A DNA stretch of 64,000 nucleotides, taken from contig WTGB01000097.1 of the NCBI GenBank assembly GCA_011523735.1, positions 1 through 64,000 on the forward strand, in the 5' to 3' direction. Positions 1 through 64,000 of the stretch are shown here, piece by piece. A model generated the notes under the pieces. It made no database searches and was not told where the DNA came from. It was given only the letters and a program-made list of their open reading frames with translations. This DNA comes from Chloroflexota bacterium. GTDB taxonomy: Bacteria; Chloroflexota; Anaerolineae; Aggregatilineales; Phototrophicaceae. Each line of letters opens with the position of its first letter. The first letter of the stretch is position 1. Position numbers and translations under genes: made by a program.

Positions 1-4
1 CACA

Positions 5-116
5 GTTGAGGCAAGAAGAATTGGCGATTTCTCGTCAAAATGGAACTGAAAGTTGGCTTACAGAACACAGTTTTGAAAGGTGTCCGCTCCTCAGCCCACA
101 AGGGGGGAGGGGAGCT
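5..116. repeat. Dispersed composite repeat R1, copy 1
   Basis: This is the first of three related intergenic stretches (the others are at 1541-1655 and 3937-4064). Shared landmarks in order are GTTGAGGCAAGAAGAATTGG, an imperfect hairpin around GGCGATTTCTCG, GGAACTGAAAG, GGCTTACAGAACACAG, TTTTGAAAGGTGTCC and a CTCCTCAG tail. In this copy the tail runs into CCCACAAGGGGGGAGGGG, the 'ccctctcccacaagggg' palindrome type. The 83-codon open frame across it has no family resemblance and is not a gene. It is a non-coding repeat by its multiple diverged copies. Confidence 0.75.
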
Positions 117-483
117 AAGTTTGGCGGATTACGTAATAATTTGTTGACTTTCGCAGAGATTGCCCTCTATTTATGTATTGTTTCGGTATTGGTGCAGTTA
201 TCTCTGCGTATGAATTGCAGTAGCGGGGAAGCCTTACAGATTTCAACATGATTGCAGATAGAATTTAGCAGGTTCATTAAGAAAGAGAGCGCAGAGAAAG
301 TCCAAGCAGATGTTTTCATTTTCGGGCGTTTCGGCGAAACGCCCCTACAGATTAGGAAATGTGAGGAAGAATGGTCATAGTCAGCGGAATTTCTATTTGA
401 AACGATTGCCCTGATTGGATTCATGCGCATTGGAAGAATTCTCGGCTATAATTTAATTAGAGGTAGAATTTGAGTTTTTTCAC
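117..483. other. Intergenic region with a hairpin repeat
   Basis: No gene is supported here. It holds a perfect hairpin at 324-344 (stem GGGCGTTTC/GAAACGCCC, loop GGC) followed by CCTACAG, the common palindrome type of this window. An AAGAGAGCGCAGAGAAAG stretch just before it resembles the one at 25845-25860. A TATAAT box at 447-452 could serve the gene at 484, but no good -35 box sits at the right spacing. Confidence 0.6.
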
Positions 484-1311
484 GTGGCAAATATATCATA
501 TAGCAAGCTTCTTGATCCGGTCAGCGATATCATCTCGTTGATGGAGTCCATGATGAGTGGCGCTTTTGGCGCGACCACGGGCGATCAACGCGAAGGCTTC
601 AAACGAATTCACGCCTACAGTTGGGGCTTGCACACGCTGGTGATGGATGTCATCACGGCGCTCGGCATCGAAAATGCCGCGACCCGCCCTGCCGTTCTCG
701 AACGGTTTAGAGCTCTTAAGCATCCCGCCTTGGCGGCGCTCGACAACCTTTCAGCCGGTTTTGATGGTCCTCTGAACGAGGAACAGCAGACCGTCATTGA
801 ACTTGCGCTCGAGTCTCTATTTTCGATAGAGCATATGATGACCAATATCTGGCATTATTCCTTGCTTAGGCACAAGCAGCTCACTTATGCCGATGATGAG
901 TTCGCTGGGGCCGTGCTGATACGAAAACTGCGCTCCGAGCTAAAGGAGATCAAGCTTTCCGCGGTTAATGCGAACTTCTGCGTAATCGGCGACGAAGCCT
1001 ATCTCACCTGCGCCTTTGGCGAGATCGGGCATAATATTTGGCGGCATGCTGGCGTCGAGCAAGCGAGCATAGCCATACAAGACTATGGATATCGCGCCGA
1101 TATCACCATCTATGACAAGGGCAAGGGTTTCCAGGCTGCTGGCGATTCAGCCTTCCAAGCCTTCTGGCAAGGAGATGCGGCCGCGCCGGGGCTGGGCTTG
1201 GGCTTGTACCTCGCCCGGCGTCACATAGAAGGCAGCGGCGGCAAGATCTCGGTTAACAGCGAAGCGAACCGAGGCACGCTTGTCCGGGTGTCCCTGCCCA
1301 CACTCCCTTAG
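484..1311 (+). CDS. Histidine-kinase-like ATPase lacking the phospho-acceptor histidine
   Basis: The C-terminal half is a GHKL ATPase domain of the sensor-kinase type: an N-box at about residues 176-185 (GEIGHNIWRHAG), a G1 box DKGKGF near 210 and a G2 box GLGLGLYLARRH near 236-245. The N-terminal half aligns by eye with a HisKA dimerisation helix pair (GDQREGFKRIHAYSWGLHTL matches the second helix). Where kinases carry SHELRTPL it reads YSKLLDPV, so the usual histidine is absent. There is no membrane segment or sensor domain. The start is GTG; a TAG codon in frame at 463 rules out a longer protein, and the Shine-Dalgarno is poor. No response regulator is adjacent. It may be a degenerate kinase, a phosphatase or an ATP-binding regulator. 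Confidence 0.75.
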   Translation: MANISYSKLLDPVSDIISLMESMMSGAFGATTGDQREGFKRIHAYSWGLHTLVMDVITALGIENAATRPAVLERFRALKHPALAALDNLSAGFDGPLNEEQQTVIELALESLFSIEHMMTNIWHYSLLRHKQLTYADDEFAGAVLIRKLRSELKEIKLSAVNANFCVIGDEAYLTCAFGEIGHNIWRHAGVEQASIAIQDYGYRADITIYDKGKGFQAAGDSAFQAFWQGDAAAPGLGLGLYLARRHIEGSGGKISVNSEANRGTLVRVSLPTLP

Positions 1312-1373
1312 AGGGCTTGTCCGGTAGTGTGGCGCTTCAGCCCCTCACCGCCCGATCTTCTCTCCCACAATGA

Positions 1374-1439
1374 GCACGCGTAGGTCGCGTAGGTCGCGTA
1401 GACACTGACCGCCGACACTGACTGCCGACACAGCGCATC
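1374..1439 (+). repeat. Triple nest of the 22-bp mini-element (locus B)
   Basis: Three units are nested like dolls. The outer unit is split into 1374-1382 (GCAC GCGTA) and 1427-1439 (GACAC A GCGC ATC). The middle unit is split into 1383-1391 (GGTC GCGTA) and 1414-1426 (GACAC T GACT GCC). The innermost unit is whole at 1392-1413 (arms GGTC/GACC, core GCGTAGACAC, tail GCC). Each totals 22 nt, 66 in all, and each inner unit lies between GCGTA and GACAC of its host. Deleting all 66 bases leaves CTCTCCCACAATGAGAGAG, a clean hairpin (CTCTC 1360-1364 with GAGAG 1440-1444). Confidence 0.8.
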
Positions 1440-1506
1440 GAGAGGGGGAGCTATGCCGGACAGTTATTGTCGGCGCTAAGAATGGTGATTTGCGGGCGAC
1501 TCACAG

Positions 1507-1528
1507 GGGCGCGTAGACACAGCCCGTC
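1507..1528 (+). repeat. Single 22-bp mini-element (locus C)
   Basis: One unit with arms GGGC/GCCC, core GCGTAGACAC, spacer A and tail GTC. It sits in the loop of the palindrome GCGGGCGACTCACAG / AGTCGCCCCTAC (1492-1506 and 1529-1540). The palindrome at 3910-3936 has the same arms directly joined, with no unit, and is followed by the same TTTCGCTGAGTTG context. It therefore serves as an empty-site comparison that fixes the insert at 22 bp. Confidence 0.8.
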
Positions 1529-1540
1529 AGTCGCCCCTAC

Positions 1541-1655
1541 GAATTTCGCTGAGTTGAGGCAAGAAGAATTGGCGATTTCTCGCCAAATTGGAACTGAAAG
1601 TGGCTTACAGAACACAGTTTTGAAAGGTGTCCTCTCCTGAGATCCACAATGGGCG
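1541..1655. repeat. Dispersed composite repeat R1, copy 2
   Basis: This copy is very close to copy 1 from GTTGAGGCAAGAAGAATTGG through TTTTGAAAGGTGTCC. Here the internal hairpin is perfect (TTGGCGA, TTTC, TCGCCAA). Upstream it is joined by GAATTTCGCTGA to the palindrome carrying mini-element C, as in copy 3, so palindrome plus R1 behave as one composite unit. Confidence 0.75.
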
Positions 1656-1704
1656 CGCGTCTGCGCTATAATTCGCCGAGGAATGACCAACTCGGAGTGA
1701 ATCA

Positions 1705-2676
1705 ATGAGCGAACACAAAGTATTTGTTACGCGGCAACTTCCGCCCGCGACATTGGAACGGTTGTCAGCCCACTGCGACCTGGAGGTCTGGGAGGACTTC
1801 ATGCCGCCGCCTTACGAGGTCATCCTCGAGAAAGTTAGCCAACTCAGCGGCCTGGTCTGCTTACTCACTGACCGAATCGACGCGCGACTTATGGATGCGG
1901 GACCGAGCCTGAAAGTGATCAGCAATATGGCGGTGGGTTTCGACAACATTGACGTTGCTGCCGCCAGCGCAAGGGGCATTCCGGTCGGAAATACACCCGA
2001 TGTTCTCACGGAGACCACTGCTGACTTCGCCTTCGCCCTGCTTATGGCAGTCGCCCGGCGGATCCCGGAAGCGAAGCAATATATTCACGAGGGCAAGTGG
2101 CGCACATGGCATCCCACCGTCTTGTCAGGGCAAGACATCTATGGCGCGACCTTGGGCATCGTAGGGTTCGGGCGCATTGGCCGAGCGCTGTCACGGCGCG
2201 CGTCCGGATTCAACATGCGTGTATTGGTCGACACGCTTGAGCCGGAAGCCGAGGTAAGCGAAGCTGGCGGAGAAAAAGTGCGCTTAGATGAGTTGCTTCG
2301 CGAGAGTGATTACGTCAGTTTGCATGTTCCGCTAACGGAGGACACAAAACATCTGATCAGCAAGGATGAATTGGCCGCCATGAAACCGACCGCTGTCCTA
2401 GTCAATACAGCGCGCGGCGGCGTGGTCGATCCAGCGGCACTATACGAAGCGCTTCGCGATGGGGTGATATTGGCGGCTGGTCTGGATGTCACCGAGCCTG
2501 AACCGATCGCGCCTGATGATCCGCTGCTGACGCTAGACAACTGCCTGGTTATGCCGCATATTGCCAGCGCAAGCGTCGCAACCCGCAGAAAAATGGCGGA
2601 GATGGCTGTCGACAATGTAATCGCAGGCTTGCGCGGGGAGCCGCTGCCGACCTGCGTGAATCCCGAGGTCCGCTGA
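1705..2676 (+). CDS. D-2-hydroxyacid dehydrogenase (glyoxylate/hydroxypyruvate reductase type)
   Basis: NAD(P)H-dependent reductase of 2-keto acids such as glyoxylate or hydroxypyruvate, cytosolic. At 323 residues the length is normal for the family. The nucleotide-binding loop GFGRIG is at about 155-160. The catalytic triad is visible as Arg in NTARGGVVD (near 235), Glu in DVTEPEP (near 264) and His in MPHIASAS (near 283). The ATG at 1705 has a CGGAGTGA ribosome-binding site. It stands alone between repeat-rich regions. A link to the glycine/serine genes at 21-30 kb is possible through glyoxylate, but the exact substrate cannot be read from sequence (phosphoglycerate dehydrogenase is less likely, as there is no ACT domain). 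Confidence 0.9.
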
Positions 2677-3120
2677 CTCTAGGGAGCAATCGCGTCAGTC
2701 TGGACTGGGCCAGACACTGTGAGCAGCGTCAGATAAGGGTGTGGTAAACATCGAGGATACAATCCCTATAGCGAACACTGCACAGGTCTTTTAACCACAG
2801 CCGCTCAGCGGCAGCGAAAAGAATCAACCGCGCTCACACAAAATAACCAGCCCTCTGCTTGCACGGGCAAGGGGGTTTGTTAAAAAAGAGGACACATAAG
2901 TAAAACCAAGTTAGTCATGCGAAAAAGTGGTCTGTAGCGGGTGACGCAGGCGGGCGACACAAGTGTCGCCCCTACAATACCTTCGATGTTTTCTCCGCCT
3001 CCTTACTTTGCCATATATTCTCATTACTTATTTGGAGCTACTGAGGGCACAGAGTATTTCATGTCCGCCTAAGGAAATTATCATGTAGCCGGAATTTATC
3101 ACTCCCCAGAAAAGAGCTAT
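2677..3120. other. Long intergenic region with a palindromic repeat
   Basis: No gene or RNA gene was recognised. A perfect hairpin at 2952-2971 (GGGCGACAC AA GTGTCGCCC) followed by CTACA belongs to the palindrome family seen throughout the window. A TTGGAGCTACTGAGGGCACAGAG stretch near 3040 echoes the 'cacagagagcacagagag' style repeat at 25845, here interrupted. The remainder shows nothing I can support. Confidence 0.55.
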
Positions 3121-3149
3121 TTGATTTTCCGGCGAAAATCTAATATAAT
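3121..3149 (+). promoter_or_regulatory. Sigma-70-type promoter for greA
   Basis: TTGATT (3121-3126), a 17-bp spacer and a perfect TATAAT (3144-3149). The predicted transcript start is near 3156, giving a leader of about 145 nt before the greA ATG at 3302. Confidence 0.7.
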
Positions 3150-3152
3150 GCG

Positions 3153-3230
3153 CGCATAAGCAATCAAACGAGTGCAAGGGCGCGTCCTGTCCAGTGGGCA
3201 GGGCGTTTCGTCTACTATGCTGCTTATGCG
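3153..3230 (+). ncRNA. Candidate structured 5' leader of greA
   Basis: A perfect 10-bp inverted repeat, CGCATAAGCA (3153-3162) and TGCTTATGCG (3221-3230), would pair the 5' end of the transcript with a site 60 nt downstream. Inside lies a second hairpin, CCTGTCC AGT GGGCAGG, extended by GCG/CGT pairing. The outer stem begins almost exactly at the predicted transcript start. It matches no riboswitch class that I recognise. The structure is seen in the sequence; any regulatory role is inference. Confidence 0.45.
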
Positions 3231-3301
3231 AACATTGCCGCTGAAACGTTTATTGTGAGCCGCCGTATATGCGGATGATTGCGACAGGAAAGGGATATAC
3301 C

Positions 3302-3790
3302 ATGGCAGAACGACGCATTCTCCTGACTCGTCAGGGCTATCACAAGTTGCAGCGCGAGCTCAACATACTCACCAGTGTGGAGAATTCCAAAGTTGCCGAG
3401 ATGCTCGCCGAAGCGCGAGAAGACGACCAAGGTGAAGAGGCAGTTTTCTTCGACGCGATGGTCTCCAAAGAGCGGCTTGATGAGCGCGTCTCGCACCTGC
3501 AGAATGTATTGGCTCGCGCCGAAATCATCGATGCGGATGAGGATCCAAATACAATCACGCCGGGCAACCGCGTGACTGTCTATGACAGCGCCGAAAAAGA
3601 AGAGTTCATGATGGACTTGCTGGATAGCGAAGAGATCACACATGGGCGCCGCGGCGTTTCGCTGGATTCGCCGGTGGGCAAAGCGCTGCTTGGCAAGCAA
3701 GTTGGAGACCGCGTCAAGGTAGAAGTGCCGGATGGCTTGGTCACATACAAAGTGCGAAAGATCGAGATGATTCCGGACGAGGGCGCCTGA
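3302..3790 (+). CDS. greA: Transcription elongation factor GreA
   Basis: GreA rescues backtracked RNA polymerase by stimulating transcript cleavage in the secondary channel. The protein is 162 residues, the usual length. An N-terminal coiled coil (about 1-75) ends in acidic residues (EAREDDQGEEAVFFDA) at the tip. The C-terminal FKBP-like domain has the hallmark SPVGKALLGKQVGDRV. I chose ATG 3302, preceded by AGGAAAGGG at optimal distance, over the in-frame upstream ATG at 3269. The gene has its own strong promoter and a long structured leader. A T-rich run follows the stop, and repeat copy 3 provides a better terminator at 4029-4064. Confidence 0.93.
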   Translation: MAERRILLTRQGYHKLQRELNILTSVENSKVAEMLAEAREDDQGEEAVFFDAMVSKERLDERVSHLQNVLARAEIIDADEDPNTITPGNRVTVYDSAEKEEFMMDLLDSEEITHGRRGVSLDSPVGKALLGKQVGDRVKVEVPDGLVTYKVRKIEMIPDEGA

Positions 3791-3909
3791 CACCCTTTTT
3801 TGACCCCATCCCCCCGCTCCTCGCCATCTCTATGGCGAGCATCCCGAATCATCCTGAGGAGGGGAGATGTTTGCTGGATATGTTTTGCCGGAGGCGAAAA
3901 TCATAATTT

Positions 3910-3936
3910 GCGGGCGACTCACAGAGTCGCCCCTAC
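3910..3936. repeat. Unoccupied palindrome (empty site for the mini-element)
   Basis: GCGGGCGACTCACAG joined directly to AGTCGCCCCTAC. It is the same palindrome as at 1492-1540 but without the 22-bp unit, and it is followed by the same TTTCGCTGAGTTG sequence. Confidence 0.75.
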
Positions 3937-4064
3937 AGATTTCGCTGAGTTGCGACAGCAAAATCTGGCGATTTCCTGCCATATTGAATCTGAAAGTCAG
4001 CATTCAGATCACAAGATTTGAAAGGTGTCCCCTCCTCAGCGAATCTTCGGGGAAGGGGTTTTTT
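3937..4064. repeat. Dispersed composite repeat R1, copy 3
   Basis: A more diverged copy: TTTCGCTGAGTTGCGACAGC, CTGGCGATTTCCTGCCA in place of the perfect hairpin, then GAAAGTCAGC, CAGATCACAAG and TTTGAAAGGTGTCCCCTCCTCAGCG. It fills most of the 335-bp gap between greA and the anti-sigma gene. The rest of that gap (3791-3909 and 4065-4125) shows no gene. Confidence 0.65.
4029..4064 (+). terminator. Rho-independent terminator formed by repeat copy 3
   Basis: CCCCTCC (4029-4035) pairs with GGAAGGGG (4051-4058) apart from one bulged A, followed directly by TTTTTT (4059-4064). The orientation suits greA, so a dispersed repeat appears to serve as its terminator. Confidence 0.55.
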
Positions 4065-4125
4065 CTAGCGGAGTTGTTTTTCGCATGACTATTTGGATTT
4101 ACTGTCGAGGATTGGGCGGGAGATG

Positions 4126-4689
4126 TCATTCTATTTCGGAAAGCTCGTCGAGATAATCCAGAACTGTTGAGAGCATATAAGGCGTCAGAGCGAGGGTGGC
4201 GGCCGCGACCTCCGGTTCGCTGCGAGCGAGATTCTCAGCATCTTCCAACAACTGGATCAAGGCGTTGGTCACCAGTGACATCCAGCCGATGGTCTCAATC
4301 ACCACATCGCTAAACAATTCGGGATCGCGCCTGGCATTGAGCACGAGCCAGGAGGCCGCTTCCATCATGGGCATCATGGCGATCATGGCAGCGGACAGGC
4401 TTAACATCATCACACGCTGCATTTCCGGCGACAAGTCAGAGTTTTCCGTTTCGGCTTGCACCCGCTGCGCGACCCGCGCCATGATGGTCGCGGCCAGCCT
4501 TGCCGGCGCGCGTTGATGGGGGGCCCGTTTCAGCAGCGCGTCTATACGCCGCAAGCGTCCGAATTCTTGAGCGGCGGCCTGGTCATTCCCGAGCATATCC
4601 ACCAGCTTCTTCGCCATCTCTTCGGAGAGCTGTCCATCGATTGCCTCTTGCATCATTTCCTGCTGCGGCAGGCTTTGCTCATCGGACAT
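4126..4689 (-). CDS. Putative anti-sigma factor (zinc-less), partner of the ECF sigma
   Basis: 187 residues. The N-terminal ~75 residues resemble an anti-sigma domain (EAIDGQLSEEMAKKLVDMLG, then a helix RLRRIDALLKRAP and LAATIMARV). There is no cysteine at all, so the HxxxCxxC zinc motif of many anti-sigma factors is missing. A Met-rich hydrophobic stretch (about 90-115) could be a membrane segment, which would place the C-terminal half outside the cytoplasm or in the membrane. The ATG lies 1 bp after the sigma gene's stop, suggesting translational coupling. The assignment rests on this position plus the N-terminal pattern; the signal sensed is unknown. Confidence 0.65.
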   Translation of the reverse strand: MSDEQSLPQQEMMQEAIDGQLSEEMAKKLVDMLGNDQAAAQEFGRLRRIDALLKRAPHQRAPARLAATIMARVAQRVQAETENSDLSPEMQRVMMLSLSAAMIAMMPMMEAASWLVLNARRDPELFSDVVIETIGWMSLVTNALIQLLEDAENLARSEPEVAAATLALTPYMLSTVLDYLDELSEIE

Positions 4690-4690
4690 C

Positions 4691-5311
4691 TCAATTTCCT
4701 TTCGGCAGGGTGTCGGCCAGCCGGCTGTCGCTATCGTGATTGGGGCTGTCGAGCAGCTCTGCCAGTCGCTTGCGCGCTCGATGCAGGCGGCTCTTGATCG
4801 CGCTTTCGGTTGTGCCCATTTCCCGCGCGATTTCGGCGTAGGAATATGCGTACCAATAGCGATAGATCACCGCCAGGCGATAGTGTTCATCAAGCTGCTG
4901 CAGAAGTTCCTGAATAGCATCGCTCAATTCAACTTTCAGCGCCACCTGTTCGGGACTGGGATCGCTGCTGCGCAGAGCCAGCGCGGCCGCCGTCGGTTCG
5001 TCATCGAGGGAGACATATTGCATGCGGCGTTTCCGCAAGCGATCTATACAATGATTGGAGGCGATTGAAAGCAGCCAGGTCTTGAATGAGCGCGCAGTAT
5101 CGTAACGATGCAGGTTTTTATGCACACGCAGAAATGTCTCCTGAGAGGCGTCTTCCGCCTCGCCGCTTTCGCCCAACATGCGGTAACAGAAGTTGAAGAC
5201 CGGGTCTTGAAACAAATAGACGAGTTCAGCGAATGCGTCTTGATCGCCTCGTCTTGCGCGCATGACCCAGTCAACGATGACGCGGTCTTCTTCTGCCAAG
5301 GTTTTCCTCAT
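4691..5311 (-). CDS. ECF-family RNA polymerase sigma factor
   Basis: 206 residues. Region 2 (about 24-95) contains the core-binding and -10 recognition pattern (FAELVYLFQDPVFNFCYRML, then DASQETFLRVHKNLHRYD and FKTWLLSIASNHCIDRLRKR). Region 4 (about 135-190) has YRYWYAYSYAEIAREMGTTESAIKSRLHRARKRL, the helix-turn-helix that reads the -35 box. It forms a two-gene operon with the anti-sigma gene. Upstream on the same strand a GGAAACC (5345-5351) could be the -35 of an autoregulated ECF promoter, but its spacing to the start codon would leave almost no leader, so I do not call it. Confidence 0.92.
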   Translation of the reverse strand: MRKTLAEEDRVIVDWVMRARRGDQDAFAELVYLFQDPVFNFCYRMLGESGEAEDASQETFLRVHKNLHRYDTARSFKTWLLSIASNHCIDRLRKRRMQYVSLDDEPTAAALALRSSDPSPEQVALKVELSDAIQELLQQLDEHYRLAVIYRYWYAYSYAEIAREMGTTESAIKSRLHRARKRLAELLDSPNHDSDSRLADTLPKGN

Positions 5312-5434
5312 TCAACGAGTGCTAAGTCATCGGGCAATTCTAACGGTTTCCGGAGCACAATAGATGCGCCTACAGCAATTATGGGCTGTGATGAACCAGC
5401 GCAAAAGGAAGAAACGCGTAAGAAAGACGACAGC

Positions 5435-5812
5435 TTAGGCGCTTAGCAACAGTACCGCAGTTGCGACATTGGTCGCCAGCGGCACATTGTGCACATTGCA
5501 GATACGCAGCAGGCCCTGTATATCCGGATCATGTGGATGCTTTCCCAGCGGGTCGAGAAAGAAAATGACGGCTCTGATCCGCCCTTCCGCCACCATCGCC
5601 GCAATCTGCGCATCGCCACCGTAGGGTCCGGAAAGCAGGCGCCTCACGGCCAATCCGGTCTTGTCCTCGATCAGCTTGCCCGTCGTATTTGTCGCAACCA
5701 GGTCGAAGGAGCTCAGGCGTTCGTAGTGGTCTTTGACAAAGGCTATCATATCAGCCTTCTTGCCGTCATGAGAGATAAGCGCCAATGTGCGTTTCGCAAC
5801 TGTCTCGGTCAT
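5435..5812 (-). CDS. mgsA: Methylglyoxal synthase
   Basis: Converts dihydroxyacetone phosphate to methylglyoxal and phosphate, a bypass of lower glycolysis when phosphate is low. It is recognised by LALISHDGKKADMIAFV near the N-terminus, the phosphate-binding NTTGKLIEDKTGL, SGPYGGDAQIAAMV and FFLDPLGKHPHDPDIQGLLRICNVHNVPLATN. The HxxDxxxLLRxCN stretch is diagnostic. I prefer the ATG at 5812 (125 residues) to a TTG at 5839; family members begin close to this point. It appears to be a single gene. Confidence 0.93.
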   Translation of the reverse strand: MTETVAKRTLALISHDGKKADMIAFVKDHYERLSSFDLVATNTTGKLIEDKTGLAVRRLLSGPYGGDAQIAAMVAEGRIRAVIFFLDPLGKHPHDPDIQGLLRICNVHNVPLATNVATAVLLLSA

Positions 5813-5931
5813 CGGTCTTCTGTTCCTAATCTGGCGCAAGAGTTCAGTTCTTTAATGCAATCGGACCAGGTTCCCGCCTTAATCCTGCGCGTCGGCGTCA
5901 TTGCAACGCGGTCCTTTCAAAGCAGGCATCA

Positions 5932-7260
5932 CTATGTAATTGACAGGTTGCGCGGACGGCGAACAAGCCGAGCAGGAATCGACAGCGGGCGGTGATAATT
6001 CGTGAAACCGAACAGACTCTTGAAGCGCTGATTCATCGTGTAGGCTTCTTCGTAATAGAGTTCGAGTTGCGCCATCAGGGCGGACCAGGGACGCCTCTCC
6101 GCCAGGCTGCGGGCTCCATGGCTCAATTGGAGACGGATATCTGGATGATCGCGCAAGTATCTGATCGCGTCGGCAAAGGCGCTTTCAGTCGGCTCGACGA
6201 CAATACCGCTGACGCCGTGCTTGATCACATCAGGCGCGCCACCGGCGTTTACCACAACTGTCGGCAAACCGGATGCCATCGCTTCCAACATGACCTGTCC
6301 AAAGGTCTCGGAGGCGCCCGGGAAGACAAATACATCAGCGCTGGCATAGGCTTGAGCCAGCTCGTCGCCGATCAAGTATCCGGTAAAATACGTATCAGTG
6401 CCGGCGAAGACCTGCTCGAGTTCCTCGCGCAAGGCGCCATCGCCAATAATCGTGAGGGCGATCCCGGGCGAACGCGCTATCTCCAGCAGCAAATCTATTC
6501 GTTTCTCATTCGCCAGGCGTCCGACGAAGATGCAAAGCAGCGATTCCGGATCGCGGTCGTTAAGCAGACGCCGACGCATGGCCGCGCGAGCGTGACAAGG
6601 ATTGAAACGTTCGGTATTGACGCCTCTGCCCCAATGCCGGACGCGGCGGTAGCCAACCTCGCGCAATTGGCGGATGATGGTTTGCGTCGGCGCGAGGGTC
6701 AGGTGACAGCCGTTATGAATATAGCGCAGCCAGCGATTGACCGGTCCGGAAAGCAAGGGAAAACCATAGTGTTCGGTATAGCCGGGGAGATCGGTCTGAT
6801 AATTCGCGATCACAGCCAGATTGAGATGGCGACCGACAGCCATGCCATTAACGGACATCGCCGCCGGACTAAACAGATGGATCAGGTCCGGTTGGAAGTC
6901 TTCGATATGGCGAGCAACTATCGGGTTCGGCAGCGCCATTCTTGTTTCCGGGGCTTGGGGCAAGCCGATAGAAGGCAAGGGTATGACCTTCGAATCGCCA
7001 ACATTGTCGATGGCGATATCTGGGGCGAAGACCAGCACTTCGCGCCCGGTCTCTTGCAGATAGCGTATGGTGAGGTATGAGGTCTTGACGACGCCGTCCA
7101 CTTTGGGCAAGAAAGATTCGGTCAAAATGGCGACCTTTCTCACCGCCGCGAAGGGCGTCACCGTATATTTGTCGTCCTGCAAGCGCGGGTTGCCGAAGAA
7201 TTCGTCGAGGTTCTTCTCTTGCTGAGCTTGAAGATTGTCGAGTAATCGCTGCGTTTGCAT
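5932..7260 (-). CDS. GT4-family glycosyltransferase
   Basis: Retaining glycosyltransferase with a GT-B fold. The N-terminal domain begins VAILTESFLPKVDGVVKTSYLTIRYL, typical of the mannosyl- and sulfoquinovosyl-transferase branch. The C-terminal domain shows the nucleotide-sugar site (FVGRLANEKRIDLLLEIA, FTGYLIGDELAQAYASADVFVFPGASETFGQVMLEAMASGLPTVV) with the E-x7-E motif. About 442 residues from the ATG at 7260; a TTG two codons upstream is also open. It probably builds a glycolipid at the inner face of the membrane (mannosyl-lipid or sulfolipid type). The sugar cannot be deduced, and the neighbours do not narrow it. Confidence 0.87.
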   Translation of the reverse strand: MQTQRLLDNLQAQQEKNLDEFFGNPRLQDDKYTVTPFAAVRKVAILTESFLPKVDGVVKTSYLTIRYLQETGREVLVFAPDIAIDNVGDSKVIPLPSIGLPQAPETRMALPNPIVARHIEDFQPDLIHLFSPAAMSVNGMAVGRHLNLAVIANYQTDLPGYTEHYGFPLLSGPVNRWLRYIHNGCHLTLAPTQTIIRQLREVGYRRVRHWGRGVNTERFNPCHARAAMRRRLLNDRDPESLLCIFVGRLANEKRIDLLLEIARSPGIALTIIGDGALREELEQVFAGTDTYFTGYLIGDELAQAYASADVFVFPGASETFGQVMLEAMASGLPTVVVNAGGAPDVIKHGVSGIVVEPTESAFADAIRYLRDHPDIRLQLSHGARSLAERRPWSALMAQLELYYEEAYTMNQRFKSLFGFTNYHRPLSIPARLVRRPRNLSIT

Positions 7261-7435
7261 GACCAACCTGCTTCGCGAAATCAGCCCTCAAAAGCAGTTT
7301 ATCACATCCTGCCTAATCGAATGATTCAATAAGCCTACCTGTAATAACACCTGAGCGCCGCGGAGGATTTGCCAGACGGGCTCTATCTTTACTGTACGGG
7401 AATCAGGCTGCGATGTTCCGCGCCGCCGCGGATCG

Positions 7436-9898
7436 CTAGGCTGCGTTACGGCCGTATAGCGCTCGGTATATGTTGTAGTTGCGGTAGATATACTGCACGT
7501 AATGGCGTGTTGAATCGATGGTGATGGTTGTCATAAACAAATCGGGATCGCCGCCAGAAAGCGCATTCCAATCATAGGCTCGGCCGGGACCGGCGTTATA
7601 GGCAGCCAGCGCGGCGATGGCATTCTGATCGAAGAGTTCAAGCTGCTCATCTATATAGTAGGCGCCAAAAGCGATGCCGGCATAGGGACGGAAGAGGTCG
7701 CTGTGTTGATAATCTTGCCAGTTCAACTGCTCGGCAATGTACTGCGCGGTGGGCGGAATCACTTGCATCAAGCCCTTTTCCCCGGCCGCCGCGGTGGCGA
7801 ATGTATTAAAGAGGCTCTCTTGCCGGATCAAGGAAAGCATCAGCGACGGGTCGATGCCACGCGCCCCCGCCGCCGGTTGAATGACATCAATATAATAGGT
7901 TGGGAAGCGCATGCGAGCGAGAAATGATGGCACTTGCAGCGTGCCTATTCTTGAGGCGATGATGACATCGGCTGCCGCGATTATGCTCTCACGGTAAATG
8001 CCGAGATCTCGCAAGGCGATCGCCAGGCGAAAACTGCTGAGCACATCGCCCTGGTCCCGCGCTTCATCGACTAGATCCTCGAATTCTGCGGCGGCTTCGT
8101 CGAAGGCGCTGACGGCATAAAGCTCCCGCCCACGAGTCATCCGCGGGTCACTGTTCAGGTCATCAGACAGGCGCCAAAGCTCGCCCGGGACTTCTATAGC
8201 GAAGGTTTCACGCAACCAGCGTTCTGCGGCTGCGCGTTCAGCGGCTTCGTCAAAATCGTATTTCCAGGCGGCTGGCGGCTGGAATGGCTCTATGCCCAGT
8301 CGAATGTCAGCGGCGCGGGCGGCAAAATAGCTATCCGGCGCCGCTTTCACCGCCAGGTCGAAGGCTTCATTCGCCAGCGCGCCGTCGCCTCTTGCCAGCG
8401 CGATCCTGCCCATCCAGAGATAAGCGGCAGCCTGGTCATCGCCGCTTGCCAGGCTCGCGATCCGCGCGTAAAGGTGCTCAGCGACAGTCCATTCTTCATC
8501 TTTCACGGCGGCCGACGCTGCAATGAACAGACCACTCCTCGTCAATTCATGCGCGGGGAAACTGTCAGCCAGGCGCGTGAAGACTTGCCGGGAAAGAAGC
8601 GTCTCGCCGTTGGTGCCATATAAATAGCCGGCGCGCCAAAGCGCCTCACCGGCTGTCCGCTCCAACAGCGGATAGGTATCGGCAATCGCGAGATAGATCT
8701 GGATCGCGGCCGGGCTGTCGCCAGCGAGGAAGCGCGTCCGCCCCCGCTCCAGCAGCGCATCGCCAAAGAGCGGGTCAGCCGGATATTGATCGATTACTGT
8801 CTGAAAGGCGATGATGGCCGCGTCAAAATTGCCGATCTGCCGGTAGGCGCGCCCGAGCGACAGGAACAAATCCGCCGGGATGGCCGCCAAGTCATGCGAG
8901 GTGGTGTATTGATTGAAGGCATCGATCGCCGCCTGATAATCGCCGGCGGTATATGCCGCTCTGGCGCGCTGCAAGCCATCGTAAACAACTCCATGTTGAC
9001 CGAGTATGTCATGCGCTTTCCAAGCAGTCGCGGTGCCGGCGTAATTCTCGGCAACTGCACGCATACGCTCCACGCCAGCAGCCAGCGCGCCGCCAGCGAG
9101 GGCTGCCCGCGCCGCTGTGAAAGCGATGCTCGCGCGATAGGGTGTGTTGCGCGCCACCGCCAGAATGGCGTCATATTGTGCGACCGCATCGGTATGCCGC
9201 TCGAGGTTAAGATAAATTTGCGCCAGCTTCTCCCTTAGTATGAGCAGCGGCACTAAAGAGCGTTTGGCATTTATAGCGCGCTCGTAGTTTTGCAGCGCGG
9301 CATCTGTTTGGCCCAATGCGATCTGCGCGTCAGCGATGCGTTCGTATACATAGCTGTCGATCAAGCCGGGGCGCAGCGAGAGATAGCCCTGCAAATCAGC
9401 AATTGCCGCGGTCCACTGAAACAGACCGAGCCGAGCGTCGCCACGCAAGAAATAGGCCTGCGCGACCTGCGGATGATCCGGAAATTCAGTGATGAGCAGT
9501 GTAAAGGCGTCAAGCGCTCCCTGAAAATAGCCAGCGCGCAATGTTGCTTGGCCCAGGTGAAAGGCAGCTTGCGCCCGGTCCGACGGCAGCAGGGCATTGC
9601 CATACTCAAGCAGCGTACGGTAGATGCCAGCCGCATCCTCAAGATAGCCGTTTCGCATATTTCGCTGACCGGTTTGCATGAGCATCAGCGGCTCGATGGT
9701 TGGCGTCGGCGACGGGACTGTCGGCGTATCGGTGGCTGCAACCGTAGGCGCAACCTGAGCGACGATCGGCTGAGGCGTTGCCGTGACATAAATGATGTTG
9801 TTTTCGTCAGGTGTGGGGAGCCCGTCGTTTGCGCGCGGGACGTTGCAGGAGGTTGCGAAAATGCTGAGAGCAATTAGGACGATACAGAATCGGGACAT
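7436..9898 (-). CDS. TPR-containing lytic murein transglycosylase lipoprotein
   Basis: 820 residues from the ATG at 9898. A lipoprotein signal peptide (SRFCIVLIALSIFATSC) is followed by a Thr/Pro-rich linker (near 30-75). Then come many TPR-like helical repeats (about 80-640), including Ala-rich units such as YLRGDARLGLFQWTAAIADL. The C-terminal Slt70-type domain (about 670-815) has the catalytic Glu in LIRQESLFN, followed by GLMQVIPPTAQ and ALAAYNAGPGRA. It would cleave glycan strands between MurNAc and GlcNAc, anchored outside the membrane. An in-frame upstream start near 9967 would put the signal peptide internally and overlap the next gene, so I reject it. Confidence 0.88.
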   Translation of the reverse strand: MSRFCIVLIALSIFATSCNVPRANDGLPTPDENNIIYVTATPQPIVAQVAPTVAATDTPTVPSPTPTIEPLMLMQTGQRNMRNGYLEDAAGIYRTLLEYGNALLPSDRAQAAFHLGQATLRAGYFQGALDAFTLLITEFPDHPQVAQAYFLRGDARLGLFQWTAAIADLQGYLSLRPGLIDSYVYERIADAQIALGQTDAALQNYERAINAKRSLVPLLILREKLAQIYLNLERHTDAVAQYDAILAVARNTPYRASIAFTAARAALAGGALAAGVERMRAVAENYAGTATAWKAHDILGQHGVVYDGLQRARAAYTAGDYQAAIDAFNQYTTSHDLAAIPADLFLSLGRAYRQIGNFDAAIIAFQTVIDQYPADPLFGDALLERGRTRFLAGDSPAAIQIYLAIADTYPLLERTAGEALWRAGYLYGTNGETLLSRQVFTRLADSFPAHELTRSGLFIAASAAVKDEEWTVAEHLYARIASLASGDDQAAAYLWMGRIALARGDGALANEAFDLAVKAAPDSYFAARAADIRLGIEPFQPPAAWKYDFDEAAERAAAERWLRETFAIEVPGELWRLSDDLNSDPRMTRGRELYAVSAFDEAAAEFEDLVDEARDQGDVLSSFRLAIALRDLGIYRESIIAAADVIIASRIGTLQVPSFLARMRFPTYYIDVIQPAAGARGIDPSLMLSLIRQESLFNTFATAAAGEKGLMQVIPPTAQYIAEQLNWQDYQHSDLFRPYAGIAFGAYYIDEQLELFDQNAIAALAAYNAGPGRAYDWNALSGGDPDLFMTTITIDSTRHYVQYIYRNYNIYRALYGRNAA

Positions 9899-9956
9899 CG
9901 CGTTTAGTCCGTCGTGTGGCAAGGCTTCATCATCGTACGAAGGCGCCACAGGCTTG

Positions 9957-10445
9957 TCAAGCAAGGTCATCCGCCTTCTCATTCGGGGGACTTAGCTCAC
10001 CAGCGAGCCAGGGGATGCCATAGCCGACGACCAGATGACCAGCCTCAGCCAGCGCTTTGCCAAGCGAATCCGTATCGCGATAGGTCCACCAATGGTCAGC
10101 GGACCGCAAGATGTTCACGCCGAAATCGGCGACAACAAGCTGGCTCAAGCTGCGCGACACACTTCCAGCAGTACCGGTTAGTCCAGATGTCGTAGGCGAA
10201 CGTGTGAGTTGCACGCGAAACCGCGATGGCGCCCCGGCCGACCACATGGTGTCGCTGTATACCAGCACTTGAAAATCGATCCAGCCGAAGCTGCCATCGT
10301 CAAATGCTTTGACGAAGCGGAAGCGCCCTCCAACTGATTGCAAAGGCGCCTCAGCAAAATGGTAGCCGGCGGCCGCAAATGCCTGCCCAACGACGGTACG
10401 GAGCAAGGTACGAAAGTAGTCCTGACCGGCTTGACGTTCCTGCAT
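9957..10445 (-). CDS. Conserved-looking protein of unknown function
   Basis: I do not recognise this 162-residue protein. It starts MQERQAGQDYFRTLLRTVVG, with AFAAAGYHFAEAPLQSVGGRF and a segment FVKAFDDGSFGWIDFQVLVY that looks like alternating strands, then a Ser/Thr-rich middle and WWTYRDTDSLGKALAEAGHLVVGYGIPWLAG near the end. It has no signal peptide or membrane segment. The ATG has AGGAATTAG upstream. Codon use resembles the neighbours. It lies between yyaL and the transglycosylase on the same strand with gaps of 42 and 58 bp, so the three may be cotranscribed. Confidence 0.7.
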   Translation of the reverse strand: MQERQAGQDYFRTLLRTVVGQAFAAAGYHFAEAPLQSVGGRFRFVKAFDDGSFGWIDFQVLVYSDTMWSAGAPSRFRVQLTRSPTTSGLTGTAGSVSRSLSQLVVADFGVNILRSADHWWTYRDTDSLGKALAEAGHLVVGYGIPWLAGELSPPNEKADDLA

Positions 10446-10487
10446 TGATCTAATTCCTGTGGCGATGTCGTTGCGGCGTTAAAATCG

Positions 10488-12557
10488 TCACTTGATGCCC
10501 AAGGCGCTTGCCGTTTCATCCGCTGATGTGACGGGCATGAGACAGGCAAAGTTGCGGCAGACGTATACGGTAACTTTGTCCCCATGCGCTGTGCGATGAC
10601 TTAGGAGCGGGATGCTCTCATGCTGGTCGACGTCCTGCGGCGCCCAGGCCGCAACCAGATTAGGGCGATAGGGCAGCCGCAGCAGATCGATGATTTCCGC
10701 GCCGGTCTCACTTCCCAGGTCGCCAATGACCGCTACCTCGTCCAAGCCGCGGATGAGCATATCGGCGGCGTTAAGCGATTCGGCAAAGGCTTGCGGATAC
10801 TGCCGCATCGCATCGCACAGTTTGCGCAGGATAGCGCGAGCCGCTGCATCGTAGGCAGCATCGCCGGTATAGGCGGCCAGGCGCAGAAGCTGCCGCGCCA
10901 TCATGCCATTGCCAGAAGGCGTCACGTTATCCTGCAGGTTGCGGGGACGCACAATGAGGTTTTCATGGTCGTCGCTCGTATCATAGAATCCGCCATCTTC
11001 CGACGTGAAATGCTCCAGCACAAAGCCAGCCAAGCGCCGCGCCGCCACAAACCAGCGTTCTTCGAAAGTTGATTGGTAGAGCTCCAGCATGGCGTCTATC
11101 AAGTTGGCATAATCTTCGAGATAGGCATTGAGCTTGCTGCGCCCATCTTTATGGCTGCGGTAGAGACGGTCCTCAGCTTGCATCATCTGATCCAGGAGGA
11201 AGTCCCCGGCTCGGCGGGCCGGATCCAGGTAGTCGGGGCGCTTCAATACGCGCGCGGCTTCCGCCAAGCTCGCCAGCATCAAACCGTTCCAGGATGTCAG
11301 AATTTTGTCGTCCAAGCCCGGCGGGATGCGTCCGGTCCGCGCGGCATAGAGCCGGTCTTTGATTTTTGTGACCGCCTCGGTCAATTGCGCAAGCGTCAAG
11401 CCCAAGTTATCAGCCGTCTCCGCTGGCGGTCGCGGCAGATACAAGATATTTGACCCTTCGAAGTTGCCTTGCGGGTTCATGCCGAAATACTCGATGGCGA
11501 TCTCCAAAGCCCGCGGCAGCTCGTCGTGAATCGGGTCGAGGGCTGCTCTTACTTCGTCGATGGTCCAAACGAAGAACTTGCCTTCGACCCCTTCGGAATC
11601 GGCATCGGTCGCGCTGTAGAAAGCACCGTTTGCCGCGGTCATCTCGCGCAGAATATAGTCGTAAATGTCCTCGGCGACCGAACGATAGAAGTCATCGCCG
11701 GTGATTTGCCAGGCATGGAGATAGAGTCGGCTGAGTTGCGCGTTGTCGTAAAGCATCTTTTCAAAATGCGGCACGAGCCAATGTGCATCGACGCTGTAGC
11801 GGGCGAAACCGCCGCCGACCTGATCGTAGATGCCGCCATGCGCCATCTTGCGCAATGTGAGGCTGATCAATTGCAGCGCCGTCCCAGCGCCCGTCCGGTC
11901 ATAATGCCGCAGCAAAAACTCCAGGCTGATCGGATTGGGGAACTTCGGCTGCGCGCCAAAACCGCCGTTTACTCGATCGATACTACTGAGAAGCTTTGAC
12001 GCCGCTTCATCCAAAAGGTCAGTGGTCAGCCCGCTGTCGTCGGCGCGACCGATTGCCAACACATCCCGCTTTAAGGCTTGATGCAAATTATCCGCCTGCG
12101 CCTCAAGCTGATCCCGTTTATTGTGGTAGGCATCGTGGATGGCGCCCATCAGTTGTGTGAAAGATGGTCGGCCATATTGGCTTTCCTTGGGATAATAGGT
12201 GCCGCCGTAGAAGGGGCGTCCATCAGGCAGCAAGAAGACGGTCATGGGCCAGCCGCCTTGCCCGGCTATCGCTTGCACGGCACCCATATAGATGTCGTCG
12301 ACATCGGGGCGTTCTTCGCGGTCCACTTTGACATTGACGAAGAGGCTGTTCATCATTTCGGCCGTTGCTTCGTCTTCAAAGCTCTCATGCGCCATCACGT
12401 GACACCAGTGACAGGCGCTGTATCCCACGCTGAGCAAGACTGGCTTGTCTTGTTGGCGAGCGATGCGAAAAGCCTCATCGCCCCAAGGATGCCAATCGAC
12501 CGGGTTATCAGCATGTTGCAGCAAGTAGGGGCTGCTCTCGTCTTTCAAGCGATTCAT
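10488..12557 (-). CDS. YyaL-type thioredoxin-domain protein (DUF255 / SPATA20 family)
   Basis: 689 residues, full length for the family. The N-terminal thioredoxin-like domain starts [21 protein letters not shown] and carries CHWC at 49-52, followed by [10 protein letters not shown] and the cis-proline-type region [13 protein letters not shown]. The rest is an alpha/alpha-barrel similar to N-acylglucosamine epimerases or glycosidases ([27 protein letters not shown] and [19 protein letters not shown]). The biochemical role of the family is not settled; a redox or sugar-processing function has been proposed. It begins at ATG 12557, divergent from ftsH. Confidence 0.9.
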
Positions 12558-12862
12558 TGCGCACCTCGGTTCCAGCCGATCACAATCGAGCGGACTATTG
12601 GACAGACTCGTCTCAGTAGAATAACGGACATCGACAATAAGCGAAATTGTCTTTCCATGCGCCTCGGTATCGCGCTTAGGGGAATCGGCGCGGTCGGATG
12701 AGAGAAACCGACAGCAGGATCCGCCGTATTAGACCTACGGCGCCCAAGGACATGGCTATAGCGCCGGATCAACATGATTCTAAGACAATACTTGCACAGT
12801 TGGACGCGCAGATAAGGTATACTCAGGCTATACAAAGCGCATTTTGCAGGTACTATCACTCC
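12558..12862. other. Divergent intergenic region yyaL/ftsH
   Basis: About 300 bp between two divergent genes. The ftsH reading frame stays open back to 12698, but this part has no family similarity and is better read as the promoter region. A TATACT box at 12818-12823 has candidate -35 boxes at poor spacing (TTGCAC at 12792, 20 bp). No repeat or RNA gene was seen. Confidence 0.5.
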
Positions 12863-14878
12863 ATGCAATTCTGGGACAACAACAGCGACGATAGCGATAA
12901 TAGCGAAGGCAGCAGCCGTCCGCCGCGGCCGCCGCAGAATTGGCGCCGGTGGGTTTCGCCGGGTTTGCTCGTGCTGGTCATGCTGCTCGCGCTCATTTCG
13001 TCACCGGGTCTACTGGGCGGCATATCGTCCACGCCGGAAATCGCTTATTCGGATGTATACGAGCAGTTGAGACTCGACAACATTGAAGGGCTGAGCTTTC
13101 AAGACGCGGTCGCGGTTGGCGGAAAGTTCAAGAGCAGCATATTCGTCACGAGCGCATCGGGGCGAGCCCAGACTGTCTCACGATTCACGGCTCAATTGCC
13201 GCCCTACGCTGGCGCGGAATTGCTCCGGCTAGCGCAAGAAAAGGGCATAAAGCCGATTGAAGCAGATTATACGCAATCGTCTCCCTGGTTGTCGATCATA
13301 TTGAACTTCTTGCCGCTTGTGCTCATTATCGGCTTTTTCGTTTGGATGGGAAGACGCGCTCAGGGCCAGATGAATGGCATCTTCTCCTTTGGGCAGTCGC
13401 AGGCGCGCGAGAAAACGCCGGAGATGCCTTCCATCAGATTTGACGATGTGGCGGGCCAAGACGCGGCCAAGTTGGAACTCGAAGAAGTCGTCGACTTTCT
13501 CAAACAGCCCGAGAAATATATCAAAGTCGGCGCGAAGGTGCCGCGCGGCGTTTTGCTGATTGGACCGCCCGGCACGGGCAAGACCTTGATGGCACGGGCT
13601 GTCGCCGGCGAAGCCAACGTAGCCTTCTTCAGCATTGCCGCCTCCGAATTCGTCGAGATGTTCGTGGGGGTGGGCGCTTCACGCGTGCGGGATCTGTTCA
13701 AGCGCGCGAAGGAAAATGCCCCGGCCATCATCTTCGTCGATGAGATAGACGCTGTTGGGCGGCGGCGCGGCACCGGCTTGGGCGGTGGACATGATGAGCG
13801 CGAGCAGACCTTGAACCAACTGCTTTCGGAAATGGACGGCTTCGACAATGACACTAACATTGTCATGATCGCCGCCACCAACCGACCTGATGTGCTCGAT
13901 CCCGCCCTGTTGAGACCGGGCCGCTTCGATCGGCAAATCACGGTAGACTTGCCCGATGTCAAGGGGCGGCATGAGACTCTCAAGATCCATACCAAGAACA
14001 AGCCTTTGGCAAATAATGTTGAACTGCAATCTTTGGCGCGGGCGACCATCGGTTTTTCCGGCGCGGACATCGCCAACCTCGCCAATGAAGCAGCCATGCA
14101 CGCCGCTCGTTATGATCGCCGTTTGATCACCATGTCGGATTTCACTACCGCATACGAGCGCATCCGCCTCGGGACCAAACGCCCGCCGCTGTCAAATGAA
14201 AAAGACCGCCGCATCACCGCATATCATGAGGCGGGGCACGCCTTAGTCTCCTTCTTGATCAAGGATGCGATGGCGCTGCTGAAAACGACGATTATTCCAC
14301 GCGGGCGCTCGCTCGGCGTGGCTTTCTATATGCCCAAGGACGACTCGCTGCATCAATCGCGCAAGCAGTTGGAAGCTTATGTCCGCGTCGGCTTGGCGGG
14401 GCGCATCGCCGAGGAAATCGTCTTTGATGACGTGACGACGGGCGCTGCCAACGACATTCAACAGGTCACGCAGATTGCCCGGCAGATGGTGAAAATGTTT
14501 GGCATGAGCGACTCCGTCGGCATGGTCAATTACGGCGATGACGGCGAGCAGCCCTTCCTCGGTTATGCGATCGCAAGCGGGCGCGATTACAGCGATGACA
14601 CGGCCGCCAAGCTTGATGCCGAGATCAAACGCATCATTGATGTCGCCTACCAGGAGACACGCGAACTTCTGGAAGATCATCGCGAGGAACTGGACACGCT
14701 GGCAGAAGCGCTCCTGTCGCAGGAAACTGTCGAGCGCGAAGAGATTTTGAATATTTTGGACTTGGAAGATGATACCGACGAGTTCGTCCCCGAATCAGTC
14801 GCGAAGCATCTGCGTGAGCCGCAATCCGCCGAGCAGAATGGTTCGGACGCGAAGGAACCGGTCGAGGTGGAAGAATAA
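12863..14878 (+). CDS. ftsH: ATP-dependent zinc metalloprotease FtsH
   Basis: Membrane-anchored AAA+ protease that extracts and degrades membrane and regulatory proteins as a hexamer. It is 671 residues from ATG 12863 (MQFWDNN), chosen because the first membrane helix (about 31-46) then lies at the usual place; a GCAGG precedes it. The second membrane helix is near 143-162, so the small domain between them faces outwards. Walker A GPPGTGKT lies at about 234-241, Walker [11 protein letters not shown] and the second-region [21 protein letters not shown] follow, and the zinc site HEAGH is near 455-459. The C-terminal tail is acidic. A clear terminator follows. Confidence 0.96.
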
Positions 14879-14921
14879 TACGCCTGCTGTTGCTGAAGGG
14901 CGAATTGAAGTCCAAAGTGAT

Positions 14922-14951
14922 GGGGCGAGGCAAATGACCTCGCCCTTTTCT
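14922..14951 (+). terminator. Rho-independent terminator of ftsH
   Basis: GGGCGAGG and CCTCGCCC form an 8-bp perfect stem with a 7-nt loop (CAAATGA), followed by TTTTCT. It lies in the 83-bp gap between convergent ftsH and the EF-G-like gene. On the other strand there is no T-run, so it is directional. Confidence 0.85.
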
Positions 14952-14961
14952 ATTAGAAGAT

Positions 14962-17028
14962 TTATTGGGCGGCGGCCGCTTCGACCTCAGCGATGATGTC
15001 GTCCTGCACATAAGACGGGACGCGGTCGTAGCGATTGAAGTCCATCGTGTAGATGCCCCGCCCGCCGGACATCGAACGCAAATCATTGCCGTAACGCAGC
15101 ATTTCAGCCAGCGGCACTTCCGCCGTAACCACACTCTTGAACCCGATCGTATCCATGCCCTGGACGCGCCCTCGCCGCGTGTTGAGATCGCTCATGACAT
15201 CGCCCATCATTGATTCGGGCACGGTGATCTTGACGTCCATGATCGGCTCGAGCAAAACCGGTTTCGCCTTGCGAAAAGCGGCGCGGAAAGCTTCTCGTCC
15301 GGCGATCTGAAAAGCAATGTCTTTGGAGTCTACCGGATGCTCCTTGCCATCGAAGACATTCACCTTGATGCGCTCGACTGGGAAGCCAGCGATGACCCCG
15401 TCAGGCAATACAGCGCGAATGCCTTTTTCGGTGGAGGCCACGAATTGCTGCGAGATCGCGCCGCCAAAAACGCTGGATTCAAACTCGAAGCCTTCGAGGG
15501 CCGGCTCCACTTTCAAGTCAACGCGGCCATATTGCCCGGCGCCACCGGTTTGTTTTTTGTGCGTGTAACTGGATTCCGCATCGCCCGTGATCGTTTCCCG
15601 GTAAGGCACTTTCGGCATATCGGTGTCGATATTGACGCCGAGAGACTCAGCCCGCTTCAACGTGACCTCGAGATGAATCTGCCCCATGCCTTCCAAGACA
15701 GTTTGTCGAGTATCGCCGTCTTGCCGCCAGCGCAGGGTTGGGTCGGCATCACAAAGATTGCTGAGCGTGGGACCCATCTTGGCGCTATCGGCTTGGGCGC
15801 GCGGGGCAACCGCCAGCATGTAGAGCGGCGCCGGAAAATCTGGCGCGTCAACCTGTATACTGGTATCGGAATCGACGAAGGTGTCACCGGTTTTGGTATC
15901 GGTCAGTTTAGCCACCACGCCGATATCGCCGGCGTGCAGCTCCTGCACGGGGATCTGTTCTTTGCCGCGCATGACAAAAAGAGAATTGAAGCGTTCATCA
16001 GCGCCGCTGTTGGCGTTTAAGTTGCGTCTATCGCTTGAAATCGTCCCGGAAAATATGCGGAAATAATTCAACGTGCCGACGAAACGGTCGTTCAGCGTCT
16101 TGAACACGTAAGCAGCAAGGGGATTGCTATCAGCCTGAGGCGGCTGCAAGACATCGGCTTCGTTCCCCCGCATGATGTTGACGCGGCGTTCCACAGGCGA
16201 ACTCGCATAGGCGACCAAGGCTTCCAACAGGGGTATCGTGCCGATGTTTTCCGTGGCTGATGTGGCAAAAACTGGCACTGTCTTCAGCTCGGGCGAGCGT
16301 GAGGCTTTGCGCATGCCCTCGCGCACTTCGTCAAAGGAAAGCGTCTCTTCTTCGAAATATTTTTCGAGCAGTTCATCGTCCGCTTCAGCGGCCGCTTCCA
16401 GCAACTCCATATTCGCTTCTTCAAGCGCATCGGCATAATCTTCAGGCAAGTCGGACGGGGCGGCGCCATCCCCAAGGTATGCCTTCTGCGTCAGAGCATT
16501 TGCCACGCCGTCGAAGTCCGTCTGCTGACCCAGAGGAAGCATAACTGGTATGAATTTGTAGTCTTCAAACTGACTGCGAAGCTGCTCAAGGACAGTCTCG
16601 AAGTCGGCGTTTTCTCGGTCCATTTTGTTGATAGCGACCATGATGGGCTGCTCACTGGCGCGGGCGTATTCCCAAGCCAACTCGGTGCCGACTTCTACGC
16701 CAGAGACCGCATCGACAACGACCACTACCGAATCCGCCGCGAGAATAGCGTTCTTTAGTTCGCCCTGGAAATCGGTGAAGCCGGGCGTATCGAGGACGTT
16801 GATCTTGACATCGTTGAATTCAACGGGCAGCAAAGATGTGGAGAGCGACAAGCCGCGCTCTTTCTCCTCATCATCCCAGTCAGAGATCATATTCTTTTCA
16901 GAAATATGGCCCATTCGGGTGGTGGCGCCGGTGCTGAATAGCAGCGCTTCAACCAATGAGGTCTTGCCAGAACTTTGATGCCCAACTAGAGCGATGTTTC
17001 TAATGTTTTCACTTTGATATCCTCTCAT
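14962..17028 (-). CDS. EF-G-like translational GTPase (EF-G2 type)
   Basis: 688 residues with the EF-G domain order. The G domain is N-terminal with G1 GHQSSGKTSL, G3 DTPGF and G4 NKMDREN. Domain II follows, then domains III-V, with KKQTGGAGQYGRVDLKVEP and GRVQGMDTIGFKSVVTAEVPLAEMLRYGNDLRSMSGGRG at the C-terminus. G1 differs from the AHIDAGKTT of canonical EF-G, which places it in the second, paralogous group of EF-G-like proteins whose exact role varies (translocation without ribosome recycling in some). ATG 17028 has GGGAGG at good spacing and is preferred over an upstream start at 17073. No rpsL, rpsG or tuf lies alongside, consistent with a secondary paralogue. Confidence 0.9.
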   Translation of the reverse strand: MRGYQSENIRNIALVGHQSSGKTSLVEALLFSTGATTRMGHISEKNMISDWDDEEKERGLSLSTSLLPVEFNDVKINVLDTPGFTDFQGELKNAILAADSVVVVVDAVSGVEVGTELAWEYARASEQPIMVAINKMDRENADFETVLEQLRSQFEDYKFIPVMLPLGQQTDFDGVANALTQKAYLGDGAAPSDLPEDYADALEEANMELLEAAAEADDELLEKYFEEETLSFDEVREGMRKASRSPELKTVPVFATSATENIGTIPLLEALVAYASSPVERRVNIMRGNEADVLQPPQADSNPLAAYVFKTLNDRFVGTLNYFRIFSGTISSDRRNLNANSGADERFNSLFVMRGKEQIPVQELHAGDIGVVAKLTDTKTGDTFVDSDTSIQVDAPDFPAPLYMLAVAPRAQADSAKMGPTLSNLCDADPTLRWRQDGDTRQTVLEGMGQIHLEVTLKRAESLGVNIDTDMPKVPYRETITGDAESSYTHKKQTGGAGQYGRVDLKVEPALEGFEFESSVFGGAISQQFVASTEKGIRAVLPDGVIAGFPVERIKVNVFDGKEHPVDSKDIAFQIAGREAFRAAFRKAKPVLLEPIMDVKITVPESMMGDVMSDLNTRRGRVQGMDTIGFKSVVTAEVPLAEMLRYGNDLRSMSGGRGIYTMDFNRYDRVPSYVQDDIIAEVEAAAAQ

Positions 17029-17242
17029 AAGAGGCGCCTCCCATACAACACTTACCAAGCGCTCTCGCGCCAAGAAATGAAGACTCGCGCAGAGTCGAGA
17101 ACGTGAAGAATATTATAGCCAGCGCCGCAGTTTGTTAAGGGCGCAGTTTCGTCCATCGCCCGCAAGCAGTTCGCTTTCTGCTGGCGGGAATCCCGCTTTG
17201 GCTTGCAAAGCCACAATCTGCCGGAGCCGTCTCGCTCTTTTT

Positions 17243-17278
17243 GTCAAGACTTGACGCGTCAATTGGCAACGATAGAAT
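17243..17278 (+). promoter_or_regulatory. Promoter with overlapping inverted repeats upstream of the SGNH genes
   Basis: TTGACG (17251-17256), a 16-bp spacer and TAGAAT (17273-17278) form a plausible sigma-70 promoter. The -35 box is covered by two overlapping palindromes: GTCAAG A CTTGAC (17243-17255) and TTGACGCGTCAA (17251-17262). This suggests an operator for a dimeric repressor. No regulator gene is adjacent. Confidence 0.45.
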
Positions 17279-17351
17279 GCTCTCAAGAATCATTGATAAA
17301 GCAAGGAAGAGTTCAAATCAACCCGTTCGGCAGATTCAGGCAAGGACAGTG

Positions 17352-18584
17352 ATGGTTAAGCGAGTCGCCGTAAATTCGCTGATTGTTATCTGTTCAGTCA
17401 TACTGACATTAAGCGGGATCGAGTTGGCACTCCGCGCCTTTGGCGACCCTGATGGCGATAGGCATTTCTTAGGTTACCGTCTGCAACCGCGGCATCGAAT
17501 TCCCGTTTATCACGCGCGGATATTTCTGGAACGGTATCGAGAAAATATCGACAATGCCACACTTGTATATGATGAGGCTCTGGGTTGGAGCTACCCTCCA
17601 AACGCAAATTTAGAAGATGGGACTTTCAGTACAAACTCCATAGGCATCAGGGCGCAGCATGAGTTCACGGAAACACCGCCGGCGGACAGTTTGCGCGTTG
17701 CCTTGTTTGGCGATTCATTCGTCGCAGATGTAGATGTCAATGACGATGAGGCCTGGGCGTTACAACTCGAAGTCAAGTTAGACCAAGCGGGCATCCGCGC
17801 AGAGGTTATGAACTTCGGCGTCAGCGGTTATGGCATGGGGCAAGCTTATTTGCGCTGGCAAGAACTGGGGTACAAATACTCGCCGGATATTGTCATATTC
17901 GGTTTACAGCCCGAAAACCTCAATCGCAACGTCAATATATTCAGAACAATTTACCAGCCGCAGGGTCCCTTTATTTTTTCAAAGCCGCGTTTCATACTGA
18001 ATGGGCAGGACTTGAGCGTCGTAAATAATCCCACACTTACTCCCGAGGGATTAATCGCTGCCTATCGGGAATTCGACAGTCATCCTTTGGCAGCATACGA
18101 ATTTTATTACGATAGCCACCACCTGGTATCACAATGGTGGAGCGAAAGCTGGCTTATGGTCCTTTTGCATGATTTCCTGCAGAAAAATGTCGGCGAAGCG
18201 GAAGACTACAGCCCAACAAGCGAGCGCTTCATGCTGGGCAAAGCGATTATCGATGCTTTTGCGGCTGAAGTTGAAGCAGCAGGTGGAAGTTTTCTGACAA
18301 TACACTTGCCCTTACGAGAACATTTGAGAGGATATCACGAAGGCAGGGAATCGCCTTTTGGCGAATTTCTCGAATATGTCGAAGGAACCTACGACTACAT
18401 CCCGCTGGAAGAGTATCTTGGTCCCGAGTACATAGAACAGGAATATTGGGGAGCGACGCATCACTACGGTCCTCAGATCAACCGGGTCGTAGCTGATATT
18501 CTCGCCACTGAAATCACCGACTGCATCCGCAACGCTACCTGCGCATTGTCTCGATTTCGAGATATGAGCGAATTTGAGCACTAA
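17352..18584 (+). CDS. SGNH/GDSL-hydrolase-like membrane-anchored protein A
   Basis: 410 residues. An N-terminal membrane helix (VNSLIVICSVILTLSGIEL) precedes an extracytoplasmic domain. SGNH block I is LRVALFGDSFVADVDVNDDEAW with the nucleophile Ser. Later blocks resemble NFGVSGYGMGQAYLRWQE and PDIVIFGLQPENLNRN, and HHYGPQINRVVADIL may supply the terminal Asp/His region. The family includes esterases and O-acetyltransferase-associated proteins acting on polysaccharides. ATG 17352 has AAGGACAG before it; a TTG at 17241 lies inside the promoter. Its 3' two-thirds (from 17574) belongs to the 1,490-bp tandem repeat. Substrate unknown. Confidence 0.8.
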   Translation: MVKRVAVNSLIVICSVILTLSGIELALRAFGDPDGDRHFLGYRLQPRHRIPVYHARIFLERYRENIDNATLVYDEALGWSYPPNANLEDGTFSTNSIGIRAQHEFTETPPADSLRVALFGDSFVADVDVNDDEAWALQLEVKLDQAGIRAEVMNFGVSGYGMGQAYLRWQELGYKYSPDIVIFGLQPENLNRNVNIFRTIYQPQGPFIFSKPRFILNGQDLSVVNNPTLTPEGLIAAYREFDSHPLAAYEFYYDSHHLVSQWWSESWLMVLLHDFLQKNVGEAEDYSPTSERFMLGKAIIDAFAAEVEAAGGSFLTIHLPLREHLRGYHEGRESPFGEFLEYVEGTYDYIPLEEYLGPEYIEQEYWGATHHYGPQINRVVADILATEITDCIRNATCALSRFRDMSEFEH

Positions 18585-20557
18585 GATCTTAGTTAAAGCA
18601 GGGGGCAAACCTGATTCGTCGCATCTCGACCAATGCCTTGATAATTTGCGCCAGCATTGCGTTCACGCTGCTGCTGTTGGAGGCGGTCATTCGCATTGGC
18701 GGAGAGACGGATGCCGATGGACAATTCACATTCATGGGATTTGCCTTGGAGCCATATACGCTGCCGGTCAATCAACTTCGCACTGGGGTTGAAGGCTATA
18801 TCGCCAACAAAGATATCTCGGTTGTCGTTTACGATGAGACACTCGGCTGGACATACCGCCCCAATTCAATCCGGCAGGCCGGAACGTTCACGATAAACGA
18901 CAGCGGCTTTCGCTCCAAACACAACTACTCCCCGGTTCCGTCACCAGATACGTTGCGCATAGCCTTGTTTGGCGATTCCTTCACCGCGGGCGATGAGGTC
19001 AGCGACGACGAGGCATGGGCTCGTAAATTGGAGATCATGCTCACGGAGATGGGACTCCGGGCAGAGGCTCTGGGTTGGAGCTACCCTCCAAACGCAAATT
19101 TAGAAGATGGGACTTTCAGTACAAACTCCATAGGCATCAGGGCGCAGCATGAGTTCACGGAAACACCGCCGGCGGACAGTTTGCGCGTTGCCTTGTTTGG
19201 CGATTCATTCGTCGCAGATGTAGATGTCAATGACGATGAGGCCTGGGCGTTACAACTCGAAGTCAAGTTAGACCAAGCGGGCATCCGCGCAGAGGTTATG
19301 AACTTCGGCGTCAGCGGTTATGGCATGGGGCAAGCTTATTTGCGCTGGCAAGAACTGGGGTACAAATACTCGCCGGATATTGTCATATTCGGTTTACAGC
19401 CCGAAAACCTCAATCGCAACGTCAATATATTCAGAACAATTTACCAGCCGCAGGGTCCCTTTATTTTTTCAAAGCCGCGTTTCATACTGAATGGGCAGGA
19501 CTTGAGCGTCGTAAATAATCCCACACTTACTCCCGAGGGATTAATCGCTGCCTATCGGGAATTCGACAGTCATCCTTTGGCAGCATACGAATTTTATTAC
19601 GATAGCCACCACCTGGTATCACAATGGTGGAGCGAAAGCTGGCTTATGGTCCTTTTGCATGATTTCCTGCAGAAAAATGTCGGCGAAGCGGAAGACTACA
19701 GCCCAACAAGCGAGCGCTTCATGCTGGGCAAAGCGATTATCGATGCTTTTGCGGCTGAAGTTGAAGCAGCAGGTGGAAGTTTTCTGACAATACACTTGCC
19801 CTTACGAGAACATTTGAGAGGATATCACGAAGGCAGGGAATCGCCTTTTGGCGAATTTCTCGAATATGTCGAAGGAACCTACGACTACATCCCGCTGGAA
19901 GAGTATCTTGGTCCCGAGTACATAGAACAGGAATATTGGGGAGCGACGCATCACTACGGTCCTCAGATCAACCGGGTCGTAGCTGATATTCTCGCCACTG
20001 AAATCACCGACTGCATCCGCAACGCTACCTGCGCATTGTCTCGATTTCGAGATATGAGCGAATTTGAGCACTAAGATCTTAGTTAAAGCAGGGGGCAAAC
20101 CTGATTCGTCGCATCTCGACCAATGCCTTGATAATTTGCGCCAGCATTGCGTTCACGCTGCTGCTGTTGGAGGCGGTCATTCGCATTGGCGGAGAGACGG
20201 ATGCCGATGGACAATTCACATTCATGGGATTTGCCTTGGAGCCATATACGCTGCCGGTCAATCAACTTCGCACTGGGGTTGAAGGCTATATCGCCAACAA
20301 AGATATCTCGGTTGTCGTTTACGATGAGACACTCGGCTGGACATACCGCCCCAATTCAATCCGGCAGGCCGGAACGTTCACGATAAACGACAGCGGCTTT
20401 CGCTCCAAACACAACTACTCCCCGGTTCCGTCACCAGATACGTTGCGCATAGCCTTGTTTGGCGATTCCTTCACCGCGGGCGATGAGGTCAGCGACGACG
20501 AGGCATGGGCTCGTAAATTGGAGATCATGCTCACGGAGATGGGACTCCGGGCAGAGG
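17574..20557. repeat. Perfect 1,490-bp tandem duplication across the SGNH genes
   Basis: Bases from 17574 repeat with period 1,490 up to 20557: copy 1 is 17574-19063, copy 2 is 19064-20553, followed by the shared GAGG. I see no difference between copies. The breakpoints lie in gene A (after ...TATATGAT) and gene B (after ...CTCCGGGCA) and share only GAGG, at non-homologous positions of the two paralogues. Both parental genes stay intact on the outside and a chimera forms in the middle. It could be a very recent duplication or an assembly artefact. Confidence 0.9.
18611..20074 (+). CDS. Chimeric SGNH-like protein (N-terminus of B fused to C-terminus of A)
   Basis: 487 residues if started at CTG 18611. 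The first ~151 residues are identical to protein B (membrane helix and a GDSF block) up to GLRAE; the rest, from ALGWSYPPN, is identical to protein A including its own GDSF block. It therefore has two block I motifs and one set of later blocks. The fusion is in frame at the tandem-duplication junction (19064-19067). Start as for protein B. Function doubtful; it may not exist if the duplication is an assembly error. Confidence 0.55.
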   Translation: MIRRISTNALIICASIAFTLLLLEAVIRIGGETDADGQFTFMGFALEPYTLPVNQLRTGVEGYIANKDISVVVYDETLGWTYRPNSIRQAGTFTINDSGFRSKHNYSPVPSPDTLRIALFGDSFTAGDEVSDDEAWARKLEIMLTEMGLRAEALGWSYPPNANLEDGTFSTNSIGIRAQHEFTETPPADSLRVALFGDSFVADVDVNDDEAWALQLEVKLDQAGIRAEVMNFGVSGYGMGQAYLRWQELGYKYSPDIVIFGLQPENLNRNVNIFRTIYQPQGPFIFSKPRFILNGQDLSVVNNPTLTPEGLIAAYREFDSHPLAAYEFYYDSHHLVSQWWSESWLMVLLHDFLQKNVGEAEDYSPTSERFMLGKAIIDAFAAEVEAAGGSFLTIHLPLREHLRGYHEGRESPFGEFLEYVEGTYDYIPLEEYLGPEYIEQEYWGATHHYGPQINRVVADILATEITDCIRNATCALSRFRDMSEFEH

Positions 20558-21363
20558 TGCTGAACTTCGGGGTTGGCGCGTATGGAATGGACCAGGCTTA
20601 CTTAAGATATAAAGAACAGGGCAAAGACTTCGCGCCTGATATCGTAATCTTTGGTTTGCAACCCGAGAATCTCGCGCGCAATTTAAATGTATTTCGGCAA
20701 TTGATGCATGGCAGCGGACCGCCATTCTCCAAACCTCGTTTTACCGTCAAGAACGATAGACTGGAACTGATCAACTCGCCGACCCGGCCGCCAGAGCAAC
20801 TCATCGCCGCGTTTGAGGACTTTGGCAATCAGCCGCTGGCGCCCTACGAATACCATTACGCCAGCCGCTACGTGGTCAGCAATTGGTGGGCGTCCAGCCG
20901 CCTCGCCAGCTTGCTGTACGCTGCGCTAAAGGGGGACGACGAAGACCTGAGCGTATATGAGCAAGATACGGAGGGAGGGCAACTGGGGCGGGCAATCATT
21001 GATGCTTTTGCCGAAGATGTTGCCGGGCAAAACGCTACGTTTGTGGTTGTACACCTGCCCTTGCAGTGGCATTTTCTGCGCTACTACAATGCGTCGCCGC
21101 CGAAGCAGCCGCCTTTCCAATTCCTGCTGGATCACTGCCGCGAGAACTATCCATATATCTCAACGGAAAAACAAATAAGCGCCTCGTTTACGGACGACTC
21201 CTATTGGACAGCAACAAAGCATTATGGTCCAGCGATTCATTCTCTTGTGGCCGAAGTAGTAGCGGGTGAACTTCTCGACTGTCTCCTCGCTGGTGTATGC
21301 CGCGTGCCGCGCTTTGAGAATCTTTCCGCTTTTCTCGCACAGAATCCGGACGGCGGCCGCTAG
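20101..21363 (+). CDS. SGNH/GDSL-hydrolase-like membrane-anchored protein B
   Basis: Paralogue of protein A; 420 residues if started at CTG 20101. The N-terminus LIRRISTNALIICASIAFTL aligns residue for residue with VKRVAVNSLIVICSVILTL of A, which places the start at CTG, with AGGGGG ending about 6 bases upstream; the first conventional codon is TTG 20128 inside the membrane helix. Block I is LRIALFGDSFTAGDEVSDDEAW, then NFGVGAYGMDQAYLRYKEQG and PDIVIFGLQPENLARN. The C-terminal KHYGPAIHSLVAEVV matches A. Probably cotranscribed with A; a surface-polysaccharide esterase or acyl-transfer role is an inference from the fold. Confidence 0.78.
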   Translation: MIRRISTNALIICASIAFTLLLLEAVIRIGGETDADGQFTFMGFALEPYTLPVNQLRTGVEGYIANKDISVVVYDETLGWTYRPNSIRQAGTFTINDSGFRSKHNYSPVPSPDTLRIALFGDSFTAGDEVSDDEAWARKLEIMLTEMGLRAEVLNFGVGAYGMDQAYLRYKEQGKDFAPDIVIFGLQPENLARNLNVFRQLMHGSGPPFSKPRFTVKNDRLELINSPTRPPEQLIAAFEDFGNQPLAPYEYHYASRYVVSNWWASSRLASLLYAALKGDDEDLSVYEQDTEGGQLGRAIIDAFAEDVAGQNATFVVVHLPLQWHFLRYYNASPPKQPPFQFLLDHCRENYPYISTEKQISASFTDDSYWTATKHYGPAIHSLVAEVVAGELLDCLLAGVCRVPRFENLSAFLAQNPDGGR

Positions 21364-21414
21364 CTTTTTCCGGCTCGACTGCTCGACTCTGCATAGTCTC
21401 GCTGGGACCGCCAT

Positions 21415-21422
21415 GCTAAAAT
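21415..21422 (+). promoter_or_regulatory. Possible extended -10 promoter for glyA-gcvT
   Basis: TGC followed by TAAAAT (21417-21422), an extended -10 arrangement, 40 bp before the ATG. No convincing -35 box and no glycine riboswitch are present here, in contrast to the gcvH operon. Confidence 0.3.
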
Positions 21423-21461
21423 CTTTCATTACAGTTCAAGATCTAGAATTCGGATTCGCCA

Positions 21462-24400
21462 ATGTCCAACAACGATTATCTTTTCCGTGGCGGCATAGAC
21501 GAGCTTGATCCCGATGTCGCCGAATTGATTCGCCATGAGACGGCGCGCCAGCAGGCGAAGCTCATCATGATCCCATCGGAAAGCACGGCGCCCTTAGCTG
21601 TCCGGGATGCTCTCAGTTCAGCCTTTCACAATATCTATGCCGAAGGCTACCCGCTGGACAACTCACGCCGAATGACCCAAGCGGAAATCCTGGATTACGC
21701 GCAGCGATTGCCTGAGTTTCGGCGCAACGCCGACCAACGCTATTACAAGGGAACAGAATACGCGAACATACTCGAGTCGCTAGCTCGGCGGCGGGCGGCG
21801 GAGATCTTCGCTGGCAATGGCTGCGGCGCTGAAGATCTGTACGTGAATGTGCAACCGCTTTCCGGCGCGCCAGCCAACAACGCCGCCTACACCGCGCTGC
21901 TCAATATCGGGGACACCGTCATGGGCATGGACCTGATCATGGGCGGTCACCTCACGCATGGCAGCCCGGTCAACCGCAGCGGCAAGTACTACAACATCGT
22001 CAGCTACGGCATTGACCCAGCCAGCGAAAAGCTGGACTATGAGCGCATGCGCGAGCTAGCGCTGGAGCACAGACCCCGGCTAATCATCGGCGGCTTCAGC
22101 AGTTATCCTTTCGCCGCTGATTGGAAGGCTTATCGCGAGATCGCCGATGAGGTCGGCGCCTACCTGCTCGCTGACGTGGCGCATGTCGCCGGCTTGATCG
22201 CCGCTGGCGTCTATCCCAACCCGGTGGGCATCGCTGATGTCGTGAGCTTCACCACACATAAGACCTTCAACGGTCCCCGCGGAGCCGTCCTCATCACTCA
22301 CCGGCGCGATCTCTCGGCAAAACTCGACCGCGCCGTCTTCCCGGGCGAACAAGGGGGACCTCATATCAACACCATGGCTGGTTTGGCCGTCGCCCTGCGG
22401 CTCGCGGCGACCGAGCAGTTCCGCGAACTTCAAAGCCAAACCCTCGCCAACGCCAAAGACCTGGCGCAGAAGCTGAGCGCGCGCGGCTTCCGCCTGCCCT
22501 ACGGCGGGACGGACACCCACCTGCTCCTTCTCGATTGCAAGTCGATCACCGGCGCGGACGGCACTGCCCTCAGCGGTGACATGGCGGCGCGCATCCTAGA
22601 TCTGGCCGGCATCGTCGTCAACCGGCAGACCATCCCCGGCGATACCTCCGCCCTGCGGCCGAGCGGCCTCCGGCTGGGTACCACCTGGCTCACCCAGCGT
22701 GGGATCACCGCCGCCGACATTGATGCGCTTGGCGATATCATTGCCGATGTGCTGGAAGCCTGCCGACCCTTCAGCTTGACCGGGCGCGTGCGGCCCCTGG
22801 CGCGAGCCAAAGTCGATTTCGATGCGCTGCAAGCGGCCGGGCGTCGCGCGCAGGAGCTAGCGATGCGACTCGGTATCGACACCGATGCGACAGAAGATGG
22901 TTACCCGCATTTCTATCATTTGGACGCCGATGCCGGCGAAAGCTGCCTCGAGATCAGTGTCAGCGGCGCGGCCGCAGGCGACTTCCTGCATATCGCCCTG
23001 ACCAGCGATATCGTGGCGCTGCAGGATAGCGAGAGCCAGCCGACCCACGTCCTCGAGAAAGACGGCGCGGCTATGGCCAGCGGCAGCGTCACGCGCATCT
23101 CGGCAACTGAGTTTCGCCTGAATATCGCCGGACGGGCGGAGCGGGCGGTGGCCTGGCTGCGGAGCCTCAGCGACGGATTCGCCCACTTTGACGATGCCGA
23201 CATGCAGGCCAAAGTGCCGGGACCGGTCGCTGTGCGGGTCCTCGGCGAAGGCGAGCCACAGATGCTCGCGGGGACGGCAGGTTACGACCGCAAAGCCTAT
23301 CACATCGGCATGAACGGTCCCAATTATTACGCGCAGCCGGTCGCGGCTCTTCCCAAGTTCGAGCCCGATGTCGCCGCTGTCGACATGCTGCAGGAGACGC
23401 CGCTGCATAGTCTGCACCTTGAGCTGGGCGCGAAGATGGCGCCTTTCGCTGGCTATGACATGCCGCTCTGGTATCGCTCCGTCAGCGACGAGCATGCGGC
23501 CGTGCGCACGGGCGCGGGCATATTCGATGTGGCGCACATGGGCGTCTTTGATCTGCAGGGCGCCGGCGCCGAGAACTTCCTCGATCTCGTCAGCACCAAC
23601 GATGTCAAGCGCCTGAAAGTCGGCAGCTCGCATTACACCTACTTCCTCGATACCGAGGGCATCCCGCTGGACGACCTGATGATTTATCGTCTGGCGGAGG
23701 AGCGCTTCCTGCTAGTGGTCAACGCCTCGAATAATGACAAGAATTGGCAATGGCTCAATGCTCTCATCGACGGCGCTGTTATGATTGACCCCGATATGCC
23801 GAGCCGCCGCATCGAAGGTGTCGACGGCTTCCAACTGCGGGACCTGCGCCTGCCGCAATGGGGCGGGGAGCAGCGCGTCGATATTGCCCTGCAAGGACCG
23901 GAGAGCCGTGCTGCCTTGCTGCAGCTTGAAGGCAGCGAAGCCGACAAAGCGGCGGTCAAGCGTTTGCGCTGGGCGGGCGTGGCTCAGGTGACGCTCGGCG
24001 GTTTCGATCTCATCGTCTCGCGCACGGGTTATACTGGCGAGCGGGTCGCTTATGAGCTCTTCGCGCATCCCGACGAGGCGGCGGCGCTATTCCGCGCGCT
24101 GGTTGAGCTGGGCGTGACGCCCTGTGGCTTGGCGGCGCGGGACAGCCTGCGCACCGAAGCCGGTTTGCCGCTCTATGGGCTGGAACTGGCGGGCGATTTG
24201 AATCTTAATCCGGCTGATGCGGGTTTCGGCGCCTACGTCAAGCTCTACAAGCCTTTCTTCGTCGGCAAAAGCGCGTTCAGCGCCCATGAAGCCGAGCGCA
24301 AGCATCAGGTCAGCCGCTTCCGCCTGGACAATAAAGGGGCGCGGCCTGCGCGATATGGCGATCCTGTGCTTAACGCGCGCGGACGGGTTGTCGGCAAGGT

Positions 24401-24605
24401 CACGAGCTGCAATATCGATTCGGAGGGCTATCAAGTCGGGCAGGCGCTATTGGAGAAACCATCGCGCAAGCCGGGCACAAAGCTATCGATATTCGCTGGT
24501 TCCGCCCGCGCGAAAGCCACTGATTTCGGCGACCTTTCGCTGACACAGCGCATCAGATTGCCGGAGCCGGCGACTGTGCTAACGCGCTTTCCGCGGCGCA
24601 AATGA
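21462..24605 (+). CDS. glyA-gcvT: Serine hydroxymethyltransferase-aminomethyltransferase fusion (GlyA-GcvT)
   Basis: 1,047 residues joining two enzymes of folate one-carbon metabolism. Residues ~1-430 are SHMT (serine + THF to glycine + methylene-THF): IPSESTAPLAVRDAL, YKGTEYANILE, GGHLTHGSPVNRSGKYYN, and the PLP lysine in FTTHKTFNGPRGA near 267. Residues ~645-1047 are the glycine cleavage T protein: AKMAPFAGYDMPLWY, FDVAHMGVFDLQG, SRTGYTGERVAYELF and GLAARDSLRTEAGLPLYG. Between them ~200 residues (GYPHFYHLDADAGESCLEISV, then VPGPVAVRVLGEG) form an unrecognised, probably beta-rich domain. No frame break is seen. The gene is far from and opposite to gcvH-PA-PB. Channelling of methylene-THF between active sites is an inference. 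Confidence 0.92.
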   Translation: MSNNDYLFRGGIDELDPDVAELIRHETARQQAKLIMIPSESTAPLAVRDALSSAFHNIYAEGYPLDNSRRMTQAEILDYAQRLPEFRRNADQRYYKGTEYANILESLARRRAAEIFAGNGCGAEDLYVNVQPLSGAPANNAAYTALLNIGDTVMGMDLIMGGHLTHGSPVNRSGKYYNIVSYGIDPASEKLDYERMRELALEHRPRLIIGGFSSYPFAADWKAYREIADEVGAYLLADVAHVAGLIAAGVYPNPVGIADVVSFTTHKTFNGPRGAVLITHRRDLSAKLDRAVFPGEQGGPHINTMAGLAVALRLAATEQFRELQSQTLANAKDLAQKLSARGFRLPYGGTDTHLLLLDCKSITGADGTALSGDMAARILDLAGIVVNRQTIPGDTSALRPSGLRLGTTWLTQRGITAADIDALGDIIADVLEACRPFSLTGRVRPLARAKVDFDALQAAGRRAQELAMRLGIDTDATEDGYPHFYHLDADAGESCLEISVSGAAAGDFLHIALTSDIVALQDSESQPTHVLEKDGAAMASGSVTRISATEFRLNIAGRAERAVAWLRSLSDGFAHFDDADMQAKVPGPVAVRVLGEGEPQMLAGTAGYDRKAYHIGMNGPNYYAQPVAALPKFEPDVAAVDMLQETPLHSLHLELGAKMAPFAGYDMPLWYRSVSDEHAAVRTGAGIFDVAHMGVFDLQGAGAENFLDLVSTNDVKRLKVGSSHYTYFLDTEGIPLDDLMIYRLAEERFLLVVNASNNDKNWQWLNALIDGAVMIDPDMPSRRIEGVDGFQLRDLRLPQWGGEQRVDIALQGPESRAALLQLEGSEADKAAVKRLRWAGVAQVTLGGFDLIVSRTGYTGERVAYELFAHPDEAAALFRALVELGVTPCGLAARDSLRTEAGLPLYGLELAGDLNLNPADAGFGAYVKLYKPFFVGKSAFSAHEAERKHQVSRFRLDNKGARPARYGDPVLNARGRVVGKVTSCNIDSEGYQVGQALLEKPSRKPGTKLSIFAGSARAKATDFGDLSLTQRIRLPEPATVLTRFPRRK

Positions 24606-24609
24606 GGCG

Positions 24610-25698
24610 CTAGCCGGTTTCGTTGCGCCCGATAAGCTCAGTGATGAGATCGTGATGGGCGAATAGCACCAGCGTGTCCCCGCCGCGCACGCTGACGTCT
24701 CCGCGCGGATGTACATCGGGCGAATCAAATTCCGGGCGATGGAGCAAGACGATATCGACGCCTTCGCTCTCCTGTATGTCGCCGACGGTTTGGTCCGCCA
24801 GGAAGGAGCCATGGCGGACGATCAGGCGGATCATGCTGTATTCCAAGCCCGCAACATGCAGGTTCTGCGTGATCTCCGCGCCGACCGCCGCGCCCGCGAA
24901 AGCCGGCGCCGCCAGGTCCGATGCGCTCAATACCTCAACATCAAAGAAGCGCTCCATCTGCTGGGCTAATCGTCGATCCCACATGCGCGTCACCAGGCGG
25001 ATTTTGGGATTCATGTCGCGAACGCGCATCGTCACTTCGAGGTTGACGTGGTCATTCGATGTGGCGACAACAACCGCCGTCGCCCGGCGAAGGCCCGCCG
25101 ATTCCAGCACCGTGACCAGGCGCCCGTCGCCCGTGATCAGCGGCACATCCACCTCGTGCAGCCTTTCCTGCGCTTCTTTGTCCGCGCCCACATCAACCGC
25201 CACCACCTCGAAACCCATCTGCGTGAGCTCCCGGACAATGCGAATCCCGGTATGCCCGATGCCGACCACGATGATATGCCGCTTGTATGTTGATGCCACC
25301 GCCACCCCCCAGGCACTGCGCCTCTGCTCGCGATCGATAAAGAGCCGCAGGAAATCGGCGGCGCCCCGCCCCACAACGTAAACCGCCAGCAGCGGCATGA
25401 TATACCAGAACACAATCAAGTGCGGCTCAGTCGGCACTTCAATTGATGCTTCCAGCACCATCAACGCCAGCATAATGTAGGGCATGTCGACATAATTCAG
25501 CGGCGTGTTATCGGAATGGTTATTGTTCAGCTGCATGTAAACGTAGCCGCCGATGAAGACGGCGACAAAGAATATGAGCAGCGGACGCCGAAATTCCCGT
25601 ATCAAGGCGCGGGTATCGTGCCAGCCGACGCGGAGTATGCGTATGCGCCGGGATTGCTTTCGCAGCGAAACCGTCTCAACCAGTTTGTAGCTCGACAC
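24610..25698 (-). CDS. RCK/TrkA-domain membrane protein (ion-channel-like, no K+ filter)
   Basis: 362 residues. A basic N-terminus is followed by a hydrophobic helix (RPLLIFFVAVFIGGYVYM, ~38-55), a pore-like region (YVDMPYIMLALMVLEASIEVP) and a second helix (FWYIMPLLAVYVVGRGAADF). The layout matches two-helix potassium channels, but the TxGYG selectivity filter is absent. A TrkA-N domain follows (HIIVVGIGHTGIRIVRELTQMGFEVVAVD, NAD-binding GxGxxG), then a TrkA-C domain (SMIRLIVRHGSFLADQTVGDIQ to GDTLVLFA). Start GTG 25698 with GGATGGAG upstream. Its stop is 4 bp from that of glyA-gcvT (convergent). It may conduct another ion or act as a nucleotide sensor. Confidence 0.8.
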   Translation of the reverse strand: MSSYKLVETVSLRKQSRRIRILRVGWHDTRALIREFRRPLLIFFVAVFIGGYVYMQLNNNHSDNTPLNYVDMPYIMLALMVLEASIEVPTEPHLIVFWYIMPLLAVYVVGRGAADFLRLFIDREQRRSAWGVAVASTYKRHIIVVGIGHTGIRIVRELTQMGFEVVAVDVGADKEAQERLHEVDVPLITGDGRLVTVLESAGLRRATAVVVATSNDHVNLEVTMRVRDMNPKIRLVTRMWDRRLAQQMERFFDVEVLSASDLAAPAFAGAAVGAEITQNLHVAGLEYSMIRLIVRHGSFLADQTVGDIQESEGVDIVLLHRPEFDSPDVHPRGDVSVRGGDTLVLFAHHDLITELIGRNETG

Positions 25699-25970
25699 AG
25701 CGACTCCATCCTTTGGGGCGCGGGGATTATAACGAGTCCGCGGAAGTTATAAAAGTGAAATAATCGAACTGGTGGCTGTTTCTGTGGTGATCTAAGTAAG
25801 CGCAAGTAAGTCATGCAACAAAAACTAACTACAGAGAACGCAGAGAGCACAGAGAGAGCCCATTTAGATAATTCCATTCGCGGGCGTTTCAGCGCTGCGC
25901 GTAGACACAGCAGACCAACGCCCCTCCAATTCGCAAAATAGAAAGATTTCAATTACTTAGTTGGAACTAC
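25699..25970. other. Intergenic region with palindromic repeat and mini-element
   Basis: Holds an 'acagagaacgcagagagcacagagaga' type repeat (near 25830-25858) and a palindrome (25882-25923) whose loop carries mini-element D. No gene is seen. Confidence 0.6.
25895..25916 (+). repeat. Single 22-bp mini-element (locus D)
   Basis: Arms CTGC/GCAG, core GCGTAGACAC, spacer A, tail ACC. Removing the 22 bases leaves GGGCGTTTCAGCGAACGCCC, a hairpin with a perfect GGGCGTT/AACGCCC stem, close to the unoccupied hairpin at 324-344. Confidence 0.75.
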
Positions 25971-26894
25971 TTAGATGATGTCGTTCTGCAGCAAATAGAT
26001 GATCACAGACAGTGTAAACGGGCTGATAAGGGTTGTCGTCATGATCAGACTGAGAGCCAGGTCCTTATCGGTATCGAACTCATAGGCGAGTATGATCGTC
26101 AGCACGGCGGTGGGCATACCCGCTTGCAGAATGAAAGCTAAGCGCGCGGCGCCATCCAAGCTGAACAGCGATGCGACAGCGACACCGATTAACGGCGCTA
26201 AGAGCAAGCGGATCGCCGTGCCGGATAGCAGGAGCCGCCAACGATCGGGCTTGCGAAAGCCACCCAACTGCAAACCCAGCAGCACCAGCATCAATGGGAT
26301 AGAAGCGTCGGCAAGCAGCTGTGATGTGCGGCTTAAGGCCGGCGGCAATTCCATTATGCCGGCCGCCTTTAGCGCAAAAGCCGCGACAAGCGCATATACA
26401 ACCGGCGTGCGCAGAACGCTCTGAAATGATTTCAGCATTGATGCTTTGCCGCTCGAGGAAACGTAGGGACCCAGCGTCCAAGCTACAGTGGAGCCGGCGA
26501 TGTAAATGATCACTGCATAAGTCAGCGCTTCGGCGCCAAAGGCAAAGCTGACAATTGAAATGCCGAAGTTGGCGCCATTAAAGACGAAAGTAGAGACTAG
26601 AGTAGTGGCGCGTTCGCCCGGACTGATCTTCTGCCAGCGGAAAAAAACCAGGGAGAAGGCTAAGATGGCAGCAAGAAGCGCAAGGGTAGCGAAATAGACA
26701 CGCAGAAAATCGCCGCCGCTGATGTCCCGCGTGTACAGGGCGTTGAACGCCAGCGCGGGAGAAAAGACGTGGAACATCATGCGCGAGATCATCGCCGGGC
26801 TGGTATCGAAACGCTTGCGTAAGTAGAAGCCGACGCCGGCGATCGCCAGCACGGGGATCATGTTGTCGATGAAGATGTTGAGCAGGTCGAGCAC
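25971..26894 (-). CDS. AEC-family (auxin efflux carrier-like) transporter
   Basis: 307 residues with about ten hydrophobic segments in two repeats of five. The start LLNIFIDNMIPVLAIAGVGFYLRKR and the mid-protein FVFNGANFGISIVSFAFG (the conserved Asn-rich unwound helix) are typical of the family, as is MLVLLGLQLGG. Bacterial members export or import small carboxylates and similar anions; the substrate is not known here. GTG start at 26894. Position next to the glycine cleavage genes is suggestive but not proof of a link. It is probably transcribed separately, since a repeat-filled gap of 188 bp separates it from gcvPB. Confidence 0.86.
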   Translation of the reverse strand: MLDLLNIFIDNMIPVLAIAGVGFYLRKRFDTSPAMISRMMFHVFSPALAFNALYTRDISGGDFLRVYFATLALLAAILAFSLVFFRWQKISPGERATTLVSTFVFNGANFGISIVSFAFGAEALTYAVIIYIAGSTVAWTLGPYVSSSGKASMLKSFQSVLRTPVVYALVAAFALKAAGIMELPPALSRTSQLLADASIPLMLVLLGLQLGGFRKPDRWRLLLSGTAIRLLLAPLIGVAVASLFSLDGAARLAFILQAGMPTAVLTIILAYEFDTDKDLALSLIMTTTLISPFTLSVIIYLLQNDII

Positions 26895-26956
26895 AGGGCA
26901 ACTCAGATCGTCTGCGGGGTCAGTCGAGCGCCGATGATAATTGGAGCAATGCGAGC

Positions 26957-27033
26957 CGTGTAGGGGCGACTTATCAAGTTGCCCGAGTTTGCAGAGGTTG
27001 TCCGCGGGCGATCAATTTAGTCGTCCCTACACG
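26957..27033. repeat. Two-armed palindromic repeat
   Basis: TGTAGGGGCGACTTATCAAG and, inverted, TTTAGTCGTCCCTACACG flank a centre with a second inverted pair (GCCCG near 26981 and CGGGC near 27007). It is the same family as the 'gcgggcgac...gtcgcccctac' palindromes but larger. It fills the gap between gcvPB and the AEC gene. Confidence 0.55.
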
Positions 27034-27082
27034 TTTTGCGCAGCCCGCGACGACCGGGGCGGTTTCGTGAAGCGGCCGAAAC

Positions 27083-28615
27083 CTATCTTACTGATGCGGG
27101 CAAAGCAGGCGCGCAGCAGAGTACCAGCTCCTTCGCCGCGCGGACTTCATCCAAGCGGCGGACGGGCGCGGTGTGCGGCGCAGTGAGCAGGGTCTCCGGC
27201 TCCGTCCGCGCTTCCTCGGCGATCTGCTCCATTGCCTGGACGAAGGCGTCGAGATCCTCCTTAACTTCGGTCTCGGTCGGCTCGATCAGCAGGGCTTCAG
27301 GCACGATCAGCGGGAAATAATTCGTCGGCGGGTGGAAGCCGTAGTCCATCAGCCGCTTCGATATATCCAGAGCGTGCACCTCGTCGACGCCGTCGATATG
27401 CCCTTCCAGCACAAATTCGTGCCCGCAGTAGCGCGGGTAAGGCACATTATAGGCGCGCATCAGCCTGGCGCGCAGGTAGTTGGCGTTGAGCACGGCGTAG
27501 CGCGTCACATCGCGGATGCCGCTGTCGCCGTAAACGCGGATATAAGCATAAGCGCGGAGGTGCATGCCGAAGTTGCCGTGGAAGGCTTTCATGCGCCCGA
27601 TGCTCTTTTCCGGCATGACGAAGCCGTAGAGGGGCGGTTCTTCGGGTTTACCCCCTCCTAAATCCCCCTCCATTGCAACAGGTGGGGGGTGGTCAACAAT
27701 CTCAACGATAGGTCCCGGCAGGTAGGGGGCCAGCTTGTCGTTGACGCCGACCGCGCCGCTACCTGGTCCGCCGCCGCCGTGGGGTGTGGAGAAGGTCTTG
27801 TGCAAGTTGTAATGCATGACATCGAAGCCGAGCTCGCCTGGCTTGACCACGCCCATCAGCGCGTTCATATTGGCGCCGTCCATATACATCAAGCCGCCGG
27901 CGTCGTGCACAGTTTCGATGACCTCGAGGATGGTCGATTCGAACAAGCCGAGGGTGCTGGGCACGGTGATCATCATGCCGGCGATGCGGTCACGCAGGTC
28001 GCCTTCGCAGGCAGCGTGCAGCGCGCGCATATCGACATTGCCCTGCGCGTCGGCTGGCAGTTCGCGCACTTCCATGCCAGCCATGGTCACGGTAGCCGGG
28101 TTGGTGCCGTGGGCGCTGTTTGGCACGAGGATGATATCGCGCTGACCCTCGCCGCGGTCGCTGTGATACTGGCGGATCATCAAGATGCCGGCGAATTCGC
28201 CCTGGGCGCCGGCCGCCGGACTCAGGCTGACCGCCGCGAAACCGCTGATCTCGCCGAGCCAGCGCTGCAATTCGTGCATGAGGAAGAGCGCTCCCTGCGC
28301 GCCCGATTCGTCTGTCAGCGGGTGCAACTGGGCGAAGCCGGGCAGACGGGCCGCGTCTTCGTTGAGCTTGGGGTTGTATTTCATGGTGCAGGAGCCCAGG
28401 GGATACAGGCCCTGGTCGATGGAATAATTGAGTTGGCTCAGCTTGACGAAGTGGCGCACCACCTGCACCTCGCCAACTTCCGGCAGGGGCAGATCGTCGC
28501 GCATCAGTGCAGCCGGCAAGGGCGACTCCGGCACATCGCATTCGGGCAGATTGACGCCGCTGCGTCCTGGCGCGCCGATATCGTAGATCAGTGGTTGCAG
28601 TTGCGGGTTTGCCAT
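27083..28615 (-). CDS. gcvPB: Glycine dehydrogenase (decarboxylating) subunit 2
   Basis: PLP-dependent half of the P protein, which decarboxylates glycine and passes the aminomethyl group to GcvH. 510 residues. The PLP lysine is in YNLHKTFSTPHGGGGPG, near residue 270. GSCTMKYNPK and GAQGEFAGILMIRQYH are conserved. About 16-18 extra residues (near 306-324, PPPVAMEGDLGGGKPEEP) sit before KSIGRMKAFHGNFG. They are encoded by a sequence that looks like a dispersed intergenic repeat (27645-27690). The ATG overlaps the gcvPA stop by one base (TAATG), so translation is coupled. Third gene of the riboswitch-controlled operon. Confidence 0.94.
   Translation of the reverse strand: MANPQLQPLIYDIGAPGRSGVNLPECDVPESPLPAALMRDDLPLPEVGEVQVVRHFVKLSQLNYSIDQGLYPLGSCTMKYNPKLNEDAARLPGFAQLHPLTDESGAQGALFLMHELQRWLGEISGFAAVSLSPAAGAQGEFAGILMIRQYHSDRGEGQRDIILVPNSAHGTNPATVTMAGMEVRELPADAQGNVDMRALHAACEGDLRDRIAGMMITVPSTLGLFESTILEVIETVHDAGGLMYMDGANMNALMGVVKPGELGFDVMHYNLHKTFSTPHGGGGPGSGAVGVNDKLAPYLPGPIVEIVDHPPPVAMEGDLGGGKPEEPPLYGFVMPEKSIGRMKAFHGNFGMHLRAYAYIRVYGDSGIRDVTRYAVLNANYLRARLMRAYNVPYPRYCGHEFVLEGHIDGVDEVHALDISKRLMDYGFHPPTNYFPLIVPEALLIEPTETEVKEDLDAFVQAMEQIAEEARTEPETLLTAPHTAPVRRLDEVRAAKELVLCCAPALPASVR
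27645..27690. repeat. Dispersed repeat absorbed in frame within gcvPB
   Basis: CCCCCTCCTAAATCCCCC, a short spacer and GGTGGGGGGTGG. G/C-run palindromes of this sort are usually intergenic in such genomes. Here it lies within the reading frame and encodes the extra loop of GcvPB. That it is an insertion is inferred from the family's shorter loop. Confidence 0.5.
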
Positions 28616-29949
28616 TAGCCCAGCCCTCCCAAGACTTCAACAAGGCGGTCGATTTCGTCTTTGCCGTTCGTCTCCGTCACGCAGAGCAGCATGTGGTCCT
28701 GCAAATGGAAATAATGCGGACCCAGGTCGTAGCCGCCGATGATGCCTTCCGCGAGCAGCGCGTCGTTGATTTCAGCGACCGGGCGCGGGCAGGCGATGAC
28801 GAATTCATTGAAGAAAGACTTGCTCATATCGACGCTGTAACCGTCGAGCCGGTTGATCCGCTCGGCGGCGTAATGCGCCTTGTGGTAGTTGAGTTCGCCG
28901 ACCTGGCGCAAGCCGTTTTTGCCCATCAGCGCCATGTAGACCGAGGCAGCCAGCGCCATCAAGCCCTGGTTGGTGCAGATATTGCTGGTGGCGCGCTCCC
29001 GTTTGATATCCTGCTCGCGCGGGCGCAGGGTCATGACGAAGGCGCGCTTGCCATCGGCATCGCGGGTCTCGCCGATAATGCGGCCCGCAATGCGACGCAC
29101 ATACTTTTGCCGAATGGCGAAATAGCCCAGGTAGGGTCCGCCGAAGCCGAGCGGGACGCCCATAGGCTGTCCCTCGCCGACGACGATATCGGCGCCCAGC
29201 TCGCCCGGGCTCTTGAAAAGTGAGAGCGCCATCGGGTTCGCCACGATGACCAACAGCGCGCCGGAGCCATGCACTGCTTCGGCGACGGTTGCCAAGTCAT
29301 CAATCTGGCCGAAAAAGTTGGGATATTGCAGGGCGAGCATGGCGGTGTTGTCGTCCAGCATTTCCAGCAGATCGACGATTTCGCCGCGACCGCGATCGCC
29401 GATGATGCGAATATCGCGCCCTTGGTGGTATGCCCGGACGACCTCGCGGTATTGCGGGTGGATGGCGTGGCTGAGAATGACCTTTTTGCGTTTGTGGCGC
29501 GCTACTTCGAGGGCGACGGTGACGGCTTCGGCGAGGCTGGTGGCGCCGTCGTAATGGCTGGCGTTGGCGGCATCCATGCCGGTCAGCGCGCACATCATAC
29601 TCTGATATTCATAGGTCGCTTGCAGCGTGCCCTGCGAGATCTCCGGCTGATAGGGCGTGTAGGCGGTGTAGAATTCGCCGCGCAGCAGGATGTGGTTGAC
29701 GACCGAGGGGATGAAATGATGATAGGCGCCGGCGCCGCGGAAGATGGCAAAGTCCTGGCCATGGTCGTTCGCCTCGCTGATGGCGAGCATCTCGGCGGCG
29801 ACTTCCATCTCGCTCATTGGCGGCGGCAGGTCCAGCGGCGGGAAGCGGTGGGATTGCGGCACGGCTTGAAAGAGTTCGTCGATCGATCTCACGCCGATCT
29901 CGGTCAGCATGGACCTCGTTTCGGCCGGTGTATGCGGTATGTAGCTCAC
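28615..29949 (-). CDS. gcvPA: Glycine dehydrogenase (decarboxylating) subunit 1
   Basis: Partner of GcvPB; together they form the heterotetrameric P protein of the glycine cleavage system. 444 residues, the usual length. Recognised by YIPHTPAETRSMLTEIGV at the N-terminus, FRGAGAYHHFIPSVVNHIL, FYTAYTPYQPEISQGTLQ, MDAANASHYDGATSLAEAV and SNICTNQGLMALAASVYMALMG. GTG start at 29949 with GAGAGG about 12 bases upstream. It lies 49 bp after gcvH and overlaps gcvPB by one base. Confidence 0.96.
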   Translation of the reverse strand: MSYIPHTPAETRSMLTEIGVRSIDELFQAVPQSHRFPPLDLPPPMSEMEVAAEMLAISEANDHGQDFAIFRGAGAYHHFIPSVVNHILLRGEFYTAYTPYQPEISQGTLQATYEYQSMMCALTGMDAANASHYDGATSLAEAVTVALEVARHKRKKVILSHAIHPQYREVVRAYHQGRDIRIIGDRGRGEIVDLLEMLDDNTAMLALQYPNFFGQIDDLATVAEAVHGSGALLVIVANPMALSLFKSPGELGADIVVGEGQPMGVPLGFGGPYLGYFAIRQKYVRRIAGRIIGETRDADGKRAFVMTLRPREQDIKRERATSNICTNQGLMALAASVYMALMGKNGLRQVGELNYHKAHYAAERINRLDGYSVDMSKSFFNEFVIACPRPVAEINDALLAEGIIGGYDLGPHYFHLQDHMLLCVTETNGKDEIDRLVEVLGGLG

Positions 29950-29998
29950 GTCAGTTTATGCCTCTCGTCAGGATATGCGGAAGTGGAAGGCGAGTCTC

Positions 29999-30391
29999 TC
30001 AGCGGCTGTCGCAATAGGCGTCATAGGCGGCGGCGTCCATCAGCGCGTCCAAGCCCGTGAGATCGGAGGCGCGGATCTTGACCATCCAGCCGGCGCCAAA
30101 GGGATCGGCATTGACTGTCTCCGGCTCATCCTCCAAAGCCGAATTTACTTCAATGATTTCGCCGGGCACGACGCTGTACAGCTCGGCAGCGGCTTTGACC
30201 GATTCGACTTCGCCAAAGGAGTCGCCGGCATCGAGGGCGTCGCCAGGGTCTCTGAATTCAACATAGACGATATCGTTGAGCTGGTCTTGCGCGTAGTCGG
30301 TGATGCCAATGGTGACAAGGTCGCCAGCAAGCGCGAACCACTCGTCCGATTCGGAATACTTCAAATTTGCGGGTACCTTCCATTCGCCCAT
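29999..30391 (-). CDS. gcvH: Glycine cleavage system H protein
   Basis: Small carrier whose lipoyl arm moves the aminomethyl group from P to T and to the L protein. 130 residues. The lipoylated Lys66 lies in FGEVESVKAAAELYSVVPG, and the C-terminal PFGAGWMVKI is conserved. ATG 30391 has AAAAAAGGAG upstream. First gene of the operon gcvH-gcvPA-gcvPB, controlled by the glycine riboswitch 100 bp upstream. The T protein is fused to GlyA elsewhere in the window; no L protein (dihydrolipoamide dehydrogenase) is seen here. Confidence 0.96.
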   Translation of the reverse strand: MGEWKVPANLKYSESDEWFALAGDLVTIGITDYAQDQLNDIVYVEFRDPGDALDAGDSFGEVESVKAAAELYSVVPGEIIEVNSALEDEPETVNADPFGAGWMVKIRASDLTGLDALMDAAAYDAYCDSR

Positions 30392-30412
30392 GTGTAACTC
30401 CTTTTTTGAGTA

Positions 30413-30451
30413 TTAAACAAAACGAGCGCACCTCATGCCGAGAATGCGCCC
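30413..30451 (-). terminator. Riboswitch-controlled terminator
   Basis: GGGCGCA and TGCGCTC (one G-T pair) form the base of a hairpin with an inner CTC/GAG, followed by GTTTTGTTT. It lies between the glycine aptamer and gcvH, the position expected for an expression platform. Confidence 0.65.
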
Positions 30452-30483
30452 TGTCGGTTGGTGTGACCTTCAGAGAATCCTGC

Positions 30484-30575
30484 CCCAAGGATCCTTTTGC
30501 CTGAGAGTTTCACGCAAGTTGGCTTACTTGTCGCTTGCCCCTTCGGCGTTTCGCGCGATGGCGAAATCTCTCTCC
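30484..30575 (-). ncRNA. Glycine riboswitch (single aptamer visible)
   Basis: On the minus strand the conserved elements appear in order: GGAGAGA, then GCGAAACGCCGAAGGGGCAA, then GTGAAACTCTCAGGCAAAAG and GA. This is the glycine aptamer consensus. Only one full aptamer is seen; the stretch after it (CAGGATTCTCTGAAGG) does not repeat the consensus. It is followed by a terminator hairpin and gcvH, so glycine would be expected to turn the operon on by preventing termination. Confidence 0.93.
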
Positions 30576-30588
30576 TTGCGGCAATTTC

Positions 30589-30617
30589 ATTGTAGCGGCT
30601 TTGTCGTATGTCCGCAA
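30589..30617 (-). promoter_or_regulatory. Promoter of the gcvH-gcvPA-gcvPB operon
   Basis: On the minus strand, TTGCGG (30612-30617), a 17-bp spacer and TACAAT (30589-30594). It lies just upstream of the riboswitch, with the predicted transcript start about 7 nt before the aptamer. Confidence 0.7.
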
Positions 30618-31117
30618 CGACTTGGGTGTCTATAAGAGTGGTGAATTAAGAGGATAGAATCCCGCCTGTCCAGAGAATCTGATGCGGGCGACCCAAGGGT
30701 CGCCCCTACAAGGCTTGATTGTTATTATCGAAAAATGCGTGGTTTTCTACCCCTCACCCCCAGCCCCCTCTCCCACAAGGGGTGCGCGTAGGTCGCGTAG
30801 ACACCGACCGCCGACACAGCACTTCGAGAGAGGGTGCCCCTGTGTGCGAAACAGAATGGAATTTGTGATCTTGCCTCATTTCTGTTGGGTCTCATGCAGA
30901 ATATTTCCGCATGTTTCGCGCTGATTTTGCAATACCAATCAAGCCTTACATTTATTATTTCATGAGTCAGGATTATTTGTTGCCATGTCCCAATTTTGAC
31001 CATTCCCACGATTTGGCCGTCTATCCCGCCGCCAGGTATCGCGCTTTGCGCCTGTATGTGTGTGCTTGAACTTGATATCATCAGAACAGTGCTGGCAGCG
31101 CAATCTGGCAAAACGCA
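30618..31117. other. Intergenic repeat region
   Basis: About 500 bp without a gene. It holds a perfect palindrome at 30686-30705 (GGGCGACCC AA GGGTCGCCC, then CTACA), and the 'ccctcacccccagccccctctcccacaagggg' repeat (from about 30749) carrying a two-unit mini-element nest. Nothing is recognised from 30845 to 31117 other than the start region of the SCO1 gene. Confidence 0.6.
30782..30825 (+). repeat. Double nest of the 22-bp mini-element (locus A)
   Basis: The outer unit is split into 30782-30790 (GTGC GCGTA) and 30813-30825 (GACAC A GCAC TTC). The inner unit is whole at 30791-30812 (arms GGTC/GACC, core GCGTAGACAC, spacer C, tail GCC). Removing all 44 bases restores CTCTCCCACAAGGGGAGAGA, the standard form of this common palindrome. 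Confidence 0.8.
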
Positions 31118-31807
31118 ATGCAAGCCCGACCGGCAAAACCCAAGATCAGACCATCGGTCATCCATCTGATTCTATACAGCCTGATTGCGGGACTGATCAT
31201 CGGGATATCGGCTCTTTCCCTCTTTCTGCTTTATGATCAGTTCCGCAGTCAAAGCGAAAGCGATCATATCCAGGACAAGGTCCTCGACCTCTTCGATGGC
31301 ACGATTGAAATTGATCCACCGATTGCCATCCCGGACATTGAGCTTAGGAACACTGCAAATGAGCGCAGGCGCTTCGGCGAATTGCAGGGTCGATTCGTAC
31401 TGCTAACATTTGGCTTCACCCACTGCCCAGATATCTGCCCCTTGACCTTGAGCGACTTTCAGCGGATTCAGTCAGAACTCGAGAGCCTGGCGGAGAAGGT
31501 GCATTTCGTCTTCATCAGCGTCGATGGCGCGCGTGATACACCCGCTGCGCTGCGTCAGTATTTCTCATTTCGCGGTCTTGACGGCATCATGGCTCTGACT
31601 GGCGACGAAGACGATGTGCGCGCGTTTGGCGCTCCATTGGGCTTGGCATTCGAGGTCAGCGAGGAGGAGTCTCCCGGCGGCTATTTGGTCAATCACAGCG
31701 CCGGCGCCTTCCTGCTGGACCAAAACGGAGGCTGGATAATGCGTTATCAATTTGGCGTCCCGCCGGGGACGATCGTTTCCGACCTGCGCCGCCTGTTGGA
31801 AGCCTAG
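31118..31807 (+). CDS. SCO1/SenC-family copper-handling thioredoxin-like protein
   Basis: 229 residues. One N-terminal membrane helix (~15-38, LILYSLIAGLIIGISALSLFLLY) anchors a domain outside the cytoplasm. The copper-binding CPDIC is at 103-107 in LTFGFTHCPDICPLTL, and the third ligand His lies near 192 in YLVNHSAGAFLLD. The family delivers copper to the CuA site of cytochrome c oxidase or handles thiol redox. No oxidase genes are in the window. ATG 31118. Convergent with alr, 5 bp apart. Confidence 0.9.
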   Translation: MQARPAKPKIRPSVIHLILYSLIAGLIIGISALSLFLLYDQFRSQSESDHIQDKVLDLFDGTIEIDPPIAIPDIELRNTANERRRFGELQGRFVLLTFGFTHCPDICPLTLSDFQRIQSELESLAEKVHFVFISVDGARDTPAALRQYFSFRGLDGIMALTGDEDDVRAFGAPLGLAFEVSEEESPGGYLVNHSAGAFLLDQNGGWIMRYQFGVPPGTIVSDLRRLLEA

Positions 31808-31812
31808 GCTCT

Positions 31813-32776
31813 TCAGGAATACATAAGCGCTCTGGGCGCCCTCGGCGCGACAGAGGTGGCAACATCATAGTTGATACTGCCGATCCATTCGGCGATCTCG
31901 TCAGCGCTGATTTCGTCGCCAGCCTGTTTTCCGAGCAGAACCACCTCATCGCCAATCCGCACATCGGGAATATGCGAAACGTTTATCGTCACTTTCTCCA
32001 TGCTCACCCGCCCCACCAGCGGCGCTCGCACTCCATGGACGAGCACTTCTCGCCAGGATCGCGGCGACCGGCGCAAGCCATCGGCGTAGCCCACCGGCAA
32101 AACCGCTATGGTCTCCCATCCCCGCGTCCGATAAGTATTGCCGTAGCCAACCGGCGAACCGGGCGGCAGTGTTTTGACTTGGGCGATGTTGGTTTTCCAA
32201 CTCAATGCCGGCTGCAGACCATTGATTGCCTCGCCGCCCGCCAGCGGATTCAAACCGTAGAGCAACAAGCCCGGTCGCACGAGATTGAAGTGGCTGCCGC
32301 GACAGGTGAGCAAGGCAGCGGAATTCGCCGCATGTACATATCGGAAGCGGAAACCGGCTCGCTGCAATTCATTAAGCAGGCAACTGAAGCGCGAGAGTTG
32401 TTCTGACGTATAATCAAGGTCGCTGTCGGCCGCCGAGAAATGCGTATAGATGCCTTCGAGTTGCAGGGCAGTTTGCGCCCGCACATAATCACAAAGCGCC
32501 ATTGCTTCGTCATACGCGACGCCTAGCCGTCCCATGCCCGTATCCACTTTGACGTGCGCGATCAATCGACCAGGCTCGCTTTCGACGCAAGATTGATATT
32601 GGCTCGCTTGCGCGACATCATACAGGGTGAGGCGCAGATTAAGGGCGAGCGCGACTTGAACCGCCTCGGCAGGCACAAAGCTCAGGACAAGTATCGGCGC
32701 GTTGATACCGGCTTCGCGCAGCTCGATCGCTTCGCTGATATTGGCGACGGCGAGCATAGCCGCGCCATTTCGCAGC
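31813..32776 (-). pseudogene. alr: Alanine racemase, downstream copy lacking its N-terminus
   Basis: The authentic Alr sequence begins at the duplication junction (RNGAAMLAVANISEAIELREAG) and runs to the true C-terminus (ISADEIAEWIGSINYDVATS, then APRALMYS). About 65 N-terminal residues, including the PLP lysine, are missing; an open frame extends upstream to 32835 but with unrelated residues. The catalytic Tyr region (PVGYADGLRRSP) is present. By itself it could not racemise alanine. With the upstream copy it represents a single gene split by the tandem duplication. Confidence 0.75.
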
Positions 32777-33647
32777 GCTGATTTCGTCGCCAGCCTGTTT
32801 TCCGAGCAGAACCACCTCATCGCCAATCCGCACATCGGGAATATGCGAAACGTTTATCGTCACTTTCTCCATGCTCACCCGCCCCACCAGCGGCGCTCGC
32901 ACTCCATGGACGAGCACTTCTCGCCAGGATCGCGGCGACCGGCGCAAGCCATCGGCGTAGCCCACCGGCAAAACCGCTATGGTCTCCCATCCCCGCGTCC
33001 GATAAGTATTGCCGTAGCCAACCGGCGAACCGGGCGGCAGTGTTTTGACTTGGGCGATGTTGGTTTTCCAACTCAATGCCGGCTGCAGACCATTGATTGC
33101 CTCGCCGCCCGCCAGCGGATTCAAACCGTAGAGCAACAAGCCCGGTCGCACGAGATTGAAGTGGCTGCCGCGACAGGTGAGCAAGGCAGCGGAATTCGCC
33201 GCATGTACATATCGGAAGCGGAAACCGGCTCGCTGCAATTCATTAAGCAGGCAACTGAAGCGCGAGAGTTGTTCTGACGTATAATCAAGGTCGCTGTCGG
33301 CCGCCGAGAAATGCGTATAGATGCCTTCGAGTTGCAGGGCAGTTTGCGCCCGCACATAATCACAAAGCGCCATTGCTTCGTCATACGCGACGCCTAGCCG
33401 TCCCATGCCCGTATCCACTTTGACGTGCGCGATCAATCGACCAGGCTCGCTTTCGACGCAAGATTGATATTGGCTCGCTTGCGCGACATCATACAGGGTG
33501 AGGCGCAGATTAAGGGCGAGCGCGACTTGAACCGCCTCGGCAGGCACAAAGCTCAGGACAAGTATCGGCGCGTTGATACCGGCTTCGCGCAGCTCGATCG
33601 CTTCGCTGATATTGGCGACGGCGAGCATAGCCGCGCCATTTCGCAGC
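31902..33647. repeat. Perfect 871-bp tandem duplication within alr
   Basis: Bases from 31902 repeat with period 871 to 33647 (copy 1 31902-32772, copy 2 32773-33643, plus shared CAGC). Copies look identical. The breakpoints share only CAGC. As 871 is not a multiple of three, the reading frame breaks. Removing one copy gives an alr of 1,149 bp (382 residues), in frame and of normal length. That favours an assembly error or a very recent duplication. Confidence 0.9.
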
Positions 33648-33832
33648 CCGATATCGGCTACAGCCACCGCTCCGTGTCCATAAGCATTCGCCTTTACCAC
33701 CGCCATCAGCTCAACATCATTGCCGATGAAAGCCTTGATCCAGCGAACATTCGCCGCCAGAGCCTCGCAATCAATTGTCACATGACTGGGAAAGGCAGAA
33801 GACAGCCGCTCTGTCAAGGCTTCTCTCAACAT
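32639..33832 (-). CDS. alr: Alanine racemase, upstream copy with altered C-terminus
   Basis: PLP enzyme that makes D-alanine for peptidoglycan. From ATG 33832 (GGAG upstream) the true N-terminus is present, with the PLP Lys47 in LMAVVKANAYGHGA and the second catalytic residue in VGYADG. Homology stops at GDEISA (junction at 32773-32776). The last ~44 residues are out-of-frame sequence, replacing the ~29 C-terminal residues of the normal enzyme (DEIAEWIGSINYDVATS...). Activity of this form is doubtful. If the duplication is not real, the intact gene spans 31813-33832 minus 871 bp. Confidence 0.8.
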   Translation of the reverse strand: MLREALTERLSSAFPSHVTIDCEALAANVRWIKAFIGNDVELMAVVKANAYGHGAVAVADIGLRNGAAMLAVANISEAIELREAGINAPILVLSFVPAEAVQVALALNLRLTLYDVAQASQYQSCVESEPGRLIAHVKVDTGMGRLGVAYDEAMALCDYVRAQTALQLEGIYTHFSAADSDLDYTSEQLSRFSCLLNELQRAGFRFRYVHAANSAALLTCRGSHFNLVRPGLLLYGLNPLAGGEAINGLQPALSWKTNIAQVKTLPPGSPVGYGNTYRTRGWETIAVLPVGYADGLRRSPRSWREVLVHGVRAPLVGRVSMEKVTINVSHIPDVRIGDEVVLLGKQAGDEISAAKWRGYARRRQYQRSDRAARSRYQRADTCPELCACRGGSSRARP

Positions 33833-34197
33833 GGGCAGGCTCCGTCCAGGCCGTGCATGATATTCTTGAGGGTCATATCGCGTCGCGCCATTGAGTATGA
33901 AGCCGCTCGGCGGCAGCGAGTAGAGTTATCGCAGGGACGCATAAGCGCAGACTATGTTTATTAGCGACAAATATAGTCTGTGTCATCAGTATAGTGGCGG
34001 GGGCTAATACCCGCCAACCGAAGCGCCAGCGATCGCTTCATGTCCAGCAAACATCATTCAGGCAAGACCTCAAGCTGGTTGTGTTATACTGTCTCTAGTC
34101 ACAACACCCTCCTGGCATGAGCCGGTAGAGGGGCCTTGCGAAAATACAACAGGTCCTACCCAACACAGGCTTCGAACTCTTCTCTTCAGGTATCGCT
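33833..34197. other. Divergent intergenic region alr/tgt
   Basis: About 365 bp without a recognised gene. It holds a hairpin GGCGGG/CCCGCC (near 33996-34015) without a T-run. An extended -10 box, TGT followed by TATACT (34085-34090), is a candidate tgt promoter with a leader of about 100 nt. No mini-element is present. Confidence 0.45.
34082..34090 (+). promoter_or_regulatory. Candidate extended -10 promoter for tgt
   Basis: TG-T-TATACT with no good -35 at 17 bp, as allowed for extended -10 promoters. Confidence 0.35.
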
Positions 34198-35316
34198 ATG
34201 TCATTTGAATTTGAGATTGTCGCCACTGATGGCAAGGCGCGCGCAGGAATCTTGCACAGCCCGCATGGCGATATCTTGACCCCGGTATTCGCGCCGGTTG
34301 GGACGGCCGGCACGGTCAAAGCAGTCCCTCCGCGGGACCTGGAAGATCTTGATGCTCAGCTTATCCTGGCAAATACATATCATCTGTTTCTTCGGCCCGG
34401 CGACGACTTGGTTCGCGACCTCGGCGGCTTGCATGAATTTATGTGCTGGGGTGGACCAATCCTGACGGATTCCGGCGGCTTTCAAGTCTTCAGCCTGGCG
34501 GACATCAACAAGATCGATGCGGACGGCGTGACCTTTCGCAGCCACATCGACGGCAGTCAGAAGCGCCTCACACCGGAGCGCTCCATGCAGATCCAGCAGA
34601 ATCTTGGAGCCGACATAATCATGGCTTTCGACCAATGCCCGCCGCCAAACGATCGCGCTGAAGTTGAAGCAGCCGTAGCGCGAACGCACAGTTGGCTGCG
34701 ACGTTGTCGGCAAGCGCATCCCGATGACGAAAAACAGGCGCTGTTCGGCATCGTGCAAGGTGGCATCTTTCCCGACTTGAGAGAAGCTTCGGCGCGTTTC
34801 GTCACGGATATGGCTCTCAAGGGTTATGCGATTGGGGGATTGGCAGTGGGCGAAAGCAAGCAGGAGATGTACGCGACGCTAGATCAAACGCTGCCCTGCC
34901 TGCCTCATAACAAGCCTCGCTATCTTATGGGCGTAGGCGAGCCAGATGATTTACTCGAGGGGATTTCCCGCGGGGTCGACATCTTCGATTGCGTGATACC
35001 AACCCGTCTCGCCCGGCACGGCGCTGCCTTTACACAGGCTGGCCGCATCAATCTGCGCAACGCAAGATATCGCGCCGATGAGTCGCCAATTGACAGCGCG
35101 CTGGACAACTATGCTAGCCGCTTTTCCCGCGCGTATTTGCGTCATCTGCTGATTGCCAAAGAGCTGCTGGCATACTATCTGATCAGCTTGCATAACATCG
35201 ACTTTCTCGTCCGGCATGTACAAAACATGCGTCAAGCTATTATCGAAGGCTCACTGCGGGAATACGCCGCAAGATTTCTGCCGCGCTATCTTCGGCATGG
35301 TTTGACCGCCGAGTAG
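34198..35316 (+). CDS. tgt: tRNA-guanine transglycosylase lacking the zinc cysteines
   Basis: Exchanges guanine 34 of GUN-anticodon tRNAs for preQ1, a step to queuosine. 372 residues. The general acid/base Asp91 lies in TDSGGFQVFSL, the nucleophile Asp264 in DIFDCVIPTRLARHG, and FDQCPP and GIVQGG of the base pocket are present. Normally a CxCxxC motif and a later His bind zinc just before SRAYLRHL. Here the region (about 297-310) reads PIDSALDNYASRFSRAYL with no Cys, although the later His (about 333, in SLHNID) remains. The fold must be held without the usual zinc. ATG 34198. Followed directly by the binding-protein gene. Confidence 0.92.
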   Translation: MSFEFEIVATDGKARAGILHSPHGDILTPVFAPVGTAGTVKAVPPRDLEDLDAQLILANTYHLFLRPGDDLVRDLGGLHEFMCWGGPILTDSGGFQVFSLADINKIDADGVTFRSHIDGSQKRLTPERSMQIQQNLGADIIMAFDQCPPPNDRAEVEAAVARTHSWLRRCRQAHPDDEKQALFGIVQGGIFPDLREASARFVTDMALKGYAIGGLAVGESKQEMYATLDQTLPCLPHNKPRYLMGVGEPDDLLEGISRGVDIFDCVIPTRLARHGAAFTQAGRINLRNARYRADESPIDSALDNYASRFSRAYLRHLLIAKELLAYYLISLHNIDFLVRHVQNMRQAIIEGSLREYAARFLPRYLRHGLTAE

Positions 35317-36135
35317 GTGAAACAGGGGATGACTTACGCCCGGACGACACTGGCGATTTTAGCTTTTGCGGCGATGGCTGGCTGCACAGTGAAGTCTCCC
35401 GCAGCGACTCCCACGACGGCGCATTCCACATTGCAGCTGTATTCAACAGAAGCGACCCATAAACTCATGCAAGGTCTTGCGGGGCGCTTTGCAACGGAGT
35501 ATGACCAAAGCATCATAGAAGTCCGCCAAGGCTTCTTTGATACATTGATGACGCAATTGGAAACGGGCAGTATCGACTATCTGATCAGCAGCCATGTGCC
35601 AGCCCGCGATGACATCTGGGCGGCGCCGCTCGCGCTAGATGGTCTCGCCATTGTCGTGAATCCGGCAAACAGCATCTCAACACTGACACTCAACGATCTT
35701 CGCGCTGTTTTTAGCGGACGTTATCGCGACTGGAACGCCTTCGGCGTCGAGTCGATTGCAATTAATCCACTAAGCTATCAGGCGGGCAGCGATGTCTACA
35801 AGGGGTTCCAGCGTATGGTCATGGGGATGACGAAGGTCACCGGCAATGCCGTGCTGATGCCCAGTTTCGATGCCATGCTGCAGCGAGTAAGCGAGTTGGA
35901 CGGCGCCATCGGCTATCTGCCTCTGAGTAGAATTGACGACCGCGTGACTGTTCTGGCGATTGATGGCGTGCGCCCCACAGTGAGCAGCATGGCTGACCGG
36001 CGTTACCCCCTGCGCGCGACCATATATGTCATCGGACGGGAAGCGCCGCCTGCCAAGATCTTTCATTTTTTTGGCTGGGTTCAAAGCGAGGCTGGACAAG
36101 CCGTCGTATCGGAATCGTACACCGCCCTGCCATAA
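35317..36135 (+). CDS. PstS-like substrate-binding lipoprotein
   Basis: 272 residues. Lipoprotein signal TLAILAFAAMAGC, then a periplasmic-binding-protein fold of the phosphate/tungstate type: LQLYSTEATHKLMQGLAGRF, IDYLISSHVPARDD, then LDGLAIVVNPANSISTLTL and DLRAVFSGRYRDWNAFG, a typical PstS-like segment. GTG 35317 directly follows the tgt stop (TAGGTG), suggesting coupling; ATG 35329 is the alternative. No ABC permease or ATPase genes follow, so it is an orphan, perhaps a sensor or a component for a distant transporter. The bound anion is not certain. Confidence 0.75.
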   Translation: MKQGMTYARTTLAILAFAAMAGCTVKSPAATPTTAHSTLQLYSTEATHKLMQGLAGRFATEYDQSIIEVRQGFFDTLMTQLETGSIDYLISSHVPARDDIWAAPLALDGLAIVVNPANSISTLTLNDLRAVFSGRYRDWNAFGVESIAINPLSYQAGSDVYKGFQRMVMGMTKVTGNAVLMPSFDAMLQRVSELDGAIGYLPLSRIDDRVTVLAIDGVRPTVSSMADRRYPLRATIYVIGREAPPAKIFHFFGWVQSEAGQAVVSESYTALP

Positions 36136-36139
36136 GCGG

Positions 36140-36988
36140 CTATAGAAGCACATCGGCAAAGAGATCGTCTTCGTCAACGCGATCCCGCGCTGGCCGCGGG
36201 TAGACGCGAGTGAATCCTTGCTTGCTGTACAACAGCCGACGCAAGAGCCGCGAAGTCCTGGTAATGCGCCCGCCTCCCTGACTGGCGTGGCAGCGGCTCG
36301 CCTGTTCCCATACATCAAAATAATCGGCGATAGGTATGCGCGCATGCACCGGCTCGATATGATCGAGGATTTTGACGATATTGATGTCCTCGTTTCTACC
36401 CATGTGTCTCGGGTTCTGCCCTTTCAGCCGAGCCATTAAAATTTGCAGCCGCAAGGTCAATTTGGGAAAGCCGGCGTAATAGAGCTTCTGCGGTTTATAA
36501 CCGTTGGGGGCGCTTTCAGCTTGCAGGCAGTCAAAGGCGCGCACCGTCGCCCGCTGTATCGCGATGTGATCCGGATGACCATAGCCGCCGTATCGATTAA
36601 ACGTCACGACAACCTGAGGTTTCACTTGCCGCATGACCTTCAAAACGTCTTCGGTCACGCGCTCCGGCTGATGCTGCCACAAGTAACAGAGTGAATCGGG
36701 ATGGCGCGATGTTTCGCTGCCCGGCATGCCGCTATCGCGATAGCCCAACATAAAGACATCTTTGAACTTCAGATATTGACGGGCGCAGGCTAATTCGCTA
36801 AGTCGCAAGTCGGCCACGGTAGCATATCGACCCTGCAAGTCCTCAGGGACCGTACCGACATCGCCATTCGTAGCGCAGATCAAATAGACATCGACGCCGT
36901 CGTCAATCCACTTCGGGACGGCCGCCCCCAAACCAAAGGACTCGTCATCGGGATGGGCATAACTAATCAAAAGACGCCGGCGCTTCAT
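36140..36988 (-). CDS. PIG-L/LmbE-family N-acetyl sugar deacetylase
   Basis: 282 residues. The zinc-binding motif AHPDDE is at 11-16 (LLISYAHPDDESFGLGA), followed by ICATNGDVG, RLSELACARQYL and the second zinc site in YGGYGHPDHIAIQRAT. These are the features of the family that deacetylates N-acetylglucosamine conjugates, including mycothiol- and bacillithiol-pathway enzymes and teichoplanin-type deacetylases. The substrate cannot be fixed. ATG 36988. Convergent with the binding-protein gene, 4 bp apart. Confidence 0.88.
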   Translation of the reverse strand: MKRRRLLISYAHPDDESFGLGAAVPKWIDDGVDVYLICATNGDVGTVPEDLQGRYATVADLRLSELACARQYLKFKDVFMLGYRDSGMPGSETSRHPDSLCYLWQHQPERVTEDVLKVMRQVKPQVVVTFNRYGGYGHPDHIAIQRATVRAFDCLQAESAPNGYKPQKLYYAGFPKLTLRLQILMARLKGQNPRHMGRNEDINIVKILDHIEPVHARIPIADYFDVWEQASRCHASQGGGRITRTSRLLRRLLYSKQGFTRVYPRPARDRVDEDDLFADVLL

Positions 36989-37047
36989 CGCTTCTCCGCG
37001 GAAATATGACGTTTTGACTACGCTCGGTCAATTATACTTTCTGCGCC

Positions 37048-37077
37048 TTGCCGAAGGCAGTGCCGCTTCCATATACT
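37048..37077 (+). promoter_or_regulatory. Candidate promoter of the DUF3048 gene
   Basis: TTGCCG (37048-37053), an 18-bp spacer and TATACT (37072-37077), 40 bp before the ATG. Confidence 0.4.
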
Positions 37078-37117
37078 ATTATGCGGGCGCGAATCGCAGC
37101 GGATAAAGTGGAGATCC

Positions 37118-38335
37118 ATGCTCGAATCTATGCGGAATGCTTCGTTCTGTATTCTTGTGCTTATCATCAGCCTGGCTGCTTGGGCGAGTCCTATTCTCGG
37201 GCAGAATGACAGCGCCGAAAACCAAGAGGATCTATCCGCGCCAGGCGCCGCCCAGCTTCAGTCGCCATCGCTTGTCGCCGAAGCCATCGCCGACATATTT
37301 GCTCGCGCGTCAGATATCGAAGTCGGACCCTGGGATTATCCTTATGGCATCAACCCCTTGACGGGCCTGCCATACCCCAGCGAGGAAGCCCTAAAGCGGC
37401 GAAACCTGATCGTCAAGATCTCCAACTGGCCCCCGAAGGTAAGGCCTCAGCGGGGCATCAACCAGGCAGATCTCGTCTTTGAATACGAGGCGGAAGGCGG
37501 AGTAACCCGCTTCGCCGCTATCTTCCGGGACAATGCGCCGGAACAGGTCGGCTCGATACGCAGCGCCCGCCTGCTCGATATCGAATTGATTAACATGTAT
37601 GCCGCCCTGCTCGCTTACTCCGGCACCAGCGCGCCCATCCACGAGATATACATCAATGCGCCTTTCCGGCCTCTCCTGCTTTCAACTTCACTCGGGGATA
37701 ATTGTGAGCGAGGCGGCTTCTGTCGCGACAATTCCGTGGCTGGCTTGGGTTATGAACATACGCTATTCGGCGATACGAGTAAAATGTGGGAACTGGCCAG
37801 GCTGCGCAATCAGAATCAAGGCTATCGCGCTAACGGCTTCGCCTTTGATATGCGGGGGATTGAAGGCGGGAAACCAGCCCGGGATATTTACATCAATTGG
37901 TACAATCGCACCGATGTGCGCTGGCAATACGATGAGGCGAGCCGGCGCTACCTCCGCTATGCCGACGGCATACCGCATATCGACGCCGCCGACGAGAAGC
38001 AGCTTTGGGCGGATAACCTGGTGATCCTGCAGGTCACGCATAATCGTCGACCCGATCTGTTCACTGCAGGTTCTATTGACGAATCCTACGAAGTAGCGCT
38101 ATGGGGCCAGGGCGCAGCCTACGTCATGCGGGAGGGAAGGCTGTACCGAGGCTTGTGGTGGCGGCGCAATCAAAACCGGGGCGAGGCGCTGCGTCTCAAC
38201 TTCCCCGATGGCGATCCCATTCCGCTCAAGCCGGGCCGCACCTGGGTGACCATCGTACGAGACCTCGAATCCGCGGAGATCAGCGCAGAGCTTGCCGAGA
38301 TTTCGACGAGCGCTACCGCCCTCGCGCAATCCTAG
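37118..38335 (+). CDS. Secreted DUF3048 (YerB-like) protein
   Basis: 405 residues. Signal peptide (NASFCILVLIISLAAWASPILG, cleavage likely after GQ), then the DUF3048 domain: NPLTGLPYPSEEALKRRNLI, VKISNWPPKVRPQRGINQAD, VFEYEAEGGVTRFAAIF, QVGSIRSARLLDIELI and YSGTSAPIHEIYIN. The C-terminal half contains the second conserved part (YNRTDVRWQYDEASRRYLRY, WADNLVILQV, GRTWVTIV). Function unknown; YerB is a lipoprotein in Bacillus. ATG 37118 with GGAG upstream. It precedes mltG by 75 bp, hinting at a cell-envelope role. Confidence 0.88.
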   Translation: MLESMRNASFCILVLIISLAAWASPILGQNDSAENQEDLSAPGAAQLQSPSLVAEAIADIFARASDIEVGPWDYPYGINPLTGLPYPSEEALKRRNLIVKISNWPPKVRPQRGINQADLVFEYEAEGGVTRFAAIFRDNAPEQVGSIRSARLLDIELINMYAALLAYSGTSAPIHEIYINAPFRPLLLSTSLGDNCERGGFCRDNSVAGLGYEHTLFGDTSKMWELARLRNQNQGYRANGFAFDMRGIEGGKPARDIYINWYNRTDVRWQYDEASRRYLRYADGIPHIDAADEKQLWADNLVILQVTHNRRPDLFTAGSIDESYEVALWGQGAAYVMREGRLYRGLWWRRNQNRGEALRLNFPDGDPIPLKPGRTWVTIVRDLESAEISAELAEISTSATALAQS

Positions 38336-38410
38336 GCGATCGTTGGCCTTCGTGGCGTCCCTACGTACCATGTCTTCAAGAGTCCGCGCTGGGCGGCAAA
38401 GGCGGAAATC

Positions 38411-39514
38411 TTGCGACGATTGATTGACGGCTTTTTCCTGGGTTTAATCTTATTTGTCATTCTCTGCGTCATAATCTTCGTGAGTCTGTATTTCGCTACC
38501 GACGGGCAGATCATCGACCTAGCGCAAACCTTCGTCTTAAGAATACAACTAGCAAGTCGTCAACAAGAACTGGATGCCCCCTTCAGCAGCCAAGCCAATC
38601 CGGTTAGATTCACCGTTTCGCTGGGGACTGGCGCCTACACGATCGCCTTCGCGCTCCGAGGCGCGGCGCTTATCCATGATCCCGGTCTCTTTATCGACTA
38701 CGCTCGCGTCGAAGGCTACGATCGGCGCTTTGAAGCCGGCGTCTACTTCCTCAACCAGGCGCAATCCATCAAGGAAATCGCGGAAATCTTGACCGATTCC
38801 AGCAAAAGCTTCATCCTTTTCCGGACGCTTGAAGGCGCGCGCATCGAGGAGTTAGCGGACTCAATCGACCAGAATGGCCTCTTTGACTTCGCGGGTGCGG
38901 AGTTCCTGATGCTTGTTGTCGAGGGCGCCGCGCAGCCTGAGGACTTCGCAGCCTGGGCGGGGATTCCTGAGGGCGCTTCGCTGGAAGGCTTTATGTTCCC
39001 CGATACCTATCAACTGCCGCCCGATATCAGTCCGAGCGTCTTGCTCGACAGTCTGCTGCGAACCTTCCGCGAACGCGTCGGCGAGAGCCTGCGAGAGGCG
39101 GCGCTGGCGCAAAACCTGACCCTGCATCAAGCTGTTACCCTAGCGTCGATCATCGAAAGAGAAGCCGTCTGGCGGGACGAACACGCGCTGATCGCCAGCG
39201 TCTACCGCAATCGGCTCAATATCAATATGGCGCTGGAAGCTGACCCCACTGTGCAGTACGGTCTTCAAGGCGGGCGCGGGAGTTGGTGGCCACAAATTAC
39301 ACGCGCCGACTACCGCGAAGTGAACTCGCCTTACAACACCTATCTGCACGCTGGCTTGCCGCCCGGTCCCATCGCCAGCCCGAGCCTTTCCGCTATTCAA
39401 GCCGCCATCTACCCCGAGTCCTCAGAATACTTCTATTTTCGCGCAGCCTGTGACAATTCTCATTATCATAACTTCGCCAAAACGTTCGAAGGGCACCTGC
39501 AAAACGCCTGTTGA
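38411..39514 (+). CDS. mltG: Endolytic murein transglycosylase
   Basis: Cuts nascent glycan strands at the membrane and so sets their length. 367 residues. One N-terminal helix (LGLILFVILCVIIFVSLYF), a LysM-like segment (~60-140, FALRGAALIHDPGLFIDYAR), then the YceG domain with the catalytic Glu near 248 in LASIIEREA, followed by VYRNRLNINMALEADPTVQYGL and SPYNTYLHAGLPPGPIASP. TTG start with GGCGGAAA in front. Usually part of a division/elongation network; here it follows the DUF3048 gene. Confidence 0.94.
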   Translation: MRRLIDGFFLGLILFVILCVIIFVSLYFATDGQIIDLAQTFVLRIQLASRQQELDAPFSSQANPVRFTVSLGTGAYTIAFALRGAALIHDPGLFIDYARVEGYDRRFEAGVYFLNQAQSIKEIAEILTDSSKSFILFRTLEGARIEELADSIDQNGLFDFAGAEFLMLVVEGAAQPEDFAAWAGIPEGASLEGFMFPDTYQLPPDISPSVLLDSLLRTFRERVGESLREAALAQNLTLHQAVTLASIIEREAVWRDEHALIASVYRNRLNINMALEADPTVQYGLQGGRGSWWPQITRADYREVNSPYNTYLHAGLPPGPIASPSLSAIQAAIYPESSEYFYFRAACDNSHYHNFAKTFEGHLQNAC

Positions 39515-39549
39515 GGCGAACGCGTCCAGAGCGAATTCGGTGACAATAA

Positions 39550-40875
39550 CTAGGTGTCTTCGGCCTCTATCACGCCGTAAAACAGCGGCAAGGGGTCAAC
39601 CGGCTCCGCGCTGAGCTCAACGGAGCGAGCAAGCAGTTCCAGCGCCGCCTCCAGTTGTTTTTCGTCGTTGGCGTGAATCGTCATCAGGCAATCGCCGATA
39701 TCCACTGAGTCGCCCACGCTTTTATACACCTGGATGCCCACCGCATGATCGATGGCTTGCTCTTTGGTCGCTCTTCCCGCGCCCAAGGCAAGCGTCGCCC
39801 AGCCTACGGTATCGGCATAAATAGCGGCGATGTTCCCGCTTTCCCGCGCCAACAGATCATGCCGCAGCCGGGCTTGCGGCAGCCGATTCAAGTCCTCGAT
39901 CTGCCGGACATCCCCGCCGTGGGCCGCAATCATACGATGGAAAAACTCGTAAGCTGCGCCACTTCTCAAGGCGCGCTCTACATCAGCGCGGGTCTCCCCG
40001 AGGTTAGTCCAGCGCTCGCCGCGACCCGCCAGCCGCAGCATGTGAGCCGCGACTTCCACGCAGTGGCTGTGGATATCCGCCGGTCCTTGACCGCGCAGCG
40101 TCTCTACCGCTTCGGCGACCTCGAGCGCATTGCCGACCGCGACACCAAGCGGCTGATTCATATCCGACAGCAGCGCGACCATGTCTCGGCCAGCGTCAAA
40201 GCCGATCTGCACCATCGCCGTCGCCAGCGCCCGCGCTTCAGCCAGCGTCTTCATAAAAGCGCCGCAGCCCGTCTTCACATCCAGAACTATCCCATTCGTG
40301 CCGGCCGCCAGCTTCTTGCTCATGATGCTGCTGGCGATGAGCGGCAAGCTGGCCACCGTCCCGGTGACATCGCGCAGGACATAGAGTTTGCCATCGGCCG
40401 GCGCCAGGGACTTGCTCTGCCCGGACAGGACGATGCCCGTCTCACGGGCAATGCGCCGAAACTCCTCTTCGGATAAGTTGACAGCATAACCCGTGATCGC
40501 TTCCAGCTTGTCCAGCGTGCCGCCGCCGAAGCCCAGACCTCTGCCGCTCATTTTGGCGATCGGCACGCCAAAGGAAGCCACCAATGGCAGGACAATCAAG
40601 GTTGTCTTGTCGCCAACGCCGCCCGATGAATGTTTGTCGATCGCATAATCTGTGATATCGCTCAAGTCAAGCATGTCGCCCGATTCCGCCATGGCCATGG
40701 TCAAGTGGACGGTTTCCGCGCGATCCATGCCACGGAAGAATATCGCCATCAACAGCGCCGAAGCCTGATAATCTGGAATCTCGCCAGCCGTGTAACGCCC
40801 GACGAAATACTGAATTTCGCTTCGGCTGAGCGCGTGATCATCACGTTTCTTTTCAATGAGCTCTACCATATTCAT
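39550..40875 (-). CDS. Pyrimidine-nucleoside (thymidine) phosphorylase
   Basis: Phosphorolysis of thymidine or uridine to base and (deoxy)ribose-1-phosphate, for nucleoside salvage. 441 residues. Recognised by DKHSSGGVGDKTTLIVLPLVA (phosphate site), KMSGRGLGFGGGTLDKLEAI, SLPLIASSIMSKKLAAG (Lys of the base site) and LDVKTGCGAFMKT. The domain order (helical, then alpha/beta, then C-terminal) is intact. It could be DeoA or Pdp; sequence alone does not decide. ATG 40875. Convergent with mltG. Confidence 0.93.
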   Translation of the reverse strand: MNMVELIEKKRDDHALSRSEIQYFVGRYTAGEIPDYQASALLMAIFFRGMDRAETVHLTMAMAESGDMLDLSDITDYAIDKHSSGGVGDKTTLIVLPLVASFGVPIAKMSGRGLGFGGGTLDKLEAITGYAVNLSEEEFRRIARETGIVLSGQSKSLAPADGKLYVLRDVTGTVASLPLIASSIMSKKLAAGTNGIVLDVKTGCGAFMKTLAEARALATAMVQIGFDAGRDMVALLSDMNQPLGVAVGNALEVAEAVETLRGQGPADIHSHCVEVAAHMLRLAGRGERWTNLGETRADVERALRSGAAYEFFHRMIAAHGGDVRQIEDLNRLPQARLRHDLLARESGNIAAIYADTVGWATLALGAGRATKEQAIDHAVGIQVYKSVGDSVDIGDCLMTIHANDEKQLEAALELLARSVELSAEPVDPLPLFYGVIEAEDT

Positions 40876-41061
40876 AAGATGATGCTCCAGTTCATTGGGG
40901 ACGGCTTCAGCCCCATAATATACCGCAGACGTCGGGCAAACGTCTGATTAGGCCGGCGGTAGAGAATTGACGTCGCGGGATTTGATTTGTACGATTCGCT
41001 TGCGTGTCCGCGCTAATAACGTTTACTGTCTGGATACTATAATTATGTGAGGGGTATTGAC

Positions 41062-41760
41062 GTGACCCAGAAAACCAAGAATTCGCCCCAACGCACGAGA
41101 CTCATGCTTGGCGGCATTATCGTGGCAGCTATTGTGGTCGCTGTGATCTTCGTCGTCCTGTCCAGCCAAAGCTCATTCAGCGAAGTAACAACGGATTACT
41201 CCGCCATTCCACAAGGCAGACAGGCAGACGGCGGCTTTGTCCTGGGGGATCCGAATGCCCCGATCACCATCGTCGCTTTTGAGGATTTCCTCTGCCCGGC
41301 TTGCCAGCGTTACAAGCCAACCGTCGAGAAGTACATCGAGGCTTATGTCGCCACGAGCCAAGCGCGCTTCGAGTACCGGATGCTGCCGGTTGTTCATCCC
41401 GGTTATTCGCGCCTGGCTGCCCAGCTTGTCGAATGCGCTGATACCTTGCGCCCAGAATCCTTCTGGGAGGCTCACGACGCCATGTTCCAGGTCGCCAGCG
41501 CCCGCAGTTTCAGCGACAATTCATCACGCAGTTTCTCCGAGATGATAGATCTGCCCTATACTGACTTGCTCGAATGCACGCAGGACGCCACCCAGGTGAA
41601 CACGGATCTCCGCTTGGCTCAACAGCACAGCGTCACCGGCACGCCTACCGTGTTCCTGCGCTACGGCGATGGTCCCTTGCAGGTCAGCCGCTTCGGACAG
41701 CATCCAACCTTCGATCAGCTCGGAACACTCGTGGCGGAAGCCGGCTTCGCAAGACGCTAA
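41062..41760 (+). CDS. DsbA-family thioredoxin-like protein
   Basis: 232 residues. Membrane anchor LMLGGIIVAAIVVAVIFVVL, then an extracytoplasmic thioredoxin fold with insertion: GDPNAPITIVAFEDFLCPACQRY contains the CPAC active site (about 84-87), and the cis-Pro is in SVTGTPTVFLRYG. It probably oxidises or reduces exported thiols. I chose GTG 41062 over GTG 41047 because GAGGGG lies 7 bases before it. A TATAAT at 41038-41043 would give a very short leader. Confidence 0.88.
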   Translation: MTQKTKNSPQRTRLMLGGIIVAAIVVAVIFVVLSSQSSFSEVTTDYSAIPQGRQADGGFVLGDPNAPITIVAFEDFLCPACQRYKPTVEKYIEAYVATSQARFEYRMLPVVHPGYSRLAAQLVECADTLRPESFWEAHDAMFQVASARSFSDNSSRSFSEMIDLPYTDLLECTQDATQVNTDLRLAQQHSVTGTPTVFLRYGDGPLQVSRFGQHPTFDQLGTLVAEAGFARR

Positions 41761-41791
41761 GCAAACCCGGAGACAGAGCGAGAGCAGCCCA

Positions 41792-42835
41792 ATGCGGAGT
41801 GTAGAATGGGAGGCCGGCGCGGTCAAAATGATCGACCAGCGCGCCTTGCCCTGGAAACTCGAATATGTGCGCCTGGAAACGGTGGAAGCCGTCGCCGAAA
41901 GCATCGCCAACATGACCGTTCGCGGGGCGCCCGCAATTGGCGCGTCCGCCGCCTTTGGCATGGCATTGGCTGCGCGGCAGAGTCCGGCGACAACAGTCGA
42001 GGCGCTAATTGATGACCTGCGGCAATATGGCGAACTACTAAACGCAGCTCGTCCTACGGCCGTCAATCTGGCTTGGGCAGTGAAGCGGCTCCTGCAAATC
42101 GCCGAAAGCGGCGAGTTTAATAGCGTTGACGACCTGCGCGAGGTGCTGCTCATGGCGGCGCAGCAAGTCGCCGATGACGATGTCGCCATCAACCGGCGCA
42201 TTGGCGCATGGGGATCGAGCCTCATCGATCAAGGCGCAACTGTGCTGCATCATTGCAATACCGGCGCGCTGGCAACCGTCGACTACGGAACAGCGCTCGG
42301 CGTTATCCGCGCGGCGCATGAAGCCGGCACAGACTTCCACGTCCTGTTGGACGAAACGCGCCCCAGGCTGCAGGGCTCGCGCCTCAGCGCTTGGGAACTG
42401 GAGCAGCTGGGCGTCAGCTACGACATCATCCCGGATACCGCCGCCGGCTACTACATGCAAAACAGCGAGGTGAACCTCATCCTGGTTGGCGCTGATCGTG
42501 TGGCGGCGAATGGCGACTTCGCCAACAAAATCGGCACCTATCAACTAGCGATCATGGCGGCAGCGCACAGTATCCCCTTCTATTCGGTCGCGCCGACTTC
42601 AACGATCGATCTCAGCCTGAAAACTGGCGCTGACATCCCGATCGAATTGCGCGATCCGGCCGAGGTGACGACGCCCTACGGCAATCCAATCGTGCCGACG
42701 CATTTCAAAGCGCGCAACCCGGCTTTTGATGTCAGTCCTCATCGCTACCTCAGCGGCATCGTCACCGAAAACGGCATCGCCCGCCCGCCCTTTAGCGAGA
42801 GTCTGCGGCGCGCCGTCGCGGGTGACCGGGTCTAA
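41792..42835 (+). CDS. mtnA: Methylthioribose-1-phosphate isomerase
   Basis: Converts MTR-1-P to methylthioribulose-1-P in methionine salvage. 347 residues. Conserved features: VRGAPAIGASAAFGMALAA, ARPTAVNLAWAV, LHHCNTGALATVDYGTALGV (catalytic Cys), HVLLDETRPRLQGSRL, GADRVAANGDFANKIGTY (catalytic Asp) and SVAPTSTID. It starts at ATG 41792; the frame is open further upstream but overlaps the DsbA-like gene there. First of three genes for recycling S-adenosylmethionine by-products, working with mtnP at 60.3 kb. Confidence 0.95.
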   Translation: MRSVEWEAGAVKMIDQRALPWKLEYVRLETVEAVAESIANMTVRGAPAIGASAAFGMALAARQSPATTVEALIDDLRQYGELLNAARPTAVNLAWAVKRLLQIAESGEFNSVDDLREVLLMAAQQVADDDVAINRRIGAWGSSLIDQGATVLHHCNTGALATVDYGTALGVIRAAHEAGTDFHVLLDETRPRLQGSRLSAWELEQLGVSYDIIPDTAAGYYMQNSEVNLILVGADRVAANGDFANKIGTYQLAIMAAAHSIPFYSVAPTSTIDLSLKTGADIPIELRDPAEVTTPYGNPIVPTHFKARNPAFDVSPHRYLSGIVTENGIARPPFSESLRRAVAGDRV

Positions 42836-42881
42836 ACGCGCTCAGCGGGTCTTATCGGCAATAACGCAACGGAAATCAACT

Positions 42882-43838
42882 ATGGAAACCTTGATAACTG
42901 GCTCGATCGCCTACGATTACCTCATGCGTTTTCCGGGCCGCTTCCAGCAGCACTTCATTCCCGACGAGCTGCACAATATGAGCCTCAGCTTTCTCGTTGA
43001 TGATATGACCAAGCATTGGGGCGGCGTCGCCGCGAATATCGCCTTCACCATGGCGAAGTTCGGCTTGCGTCCCAAACTCATGGGCACGGTGGGCCGCGAT
43101 TTCGGCGACTATCGGCGCTGGCTGGAGCGCAGCGGCGTCGATTGCAGCACTGTCATCCAAATCGACGATGTCTTCACCGCTTCCTTCTTCGCCAACACAG
43201 ACGATGACAATAATCAGTTGGCTTTCTTTTATGGAGGCGCGATGAACCTGGCGCGGAACTACCGCATCGCCGATGTGCTCAGCGCCAAGCCGGATCTGGT
43301 GGTCATTTCGCCCAACGACCCCGTTGCGATGATCAAGCTCTGCGACGAATGCCGCGAGCGAGACATCCGCTTCATTTATGACCCGGGCCAACAGGTCGCG
43401 CGCCTGAATGGCGAGGAGTTGCGGCAGAGCCTGCGCGGCGCGCACATGGTCGTGGTCAACATATACGAAGCCAGCGTCATCTATGAGAAGACCGGGCTTG
43501 ATCTGGGCGATTTGCGCGAAATCGTCGACATCGTCGTCATCACAGCCAGCGAGAAGGGCTCCAAAATCTACCTGAATGGCGAAACCATTGAAGTCGCTGC
43601 CTTCGCCCCAAGGGAGATTGCCGATCCCACCGGCGCTGGCGATGCTTATCGAGCCGGCTTGATTCTGGGCATGAGCAAGGGCTTTCCCTTGAAGCTCTCG
43701 GCGGAGATTGGCGCCCTGAGCGCGACCTACGCGCTGGAGGTCGTCGGCACACAGAATCACAACTTTAGCATCGCGGAGTTTGTAAACCGCTTCCGCCGCC
43801 TCGCCGATGACGGCGGTAAGTTGGACTGCCTCCTGTAA
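42882..43838 (+). CDS. PfkB-family kinase, probably adenosine kinase
   Basis: 318 residues. The ribokinase-fold starts METLITGSIAYDYLMRFPG. The substrate lid contains WGGVAANIAFTMAKFGLRPK, and the catalytic Asp and anion hole are in REIADPTGAGDAYRAG. The FIPDELHNMSLSFLVDDM region resembles adenosine-kinase-like members. It sits between mtnA and ahcY; ahcY releases adenosine, which this enzyme could phosphorylate to AMP, pulling the reversible hydrolase forward. The kinase family is clear; adenosine as substrate is inferred from context. ATG 42882. Confidence 0.85.
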   Translation: METLITGSIAYDYLMRFPGRFQQHFIPDELHNMSLSFLVDDMTKHWGGVAANIAFTMAKFGLRPKLMGTVGRDFGDYRRWLERSGVDCSTVIQIDDVFTASFFANTDDDNNQLAFFYGGAMNLARNYRIADVLSAKPDLVVISPNDPVAMIKLCDECRERDIRFIYDPGQQVARLNGEELRQSLRGAHMVVVNIYEASVIYEKTGLDLGDLREIVDIVVITASEKGSKIYLNGETIEVAAFAPREIADPTGAGDAYRAGLILGMSKGFPLKLSAEIGALSATYALEVVGTQNHNFSIAEFVNRFRRLADDGGKLDCLL

Positions 43839-43929
43839 AGCCACTCGAAACTCACTTGCTTCGCGACAGGCTCGCGCAATTATGATAGAATGCCTCCGTT
43901 ATGCTGCCGCTTCCCCCGCGCTGGGGTGA

Positions 43930-45207
<1,278 letters not shown>

Positions 45208-45301
45208 ATCGCCTTTCCGCCAGCGGCGCGCGCCACAAATAACGCCGATCCCTGCGCCAACACGATCCGTCGGTCTTGGCGAAGAAACGGGATTGGAGAG
45301 C

Positions 45302-47851
45302 ATGACCCAAATTCGAAAGTTTACATCACTGTTGGTTGTCGCGGCGGGGATCGCGCTCTTGACGGGCGGGGTCTGGGCGCAAGAAACGGCGCTAATACGC
45401 TTCGTCCACCTCGATGCTAGGGGAGGCATAGTTGACATTGCTTTAAATGGCGAACTCGCCGCCGCTGATCTGCGCTACGCTGAAGCGACCGCGCGCATCG
45501 AAGTAGCCGCGGGACCAACCGAATTATCCACTTACCCACCCGCCACCTCCCTGGCGCTTGCCCGCGAGAGAATCACTCTCGCGGGAGAACCAGCGGCGAT
45601 TGTTCTGACTGACGGGCAAAGGGCGCGCTTCCACATCGTCAGCGAAGATCTCAGCCCTATACCTTCTGGTAAAGCGCGCCTTACGCTGTTTAACGCGCTC
45701 GATGCTGATATACAGGTCGCCGTCAGTACCCCGGACGAGACCTCAGCTTTGGATATAAATCTCGCCGCAGGCGGCGCCAGCCAAGCCATAGAAACGAGCG
45801 CGGGGACATACGATATCTTGTTAAGGAGCGCCGGCGACGGGATGGCGCTCGGAGGGGTCAGTCAGCCATGGTCGGCCGGCAGCGTCAATCTGCTGATCAT
45901 TCACGGCCCATCGAACCAGCCAAAACTGTTCAATGCGGTCGCCGGGACCGGAGGCGTCGCGGACAGCGGCCGCACCCGCTTTATTCACGCGATTGAGGGC
46001 GCGGCGCCTGTCGATCTCCGCGTCAACGGGCAACTCCTTATTCCTGCGCTGAGTTTCGCCTCGCCGTCCCCCCACATCGCCTTGCCCAGCGGCTCGCAGA
46101 ATATCGCCGTCAACCTAGGCGCCGCCGAGATCATGTCGGAGCGCCTGTGGATTCGCGCCGGCGAGATGAGCACAGTCGTGCTGATGCGCACAAGCGCTGG
46201 CTTGGGCATATTCAACTTCGCGGATGCAACGGACGATGTCGATGAACGCTCCGCTGTCGTCAGTTTGATCAACGCGATACCCGACAGCGTCATCAACTAT
46301 TTGCAATTCACAAGCGGCGCCATCATTGGACTGAACGTCCAATTCAATGAAGCGGGCGACCCGGCCAAAATTGTCCCCGGGCGACAGGCAATGACCCTGC
46401 ATCTAAGCATTGGCGCAAACCGAGGCGAGATTGCGTTGCCAGCGCATTATTTCTCCAACGGCTCCTATTACACGTTGGTCGCTTTGCCGGGCGGCGTCTT
46501 CTCCGCGCCGCGCTTGCTTATCGCCGAGACAAGCATGAAACGCCACATTCGGGCGACACTGGCAGGTGAGGACATTGCCAGCGACATTGTCGATGCGCGC
46601 GCACCCGACATAGAACAGTCCACTGACGAATCGGCTGCGGACGAGCCGATCATCGAACCCGCGACTCAAGTGGAAGAGCTTGAACCTGATACAGTGATAG
46701 TCGACGAAGAAATAATCGACGAGCCCCCAACAGAACAGGTCGCTGAAGTATCTGAGCAAGAGCCCAGCCCAGGCGATGCGCCAACAGCACTTTCGCCGTC
46801 ATTGACACCCTATGCCATCGTCAAAGTAAACCCGGATTCCGCCTTGCACATGCGCCAATATCCCTCCAGCGACGCGATGTCTCTCGGGCTGCTGCCGGCC
46901 GAAAGCAATCTGATGATACTCGGTCGCCGCGGACCCTCCCAATTCGGTCCCGACGAACCCACCGACCTGCCAGTTGACCTCAGCGATTACCAGAAGGATG
47001 CGGCCGCCCTACTCCCGCCCTATCAAGATTTGTCCGCGGCCGATACCTGGCTTTACGCAATCTATACAACTCCCGAAGGCAGCGCCATTGTAGGCTGGAC
47101 CAACGCCTATTATCTCAAAGTCTATAACCGTACCGGCGACCACCAACACCTGGCTTACCTGCCTCTTGTGCCACAAAATCGACCGGGCGGCAGCCATAGC
47201 ACCGACATCCAGCCAACTGACCTCGACGAATATGTTGCGGCTCGCGTAACGGGCCTCAATCCCGACGCCTTGCTCAACCTGCGCCGGGGCAATGATGCCG
47301 ATTCTGATATCCTCGCGCTGCTCTCTGCCGATACCACTCTCCGCTTTCTCGGGCTGGACGCGGCCGCGGCGTGGGCTCTTGTTGAATACCAGCCGCTAGC
47401 CGGCAATCCTATGAGAGGCTGGGTGAGTATGACCTACATACAGTTGCTGCTGAATGGCGCGCCGGTGCGCGTCGATGCCTTGCGCACGCTTGATCCATCC
47501 GCCGTTCCCATCATCGGCGGAGCAGTATCGGGCGGCGTTCTGCCAGCCACTCCGACAAGTCCCGACACGCCGCTTGAAGGCATCGTCGGCGAAGTCAATG
47601 TAAACTCCGATTCCGCGCTGCATTTGCGCCGCTACCCCGATGCGGCTTCCGAGTCGCTCGCTTTGATCCCGCCCGATACCGTTTTGCGCCTCGAGGGTAT
47701 CACGGAGAACCGCGGCTGGTACAAAGTTCAATATCAAGGCGAAGAGGGCTGGGTCGCCTCGCCTTATCTCCTGCTTTCAATGGATGGCAGAAGTTACACG
47801 CGCGCACTCCTTGAGGATAAATTGCCGCGTTACAACGACCTTGGCTTCTAG
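45302..47851 (+). CDS. Secreted DUF4397 and SH3-repeat protein
   Basis: 849 residues. Signal peptide KFTSLLVVAAGIALLTGGVWA. Residues ~30-430 contain DUF4397-type repeats, with the recurring RFVHLDARGGIVDIALNG, RLTLFNALDADIQVAV and RFIHAIEGAAPVDLRVNGQ. An acidic Glu/Pro-rich linker (~430-500) follows. Three bacterial SH3-like segments start near 500 (SALHMRQYPSSDAMSLGLLP), 643 (ALLNLRRGNDADSDILALL) and 761 (SALHLRRYPDAASESLALIP, then GWYKVQYQGEEGWVASPYLL). It is likely bound to the cell wall. ATG 45302 with TTGGAGAG in front. Function unknown beyond domains. Confidence 0.83.
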   Translation: MTQIRKFTSLLVVAAGIALLTGGVWAQETALIRFVHLDARGGIVDIALNGELAAADLRYAEATARIEVAAGPTELSTYPPATSLALARERITLAGEPAAIVLTDGQRARFHIVSEDLSPIPSGKARLTLFNALDADIQVAVSTPDETSALDINLAAGGASQAIETSAGTYDILLRSAGDGMALGGVSQPWSAGSVNLLIIHGPSNQPKLFNAVAGTGGVADSGRTRFIHAIEGAAPVDLRVNGQLLIPALSFASPSPHIALPSGSQNIAVNLGAAEIMSERLWIRAGEMSTVVLMRTSAGLGIFNFADATDDVDERSAVVSLINAIPDSVINYLQFTSGAIIGLNVQFNEAGDPAKIVPGRQAMTLHLSIGANRGEIALPAHYFSNGSYYTLVALPGGVFSAPRLLIAETSMKRHIRATLAGEDIASDIVDARAPDIEQSTDESAADEPIIEPATQVEELEPDTVIVDEEIIDEPPTEQVAEVSEQEPSPGDAPTALSPSLTPYAIVKVNPDSALHMRQYPSSDAMSLGLLPAESNLMILGRRGPSQFGPDEPTDLPVDLSDYQKDAAALLPPYQDLSAADTWLYAIYTTPEGSAIVGWTNAYYLKVYNRTGDHQHLAYLPLVPQNRPGGSHSTDIQPTDLDEYVAARVTGLNPDALLNLRRGNDADSDILALLSADTTLRFLGLDAAAAWALVEYQPLAGNPMRGWVSMTYIQLLLNGAPVRVDALRTLDPSAVPIIGGAVSGGVLPATPTSPDTPLEGIVGEVNVNSDSALHLRRYPDAASESLALIPPDTVLRLEGITENRGWYKVQYQGEEGWVASPYLLLSMDGRSYTRALLEDKLPRYNDLGF

Positions 47852-48043
47852 TCAATAGTTGTAAGCCTCTCTCTGCCGAGTCCCTGCCAGTTCGCCATTG
47901 ACCCCCGGTGACCCAGGCGCGGGCTTTAGGCTAGCAGGCTCTTGCCGATAGTCTATAATGTCGCTGGTGCTCATCATCGTGTTTTCAGGCGCAGCTTTGT
48001 ATCGAGCCCTTGCTGTCACTTTCGCGCCATTGAGGTTTATGCC

Positions 48044-49991
<1,948 letters not shown>

Positions 49992-49992
<1 letters not shown>

Positions 49993-50807
49993 TGTCCGCC
50001 CCCGAGCTAATCGACACGCACTGCCATCTCAACTTTCACAGTTACGACGATGACCGCGCGGAAGCGCTCAAACGCGCCAAACTAGCCGGCGTCAAAACTA
50101 TTATCATCCCCGCTATCGATGGTCCCAGCTGCCATCAGGCGCTCGAATTAGCGGAACAGCATGAAGAAGTCTTCGCGGCTATCGGCGTCCATCCCAATAG
50201 CTGCAGCGACTTCACGGCGTCCCACGTGGACGACCTGCGGACCCTCTCTCGTCAGCAAGACATTGTGGCGATTGGCGAAATCGGGCTGGACTACTACTGG
50301 GACAAATGCCCAAAGCCAAGGCAGCATCGCGCGCTGGAGGCACAGTTGGAGTTGGCTGCCCAACTGGAACTGCCGGTCATCCTCCATAACCGCGAGGCAG
50401 GGAAGGATTTGCTGGCGGCGCTGGTAGCCTGGGCGCCAACTGCGCCAGCGAGTCTGCGCGGCCGGCTCGGTGTGTTGCATTCCTTTTCCGCCTCGCTTGA
50501 AGTGGCGCAACGCGCGGTCGAACTAGGTTTCTACATTGGCTTCACGGGCCCGATCACATACAAAAAAGCGGATGATCTCCGCGCTATAGCCGCTTGCCTC
50601 CCCCAAGACCGCATTCTCATCGAAACGGACGGACCCTTCCTCGCGCCCCAACAGCGACGCGGCAAACGCAACGAACCCGCCTTCCTGCCCTTTATAAACG
50701 AAAGACTCGCAGAACTGCACGGGATCACGGCCGAGGCGATGGCGCATCAGACCAGCAAAAACGCCAAGCGGCTCTTCGCCCTGCCTTCTGCTCTCAAAAA
50801 TGACTAA
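49992..50807 (+). CDS. tatD: TatD-family metal-dependent DNase
   Basis: 271 residues, TIM barrel. Metal ligands: IDTHCHLNF at the N-terminus, GEIGLDYYWDK, LPVILHNREAGKD, VLHSFSAS and IETDGPFLAPQ. The family has 3'-5' exonuclease activity on DNA and RNA. It overlaps gmd by one base (TGATG), so is coexpressed with glycan genes, although no functional link is obvious; tatD often rides in unrelated operons. Confidence 0.92.
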
Positions 50808-50855
50808 AGCCTGCTAAACTGCTTACAGTCCAACCGCCCAACAGGCAACCCTGCT

Positions 50856-51785
50856 GTGGACCTCTCGATCATCATAGTCAATTGGAATGTGCGCGACTTG
50901 CTGGACGCCTGCCTCGCCAGCATTTACGCCTCAGATCTTGAGGCGGTCAATTATGAGATCATCGTGGTCGACTCCGCCAGCGATGACGACAGCATCGACA
51001 TGCTGCGCGAGAAATATCCCGCCGTGATCCTTTTGCCTCAGACTAAAAACATCGGTTTCACACGCGGCAACAACATCGGCTTGGCACGGGCAAAGGGCGA
51101 CTACCTGCTCCTGCTCAATCCAGACACCGAGCTAAGCCCAGAGGCGGTCGCGCTGCTGCTCAAGTATCTGAAAGCCGATCCTCAGGTTGGCATCATCGGT
51201 CCTCATACGCTCAACACTGACGGCAGCCACCAGTCGACCCGCCGCCGCTTCCCGACGCTCGTGACCGGCATCTTCGAAAGTACTTGGCTGTCAGCTTGGG
51301 CGCCCGCGACTATCGAGCGCGACTACCGCATGTTGGATAGGCGCGATAATGACATCATTGAGGTCGACTGGGTCCAAGGTTCGGCGTTTATGCTCCGGCG
51401 GGCGGTCTATGTAGACATCGGCGGTCTCGACGAAGGCTACACAATGTACTCGGAAGAACTCGACTATTGCCGGCGAGCCAAATCCGCCGGCTGGCGGGTC
51501 GTCTATCACGGCGGCGCACAGATCACGCATCACGGCGGCAAAAGCAGCGAGCAAGCCAGCGCTTTCAAGCAGGTCCATTTTCATACCAGCAAATTGCGTT
51601 ATTTTCGCAAGCACCATGGATACGGCGCCTATATCGTTCTGCGCGCCCTTCTTCTCATTCTGTTCGGCTGGCAGCTCATCCTGGAATCGCTCAAGGGCGC
51701 GCTGGGCCACAAGCGCCAACTGCGAGCCGAACGCGTCCGCATATACTGGACTGTCCTGCGCAGCGGCTTGAAAGCGAACGTATGA
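50856..51785 (+). CDS. GT2-family glycosyltransferase (rhamnosyltransferase-like)
   Basis: 309 residues. GT-A fold: LSIIIVNWNVRDLLDACLASI, EIIVVDSASDDDSIDMLR, NIGFTRGNNIGLARAKGDYLLLLNPDTEL (the DxD-like nucleotide-sugar site), VQGSAFMLRRAVYVDIGGLDE and the catalytic ED-like SEELDYCRRAKSAGW. The pattern resembles WbbL/RfbN-type rhamnosyltransferases, which fits the GDP-deoxyhexose genes upstream. A hydrophobic C-terminal segment (IVLRALLLILFGWQLIL) may tie it to the membrane. Start GTG 50856. Overlaps the next gene by 4 bp (ATGA). Confidence 0.88.
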   Translation: MDLSIIIVNWNVRDLLDACLASIYASDLEAVNYEIIVVDSASDDDSIDMLREKYPAVILLPQTKNIGFTRGNNIGLARAKGDYLLLLNPDTELSPEAVALLLKYLKADPQVGIIGPHTLNTDGSHQSTRRRFPTLVTGIFESTWLSAWAPATIERDYRMLDRRDNDIIEVDWVQGSAFMLRRAVYVDIGGLDEGYTMYSEELDYCRRAKSAGWRVVYHGGAQITHHGGKSSEQASAFKQVHFHTSKLRYFRKHHGYGAYIVLRALLLILFGWQLILESLKGALGHKRQLRAERVRIYWTVLRSGLKANV

Positions 51786-52906
51786 AGATCGCAATGATCA
51801 GCGGGGAATTTCCGCCAATGCCCGGCGGCGTCGGCGACTTCACGCGGATTCTCGCCGAACAGTTTCGGGCTCATGGTCACGAAGTTCGGGTTCTCAGCCG
51901 CGCCGGCACCGCCAGCGAGACCGTGCCCGTCAGTACTGTAGACGGCTGGGGTCTCGGCAGCCCCCGCCAAATCCGGGCTTGGCTGCGCCATGTCAATCCC
52001 GATATCGTCAACCTCCAGTTTCAGACCGGCGCCTTTGACATGTCACCTTTTATTCACTTTCTGCCCCGCTTAGCCGACGTGCCCGTCGTCACCACATTTC
52101 ACGATCTGCGCTTCCCCTATCTTTTTCCAAAAGCCGGTCCTCTGCGGGAGTGGATTGTCATGCGGCTCGCGCGCAGATCCGCGGGCTTAATCACCACCAA
52201 TCATGAAGACGATCTGCGTTTGAATGCCATGCCCAAGCGCCGCTTGATTCCCATCGGCAGCAACATTAACCGGCGCGCTGTCGACCGGCAAGAAATTCCG
52301 GCACTCCGCGCCCGCCTTGGCGCCTCCGCTGGCGCATTCCTGCTCGGGCACTTCGGTTTTGTCAAAGCGATCAAAGGAATCCATTATCTCATTGATGCGC
52401 TCGCGCGAATCCGCCGCGATGGTTTAGACATGCGGCTGGTCTTCATCGGCGGACGCAGCAACACCGTCGACGGGGGCGAAGATGAGCGGTACCTGCGCGA
52501 TCTGGACGAGCGCATCCGGCAGTTGGGCCTAGCTAGCGCGGTACATTGGACCGGCTTCCTGCCCGACGAAGCAGTTGCCGCCTGCCTCAAGGCTGTCGAC
52601 CTGATGGTCCTGCCATTCACCGACGGCGCCTCATACCGCCGCGGCAGCCTCATCGCAGCGATTCATCAAGGCTGCGCAATTCTCACTACCGAGCCTGTCG
52701 TCGATATCGGCACTTTCATTCACAGACACAATCTCTGGCTTGTACCGCGCCATTCAGCCGAGAGCATTCAAATCGCGCTTGCGCATTTGTTGTCACATCG
52801 AGAACAATTAAAAGTATTAAGCGCTGGCGCGACCGAGCTCAGCAAACACTTTGATTGGGACGTGATCACTAATGAAACTGTCGCGCTCTATGAAGCCTGC
52901 TTGTGA
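51782..52906 (+). CDS. GT4-family glycosyltransferase
   Basis: 374 residues. The N-terminal domain starts KIAMISGEFPPMPGGVGDFTR, a glycogen-synthase/WbnK-like motif, with VVTTFHDLRFPYLFP. The C-terminal donor domain contains LLGHFGFVKAIKGIHYLIDAL, LVFIGG, VHWTGFLPDEAVAACLKAVD and VLPFTDGASYRRGSLIAAIHQGCAI. ATG 51782 overlaps the GT2 stop (ATGA), so the pair is translationally coupled. It likely adds a sugar to the same repeat unit. Donor and acceptor not known. Confidence 0.88.
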   Translation: MKIAMISGEFPPMPGGVGDFTRILAEQFRAHGHEVRVLSRAGTASETVPVSTVDGWGLGSPRQIRAWLRHVNPDIVNLQFQTGAFDMSPFIHFLPRLADVPVVTTFHDLRFPYLFPKAGPLREWIVMRLARRSAGLITTNHEDDLRLNAMPKRRLIPIGSNINRRAVDRQEIPALRARLGASAGAFLLGHFGFVKAIKGIHYLIDALARIRRDGLDMRLVFIGGRSNTVDGGEDERYLRDLDERIRQLGLASAVHWTGFLPDEAVAACLKAVDLMVLPFTDGASYRRGSLIAAIHQGCAILTTEPVVDIGTFIHRHNLWLVPRHSAESIQIALAHLLSHREQLKVLSAGATELSKHFDWDVITNETVALYEACL

Positions 52907-52918
52907 CAGAAGGCCCCG

Positions 52919-55156
52919 ATGCGGCAACTGAGCCATATCTTGGAGGATAATGACTTTCGCGCTATCGCAGTCTTGGTCCTGCTTTGGCTGCTCTTCTTCT
53001 GGCGCCTCTTCACGCCTGTCGCCGCAGACCAAGCCTCGCTCGCTAAAGGTGATTTCTCGGGCCAGTTCGTGGCCTTTGCGAGTTATCAATACGACCGCAT
53101 GACCCGCAGCGAGATCCCGCTCTGGAATCCCTACAACAACGGTGGTTTGCCCTTCATCGCCGATACGCAAGCCGCTGTCTTCTATCCGCTGCGCTGGCTC
53201 ACCATCGGCTTGAGCCACCTGACCGGCGGCTGGAATTACAACGCGCTACAAATGGAGATGGCTTTCCACGTCCTGCTTTGCACCCTGTTCATGTATCACT
53301 TCTTGCGTCGACTGACCTTGGGCGACGCGCGGGGTCCGCTGGCGGCTTTCTGTTCCGCCGTTATCATCGGCTATGGCGGCTACACTACCGGTTATCCGCC
53401 GCTGCAGCTTGCCGTTTTGGAAGCCGCCATCTGGCTTCCCTTGACCGCCCTCGGCATCCTTGAAGCGACCCGCGGACGTCAGCTTGCATTTCCCGGCATC
53501 GCGCTGGCCGGTTTTGGTCTGGGCCTATCCTGGCTGGCCGGACATCCACAAACCAGTTGGTTCGTCACTTACATCGCCGTCGCTTATTTTTTATTTCGCT
53601 CTCTTCGTCTGAACAACCGCTGGCGCTCCTTCGTCGCTGGTTTCGTCATCTTGGCCGCGCTGACCATCGGGGTATGCGCGGTCAGCCTTTTGCCCAGCAC
53701 TGAATACCTGCTGCTCACGTCGCGCGAGACATTAGGTTTCGAGGCAAAGGGCAATGGCTTCCCCTTCCGTGATATCGTCCAGCTTGTTTTCCCCGGCTCG
53801 GTCAGCCAATGGTCTCCACTTTATGCCGGGATCCCCGCGCTCTTCTTCGTCGTCCTTGCCGTCATGCGCGGGGACCGCGAAAGTCGTTTCTGGCTGCTGG
53901 CGGCCTTCATCGGTCTGCTGCATAGCCTCGGCGAAAACAGCGCCTTCTATCAAGTCACTTACAACTTCATTCCGGGCTTGCGCTTCTTCCGGGGCCAGGA
54001 ACGCGCGGCTGTCGTCGTCGCCAATAGTCTAGCGATCCTGGCTGGCTTAGGCATAGTCGCCGCCGCTTCCTGGCCCAATCACTTTTATCGGCGGCGAGCG
54101 ATTCGTTATTGGGGCTTCTTCGCCGCGCTCGTCACCGGCATAACGTTAGTCACTTTCTTCGCCTGGACAGCCGAACCCGCCAGTTGGGGCGAGTTGTTTA
54201 ACATCGCAACTCGCAGCGCGTTCATCACCGTTGTCGCTTTCTTTGTCTTGCGGCGCTTCACCGCCCAACCGCGCAGAATTGTCGTACAGTTCGCCCTGGC
54301 TGCCCTCATCATATTTGAGCTTTTCTCCGTCAATCTGGACCATCCGGCCGTATACGACTCGCTGCCGCACAAGGAACAACTCAGCATGACAGCGCCGCCG
54401 CTTGTACAGCAGGCGCTAATCGACGACAGCGGGCAGCCCTTTAGAGTCGATGGCTTCCGCGGCTTGGAAGACAATTACGGCAGTCTCTATGGACTGATGG
54501 ACATGCGCGGGATTAGCCCGCTCTGGCTCAAGGGTCCGCGTGCTCTGGTGTATGCCGACTATGTGAATAATCCGCTGGCTTGGGAGCTCTTCGCCGTGAA
54601 GTATGTCTTCAGCGGTCAAGAGCGCTTGTCCGTCCCCGCCCAAGTCATCGGCACGGGCAAGGACAGCCGCGGCGATGTCTGGCTGCATCGCTTGGAGAAT
54701 CCCCGACCCTTCGCCCGTCTGTATTATGCCGCGGACCTGGTCGATAGCGACCAATGGGCGAGGGAGCTAATGGCGGATGAACGCTACGACGAGCGTGAAA
54801 AAATCGTCTTGCAAGGGGCGCTGACCTTGGCTCTGCCCGGTCAAGCCGCTGCGGGAAGCGCCACTGTCGCCTCCTTCGCGCCCGAAGAAATCGTCATCGA
54901 CATCGATACTGCTGACAATGCCATCCTGTCGCTGTCCCTGCCGCACTACCCGGGCTGGAAAGCGCGGCTCAACAGCGAGCCAAGCCCCATCCTCCGCGCC
55001 TATGCCGGTTTGAGCGCTGTCGAGATTCCTGCGGGCCAACATAGGCTCAGGCTAATTTTCGCGCCCGATACCTATGCCGTCGGCGCCTTGATCAGCGCAT
55101 GCACCTGGCTGGGATTGGCGCTATTGTCCCTGTTGACGCTGTTGCGGAGGAGATGA
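52919..55156 (+). CDS. YfhO-like polytopic membrane protein
   Basis: 745 residues with about 12 hydrophobic helices in the first 480, then a soluble C-terminal domain and a last helix (AVGALISACTWLGLALLSLLTLL). The loop GDFSGQFVAFASYQYDRMTRSEIPLWNPYNNGG and TQAAVFYPLRWL are typical of the YfhO group, which resembles GT-C glycosyltransferases using lipid-linked sugars and is implicated in glycosylating lipoteichoic acid in Gram-positives. Part of the glycan locus and 12 bp after the GT4 gene. ATG 52919 with AGAAGG upstream. Confidence 0.8.
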   Translation: MRQLSHILEDNDFRAIAVLVLLWLLFFWRLFTPVAADQASLAKGDFSGQFVAFASYQYDRMTRSEIPLWNPYNNGGLPFIADTQAAVFYPLRWLTIGLSHLTGGWNYNALQMEMAFHVLLCTLFMYHFLRRLTLGDARGPLAAFCSAVIIGYGGYTTGYPPLQLAVLEAAIWLPLTALGILEATRGRQLAFPGIALAGFGLGLSWLAGHPQTSWFVTYIAVAYFLFRSLRLNNRWRSFVAGFVILAALTIGVCAVSLLPSTEYLLLTSRETLGFEAKGNGFPFRDIVQLVFPGSVSQWSPLYAGIPALFFVVLAVMRGDRESRFWLLAAFIGLLHSLGENSAFYQVTYNFIPGLRFFRGQERAAVVVANSLAILAGLGIVAAASWPNHFYRRRAIRYWGFFAALVTGITLVTFFAWTAEPASWGELFNIATRSAFITVVAFFVLRRFTAQPRRIVVQFALAALIIFELFSVNLDHPAVYDSLPHKEQLSMTAPPLVQQALIDDSGQPFRVDGFRGLEDNYGSLYGLMDMRGISPLWLKGPRALVYADYVNNPLAWELFAVKYVFSGQERLSVPAQVIGTGKDSRGDVWLHRLENPRPFARLYYAADLVDSDQWARELMADERYDEREKIVLQGALTLALPGQAAAGSATVASFAPEEIVIDIDTADNAILSLSLPHYPGWKARLNSEPSPILRAYAGLSAVEIPAGQHRLRLIFAPDTYAVGALISACTWLGLALLSLLTLLRRR

Positions 55157-55159
55157 GCC

Positions 55160-56614
55160 ATGCCCACCGTCAATGCCCTCACGTTATGGTTCAGCCAACT
55201 CAATAGCCGCAGCTACGCCATCGCTGTCGGTCTGGCTATCGGCATCATCGGCGCGGGCATCGGCTTGCTTGTCGCCGGTATCGGTCCGCTTTTGGCGCTT
55301 GCGGCGATTCTCGGCCTGCTTGCGGGTTTATACATCATCACAGATGTAAACATCGCTCTGTACATGATAATTGGGGCAGTGCTGCTGCTGCCTTTCGGCA
55401 TCTTCCCCGTCAAGATCGCTATCACGCCTACCTTGCTCGATTTGGCGCTGGCCGGCTTTGTGTTGGTCTACCTCTTCCAATGGATGACGGGACGCCGCGG
55501 GGGCCTCCAGCTAAGTCCGGTCCACGCCTTGATCGCTCTCTACCTGATGTGGCTGGTCTTCGCCTTCGCCCTAGGCTTGCGCCACGCCGGACCAACCTCA
55601 TCAACGATACGGCAATTCGCGGAAACCATCCTGAGCATATGCCTGGTATTCATCCTCGTCGATCTCCTGCGCGAGCCGGCCATGCTGCGACGCCTGGTGC
55701 TAATTATCTTCAGCGCGATCGGCGCGCAGGCATTTCTGGCTGTCACGCTCTTCCTGGCGCCCGACGCGCTGGCGGAAACATTGCTGGTGCGGCTCTCGCG
55801 CATCGGCTATCCAAACGGCGGCGTCATCCGCTACATTGAAGATAATCCCGAGCTCGGCGAACGCGCGATCGGCACCTGGGTCGATCCCAATGCCCTCGGC
55901 GGCATCCTCGCCACCGCCGCCATCATCATCGCTCCGCAAATCGCTTCACGGAAACCGATAATCCCTTGGCGCCGGCTGACACTTGTTATCTTCCTGCTTG
56001 TGGCTCTGGCTCTTTTCTTGACCGCATCGCGGGCATCTTTCCTGGCGTTCAGCATCGGCTTGCTGGCGATCGGCATCGTCCGTTATCGCCGCCTCCTGCC
56101 CTTGCTGCTGCTCGCCGGGCTTCTGTTTCTGATCCTGCCGCAAACGCAAGGCTACATCCTGCGGCTGTCGCAGGCCTTCCAAGGCGCTGATCTGGCAACG
56201 CAAATGCGCATCGGCGAATGGACCGACTCGCTCATTGTCATAGCCCGCTATCCGCTTTTCGGCGTCGGCTTTACCGGCACCCCGGAAATCGACATCTACG
56301 CCAATGTCGCCAACATGTATCTGATGATGGCGACTCAAATCGGTTTGACCGGCCTATTCATCTTTCTGCTGACAATGACGGGCGTATTTATCTACGGCGC
56401 GCGCGCTTGGCGGACGGCGAAAGCAAACCCGGTCTTCGCCACGATTCATCTCGGTTTCCACGCCGCCCTGCTCACGAGCTTGGTCAACGCCGTCGCCGAT
56501 CTCTACTTTTTCCGCCTCGACTTTCAGGCGTCGATCACCTGGTTCTGGCTCATCGTCGCCCTCTGCCTGGCGAGTTCTCGGCTGGCGCGGACGACATCCG
56601 CCGCCGCAAGCTAA
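55160..56614 (+). CDS. O-antigen ligase/polymerase-like membrane protein
   Basis: 484 residues, about 11-12 membrane helices. The Wzy_C/WaaL-type region includes GERAIGTWVDPNALGGILATAA, FLTASRASFLAFSIGLLAIG, and a large loop with MRIGEWTDSLIVIARYPLFGVGFTG. This family polymerises or ligates lipid-linked oligosaccharides outside the membrane. ATG 55160 lies 3 bp past the YfhO stop. A flippase (Wzx) is not seen in the window, so the locus may be incomplete or depend on a distant exporter. Confidence 0.83.
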   Translation: MPTVNALTLWFSQLNSRSYAIAVGLAIGIIGAGIGLLVAGIGPLLALAAILGLLAGLYIITDVNIALYMIIGAVLLLPFGIFPVKIAITPTLLDLALAGFVLVYLFQWMTGRRGGLQLSPVHALIALYLMWLVFAFALGLRHAGPTSSTIRQFAETILSICLVFILVDLLREPAMLRRLVLIIFSAIGAQAFLAVTLFLAPDALAETLLVRLSRIGYPNGGVIRYIEDNPELGERAIGTWVDPNALGGILATAAIIIAPQIASRKPIIPWRRLTLVIFLLVALALFLTASRASFLAFSIGLLAIGIVRYRRLLPLLLLAGLLFLILPQTQGYILRLSQAFQGADLATQMRIGEWTDSLIVIARYPLFGVGFTGTPEIDIYANVANMYLMMATQIGLTGLFIFLLTMTGVFIYGARAWRTAKANPVFATIHLGFHAALLTSLVNAVADLYFFRLDFQASITWFWLIVALCLASSRLARTTSAAAS

Positions 56615-56622
56615 ACGCACCG

Positions 56623-56651
56623 TTGCAATACCCGCCAGCTTGCATTAAGAT
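56623..56651 (+). promoter_or_regulatory. Candidate promoter of rpsF-rpsR
   Basis: TTGCAA (56623-56628), 17-bp spacer, TAAGAT (56646-56651). The leader would be about 75 nt. Confidence 0.45.
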
Positions 56652-56672
56652 ACGCCGCCTACAACTGAATCA

Positions 56673-56710
56673 CAGCTTTCCGCTCCGCCAATCGCTTAGA
56701 GGCGGGGCTG
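56673..56710 (+). promoter_or_regulatory. Possible S6:S18 autoregulatory leader hairpin
   Basis: CAG/CTG base pairing encloses an internal loop containing CCG, then stem CTCCGCC (56683-56689) with GGCGGGG (56701-56707). The position before rpsF and a CCG in an asymmetrical loop recall the S6:S18 binding motif, but I cannot verify the full consensus. Confidence 0.35.
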
Positions 56711-56732
56711 TTATCCGAGGGAAGGAACACTC

Positions 56733-57047
56733 ATGAGAGACTATGAACTGACGTTCATTATCCGCATCTTGCCTTCAGACGAAGAAGTTAATCAAGCCAT
56801 TGACCAAGTCATCAGCTACATTGAGCTTGGCGATAATGGCGTCGTCAAAAGCGTCGACCGCAAGCTCTTCGGCCGGCGCCGCCTGGCTTACGAAATTGAT
56901 GGGCAGCGGGATGGACACTACGTTTTCATCAAAGCCGCGATCCAGCCCGAGCATATTGACGAACTGGAAACCGAGCTAAAGCTCTTCGACGCCGTATTGC
57001 GCTACCTGCTGGTGCGTGAAGAGGGCGAAGTCAAGGCGACCGCCTGA
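56733..57047 (+). CDS. rpsF: Small ribosomal subunit protein bS6
   Basis: 104 residues, normal length. RDYELTFIIRILPSDEEVNQAI at the N-terminus, then GVVKSVDRKLFGRRRLAYEIDGQRDGHYVFIKA and the C-terminal LKLFDAVLRYLLVREE are typical. bS6 binds bS18 on the platform of the 30S subunit. ATG 56733 with GAGGGAAGGA in front. A perfect palindrome (ACCCGCGATCGCGGGT, 57050-57065) follows without a T-run. The ssb gene that usually lies between rpsF and rpsR is absent. Confidence 0.96.
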   Translation: MRDYELTFIIRILPSDEEVNQAIDQVISYIELGDNGVVKSVDRKLFGRRRLAYEIDGQRDGHYVFIKAAIQPEHIDELETELKLFDAVLRYLLVREEGEVKATA

Positions 57048-57132
57048 GCACCCGCGATCGCGGGTCGGCGCTTAGCGAAAGAAACAGGCAAGCCACTTCA
57101 ATGTTTATAACTGATAGATGGAGACAAATGTC

Positions 57133-57450
57133 GTGAGCGACAATCCAGAACCCACGAAACAAGCAAGTACTTCAAGACCAAGACCGGCGCAAGAACGGGG
57201 GCGCGGTCCACGGCGCGGTCCCGGCGGCTGGCGGAGACGCGGGCGCGGGCGCCGCAGTCGAACAACCTATTGCCCCAAGGGCCGCTGCTTTGATTATAAA
57301 GACATCGATACGCTGTCCCGCTACATAAACGAAAGCGGCAAAATAAAACCGCGCCGCCAGACCGGCAACTGCTCTCGCTGTCAGCGTGAGTTGGCGCGCG
57401 AAATCAAACGCGCTCGCCATCTCGCTCTGCTACCCTACGTCGTAAGCTGA
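57133..57450 (+). CDS. rpsR: Small ribosomal subunit protein bS18
   Basis: 105 residues, longer than the ~75 typical. The first ~40 residues are an Arg/Gly/Pro-rich extension ([20 protein letters not shown]). The conserved core is [20 protein letters not shown] and [20 protein letters not shown]. Four Cys (CPKGRC and CSRC) suggest a zinc-binding form. I prefer GTG 57133 with GGAG 9 bases before it over ATG 57118, which has no ribosome-binding site. It forms a pair with rpsF; rplI is not next to it. Confidence 0.93.
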
Positions 57451-57527
57451 CAAGCAGTTTCCCCGTTCAGCCCGGATCAAGGCGCGGGCAACGTCAACGG
57501 CAAATCAATTGAGGAGTTTGCGCATTC

Positions 57528-58856
57528 ATGTCGAAAAGGGCTCAGACGACCGGCGCGCCAAGACGCCGGCGACGCGGGAGGCAAACGGCGACAGTTGACG
57601 GCGGCGAAAATATCACGCAAGACCAGACAGAGTCGTCATACAAAAGCCGAGCCGAACGAGAAGAACAGCTGCAAAAATGGGTGATTCGCGGTGTGGCCGC
57701 CGTTGTCGGCATCCTATTGCTCCTTGTCGCCATCGCCTTCGCCTTTGAACAACTCATCATTCCCAACCAGCTCGTCGCCAGCGTCCATGGCGAGGGCATC
57801 ACCGTGCGAGATTTCCGCCAGGAATACCTGCTCGAGCGCAACCGGCTCCTGCTCCAACTGAATCAGATCCAAAACGCCGGTTTCGATGTTCAGCAACTGG
57901 CGCAGCAGGAACCTTATGCGACCTGGATAAACGAGATTAATGTGCCCGATCAACTGGGCTTGCGCGTCTTGAATGACATGGTTGACGACCGTTTGCTGGC
58001 GCAGGAAGCCGCTTCTCGGAATGTCAGCATAGACGATACCGCTGTGCGCCAGGCTGTCGAAAGCTACTTCGGCTTTGATCCCACTGAGGTCGCCCTGATC
58101 GGCGTCGAACCGACCGCCACTCTCGAGCCGACCATTACGCCGACTCCCTACGTTTCGCCGACGCCATCGCCCAGTCCGCCCCCCACCGCCACACCTGACC
58201 CAGAGGCAGAAGCGGAGAGCGAAGATGCCGAACCCACCATCACGCCGCAGCCGACCATCGTCGAGCCTACCCTCAGCGCCGAAGAAGTGCGTGACAACTT
58301 TGAAGAAAACGAGCGAGATTACCGCGCCTATTTTGATCGCGCCGGCGTCGCGCTCGAAACCTTGGACGCCTTCTTCCAACGCAATGCCCTTGAGACACTT
58401 CTCGCCGATGCCCTCGTCCCCGATGACGCCAGCTTGCTCTATGCTGATGCTCGCCATATCCTCGTCGACGACGAAGATACCGCGCTGGCAGCGATAACTG
58501 CGTTGCGCCAAGGCGAGTCCTTCGCCGCTTTGGCTCGCGCCATCTCCACCGACCCCGGCAGCGCCTCCCGCGGCGGCGAGCTTGGCGAAGCTTATATCGG
58601 CAATTACGTGCCGGAGTTCCGCCGCGCTATTGAAGAAGCCGAGATCGGCGCCATCGTCGGACCGGTCGAAAGCGAATTCGGTTATCATGTCCTGCAAGTG
58701 CGCAGCAAAGAGCAGCGGGCTGACGCCGATGTGGAATCCCAGCGTGAACGAGCCAAGCAGCAAGAATTGCAACTGCTCAAAGACAGCCTGCGGGAAAATC
58801 AGAGCGACAACTTCGAGATCTACGATAGCTGGCTCGATCACATTCCGCGCAGTTGA
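57528..58856 (+). CDS. Membrane-anchored parvulin-type peptidyl-prolyl isomerase
   Basis: 442 residues. A basic N-terminus, one membrane helix (VAAVVGILLLLVAIAFAF, ~54-71), then a SurA/PrsA-like N-terminal chaperone domain (~85-190). A Thr/Pro linker (PTATLEPTITPTPYVSPTPS) lies inside it, between an ESYFGFDP segment and LSAEEVRDNFEE. The rotamase domain (~300-400) has ADARHILVDDEDTA, ISTDPGSASRGGELGE and VGPVESEFGYHVLQV. It would fold exported proteins at the outer face of the membrane. ATG 57528 with TGAGGAG upstream. Confidence 0.88.
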   Translation: MSKRAQTTGAPRRRRRGRQTATVDGGENITQDQTESSYKSRAEREEQLQKWVIRGVAAVVGILLLLVAIAFAFEQLIIPNQLVASVHGEGITVRDFRQEYLLERNRLLLQLNQIQNAGFDVQQLAQQEPYATWINEINVPDQLGLRVLNDMVDDRLLAQEAASRNVSIDDTAVRQAVESYFGFDPTEVALIGVEPTATLEPTITPTPYVSPTPSPSPPPTATPDPEAEAESEDAEPTITPQPTIVEPTLSAEEVRDNFEENERDYRAYFDRAGVALETLDAFFQRNALETLLADALVPDDASLLYADARHILVDDEDTALAAITALRQGESFAALARAISTDPGSASRGGELGEAYIGNYVPEFRRAIEEAEIGAIVGPVESEFGYHVLQVRSKEQRADADVESQRERAKQQELQLLKDSLRENQSDNFEIYDSWLDHIPRS

Positions 58857-58879
58857 CGTCAGACAACTTAAAAGAATTC

Positions 58880-58912
58880 GGCGGCGGAATACCCCCCGCT
58901 CCGCCGCCTTCA
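58880..58912 (+). terminator. Hairpin after the parvulin gene
   Basis: A perfect 9-bp stem GGCGGCGGA (58880-58888) / TCCGCCGCC (58900-58908) with an 11-nt loop, followed by only a weak T-stretch (TTCAAT). Probably a terminator or RNA-stabilising hairpin. Confidence 0.5.
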
Positions 58913-58975
58913 ATACTCATCAGCCACCGCCTCTTTTCACTTTTCCCGCTATGCTGACTCGTCTATAATGCAGGC

Positions 58976-59749
58976 ATGAGTGTCAATCCCATCGACAAGC
59001 TGGAATGCCAGCTCGAAACGCTGACGGAAGACGCCTTCGCCCGCCTTTTTCGCCGGACTATCAGCGCCCGCGATATCGCTGTCTTGCTGCTGCGGGCGAT
59101 CGAAGACAACGCTGCCCCTCCCGCTGCCAACCGCGGCAAACCGATCGCGCCTGACCTCTACCACATTCACCTTCAACCCGAAATCGCGGATGGATTCTTG
59201 GCTGAGTATCCGGATTTCCCAGTGCGTTTGGCGCGGCTCATCATCGACCTGAGCGAAGAATCCGGCTTCCAACTCACGGCGGAACCCCGGGTCGTCCTGC
59301 TAAGGAACGAAGCGCTGACCGCCCTCCAAACCAGAATCACGGCGGAACACAGCGCCTTGGCGCATGGCGAAACCGCCAGGATGCCAACGGTCAATTTGGC
59401 GCCGCAGCACCCCAGGGAAACCTCTAATCCATTGCTCCATATTGGGGATCTGCGCGTCGTGCCGCTGGGCAAGTCTATCATCAACATCGGCCGCGAAAGG
59501 GGCAACGACATCATCATCCCCGACGCCTACATTTCCCGCCATCACCTGCAATTGCGCAAACGCTTCGGCGCATACACCCTGTTCGATGTCAACAGCCGCG
59601 GCGGCACCCGCGTTAACGACAGCGCCGTTGCCGAACATCGCCTGCAGAACGGCGATGTCATCAACATCGGCCACACAACCCTGGTCTACTCGGACGAAAA
59701 CGACGCCAGCGCAATCGACGGGACGACACAGATCCTGCTGTCGGACTAG
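58976..59749 (+). CDS. FhaA-like protein (DUF3662 and FHA domain)
   Basis: 257 residues. The N-terminal DUF3662 domain (~1-115) starts NPIDKLECQLETLTEDAFARLF, and the C-terminal FHA domain (~155-245) has INIGRERGNDIIIPDAYISRHHLQL, with the phosphothreonine-binding GR, SRHH and later NGD. FhaA-type proteins read Ser/Thr phosphorylation and regulate peptidoglycan synthesis in Actinobacteria. Here the protein precedes FhaB-like, RodA and PBP genes as in that group, but no PknA/PknB kinase or PstP phosphatase lies in the window. Confidence 0.9.
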   Translation: MSVNPIDKLECQLETLTEDAFARLFRRTISARDIAVLLLRAIEDNAAPPAANRGKPIAPDLYHIHLQPEIADGFLAEYPDFPVRLARLIIDLSEESGFQLTAEPRVVLLRNEALTALQTRITAEHSALAHGETARMPTVNLAPQHPRETSNPLLHIGDLRVVPLGKSIINIGRERGNDIIIPDAYISRHHLQLRKRFGAYTLFDVNSRGGTRVNDSAVAEHRLQNGDVINIGHTTLVYSDENDASAIDGTTQILLSD

Positions 59750-59758
59750 GTCAGGATC

Positions 59759-60193
59759 GTGAGCATCGAAGAGACAATCTTTATCTTGCGGCTGCTGGCG
59801 GGGTTGAGCCTGGCTGGTTTTCTCCTGAGTCTCTTCATCGTCATCTGGCGCAATCTCAATCAGATCGAGCGAGGCGCGGCGCCGGCACACTCAAAGTACG
59901 GTTACCTCGTCCAAGAACAGCCGCAGCAAATCGGCGCTGGGGAGCGCTGGCCGCTCCGGCCGATCCTCACCTTCGGTCGCGCAGGCGGCAACGCCATCGT
60001 CGTCAACGATGACTTCGCCAGCGCGGAACATGCGCGTATCATTCTCGAAGGGGGAAAATGGTGGCTGGAAGATCGGCAAAGCCGCAATGGCACACACTTG
60101 AATGAGGATAAAATCAAGCGGCGGACCATTTTGGCTGACAGCGATGTGATCGGGATCGGAAATTGTCGCTACCGAATCCATCTTCATCCATAG
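59759..60193 (+). CDS. FhaB-like protein (membrane helix and FHA domain)
   Basis: 144 residues. N-terminal helix (LRLLAGLSLAGFLLSLFIVIW) and a C-terminal FHA domain with LTFGRAGGNAIVVNDDFASAEHARI, WWLEDRQSRNGTHLNEDKI and VIGIGNCRYRIHL. The usual SxxH is present as SAEHA. GTG start at 59759, 9 bp after the FhaA-like stop. It probably recruits phosphorylated envelope proteins. The pair plus RodA/PBP suggests control of elongation or division. Confidence 0.88.
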   Translation: MSIEETIFILRLLAGLSLAGFLLSLFIVIWRNLNQIERGAAPAHSKYGYLVQEQPQQIGAGERWPLRPILTFGRAGGNAIVVNDDFASAEHARIILEGGKWWLEDRQSRNGTHLNEDKIKRRTILADSDVIGIGNCRYRIHLHP

Positions 60194-60252
60194 TCAGCAC
60201 AAGGACGGCTCTGCAATCATCGTCCGCATAGACACTCTTACGGAGGCAACTG

Positions 60253-61125
60253 ATGGAAGCGATCAAAATTGCCGTCATCGGCGGATCGGGTCTTTACAAC
60301 ATGTCGGCGATCTCGGCTGTCGAGACGCTGGAAATAGATACGCCCTTTGGCAAGCCGAGCGGCGCCATTCGCATCGGGAGCTTGCGCGGAAAGCGGGTCG
60401 CCTTCGTGCCCCGCCATGGCGAAGGGCATGTCCTTTCTCCCGCGACCCTGCCCTACCGCGCCAACATCTATGCGCTCAAGACTTTAGGCGTCCGCTTCGT
60501 CATCGCGGTCAACGCCGTCGGTTCCCTGCGCGAAGACTACGCGCCGGGGCATATCATCACGCCAGATCAGATCATTGATTACACCATCCATACCCGCGCG
60601 CGCTCCTTCTTCGAGGATGGCGTCGTGGCGCATGTCTCGGTGGCCGATCCGACCAGCGACTATCTGCGGAAAATCATCGGCGATGCTGTTGAAGCGATCG
60701 GCGGCATCGTGCATCGCCGGGGCACTTTCCTCGTCGAAGACGGTCCCCGCTTCGCCACTCGCGCCGAAAGCCATCTGTTCCGCGCCTGGGGCTGCGATCT
60801 CATCGGCATGACCTCCGCACCAGAAGCTTTCCTGGCCCGCGAAGCCGAGATCGACTTTGCCTCGCTCGCCCATGTCACCGACTACGATAGCTGGCATGAA
60901 GCTGAAGAAGCCGTCACCTCCGATATGGTCATCGAAACCCTGTCCAAGAACATCGAGACGGTCCAAGCGGCGCTGGCTGAGGCGATCGCGCGAATCGACG
61001 AAGACAAAGTCGTTCCGGCGCACACCGCCCTCGATACGGCGCTGGCGACATCGCGCGCGGCCATGGACGCCGCGACTGTCAAGAAACTGAAGCCGATCCT
61101 CGCGCGAGCGCTCAACCTTGACTAG
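60253..61125 (+). CDS. mtnP: S-methyl-5'-thioadenosine phosphorylase
   Basis: Splits MTA into adenine and MTR-1-P, the substrate of MtnA. 290 residues. IAVIGGSGLYNM, FVPRHGEGHVLSPATLPYRANIYALK, the specificity region VEDGPRFATRAESHLFRAWG and DLIGMTSAPEAFLAREAEIDFA are those of MTAP rather than general purine nucleoside phosphorylase. ATG 60253 with GGAGG upstream. It overlaps the RodA gene by 8 bp although its metabolic partners are 18 kb away. Confidence 0.93.
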   Translation: MEAIKIAVIGGSGLYNMSAISAVETLEIDTPFGKPSGAIRIGSLRGKRVAFVPRHGEGHVLSPATLPYRANIYALKTLGVRFVIAVNAVGSLREDYAPGHIITPDQIIDYTIHTRARSFFEDGVVAHVSVADPTSDYLRKIIGDAVEAIGGIVHRRGTFLVEDGPRFATRAESHLFRAWGCDLIGMTSAPEAFLAREAEIDFASLAHVTDYDSWHEAEEAVTSDMVIETLSKNIETVQAALAEAIARIDEDKVVPAHTALDTALATSRAAMDAATVKKLKPILARALNLD

Positions 61126-62434
61126 TACCGAAGTCGACAAAGCAGTGCCGGTTGTTCGCCTCGTTGTCGGCTCAGCTGGAAGGGGCAATCGCTGGCTCCT
61201 GCTCGCGCTGGCGACTGTATTCGTTTTCGCGGGCTTGGCCACTATCGCCCTGACGCGACCGGCGCAGGGTGATGTCTGGTTGAGTTTCGCTCTCTGGCTC
61301 GCTTGCGCCATCATCGCTACCTTGATCTTGAAGCTTCGCCTGCCGACGCACGACCCGCTGCTCCTTGCCCTGCCCATGTTTCTCAGCGGCTGGGGACTGG
61401 TTGTGATCGAAGGGCTGGCACCAGCTTTCGCCGACCGGCAAGCGCTCTGGCTGGTCATCAGCGTGGCGGCGATGCTGGCAGCCGCTTGCTTCTCCCATCT
61501 GCTCCGCTGGCTGCGCAGCTACCGCTACAGCTTGCTGGCGGCAGCGCTGCTGCTCCTGCTGGCAACAATCGCGCTCGGGCAGAATCCTTCCGGCTTTGAA
61601 TTCGCGCCCCGTCTCTGGCTCAGTCTTGGCTCATTCTATTTTCAGCCTTCCGAGCTGATGAAAGTTATCCTGGTCGCCTTCATGGCGACTTACCTCGCCG
61701 AGCAGAGCGCTGCTTTTCGCGCGGGATCCACCACTCCCGGCAGGGAAATGGCGGCCTCGCCGCGGCTCCTCGGTCCCATCCTGCTGATGTGGCTGCTCTC
61801 AATGCTGATCCTGGTTTGGCAGCGCGACCTCGGCACAGCCATGCTCTTCTTCATTGTCTTCCTGCTCCTGCTCTATCTCACCAGTGGCGACTGGCGGATA
61901 ATCGTCGGTGGCGTCACGCTCATCCTGGTCGCTGGAATTGCCGCCTATCAACTCTTCGATGTCGTGCAACTGCGCGTGGATATCTGGCTGAATCCCTGGC
62001 TCGAAGCCGATGGACGCGCCTATCAAATCGTGCAAAGCCTCATGGCCTTTGCGGCCGGCGGCATCTTCGGGGCCGGTGTTGGTCAGGGCTTTCCGGGCTA
62101 CATTCCCGTCGTCCATTCCGATTTCGTCTTCGCCGCCATCGCCGAAGAATGGGGCTTGCTCGGCGTCGTCGGCATCTTGAGCTGTCTCGGCGTACTGGCT
62201 TGGCGCGGTCTCGCCATCGCCTTGACCCATCCCGGCGCGGCCTTCCACAAGCTGCTCGCCGGCGCCATCACCTTGACGCTGCTGGTACAGGCGCTGATGA
62301 TCATGGCCGGCGTCCTGAAGCTCCTGCCCCTCACCGGCGTTACCCTTCCTTTCATCAGCTATGGCGGCAGCTCCTTGCTCGCTTGCCACATCATGATTGG
62401 TCTTTTGCTGCGCTTGTCAGCGGGGGCGCGCTAG
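61118..62434 (+). CDS. FtsW/RodA/SpoVE-family glycosyltransferase
   Basis: SEDS protein that polymerises lipid II into glycan strands. 438 residues with about 10-12 membrane helices. Conserved parts: LWLSLGSFYFQPSELMKVILVAFMATYLA, LILVWQRDLGTAMLFFIVFLLLLY, IVQSLMAFAAGGIFGAGVGQG, SDFVFAAIAEEWGLLG and GVTLPFISYGGSSLL. TTG 61118 overlaps the mtnP stop by 8 bp; no strong ribosome-binding site, so coupling is likely. It is followed directly by its PBP partner, which however lacks catalytic residues. RodA or FtsW cannot be decided by sequence alone. Confidence 0.92.
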   Translation: MTSTEVDKAVPVVRLVVGSAGRGNRWLLLALATVFVFAGLATIALTRPAQGDVWLSFALWLACAIIATLILKLRLPTHDPLLLALPMFLSGWGLVVIEGLAPAFADRQALWLVISVAAMLAAACFSHLLRWLRSYRYSLLAAALLLLLATIALGQNPSGFEFAPRLWLSLGSFYFQPSELMKVILVAFMATYLAEQSAAFRAGSTTPGREMAASPRLLGPILLMWLLSMLILVWQRDLGTAMLFFIVFLLLLYLTSGDWRIIVGGVTLILVAGIAAYQLFDVVQLRVDIWLNPWLEADGRAYQIVQSLMAFAAGGIFGAGVGQGFPGYIPVVHSDFVFAAIAEEWGLLGVVGILSCLGVLAWRGLAIALTHPGAAFHKLLAGAITLTLLVQALMIMAGVLKLLPLTGVTLPFISYGGSSLLACHIMIGLLLRLSAGAR

Positions 62435-63850
62435 ATGCTTTTCAAGCGCCAAATCCGCCATATCCTCTTCGCTGTGCTCGCTGGTCTGGCGCTGGTCGGC
62501 TTGTCCGCGGCCTACTGGGCGATCGCCGGGCGCGATAACCTGCTGCTTCGGGAAGATAATCCGCGCCGTATCGAGGCTCTCGCTCGCATCCAACGCGGCG
62601 GCATATTTGACCGCAACAGCCAAGTACTCGTTGAAACGGTCGCCTCCGATTCGGGTCTGGCCCGCCGCTACCTGGAATCCTCAACCTACAGCCTTACCGG
62701 CTACTACAGCCTGCGCTATGGCGTCGGCGGCGCGGAAGCGGCTTACGACGATATCTTGGCAGGCGCGCGCAGACTCGAAACACTGGCCGATTATTTCAAC
62801 AATTATATTTTGCGGCTGCCGCAAATCGGGGCTGACATCATGCTGACCGTTGACGCGGAGATTCATAAGGCGCTGGTTGATGCGATGACCGGCACAAGCG
62901 GCGCGGCCATCGTTATGGACGCGGAATCCGGCGAACTCCTCGCGCTGCTTAGCCTGCCCAGCTTTGACCCAAACCGACTTGACGCCGACTGGGGCATACT
63001 AGTAGAAACCGAGGGCAATCCCTTCTTCAATCGCGCACTGCAAGGCAACTATCAACTCGGTGGCAATATCTATGCCCTGTGGCTGGCGCAAGCCGTTGAT
63101 GCTGCATTCGAGTTATCCTTGCGCTTCACCGGCGGGACCGAGCCGATCACATTGGATGATGGCACCGCGATTCACTGCGTCATTCAGCCCGCTCCCGCCG
63201 ATCTCACTTTGACCGAGGCATTCGGCTTTGGTTGCCCCGCCCCTTTCAAGAGTTACCAGCAAATGCAGTCCGCAGCCGACACCGACGACCTGATATCGTC
63301 TTATCATTTCTCAGATCCGGTCGTCCTGCCCGGCTTTCCGCAGCCAGAGCCACTCCCCGAGCCCGCCACAACCAGCGAACTTGAGCCCGAAGCGCTTGCC
63401 CTGCGCAATGCTCTCGGACAAGGCAACCAGACTACGACGCCCCTGCATCTCGTCACTATCATCGCGGCATTCGCCAATGACGGCGTCGCCATCGCCCCCT
63501 GGCTGTACGCTGCCCAGCGTCAACCCGGCACAGACGAATGGATCCGGCAGCCACCCAACTCGGAATCGCTCCCTATGCTGAACGCCGCAACCGCTCGCAA
63601 AATGCGCACTCTGCTGCGCGATGCTTGGGGCATTCTGTATGGCGAACCGCCTCATCCACACATCGAGGTCGGCACATACCTGGCCATGTCCCGCTCCGGC
63701 GACGAAACGCAATTATGGCTGAACGGCTTCGTTGCGCCAGAAAACGGGAGTCCCGCTGCTTTTGTCATCCTGCTGGAAGACAGCGCCGATGTGGCCCATC
63801 TGCTTAGGATCGGCCGCGCCCTGATCGAAGCCCTCAGCCAGTCAGCCTAG
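62435..63850 (+). CDS. Degenerate class B penicillin-binding protein
   Basis: 471 residues, PbpA/FtsI-like. N-terminal membrane helix (ILFAVLAGLALVGLSAAYWAI), then RIQRGGIFDRNSQVLVETV and YSLRYGVGGAEAAYDDILAG of the PBP dimer domain. The transpeptidase domain has TVDAEIHKALVDAM and AIVMDAESGELLALLSLPSFDPN. At the active-site serine, families read QGxYPPGSTFK; here it is QGNYQLGGNIYALW (~203-216), so Ser and Lys of SxxK are missing. The KTG motif is also replaced (EVGTYLAMSRSGD). GQGNQTTTPLHLVTIIAAFANDG is retained. It is likely a non-catalytic partner that activates RodA. ATG follows the RodA stop directly. Confidence 0.88.
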   Translation: MLFKRQIRHILFAVLAGLALVGLSAAYWAIAGRDNLLLREDNPRRIEALARIQRGGIFDRNSQVLVETVASDSGLARRYLESSTYSLTGYYSLRYGVGGAEAAYDDILAGARRLETLADYFNNYILRLPQIGADIMLTVDAEIHKALVDAMTGTSGAAIVMDAESGELLALLSLPSFDPNRLDADWGILVETEGNPFFNRALQGNYQLGGNIYALWLAQAVDAAFELSLRFTGGTEPITLDDGTAIHCVIQPAPADLTLTEAFGFGCPAPFKSYQQMQSAADTDDLISSYHFSDPVVLPGFPQPEPLPEPATTSELEPEALALRNALGQGNQTTTPLHLVTIIAAFANDGVAIAPWLYAAQRQPGTDEWIRQPPNSESLPMLNAATARKMRTLLRDAWGILYGEPPHPHIEVGTYLAMSRSGDETQLWLNGFVAPENGSPAAFVILLEDSADVAHLLRIGRALIEALSQSA

Positions 63851-63866
63851 CTTAGTCATCGCTGCT

Positions 63867-64000
63867 CTAGCCAAGATAGTCGATACCCCGATTTGCCAGC
63901 GCCTCGTTAAATGCTGCGATCGCCCCACGCCGCAATTCATCGAACTTGTCAATCTGCGCCTGTATCTCGCCTGACAGCTTCTCAAAGACCTTGTAGGCTT
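63867..64000 (-). CDS. Partial gene, C-terminal end only
   Basis: An open frame enters from the right edge on the minus strand and stops at TAG (63867-63869). The 43 visible residues (AYKVFEKLSGEIQAQIDKFD, then ELRRGAIAAFNEALANRGID, YLG) look like a genuine amphipathic helix-rich C-terminus with normal codon use. I do not recognise the family. It is convergent with the PBP gene, 16 bp apart. Confidence 0.6.
   Translation of the reverse strand, partial: AYKVFEKLSGEIQAQIDKFDELRRGAIAAFNEALANRGIDYLG

Follow-up and report, generated by a model that had tools for sequence, protein, structure and literature searches.

A 22-nt hairpin repeat that nests at a fixed point within its own copies in a Chloroflexota genus

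The 64,000-nt stretch of DNA analysed here (the window) carries seven copies of a 22-nt unit, all of them lying where an earlier note on this sequence had placed them. Each follows the plan of a 5′ stem NNNC, a loop consisting of the core GCGTAGACAC plus one nucleotide, a 3′ stem GNNN, and a tail that usually reads NNC. Three units form a triple nest at positions 1374–1439 (+ strand), in which the outer unit is split into 1374–1382 and 1427–1439, the middle unit into 1383–1391 and 1414–1426, and the inner unit occupies 1392–1413; once these are peeled away, the host remainder reads CCCACAATGA^GAGAGGGGGAGC. A single unit follows at 1507–1528 (+; GGGC GCGTAGACAC A GCCC GTC) and is hosted by a REP-type palindrome, the 5′ stem of which (GGGCGACT) together with the loop CACAG spans 1494–1506 (+), and the 3′ stem (AGTCGCCC) with its CTAC end 1529–1540 (+). 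Palindromes of this type also exist empty, with a loop of 5 nt. Another single unit at 25895–25916 (+; CTGC GCGTAGACAC A GCAG ACC) lies in the host palindrome GGGCGTTTCAGCG^AACGCCC, and a double nest at 30782–30825 (+), within the host CCCTCTCCCACAAGGG^GAGAGAGGG, comprises an outer unit (30782–30790 and 30813–30825) and an inner one (30791–30812).

In both nests the inner unit sits precisely at GCGTA^GACAC of the outer one, with 9 nt to the left and 13 nt to the right, and the nests measure 66 and 44 bp, just as the note had described. Its description of the 4-nt arms as complementary needs minor correction in the triple nest, where the outer arms (GCAC/GCGC) contain one A–C mismatch and the middle arms (GGTC/GACT) include one G–T pair. 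Self-insertion occurs 5 nt inside the 11-nt loop and not at its 3′ edge, and because the unit sits in its own loop, nests form. The nests record the order of insertion.

Taken by itself, the window shows no notable enrichment of the core: there are five matches (at most one mismatch) against 2.84 expected, and 16 of 100 shuffles reach five. An Rfam search of the window at the gathering threshold returned a glycine riboswitch as its sole match. A phage or plasmid origin was rejected, as the nested pattern had zero matches in viral_contigs and blastn with window positions 1350–1460 matched no plasmid record.

The genome-wide search proposed in the note found 114 exact copies of the core in this genome (G000) against 9 for the reversed control, which is far above chance, and 27 exact matches to the nested pattern GCGTA-N4-GCGTAGACAC-N8-GACAC against none in the control. 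Of 33 relatives sampled from one Chloroflexota genus, 29 had more cores than their own control, and in 27 genomes from outside the genus the counts were at control level; the nest was absent from all 399 other genomes sampled across the phylum. Among the 33 relatives the counts ranged from 0 to 282, being highest in G016 (282), G002 (281), G029 (244), and G005 (231); G023 has no cores, and G031 has 130 REP matches yet no cores. The 22-mer is a dispersed, high-copy unit of the ~21–27-nt kind, like SDR-type repeats; the papers listed by a literature search for a Chloroflexi counterpart or for nested short hairpin repeats contained no Chloroflexi term.

When stretches of DNA were excised in silico over a grid of 20 lengths and 13 offsets, 136 of the 228 unique sites regained an outer core with 22 nt removed from a point 4 nt 5′ of the core (a figure inflated by the retrieval of the relatives' loci with the 22-nt nested pattern), and all other settings combined restored one site (length 27, offset 4). 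The central claim of the note, that a 22-nt unit inserts into its own copies at a single fixed position, is well supported by this excision length, by the nested pairing of the arms, and by orthologous empty or shorter sites. Two stricter regularities read from the window fail in part. The rule of 22 nt and its multiples is broken by a 27-nt variant unit, present at 12 own sites (some of them nested), by loops of 58 and 62 nt, and by single other lengths. The rule of equal part numbers is broken at 22 of the 96 own sites away from contig edges; only 39 of these arrays have a side with more than one part, and the 22 all fall among them, a few perhaps by chance since up to one mismatch per part was tolerated. 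We read the unequal arrays as the outcome of 9-nt or 13-nt slippage after insertion. There are 17 equal own arrays of depth at least 2, whereas independent growth of the two sides would be expected to give 6.4. Palindromes of the form GGGCGxyz..CGCCC have loops of 4 or 5 nt when empty; of the 52 strand matches that hold a core, 36 have loops of 26/27, 48/49, or 70/71 nt. No palindrome of this form has gained just 9 or 13 nt, and the loops of 58 and 62 nt are consistent with 3×9+2×13 and 2×9+3×13, respectively. In G012, an equal nest was parsed at none of 30 core-selected sites, and its four nests have an altered outer left part. A minisatellite or tandem repeat of whole head-to-tail copies was rejected, as the parts run in the order AABB and outer arm pairs with outer arm.

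Arm pairing reached 92.6% (62.5% when shuffled) in an alignment of 71 units hand-picked from the 103 distinct units with at least two pairs, and 86.1% (60.4 ± 1.7% when shuffled) in an unfiltered control of all 108 distinct units. Pairs changed on both sides, at 4 against 3.1 in the 71-unit set, were the only one of five measures not to stand out. In the 89 arrays with two parts on each side, inner and outer arms differ in 67; here the nested pairing alone is possible in 29, the crossed pairing alone in 1, both in 28, and neither in 9. The arms covary, in keeping with a hairpin preserved by compensatory changes. Ten perfect arm pairs recur and a few dominate, which, together with covariation, is the pattern that a small number of source lineages would leave if their ability to fold were maintained; given this recurrence, copying of the arms from the target is not supported. 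Units with GGTC arms end in the tail GCC in 88 of 99 cases when self-nested and in 10 of 38 elsewhere, 5 of those 10 being possibly decayed self sites, and this bias could point to existing nests as the source from which further nests are copied. Neither the lone 22-mer (RNA z −1.15; DNA z −0.12) nor the triple nest of the window (RNA z 0.84) folds with unusual stability, and the empty REP does (z −6.13). The case for a unit hairpin rests on covariation.

Outermost units are frequently located in the loops of REP-type palindromes, a feature that the earlier note had not noticed. In 55 of 58 such hosts the unit lies exactly where the loop joins the 3′ stem, so that it enters another repeat at one precise position. 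Its orientation relative to the REP strand is biased 37:2, and thus structure alone does not explain the targeting. At 49 of 85 own host sites there is no exact stem of at least 6. Arm type tracks host class: in G012, for example, GGGCGTTTCAGCG hosts carry CCGC units, and CTCGCCATCTCTA hosts carry units of the GCGC type; GGTC units occupy many unrelated hosts as well as themselves.

Comparison of orthologues, likewise proposed in the note, revealed loci at which the species are set apart by a piece of precisely 22 or 44 nt, with no target duplication. At L303 one site holds 22 nt against 0 in G011 and G006 and a second holds 22 nt (G011) against 0 (G006); L301 measures 42 against 20; L061 measures 51 against 7, a 44-nt nest facing an empty site, with a simple-unit intermediate not seen and possibly lost; and the 45-nt difference between anchors at L095 is composed of 44 nt and a 1-nt indel in the flank. 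L136 has (3,4), (2,2), and (3,3) parts in three species, as counted from an alignment in which 1-nt indels adjoin the steps, and one species exceeds another by one 13-nt part. The filled site at L305 is common to two species, G012 and G011. Single units in unrelated palindromes are exact 22-nt pieces, single in-place REPs differ by one unit, and entire filled REP clusters can be found in one orthologue and missing from another. These results come from two rounds. In the first, 12 of 30 G012 loci were queried against G011, G010, and G006, of which L301, L303 (two sites), and L305 were informative, L294 was left out, and at L282, L286, L292, L293, L296, L298, L299, and L310 either no site could be aligned or the entire cluster was missing. 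In the second, 18 nested loci were queried and 16 compared (all except L112 and L037), with L061, L095, and L136 informative and the remaining 13 not alignable at the site; thus, 21 of the 28 loci compared in both rounds gave no alignable 22-nt test. The window locus itself is uninformative on 22-nt steps, because its best relatives are 79–82% alike there and the intergenic gaps are short. A MITE of a DDE transposon was rejected, the orthologous empty sites being free of target duplication and the arms only 4 nt long.

The note had seen no gene that could move the unit, in agreement with the three families searched: Y1 transposase, RVT_1, and IS110 transposase had no match in this genome, the assembly of which is 95% complete, so that one gene could be missing. 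All three are patchy across the genus. With a threshold of E ≤ 0.001, Y1 transposase was detected in 15 of the 34 genomes of the genus (13 above the cut-off, most of them weak), and an IS200/IS605- or RAYT-driven element is not supported, given the lack of a Y1 match in G000. RVT_1 occurs in 7 of 34 genomes, including G016 and G002 with the highest core counts and G023 with none, and is absent from G000, G029, and G005; G002 also has IS110. With no own-genome match and no clear fit to copy number, none of the three was accepted as the mover, RVT_1 being kept as a possibility. The enzyme may have been lost or borrowed; the top-core genomes G016 and G002 do have RVT_1.

The explanation that we favour, with a probability of roughly 0.7, is that the unit is a hairpin element which does not move autonomously but is inserted by a putative activity acting in trans, and is then edited by slippage. 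This activity would recognise the folded single strand, as RNA or DNA, and join the unit into hairpin loops; slippage would afterwards alter the arrays one 9-nt or 13-nt part at a time, and part of the copy number would derive from multiplication of REPs already carrying a unit. The near-uniformity of inner units and the GCC-tail bias could instead reflect short-homology gene conversion, in which a simple unit receives the inner unit of an existing nest via the shared GCGTA and GACAC, with insertion into new targets a separate and rarer event. This is unlikely, however, as the end homology is merely 5–9 nt, nesting recurs within outer units of many arm types, and L061 pairs its nest with an empty site. 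Less probable still is that the units are passengers of REPs that multiply, already filled, via a REP transposase, so that most copies need no mobility of their own. The link between arm type and host class and the wholesale presence or absence of filled REP clusters are what that scheme predicts, but the spread of the GGTC unit already breaks the expectation of a private unit per host class, REPs can be abundant without units (as in G031), in-place REPs differ by one unit, and this genome has no Y1 match.

Local growth only, whereby slippage during replication of a hairpin multiplies the 9-nt and 13-nt parts with no mobile unit, is a poor candidate. It would account for the unequal part counts, the 58- and 62-nt loops, and the extra 13-nt part at L136, but not for the absence of palindromes with +9 or +13 alone, the 67 arrays in which the inner arm is no copy of the outer, the exact single units in unrelated palindromes, or the excess of equal arrays, and it is contradicted by the 22-versus-0 and 44-versus-0 orthologues. 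Growth by single parts is a side process and survives as such. An artefact of assembling short-read metagenome bins can be given hardly any weight: several contigs end within arrays, and with 16 of 112 own sites at contig edges the repeats do disturb assembly, but the same structures recur in many separately named assemblies, the nests have unique flanks, and L305 is filled in two species.

Beyond the favoured hairpin element inserted in trans, it is conceivable, though on balance doubtful, that the unit represents an independently evolved class of hairpin-homing micro-elements, here in a phylum of bacteria that is not related to the cyanobacteria and in a genome where no RVT_1, Y1, or IS110 enzyme is detectable; its 22-nt folded strand would join loop/3′-stem junctions and its own loop, and thereby keep making its own targets. 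Should SDR-like units have originated in two phyla that are unrelated, hairpin elements of this very small size would be a general class of mobile DNA, and such a class would imply a mobilising activity still to be discovered. The genus is useful for study in that it offers exact empty and filled orthologues, 33 sampled relatives whose core counts span 0 to 282, one relative rich in target REPs yet without units, and nests that each preserve the order in which their units were inserted.

SDR elements are reportedly dispersed 21–27-nt units of Nostoc-type cyanobacteria, restricted to a subgroup of that phylum; SDR1 and SDR4 are said to be often found inside their own copies, some families (SDR4–6) to form hairpins with compensatory changes, and SDRs to insert into other repeats. 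Recursive self-insertion, which the note had presented as a step beyond the Nostoc repeats, is therefore probably not new in kind. The 22-mer resembles SDRs, as they are described, in being a small dispersed hairpin unit with compensatory changes, insertion into repeats, and self-nesting; unlike them, it occurs in one Chloroflexota genus, its hosts are often REP-type palindromes entered at the loop/3′-stem junction, and it has 22/44-nt orthologous empty sites. The best reading is that it probably works like the cyanobacterial SDR elements, the phylum, the target, and the empty sites being new. Insertion sequences carry a transposase gene, and REPINs are far longer than 22 nt. SDR5 is reported to be inserted exactly between nucleotides 3 and 4 of HIP1 (PMC4390886), and IS1397, IS621, and ISPpu9/10 insert selectively into REP palindromes, some at one fixed point (PMC1525189). 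The unit differs from the latter in being 22 nt long, non-coding, and free of target duplication, in a genome without an IS110 match. REPINs are described as REP doublets forming hairpins (PMC3116915), and to that extent they are likewise small non-autonomous hairpin repeats spreading within a genome. GTAG repeats are reported from Chloroflexi (PMC3733652). Set against GTAG-tagged REPs and their RAYT transposases, the 22-mer is not itself a REP: it has a 4-bp stem, no GTAG end but a GTAG inside its loop, and no Y1 match in its genome; the REP-type host palindrome in the window likewise ends in GTAG on one strand.

The unit is characterised by exact 22-nt differences between orthologous sites, a hairpin, a fixed site for entry into itself, hosts entered at their hairpin tips, and limits at the level of the genus. 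Its plan is a 4-nt arm, GCGTAGACAC, one base, a complementary 4-nt arm, and a 3-nt tail, which ends in C in 236 of 248 perfect-arm units. Four Watson–Crick arm pairs are present in 248/311 innermost units, compared with 93 after arms were shuffled among units, and the perfect arms fall into 10 types (GGTC, 141; GGGC, 50; CCGC, 24; and seven rarer). Arm covariation is strong in 71 units chosen by hand. Across all 108 distinct units, unfiltered, arm pairing reaches 86.1% versus 60.4% when shuffled, and cells with a change on both sides number 89 versus 33.6 (top shuffle, 45).

A 27-nt variant carries five additional loop bases and occurs at 12 sites in G000, the genome holding the window, part of them nested. 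At L015 2574 and L008 1501 in this genome, its right part reads GACAC CCACTA GGCC GCC, and long-armed CTAGTGGC...CCACTAG forms also occur. The loop of the unit has GTAG within it, which self-insertion splits as GTA^G.

Nesting at GCGTA^GACAC divides the outer unit into a left 9-nt part and a right 13-nt part. An excision scan, in which L nt (14–33) were cut from k nt (0–12) before the core and success meant restoration of the outer core, covered 228 unique sites. Excision at L = 22 and k = 4 succeeded in 136, a figure inflated by relatives' loci that had been fetched by the 22-nt nested pattern; every other combination succeeded at one site in total (L = 27, k = 4). A census of G000 by core alone collected 112 of 114 cores and, with 16 contig-edge sites excluded, counted 96 sites: 57 with one left and one right part (1,1), 13 (2,2), 4 (3,3), and 22 unequal. 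Equal left and right counts, expected from the earlier note, thus fail in 22 of the 39 arrays in which at least one side has two or more parts; the 17 equal arrays compare with 6.4 expected if the sides were independent. Merging identical contexts leaves 89 distinct sites (68 equal, 21 unequal). Contigs C89, C132, C156, C159, and C166 start or stop within nested arrays. The assembly (4.37 Mb, 169 contigs, 95% complete) is broken by repeats, and hence nests in G000 are probably undercounted.

Across all loci, 89 arrays are (2,2), and in 67 of them the inner arms differ from the outer ones, which means that the inner unit did not arise by copying the outer one in place. When at least three of four pairs are required, these 67 pair as nested alone in 29, crossed alone in 1, both in 28, and neither in 9. 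The arms settle the order of parts: it is nested, outer with outer. The tail is GCC in 88/99 self-nested GGTC units versus 10/38 others; a single sub-lineage may give rise to the nests, either through insertion or because existing nests convert simple units, or the tail may depend on the target. In the relative G012, also sampled by core alone, 26 of 30 unique sites are single and 4 are nested (L300, L310, L283, and L287). In those four places, whose flanks differ, the inner GGTC unit has CCGC GACATA rather than CCGC GCGTA as the left part of its outer unit, and they are apparently one nested unit multiplied along with its host palindrome.

Orthologous comparison was made or tried at 28 focal loci in two rounds (12 + 16), and was readable at six (L301, L303, L305, L061, L095, and L136) and at none of the other 22. 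At L303, which gives two of the seven readable sites, G012 has a GTGC...GTC unit (22 nt) between GGGCGACATGATA and TGTCGCCC, where G011 and G006 have 0 nt; at a second palindrome within this gap, a CTGC unit (22 nt) is present in G011, against 0 nt in G006. L301 measures 42 nt in G012 versus 20 in G011. L061 measures 51 nt in G032 versus 7 in G022, a full two-deep nest against an empty site, with the left 67 nt shown identical. L095 differs by 44 nt plus a flank indel (63 in G022 versus 18 in G008), part counts at L136 are (3,4) in G029, (2,2) in G027, and (3,3) in G002, with 1-nt indels besides, and L305 is filled alike in G012 and G011. Gain or loss of the unit is thus exact and involves no target duplication; from one species to another, arrays change in 22-nt steps and, in addition, by a 13-nt part.

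Once units are peeled off, the hosts are themselves repeats, many of them palindromic. An exact stem of at least 6 bp spans the insertion point in 36 of 85 G000 host sites, compared with 3.7% with shuffled flanks; the other 49 lack one. Strand matches to GGGCGxyz-loop-CGCCC palindromes number 286 at loops of 4/5, 37 at 26/27, 39 at 48/49, and 4 at 70/71, with none at 13/14 or 17/18, so an initial one-part step is not seen in these palindromes. Same-strand core-bearing matches follow 22-nt steps in 36/52 and have other lengths in 16/52; the latter include loops of 58 (n = 5) and 62 (n = 2), which fit unequal part counts. With these loops and the 27-nt variant, lengths are not all multiples of 22.

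REP-type hosts (palindromes of this kind with an exact 8-bp stem) make up 58 of 290 distinct host sites across all loci. The unit sits at the junction of loop and 3′ stem in 55 of the 58. Of the 58 hosts, 37 have only a right-hand CTAC end, 2 have only a left-hand GTAG, 3 have both, and 16 have neither. The unit lies on one strand of GTAG-ended palindromes (37:2, REP hosts of G000 and relatives). REP matches without any core number 130 in G031 and 25 in G023; as both genomes have zero cores, the unit is an element separate from the REP.

G000 as a whole holds 114 cores versus 9 for the reversed control. Cores exceed the control in 29 of 33 sampled relatives of the genus (maximum, 282), only slightly in G003 and G007; G030 and G033 fall below it, and in 27 genomes of the family and order outside the genus, cores are at control level. 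The nested pattern gives 27 matches in G000 (control, 0). Of 400 genomes drawn from the phylum, only one carries it, G000 itself, which alone represents its genus in that sample. Scanning genome_contigs returned at least 114 stretches with the pattern; among the matches listed, all are titled Chloroflexi, Chloroflexota, or Anaerolineae, and pieces of seven such named assemblies match genus genomes at 99%–100%. The genus carrying the unit is Chloroflexota.

Very small repeats (SDRs) of Nostoc-type cyanobacteria are reportedly similar in size, with a compensatory-change hairpin, nesting, and insertion into other repeats; the unit resembles this description in all four respects. It is classed as SDR-like in its workings rather than as an established SDR. 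The open-licence literature searched contained nothing relevant on a Chloroflexi counterpart or on nested short hairpin repeats. SDR5 inserts exactly into HIP1, according to PMC4390886.

The unit would be moved in trans, by an activity that works on single strands in their folded state. Y1 transposase, RVT_1, and IS110 transposase gave no match in G000, a weak absence for a single gene in a 95% complete assembly. An RNA route may be possible: RVT_1 domains occur in 7/34 genus genomes, in open frames of about 850–990 aa (L274–L281). They are present in G016 and G002 (282 and 281 cores) and in G023 (0 cores), and absent from G029 and G005 (244 and 231 cores).

All seven units described in the earlier note are present at their window positions. 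The host palindrome in the window ends in GTAG and so belongs to a class that PMC3733652 reports for Chloroflexi. A glycine riboswitch (window 30479–30585, minus strand, 63.1 bits) lies some 200 nt away from the window's double nest.
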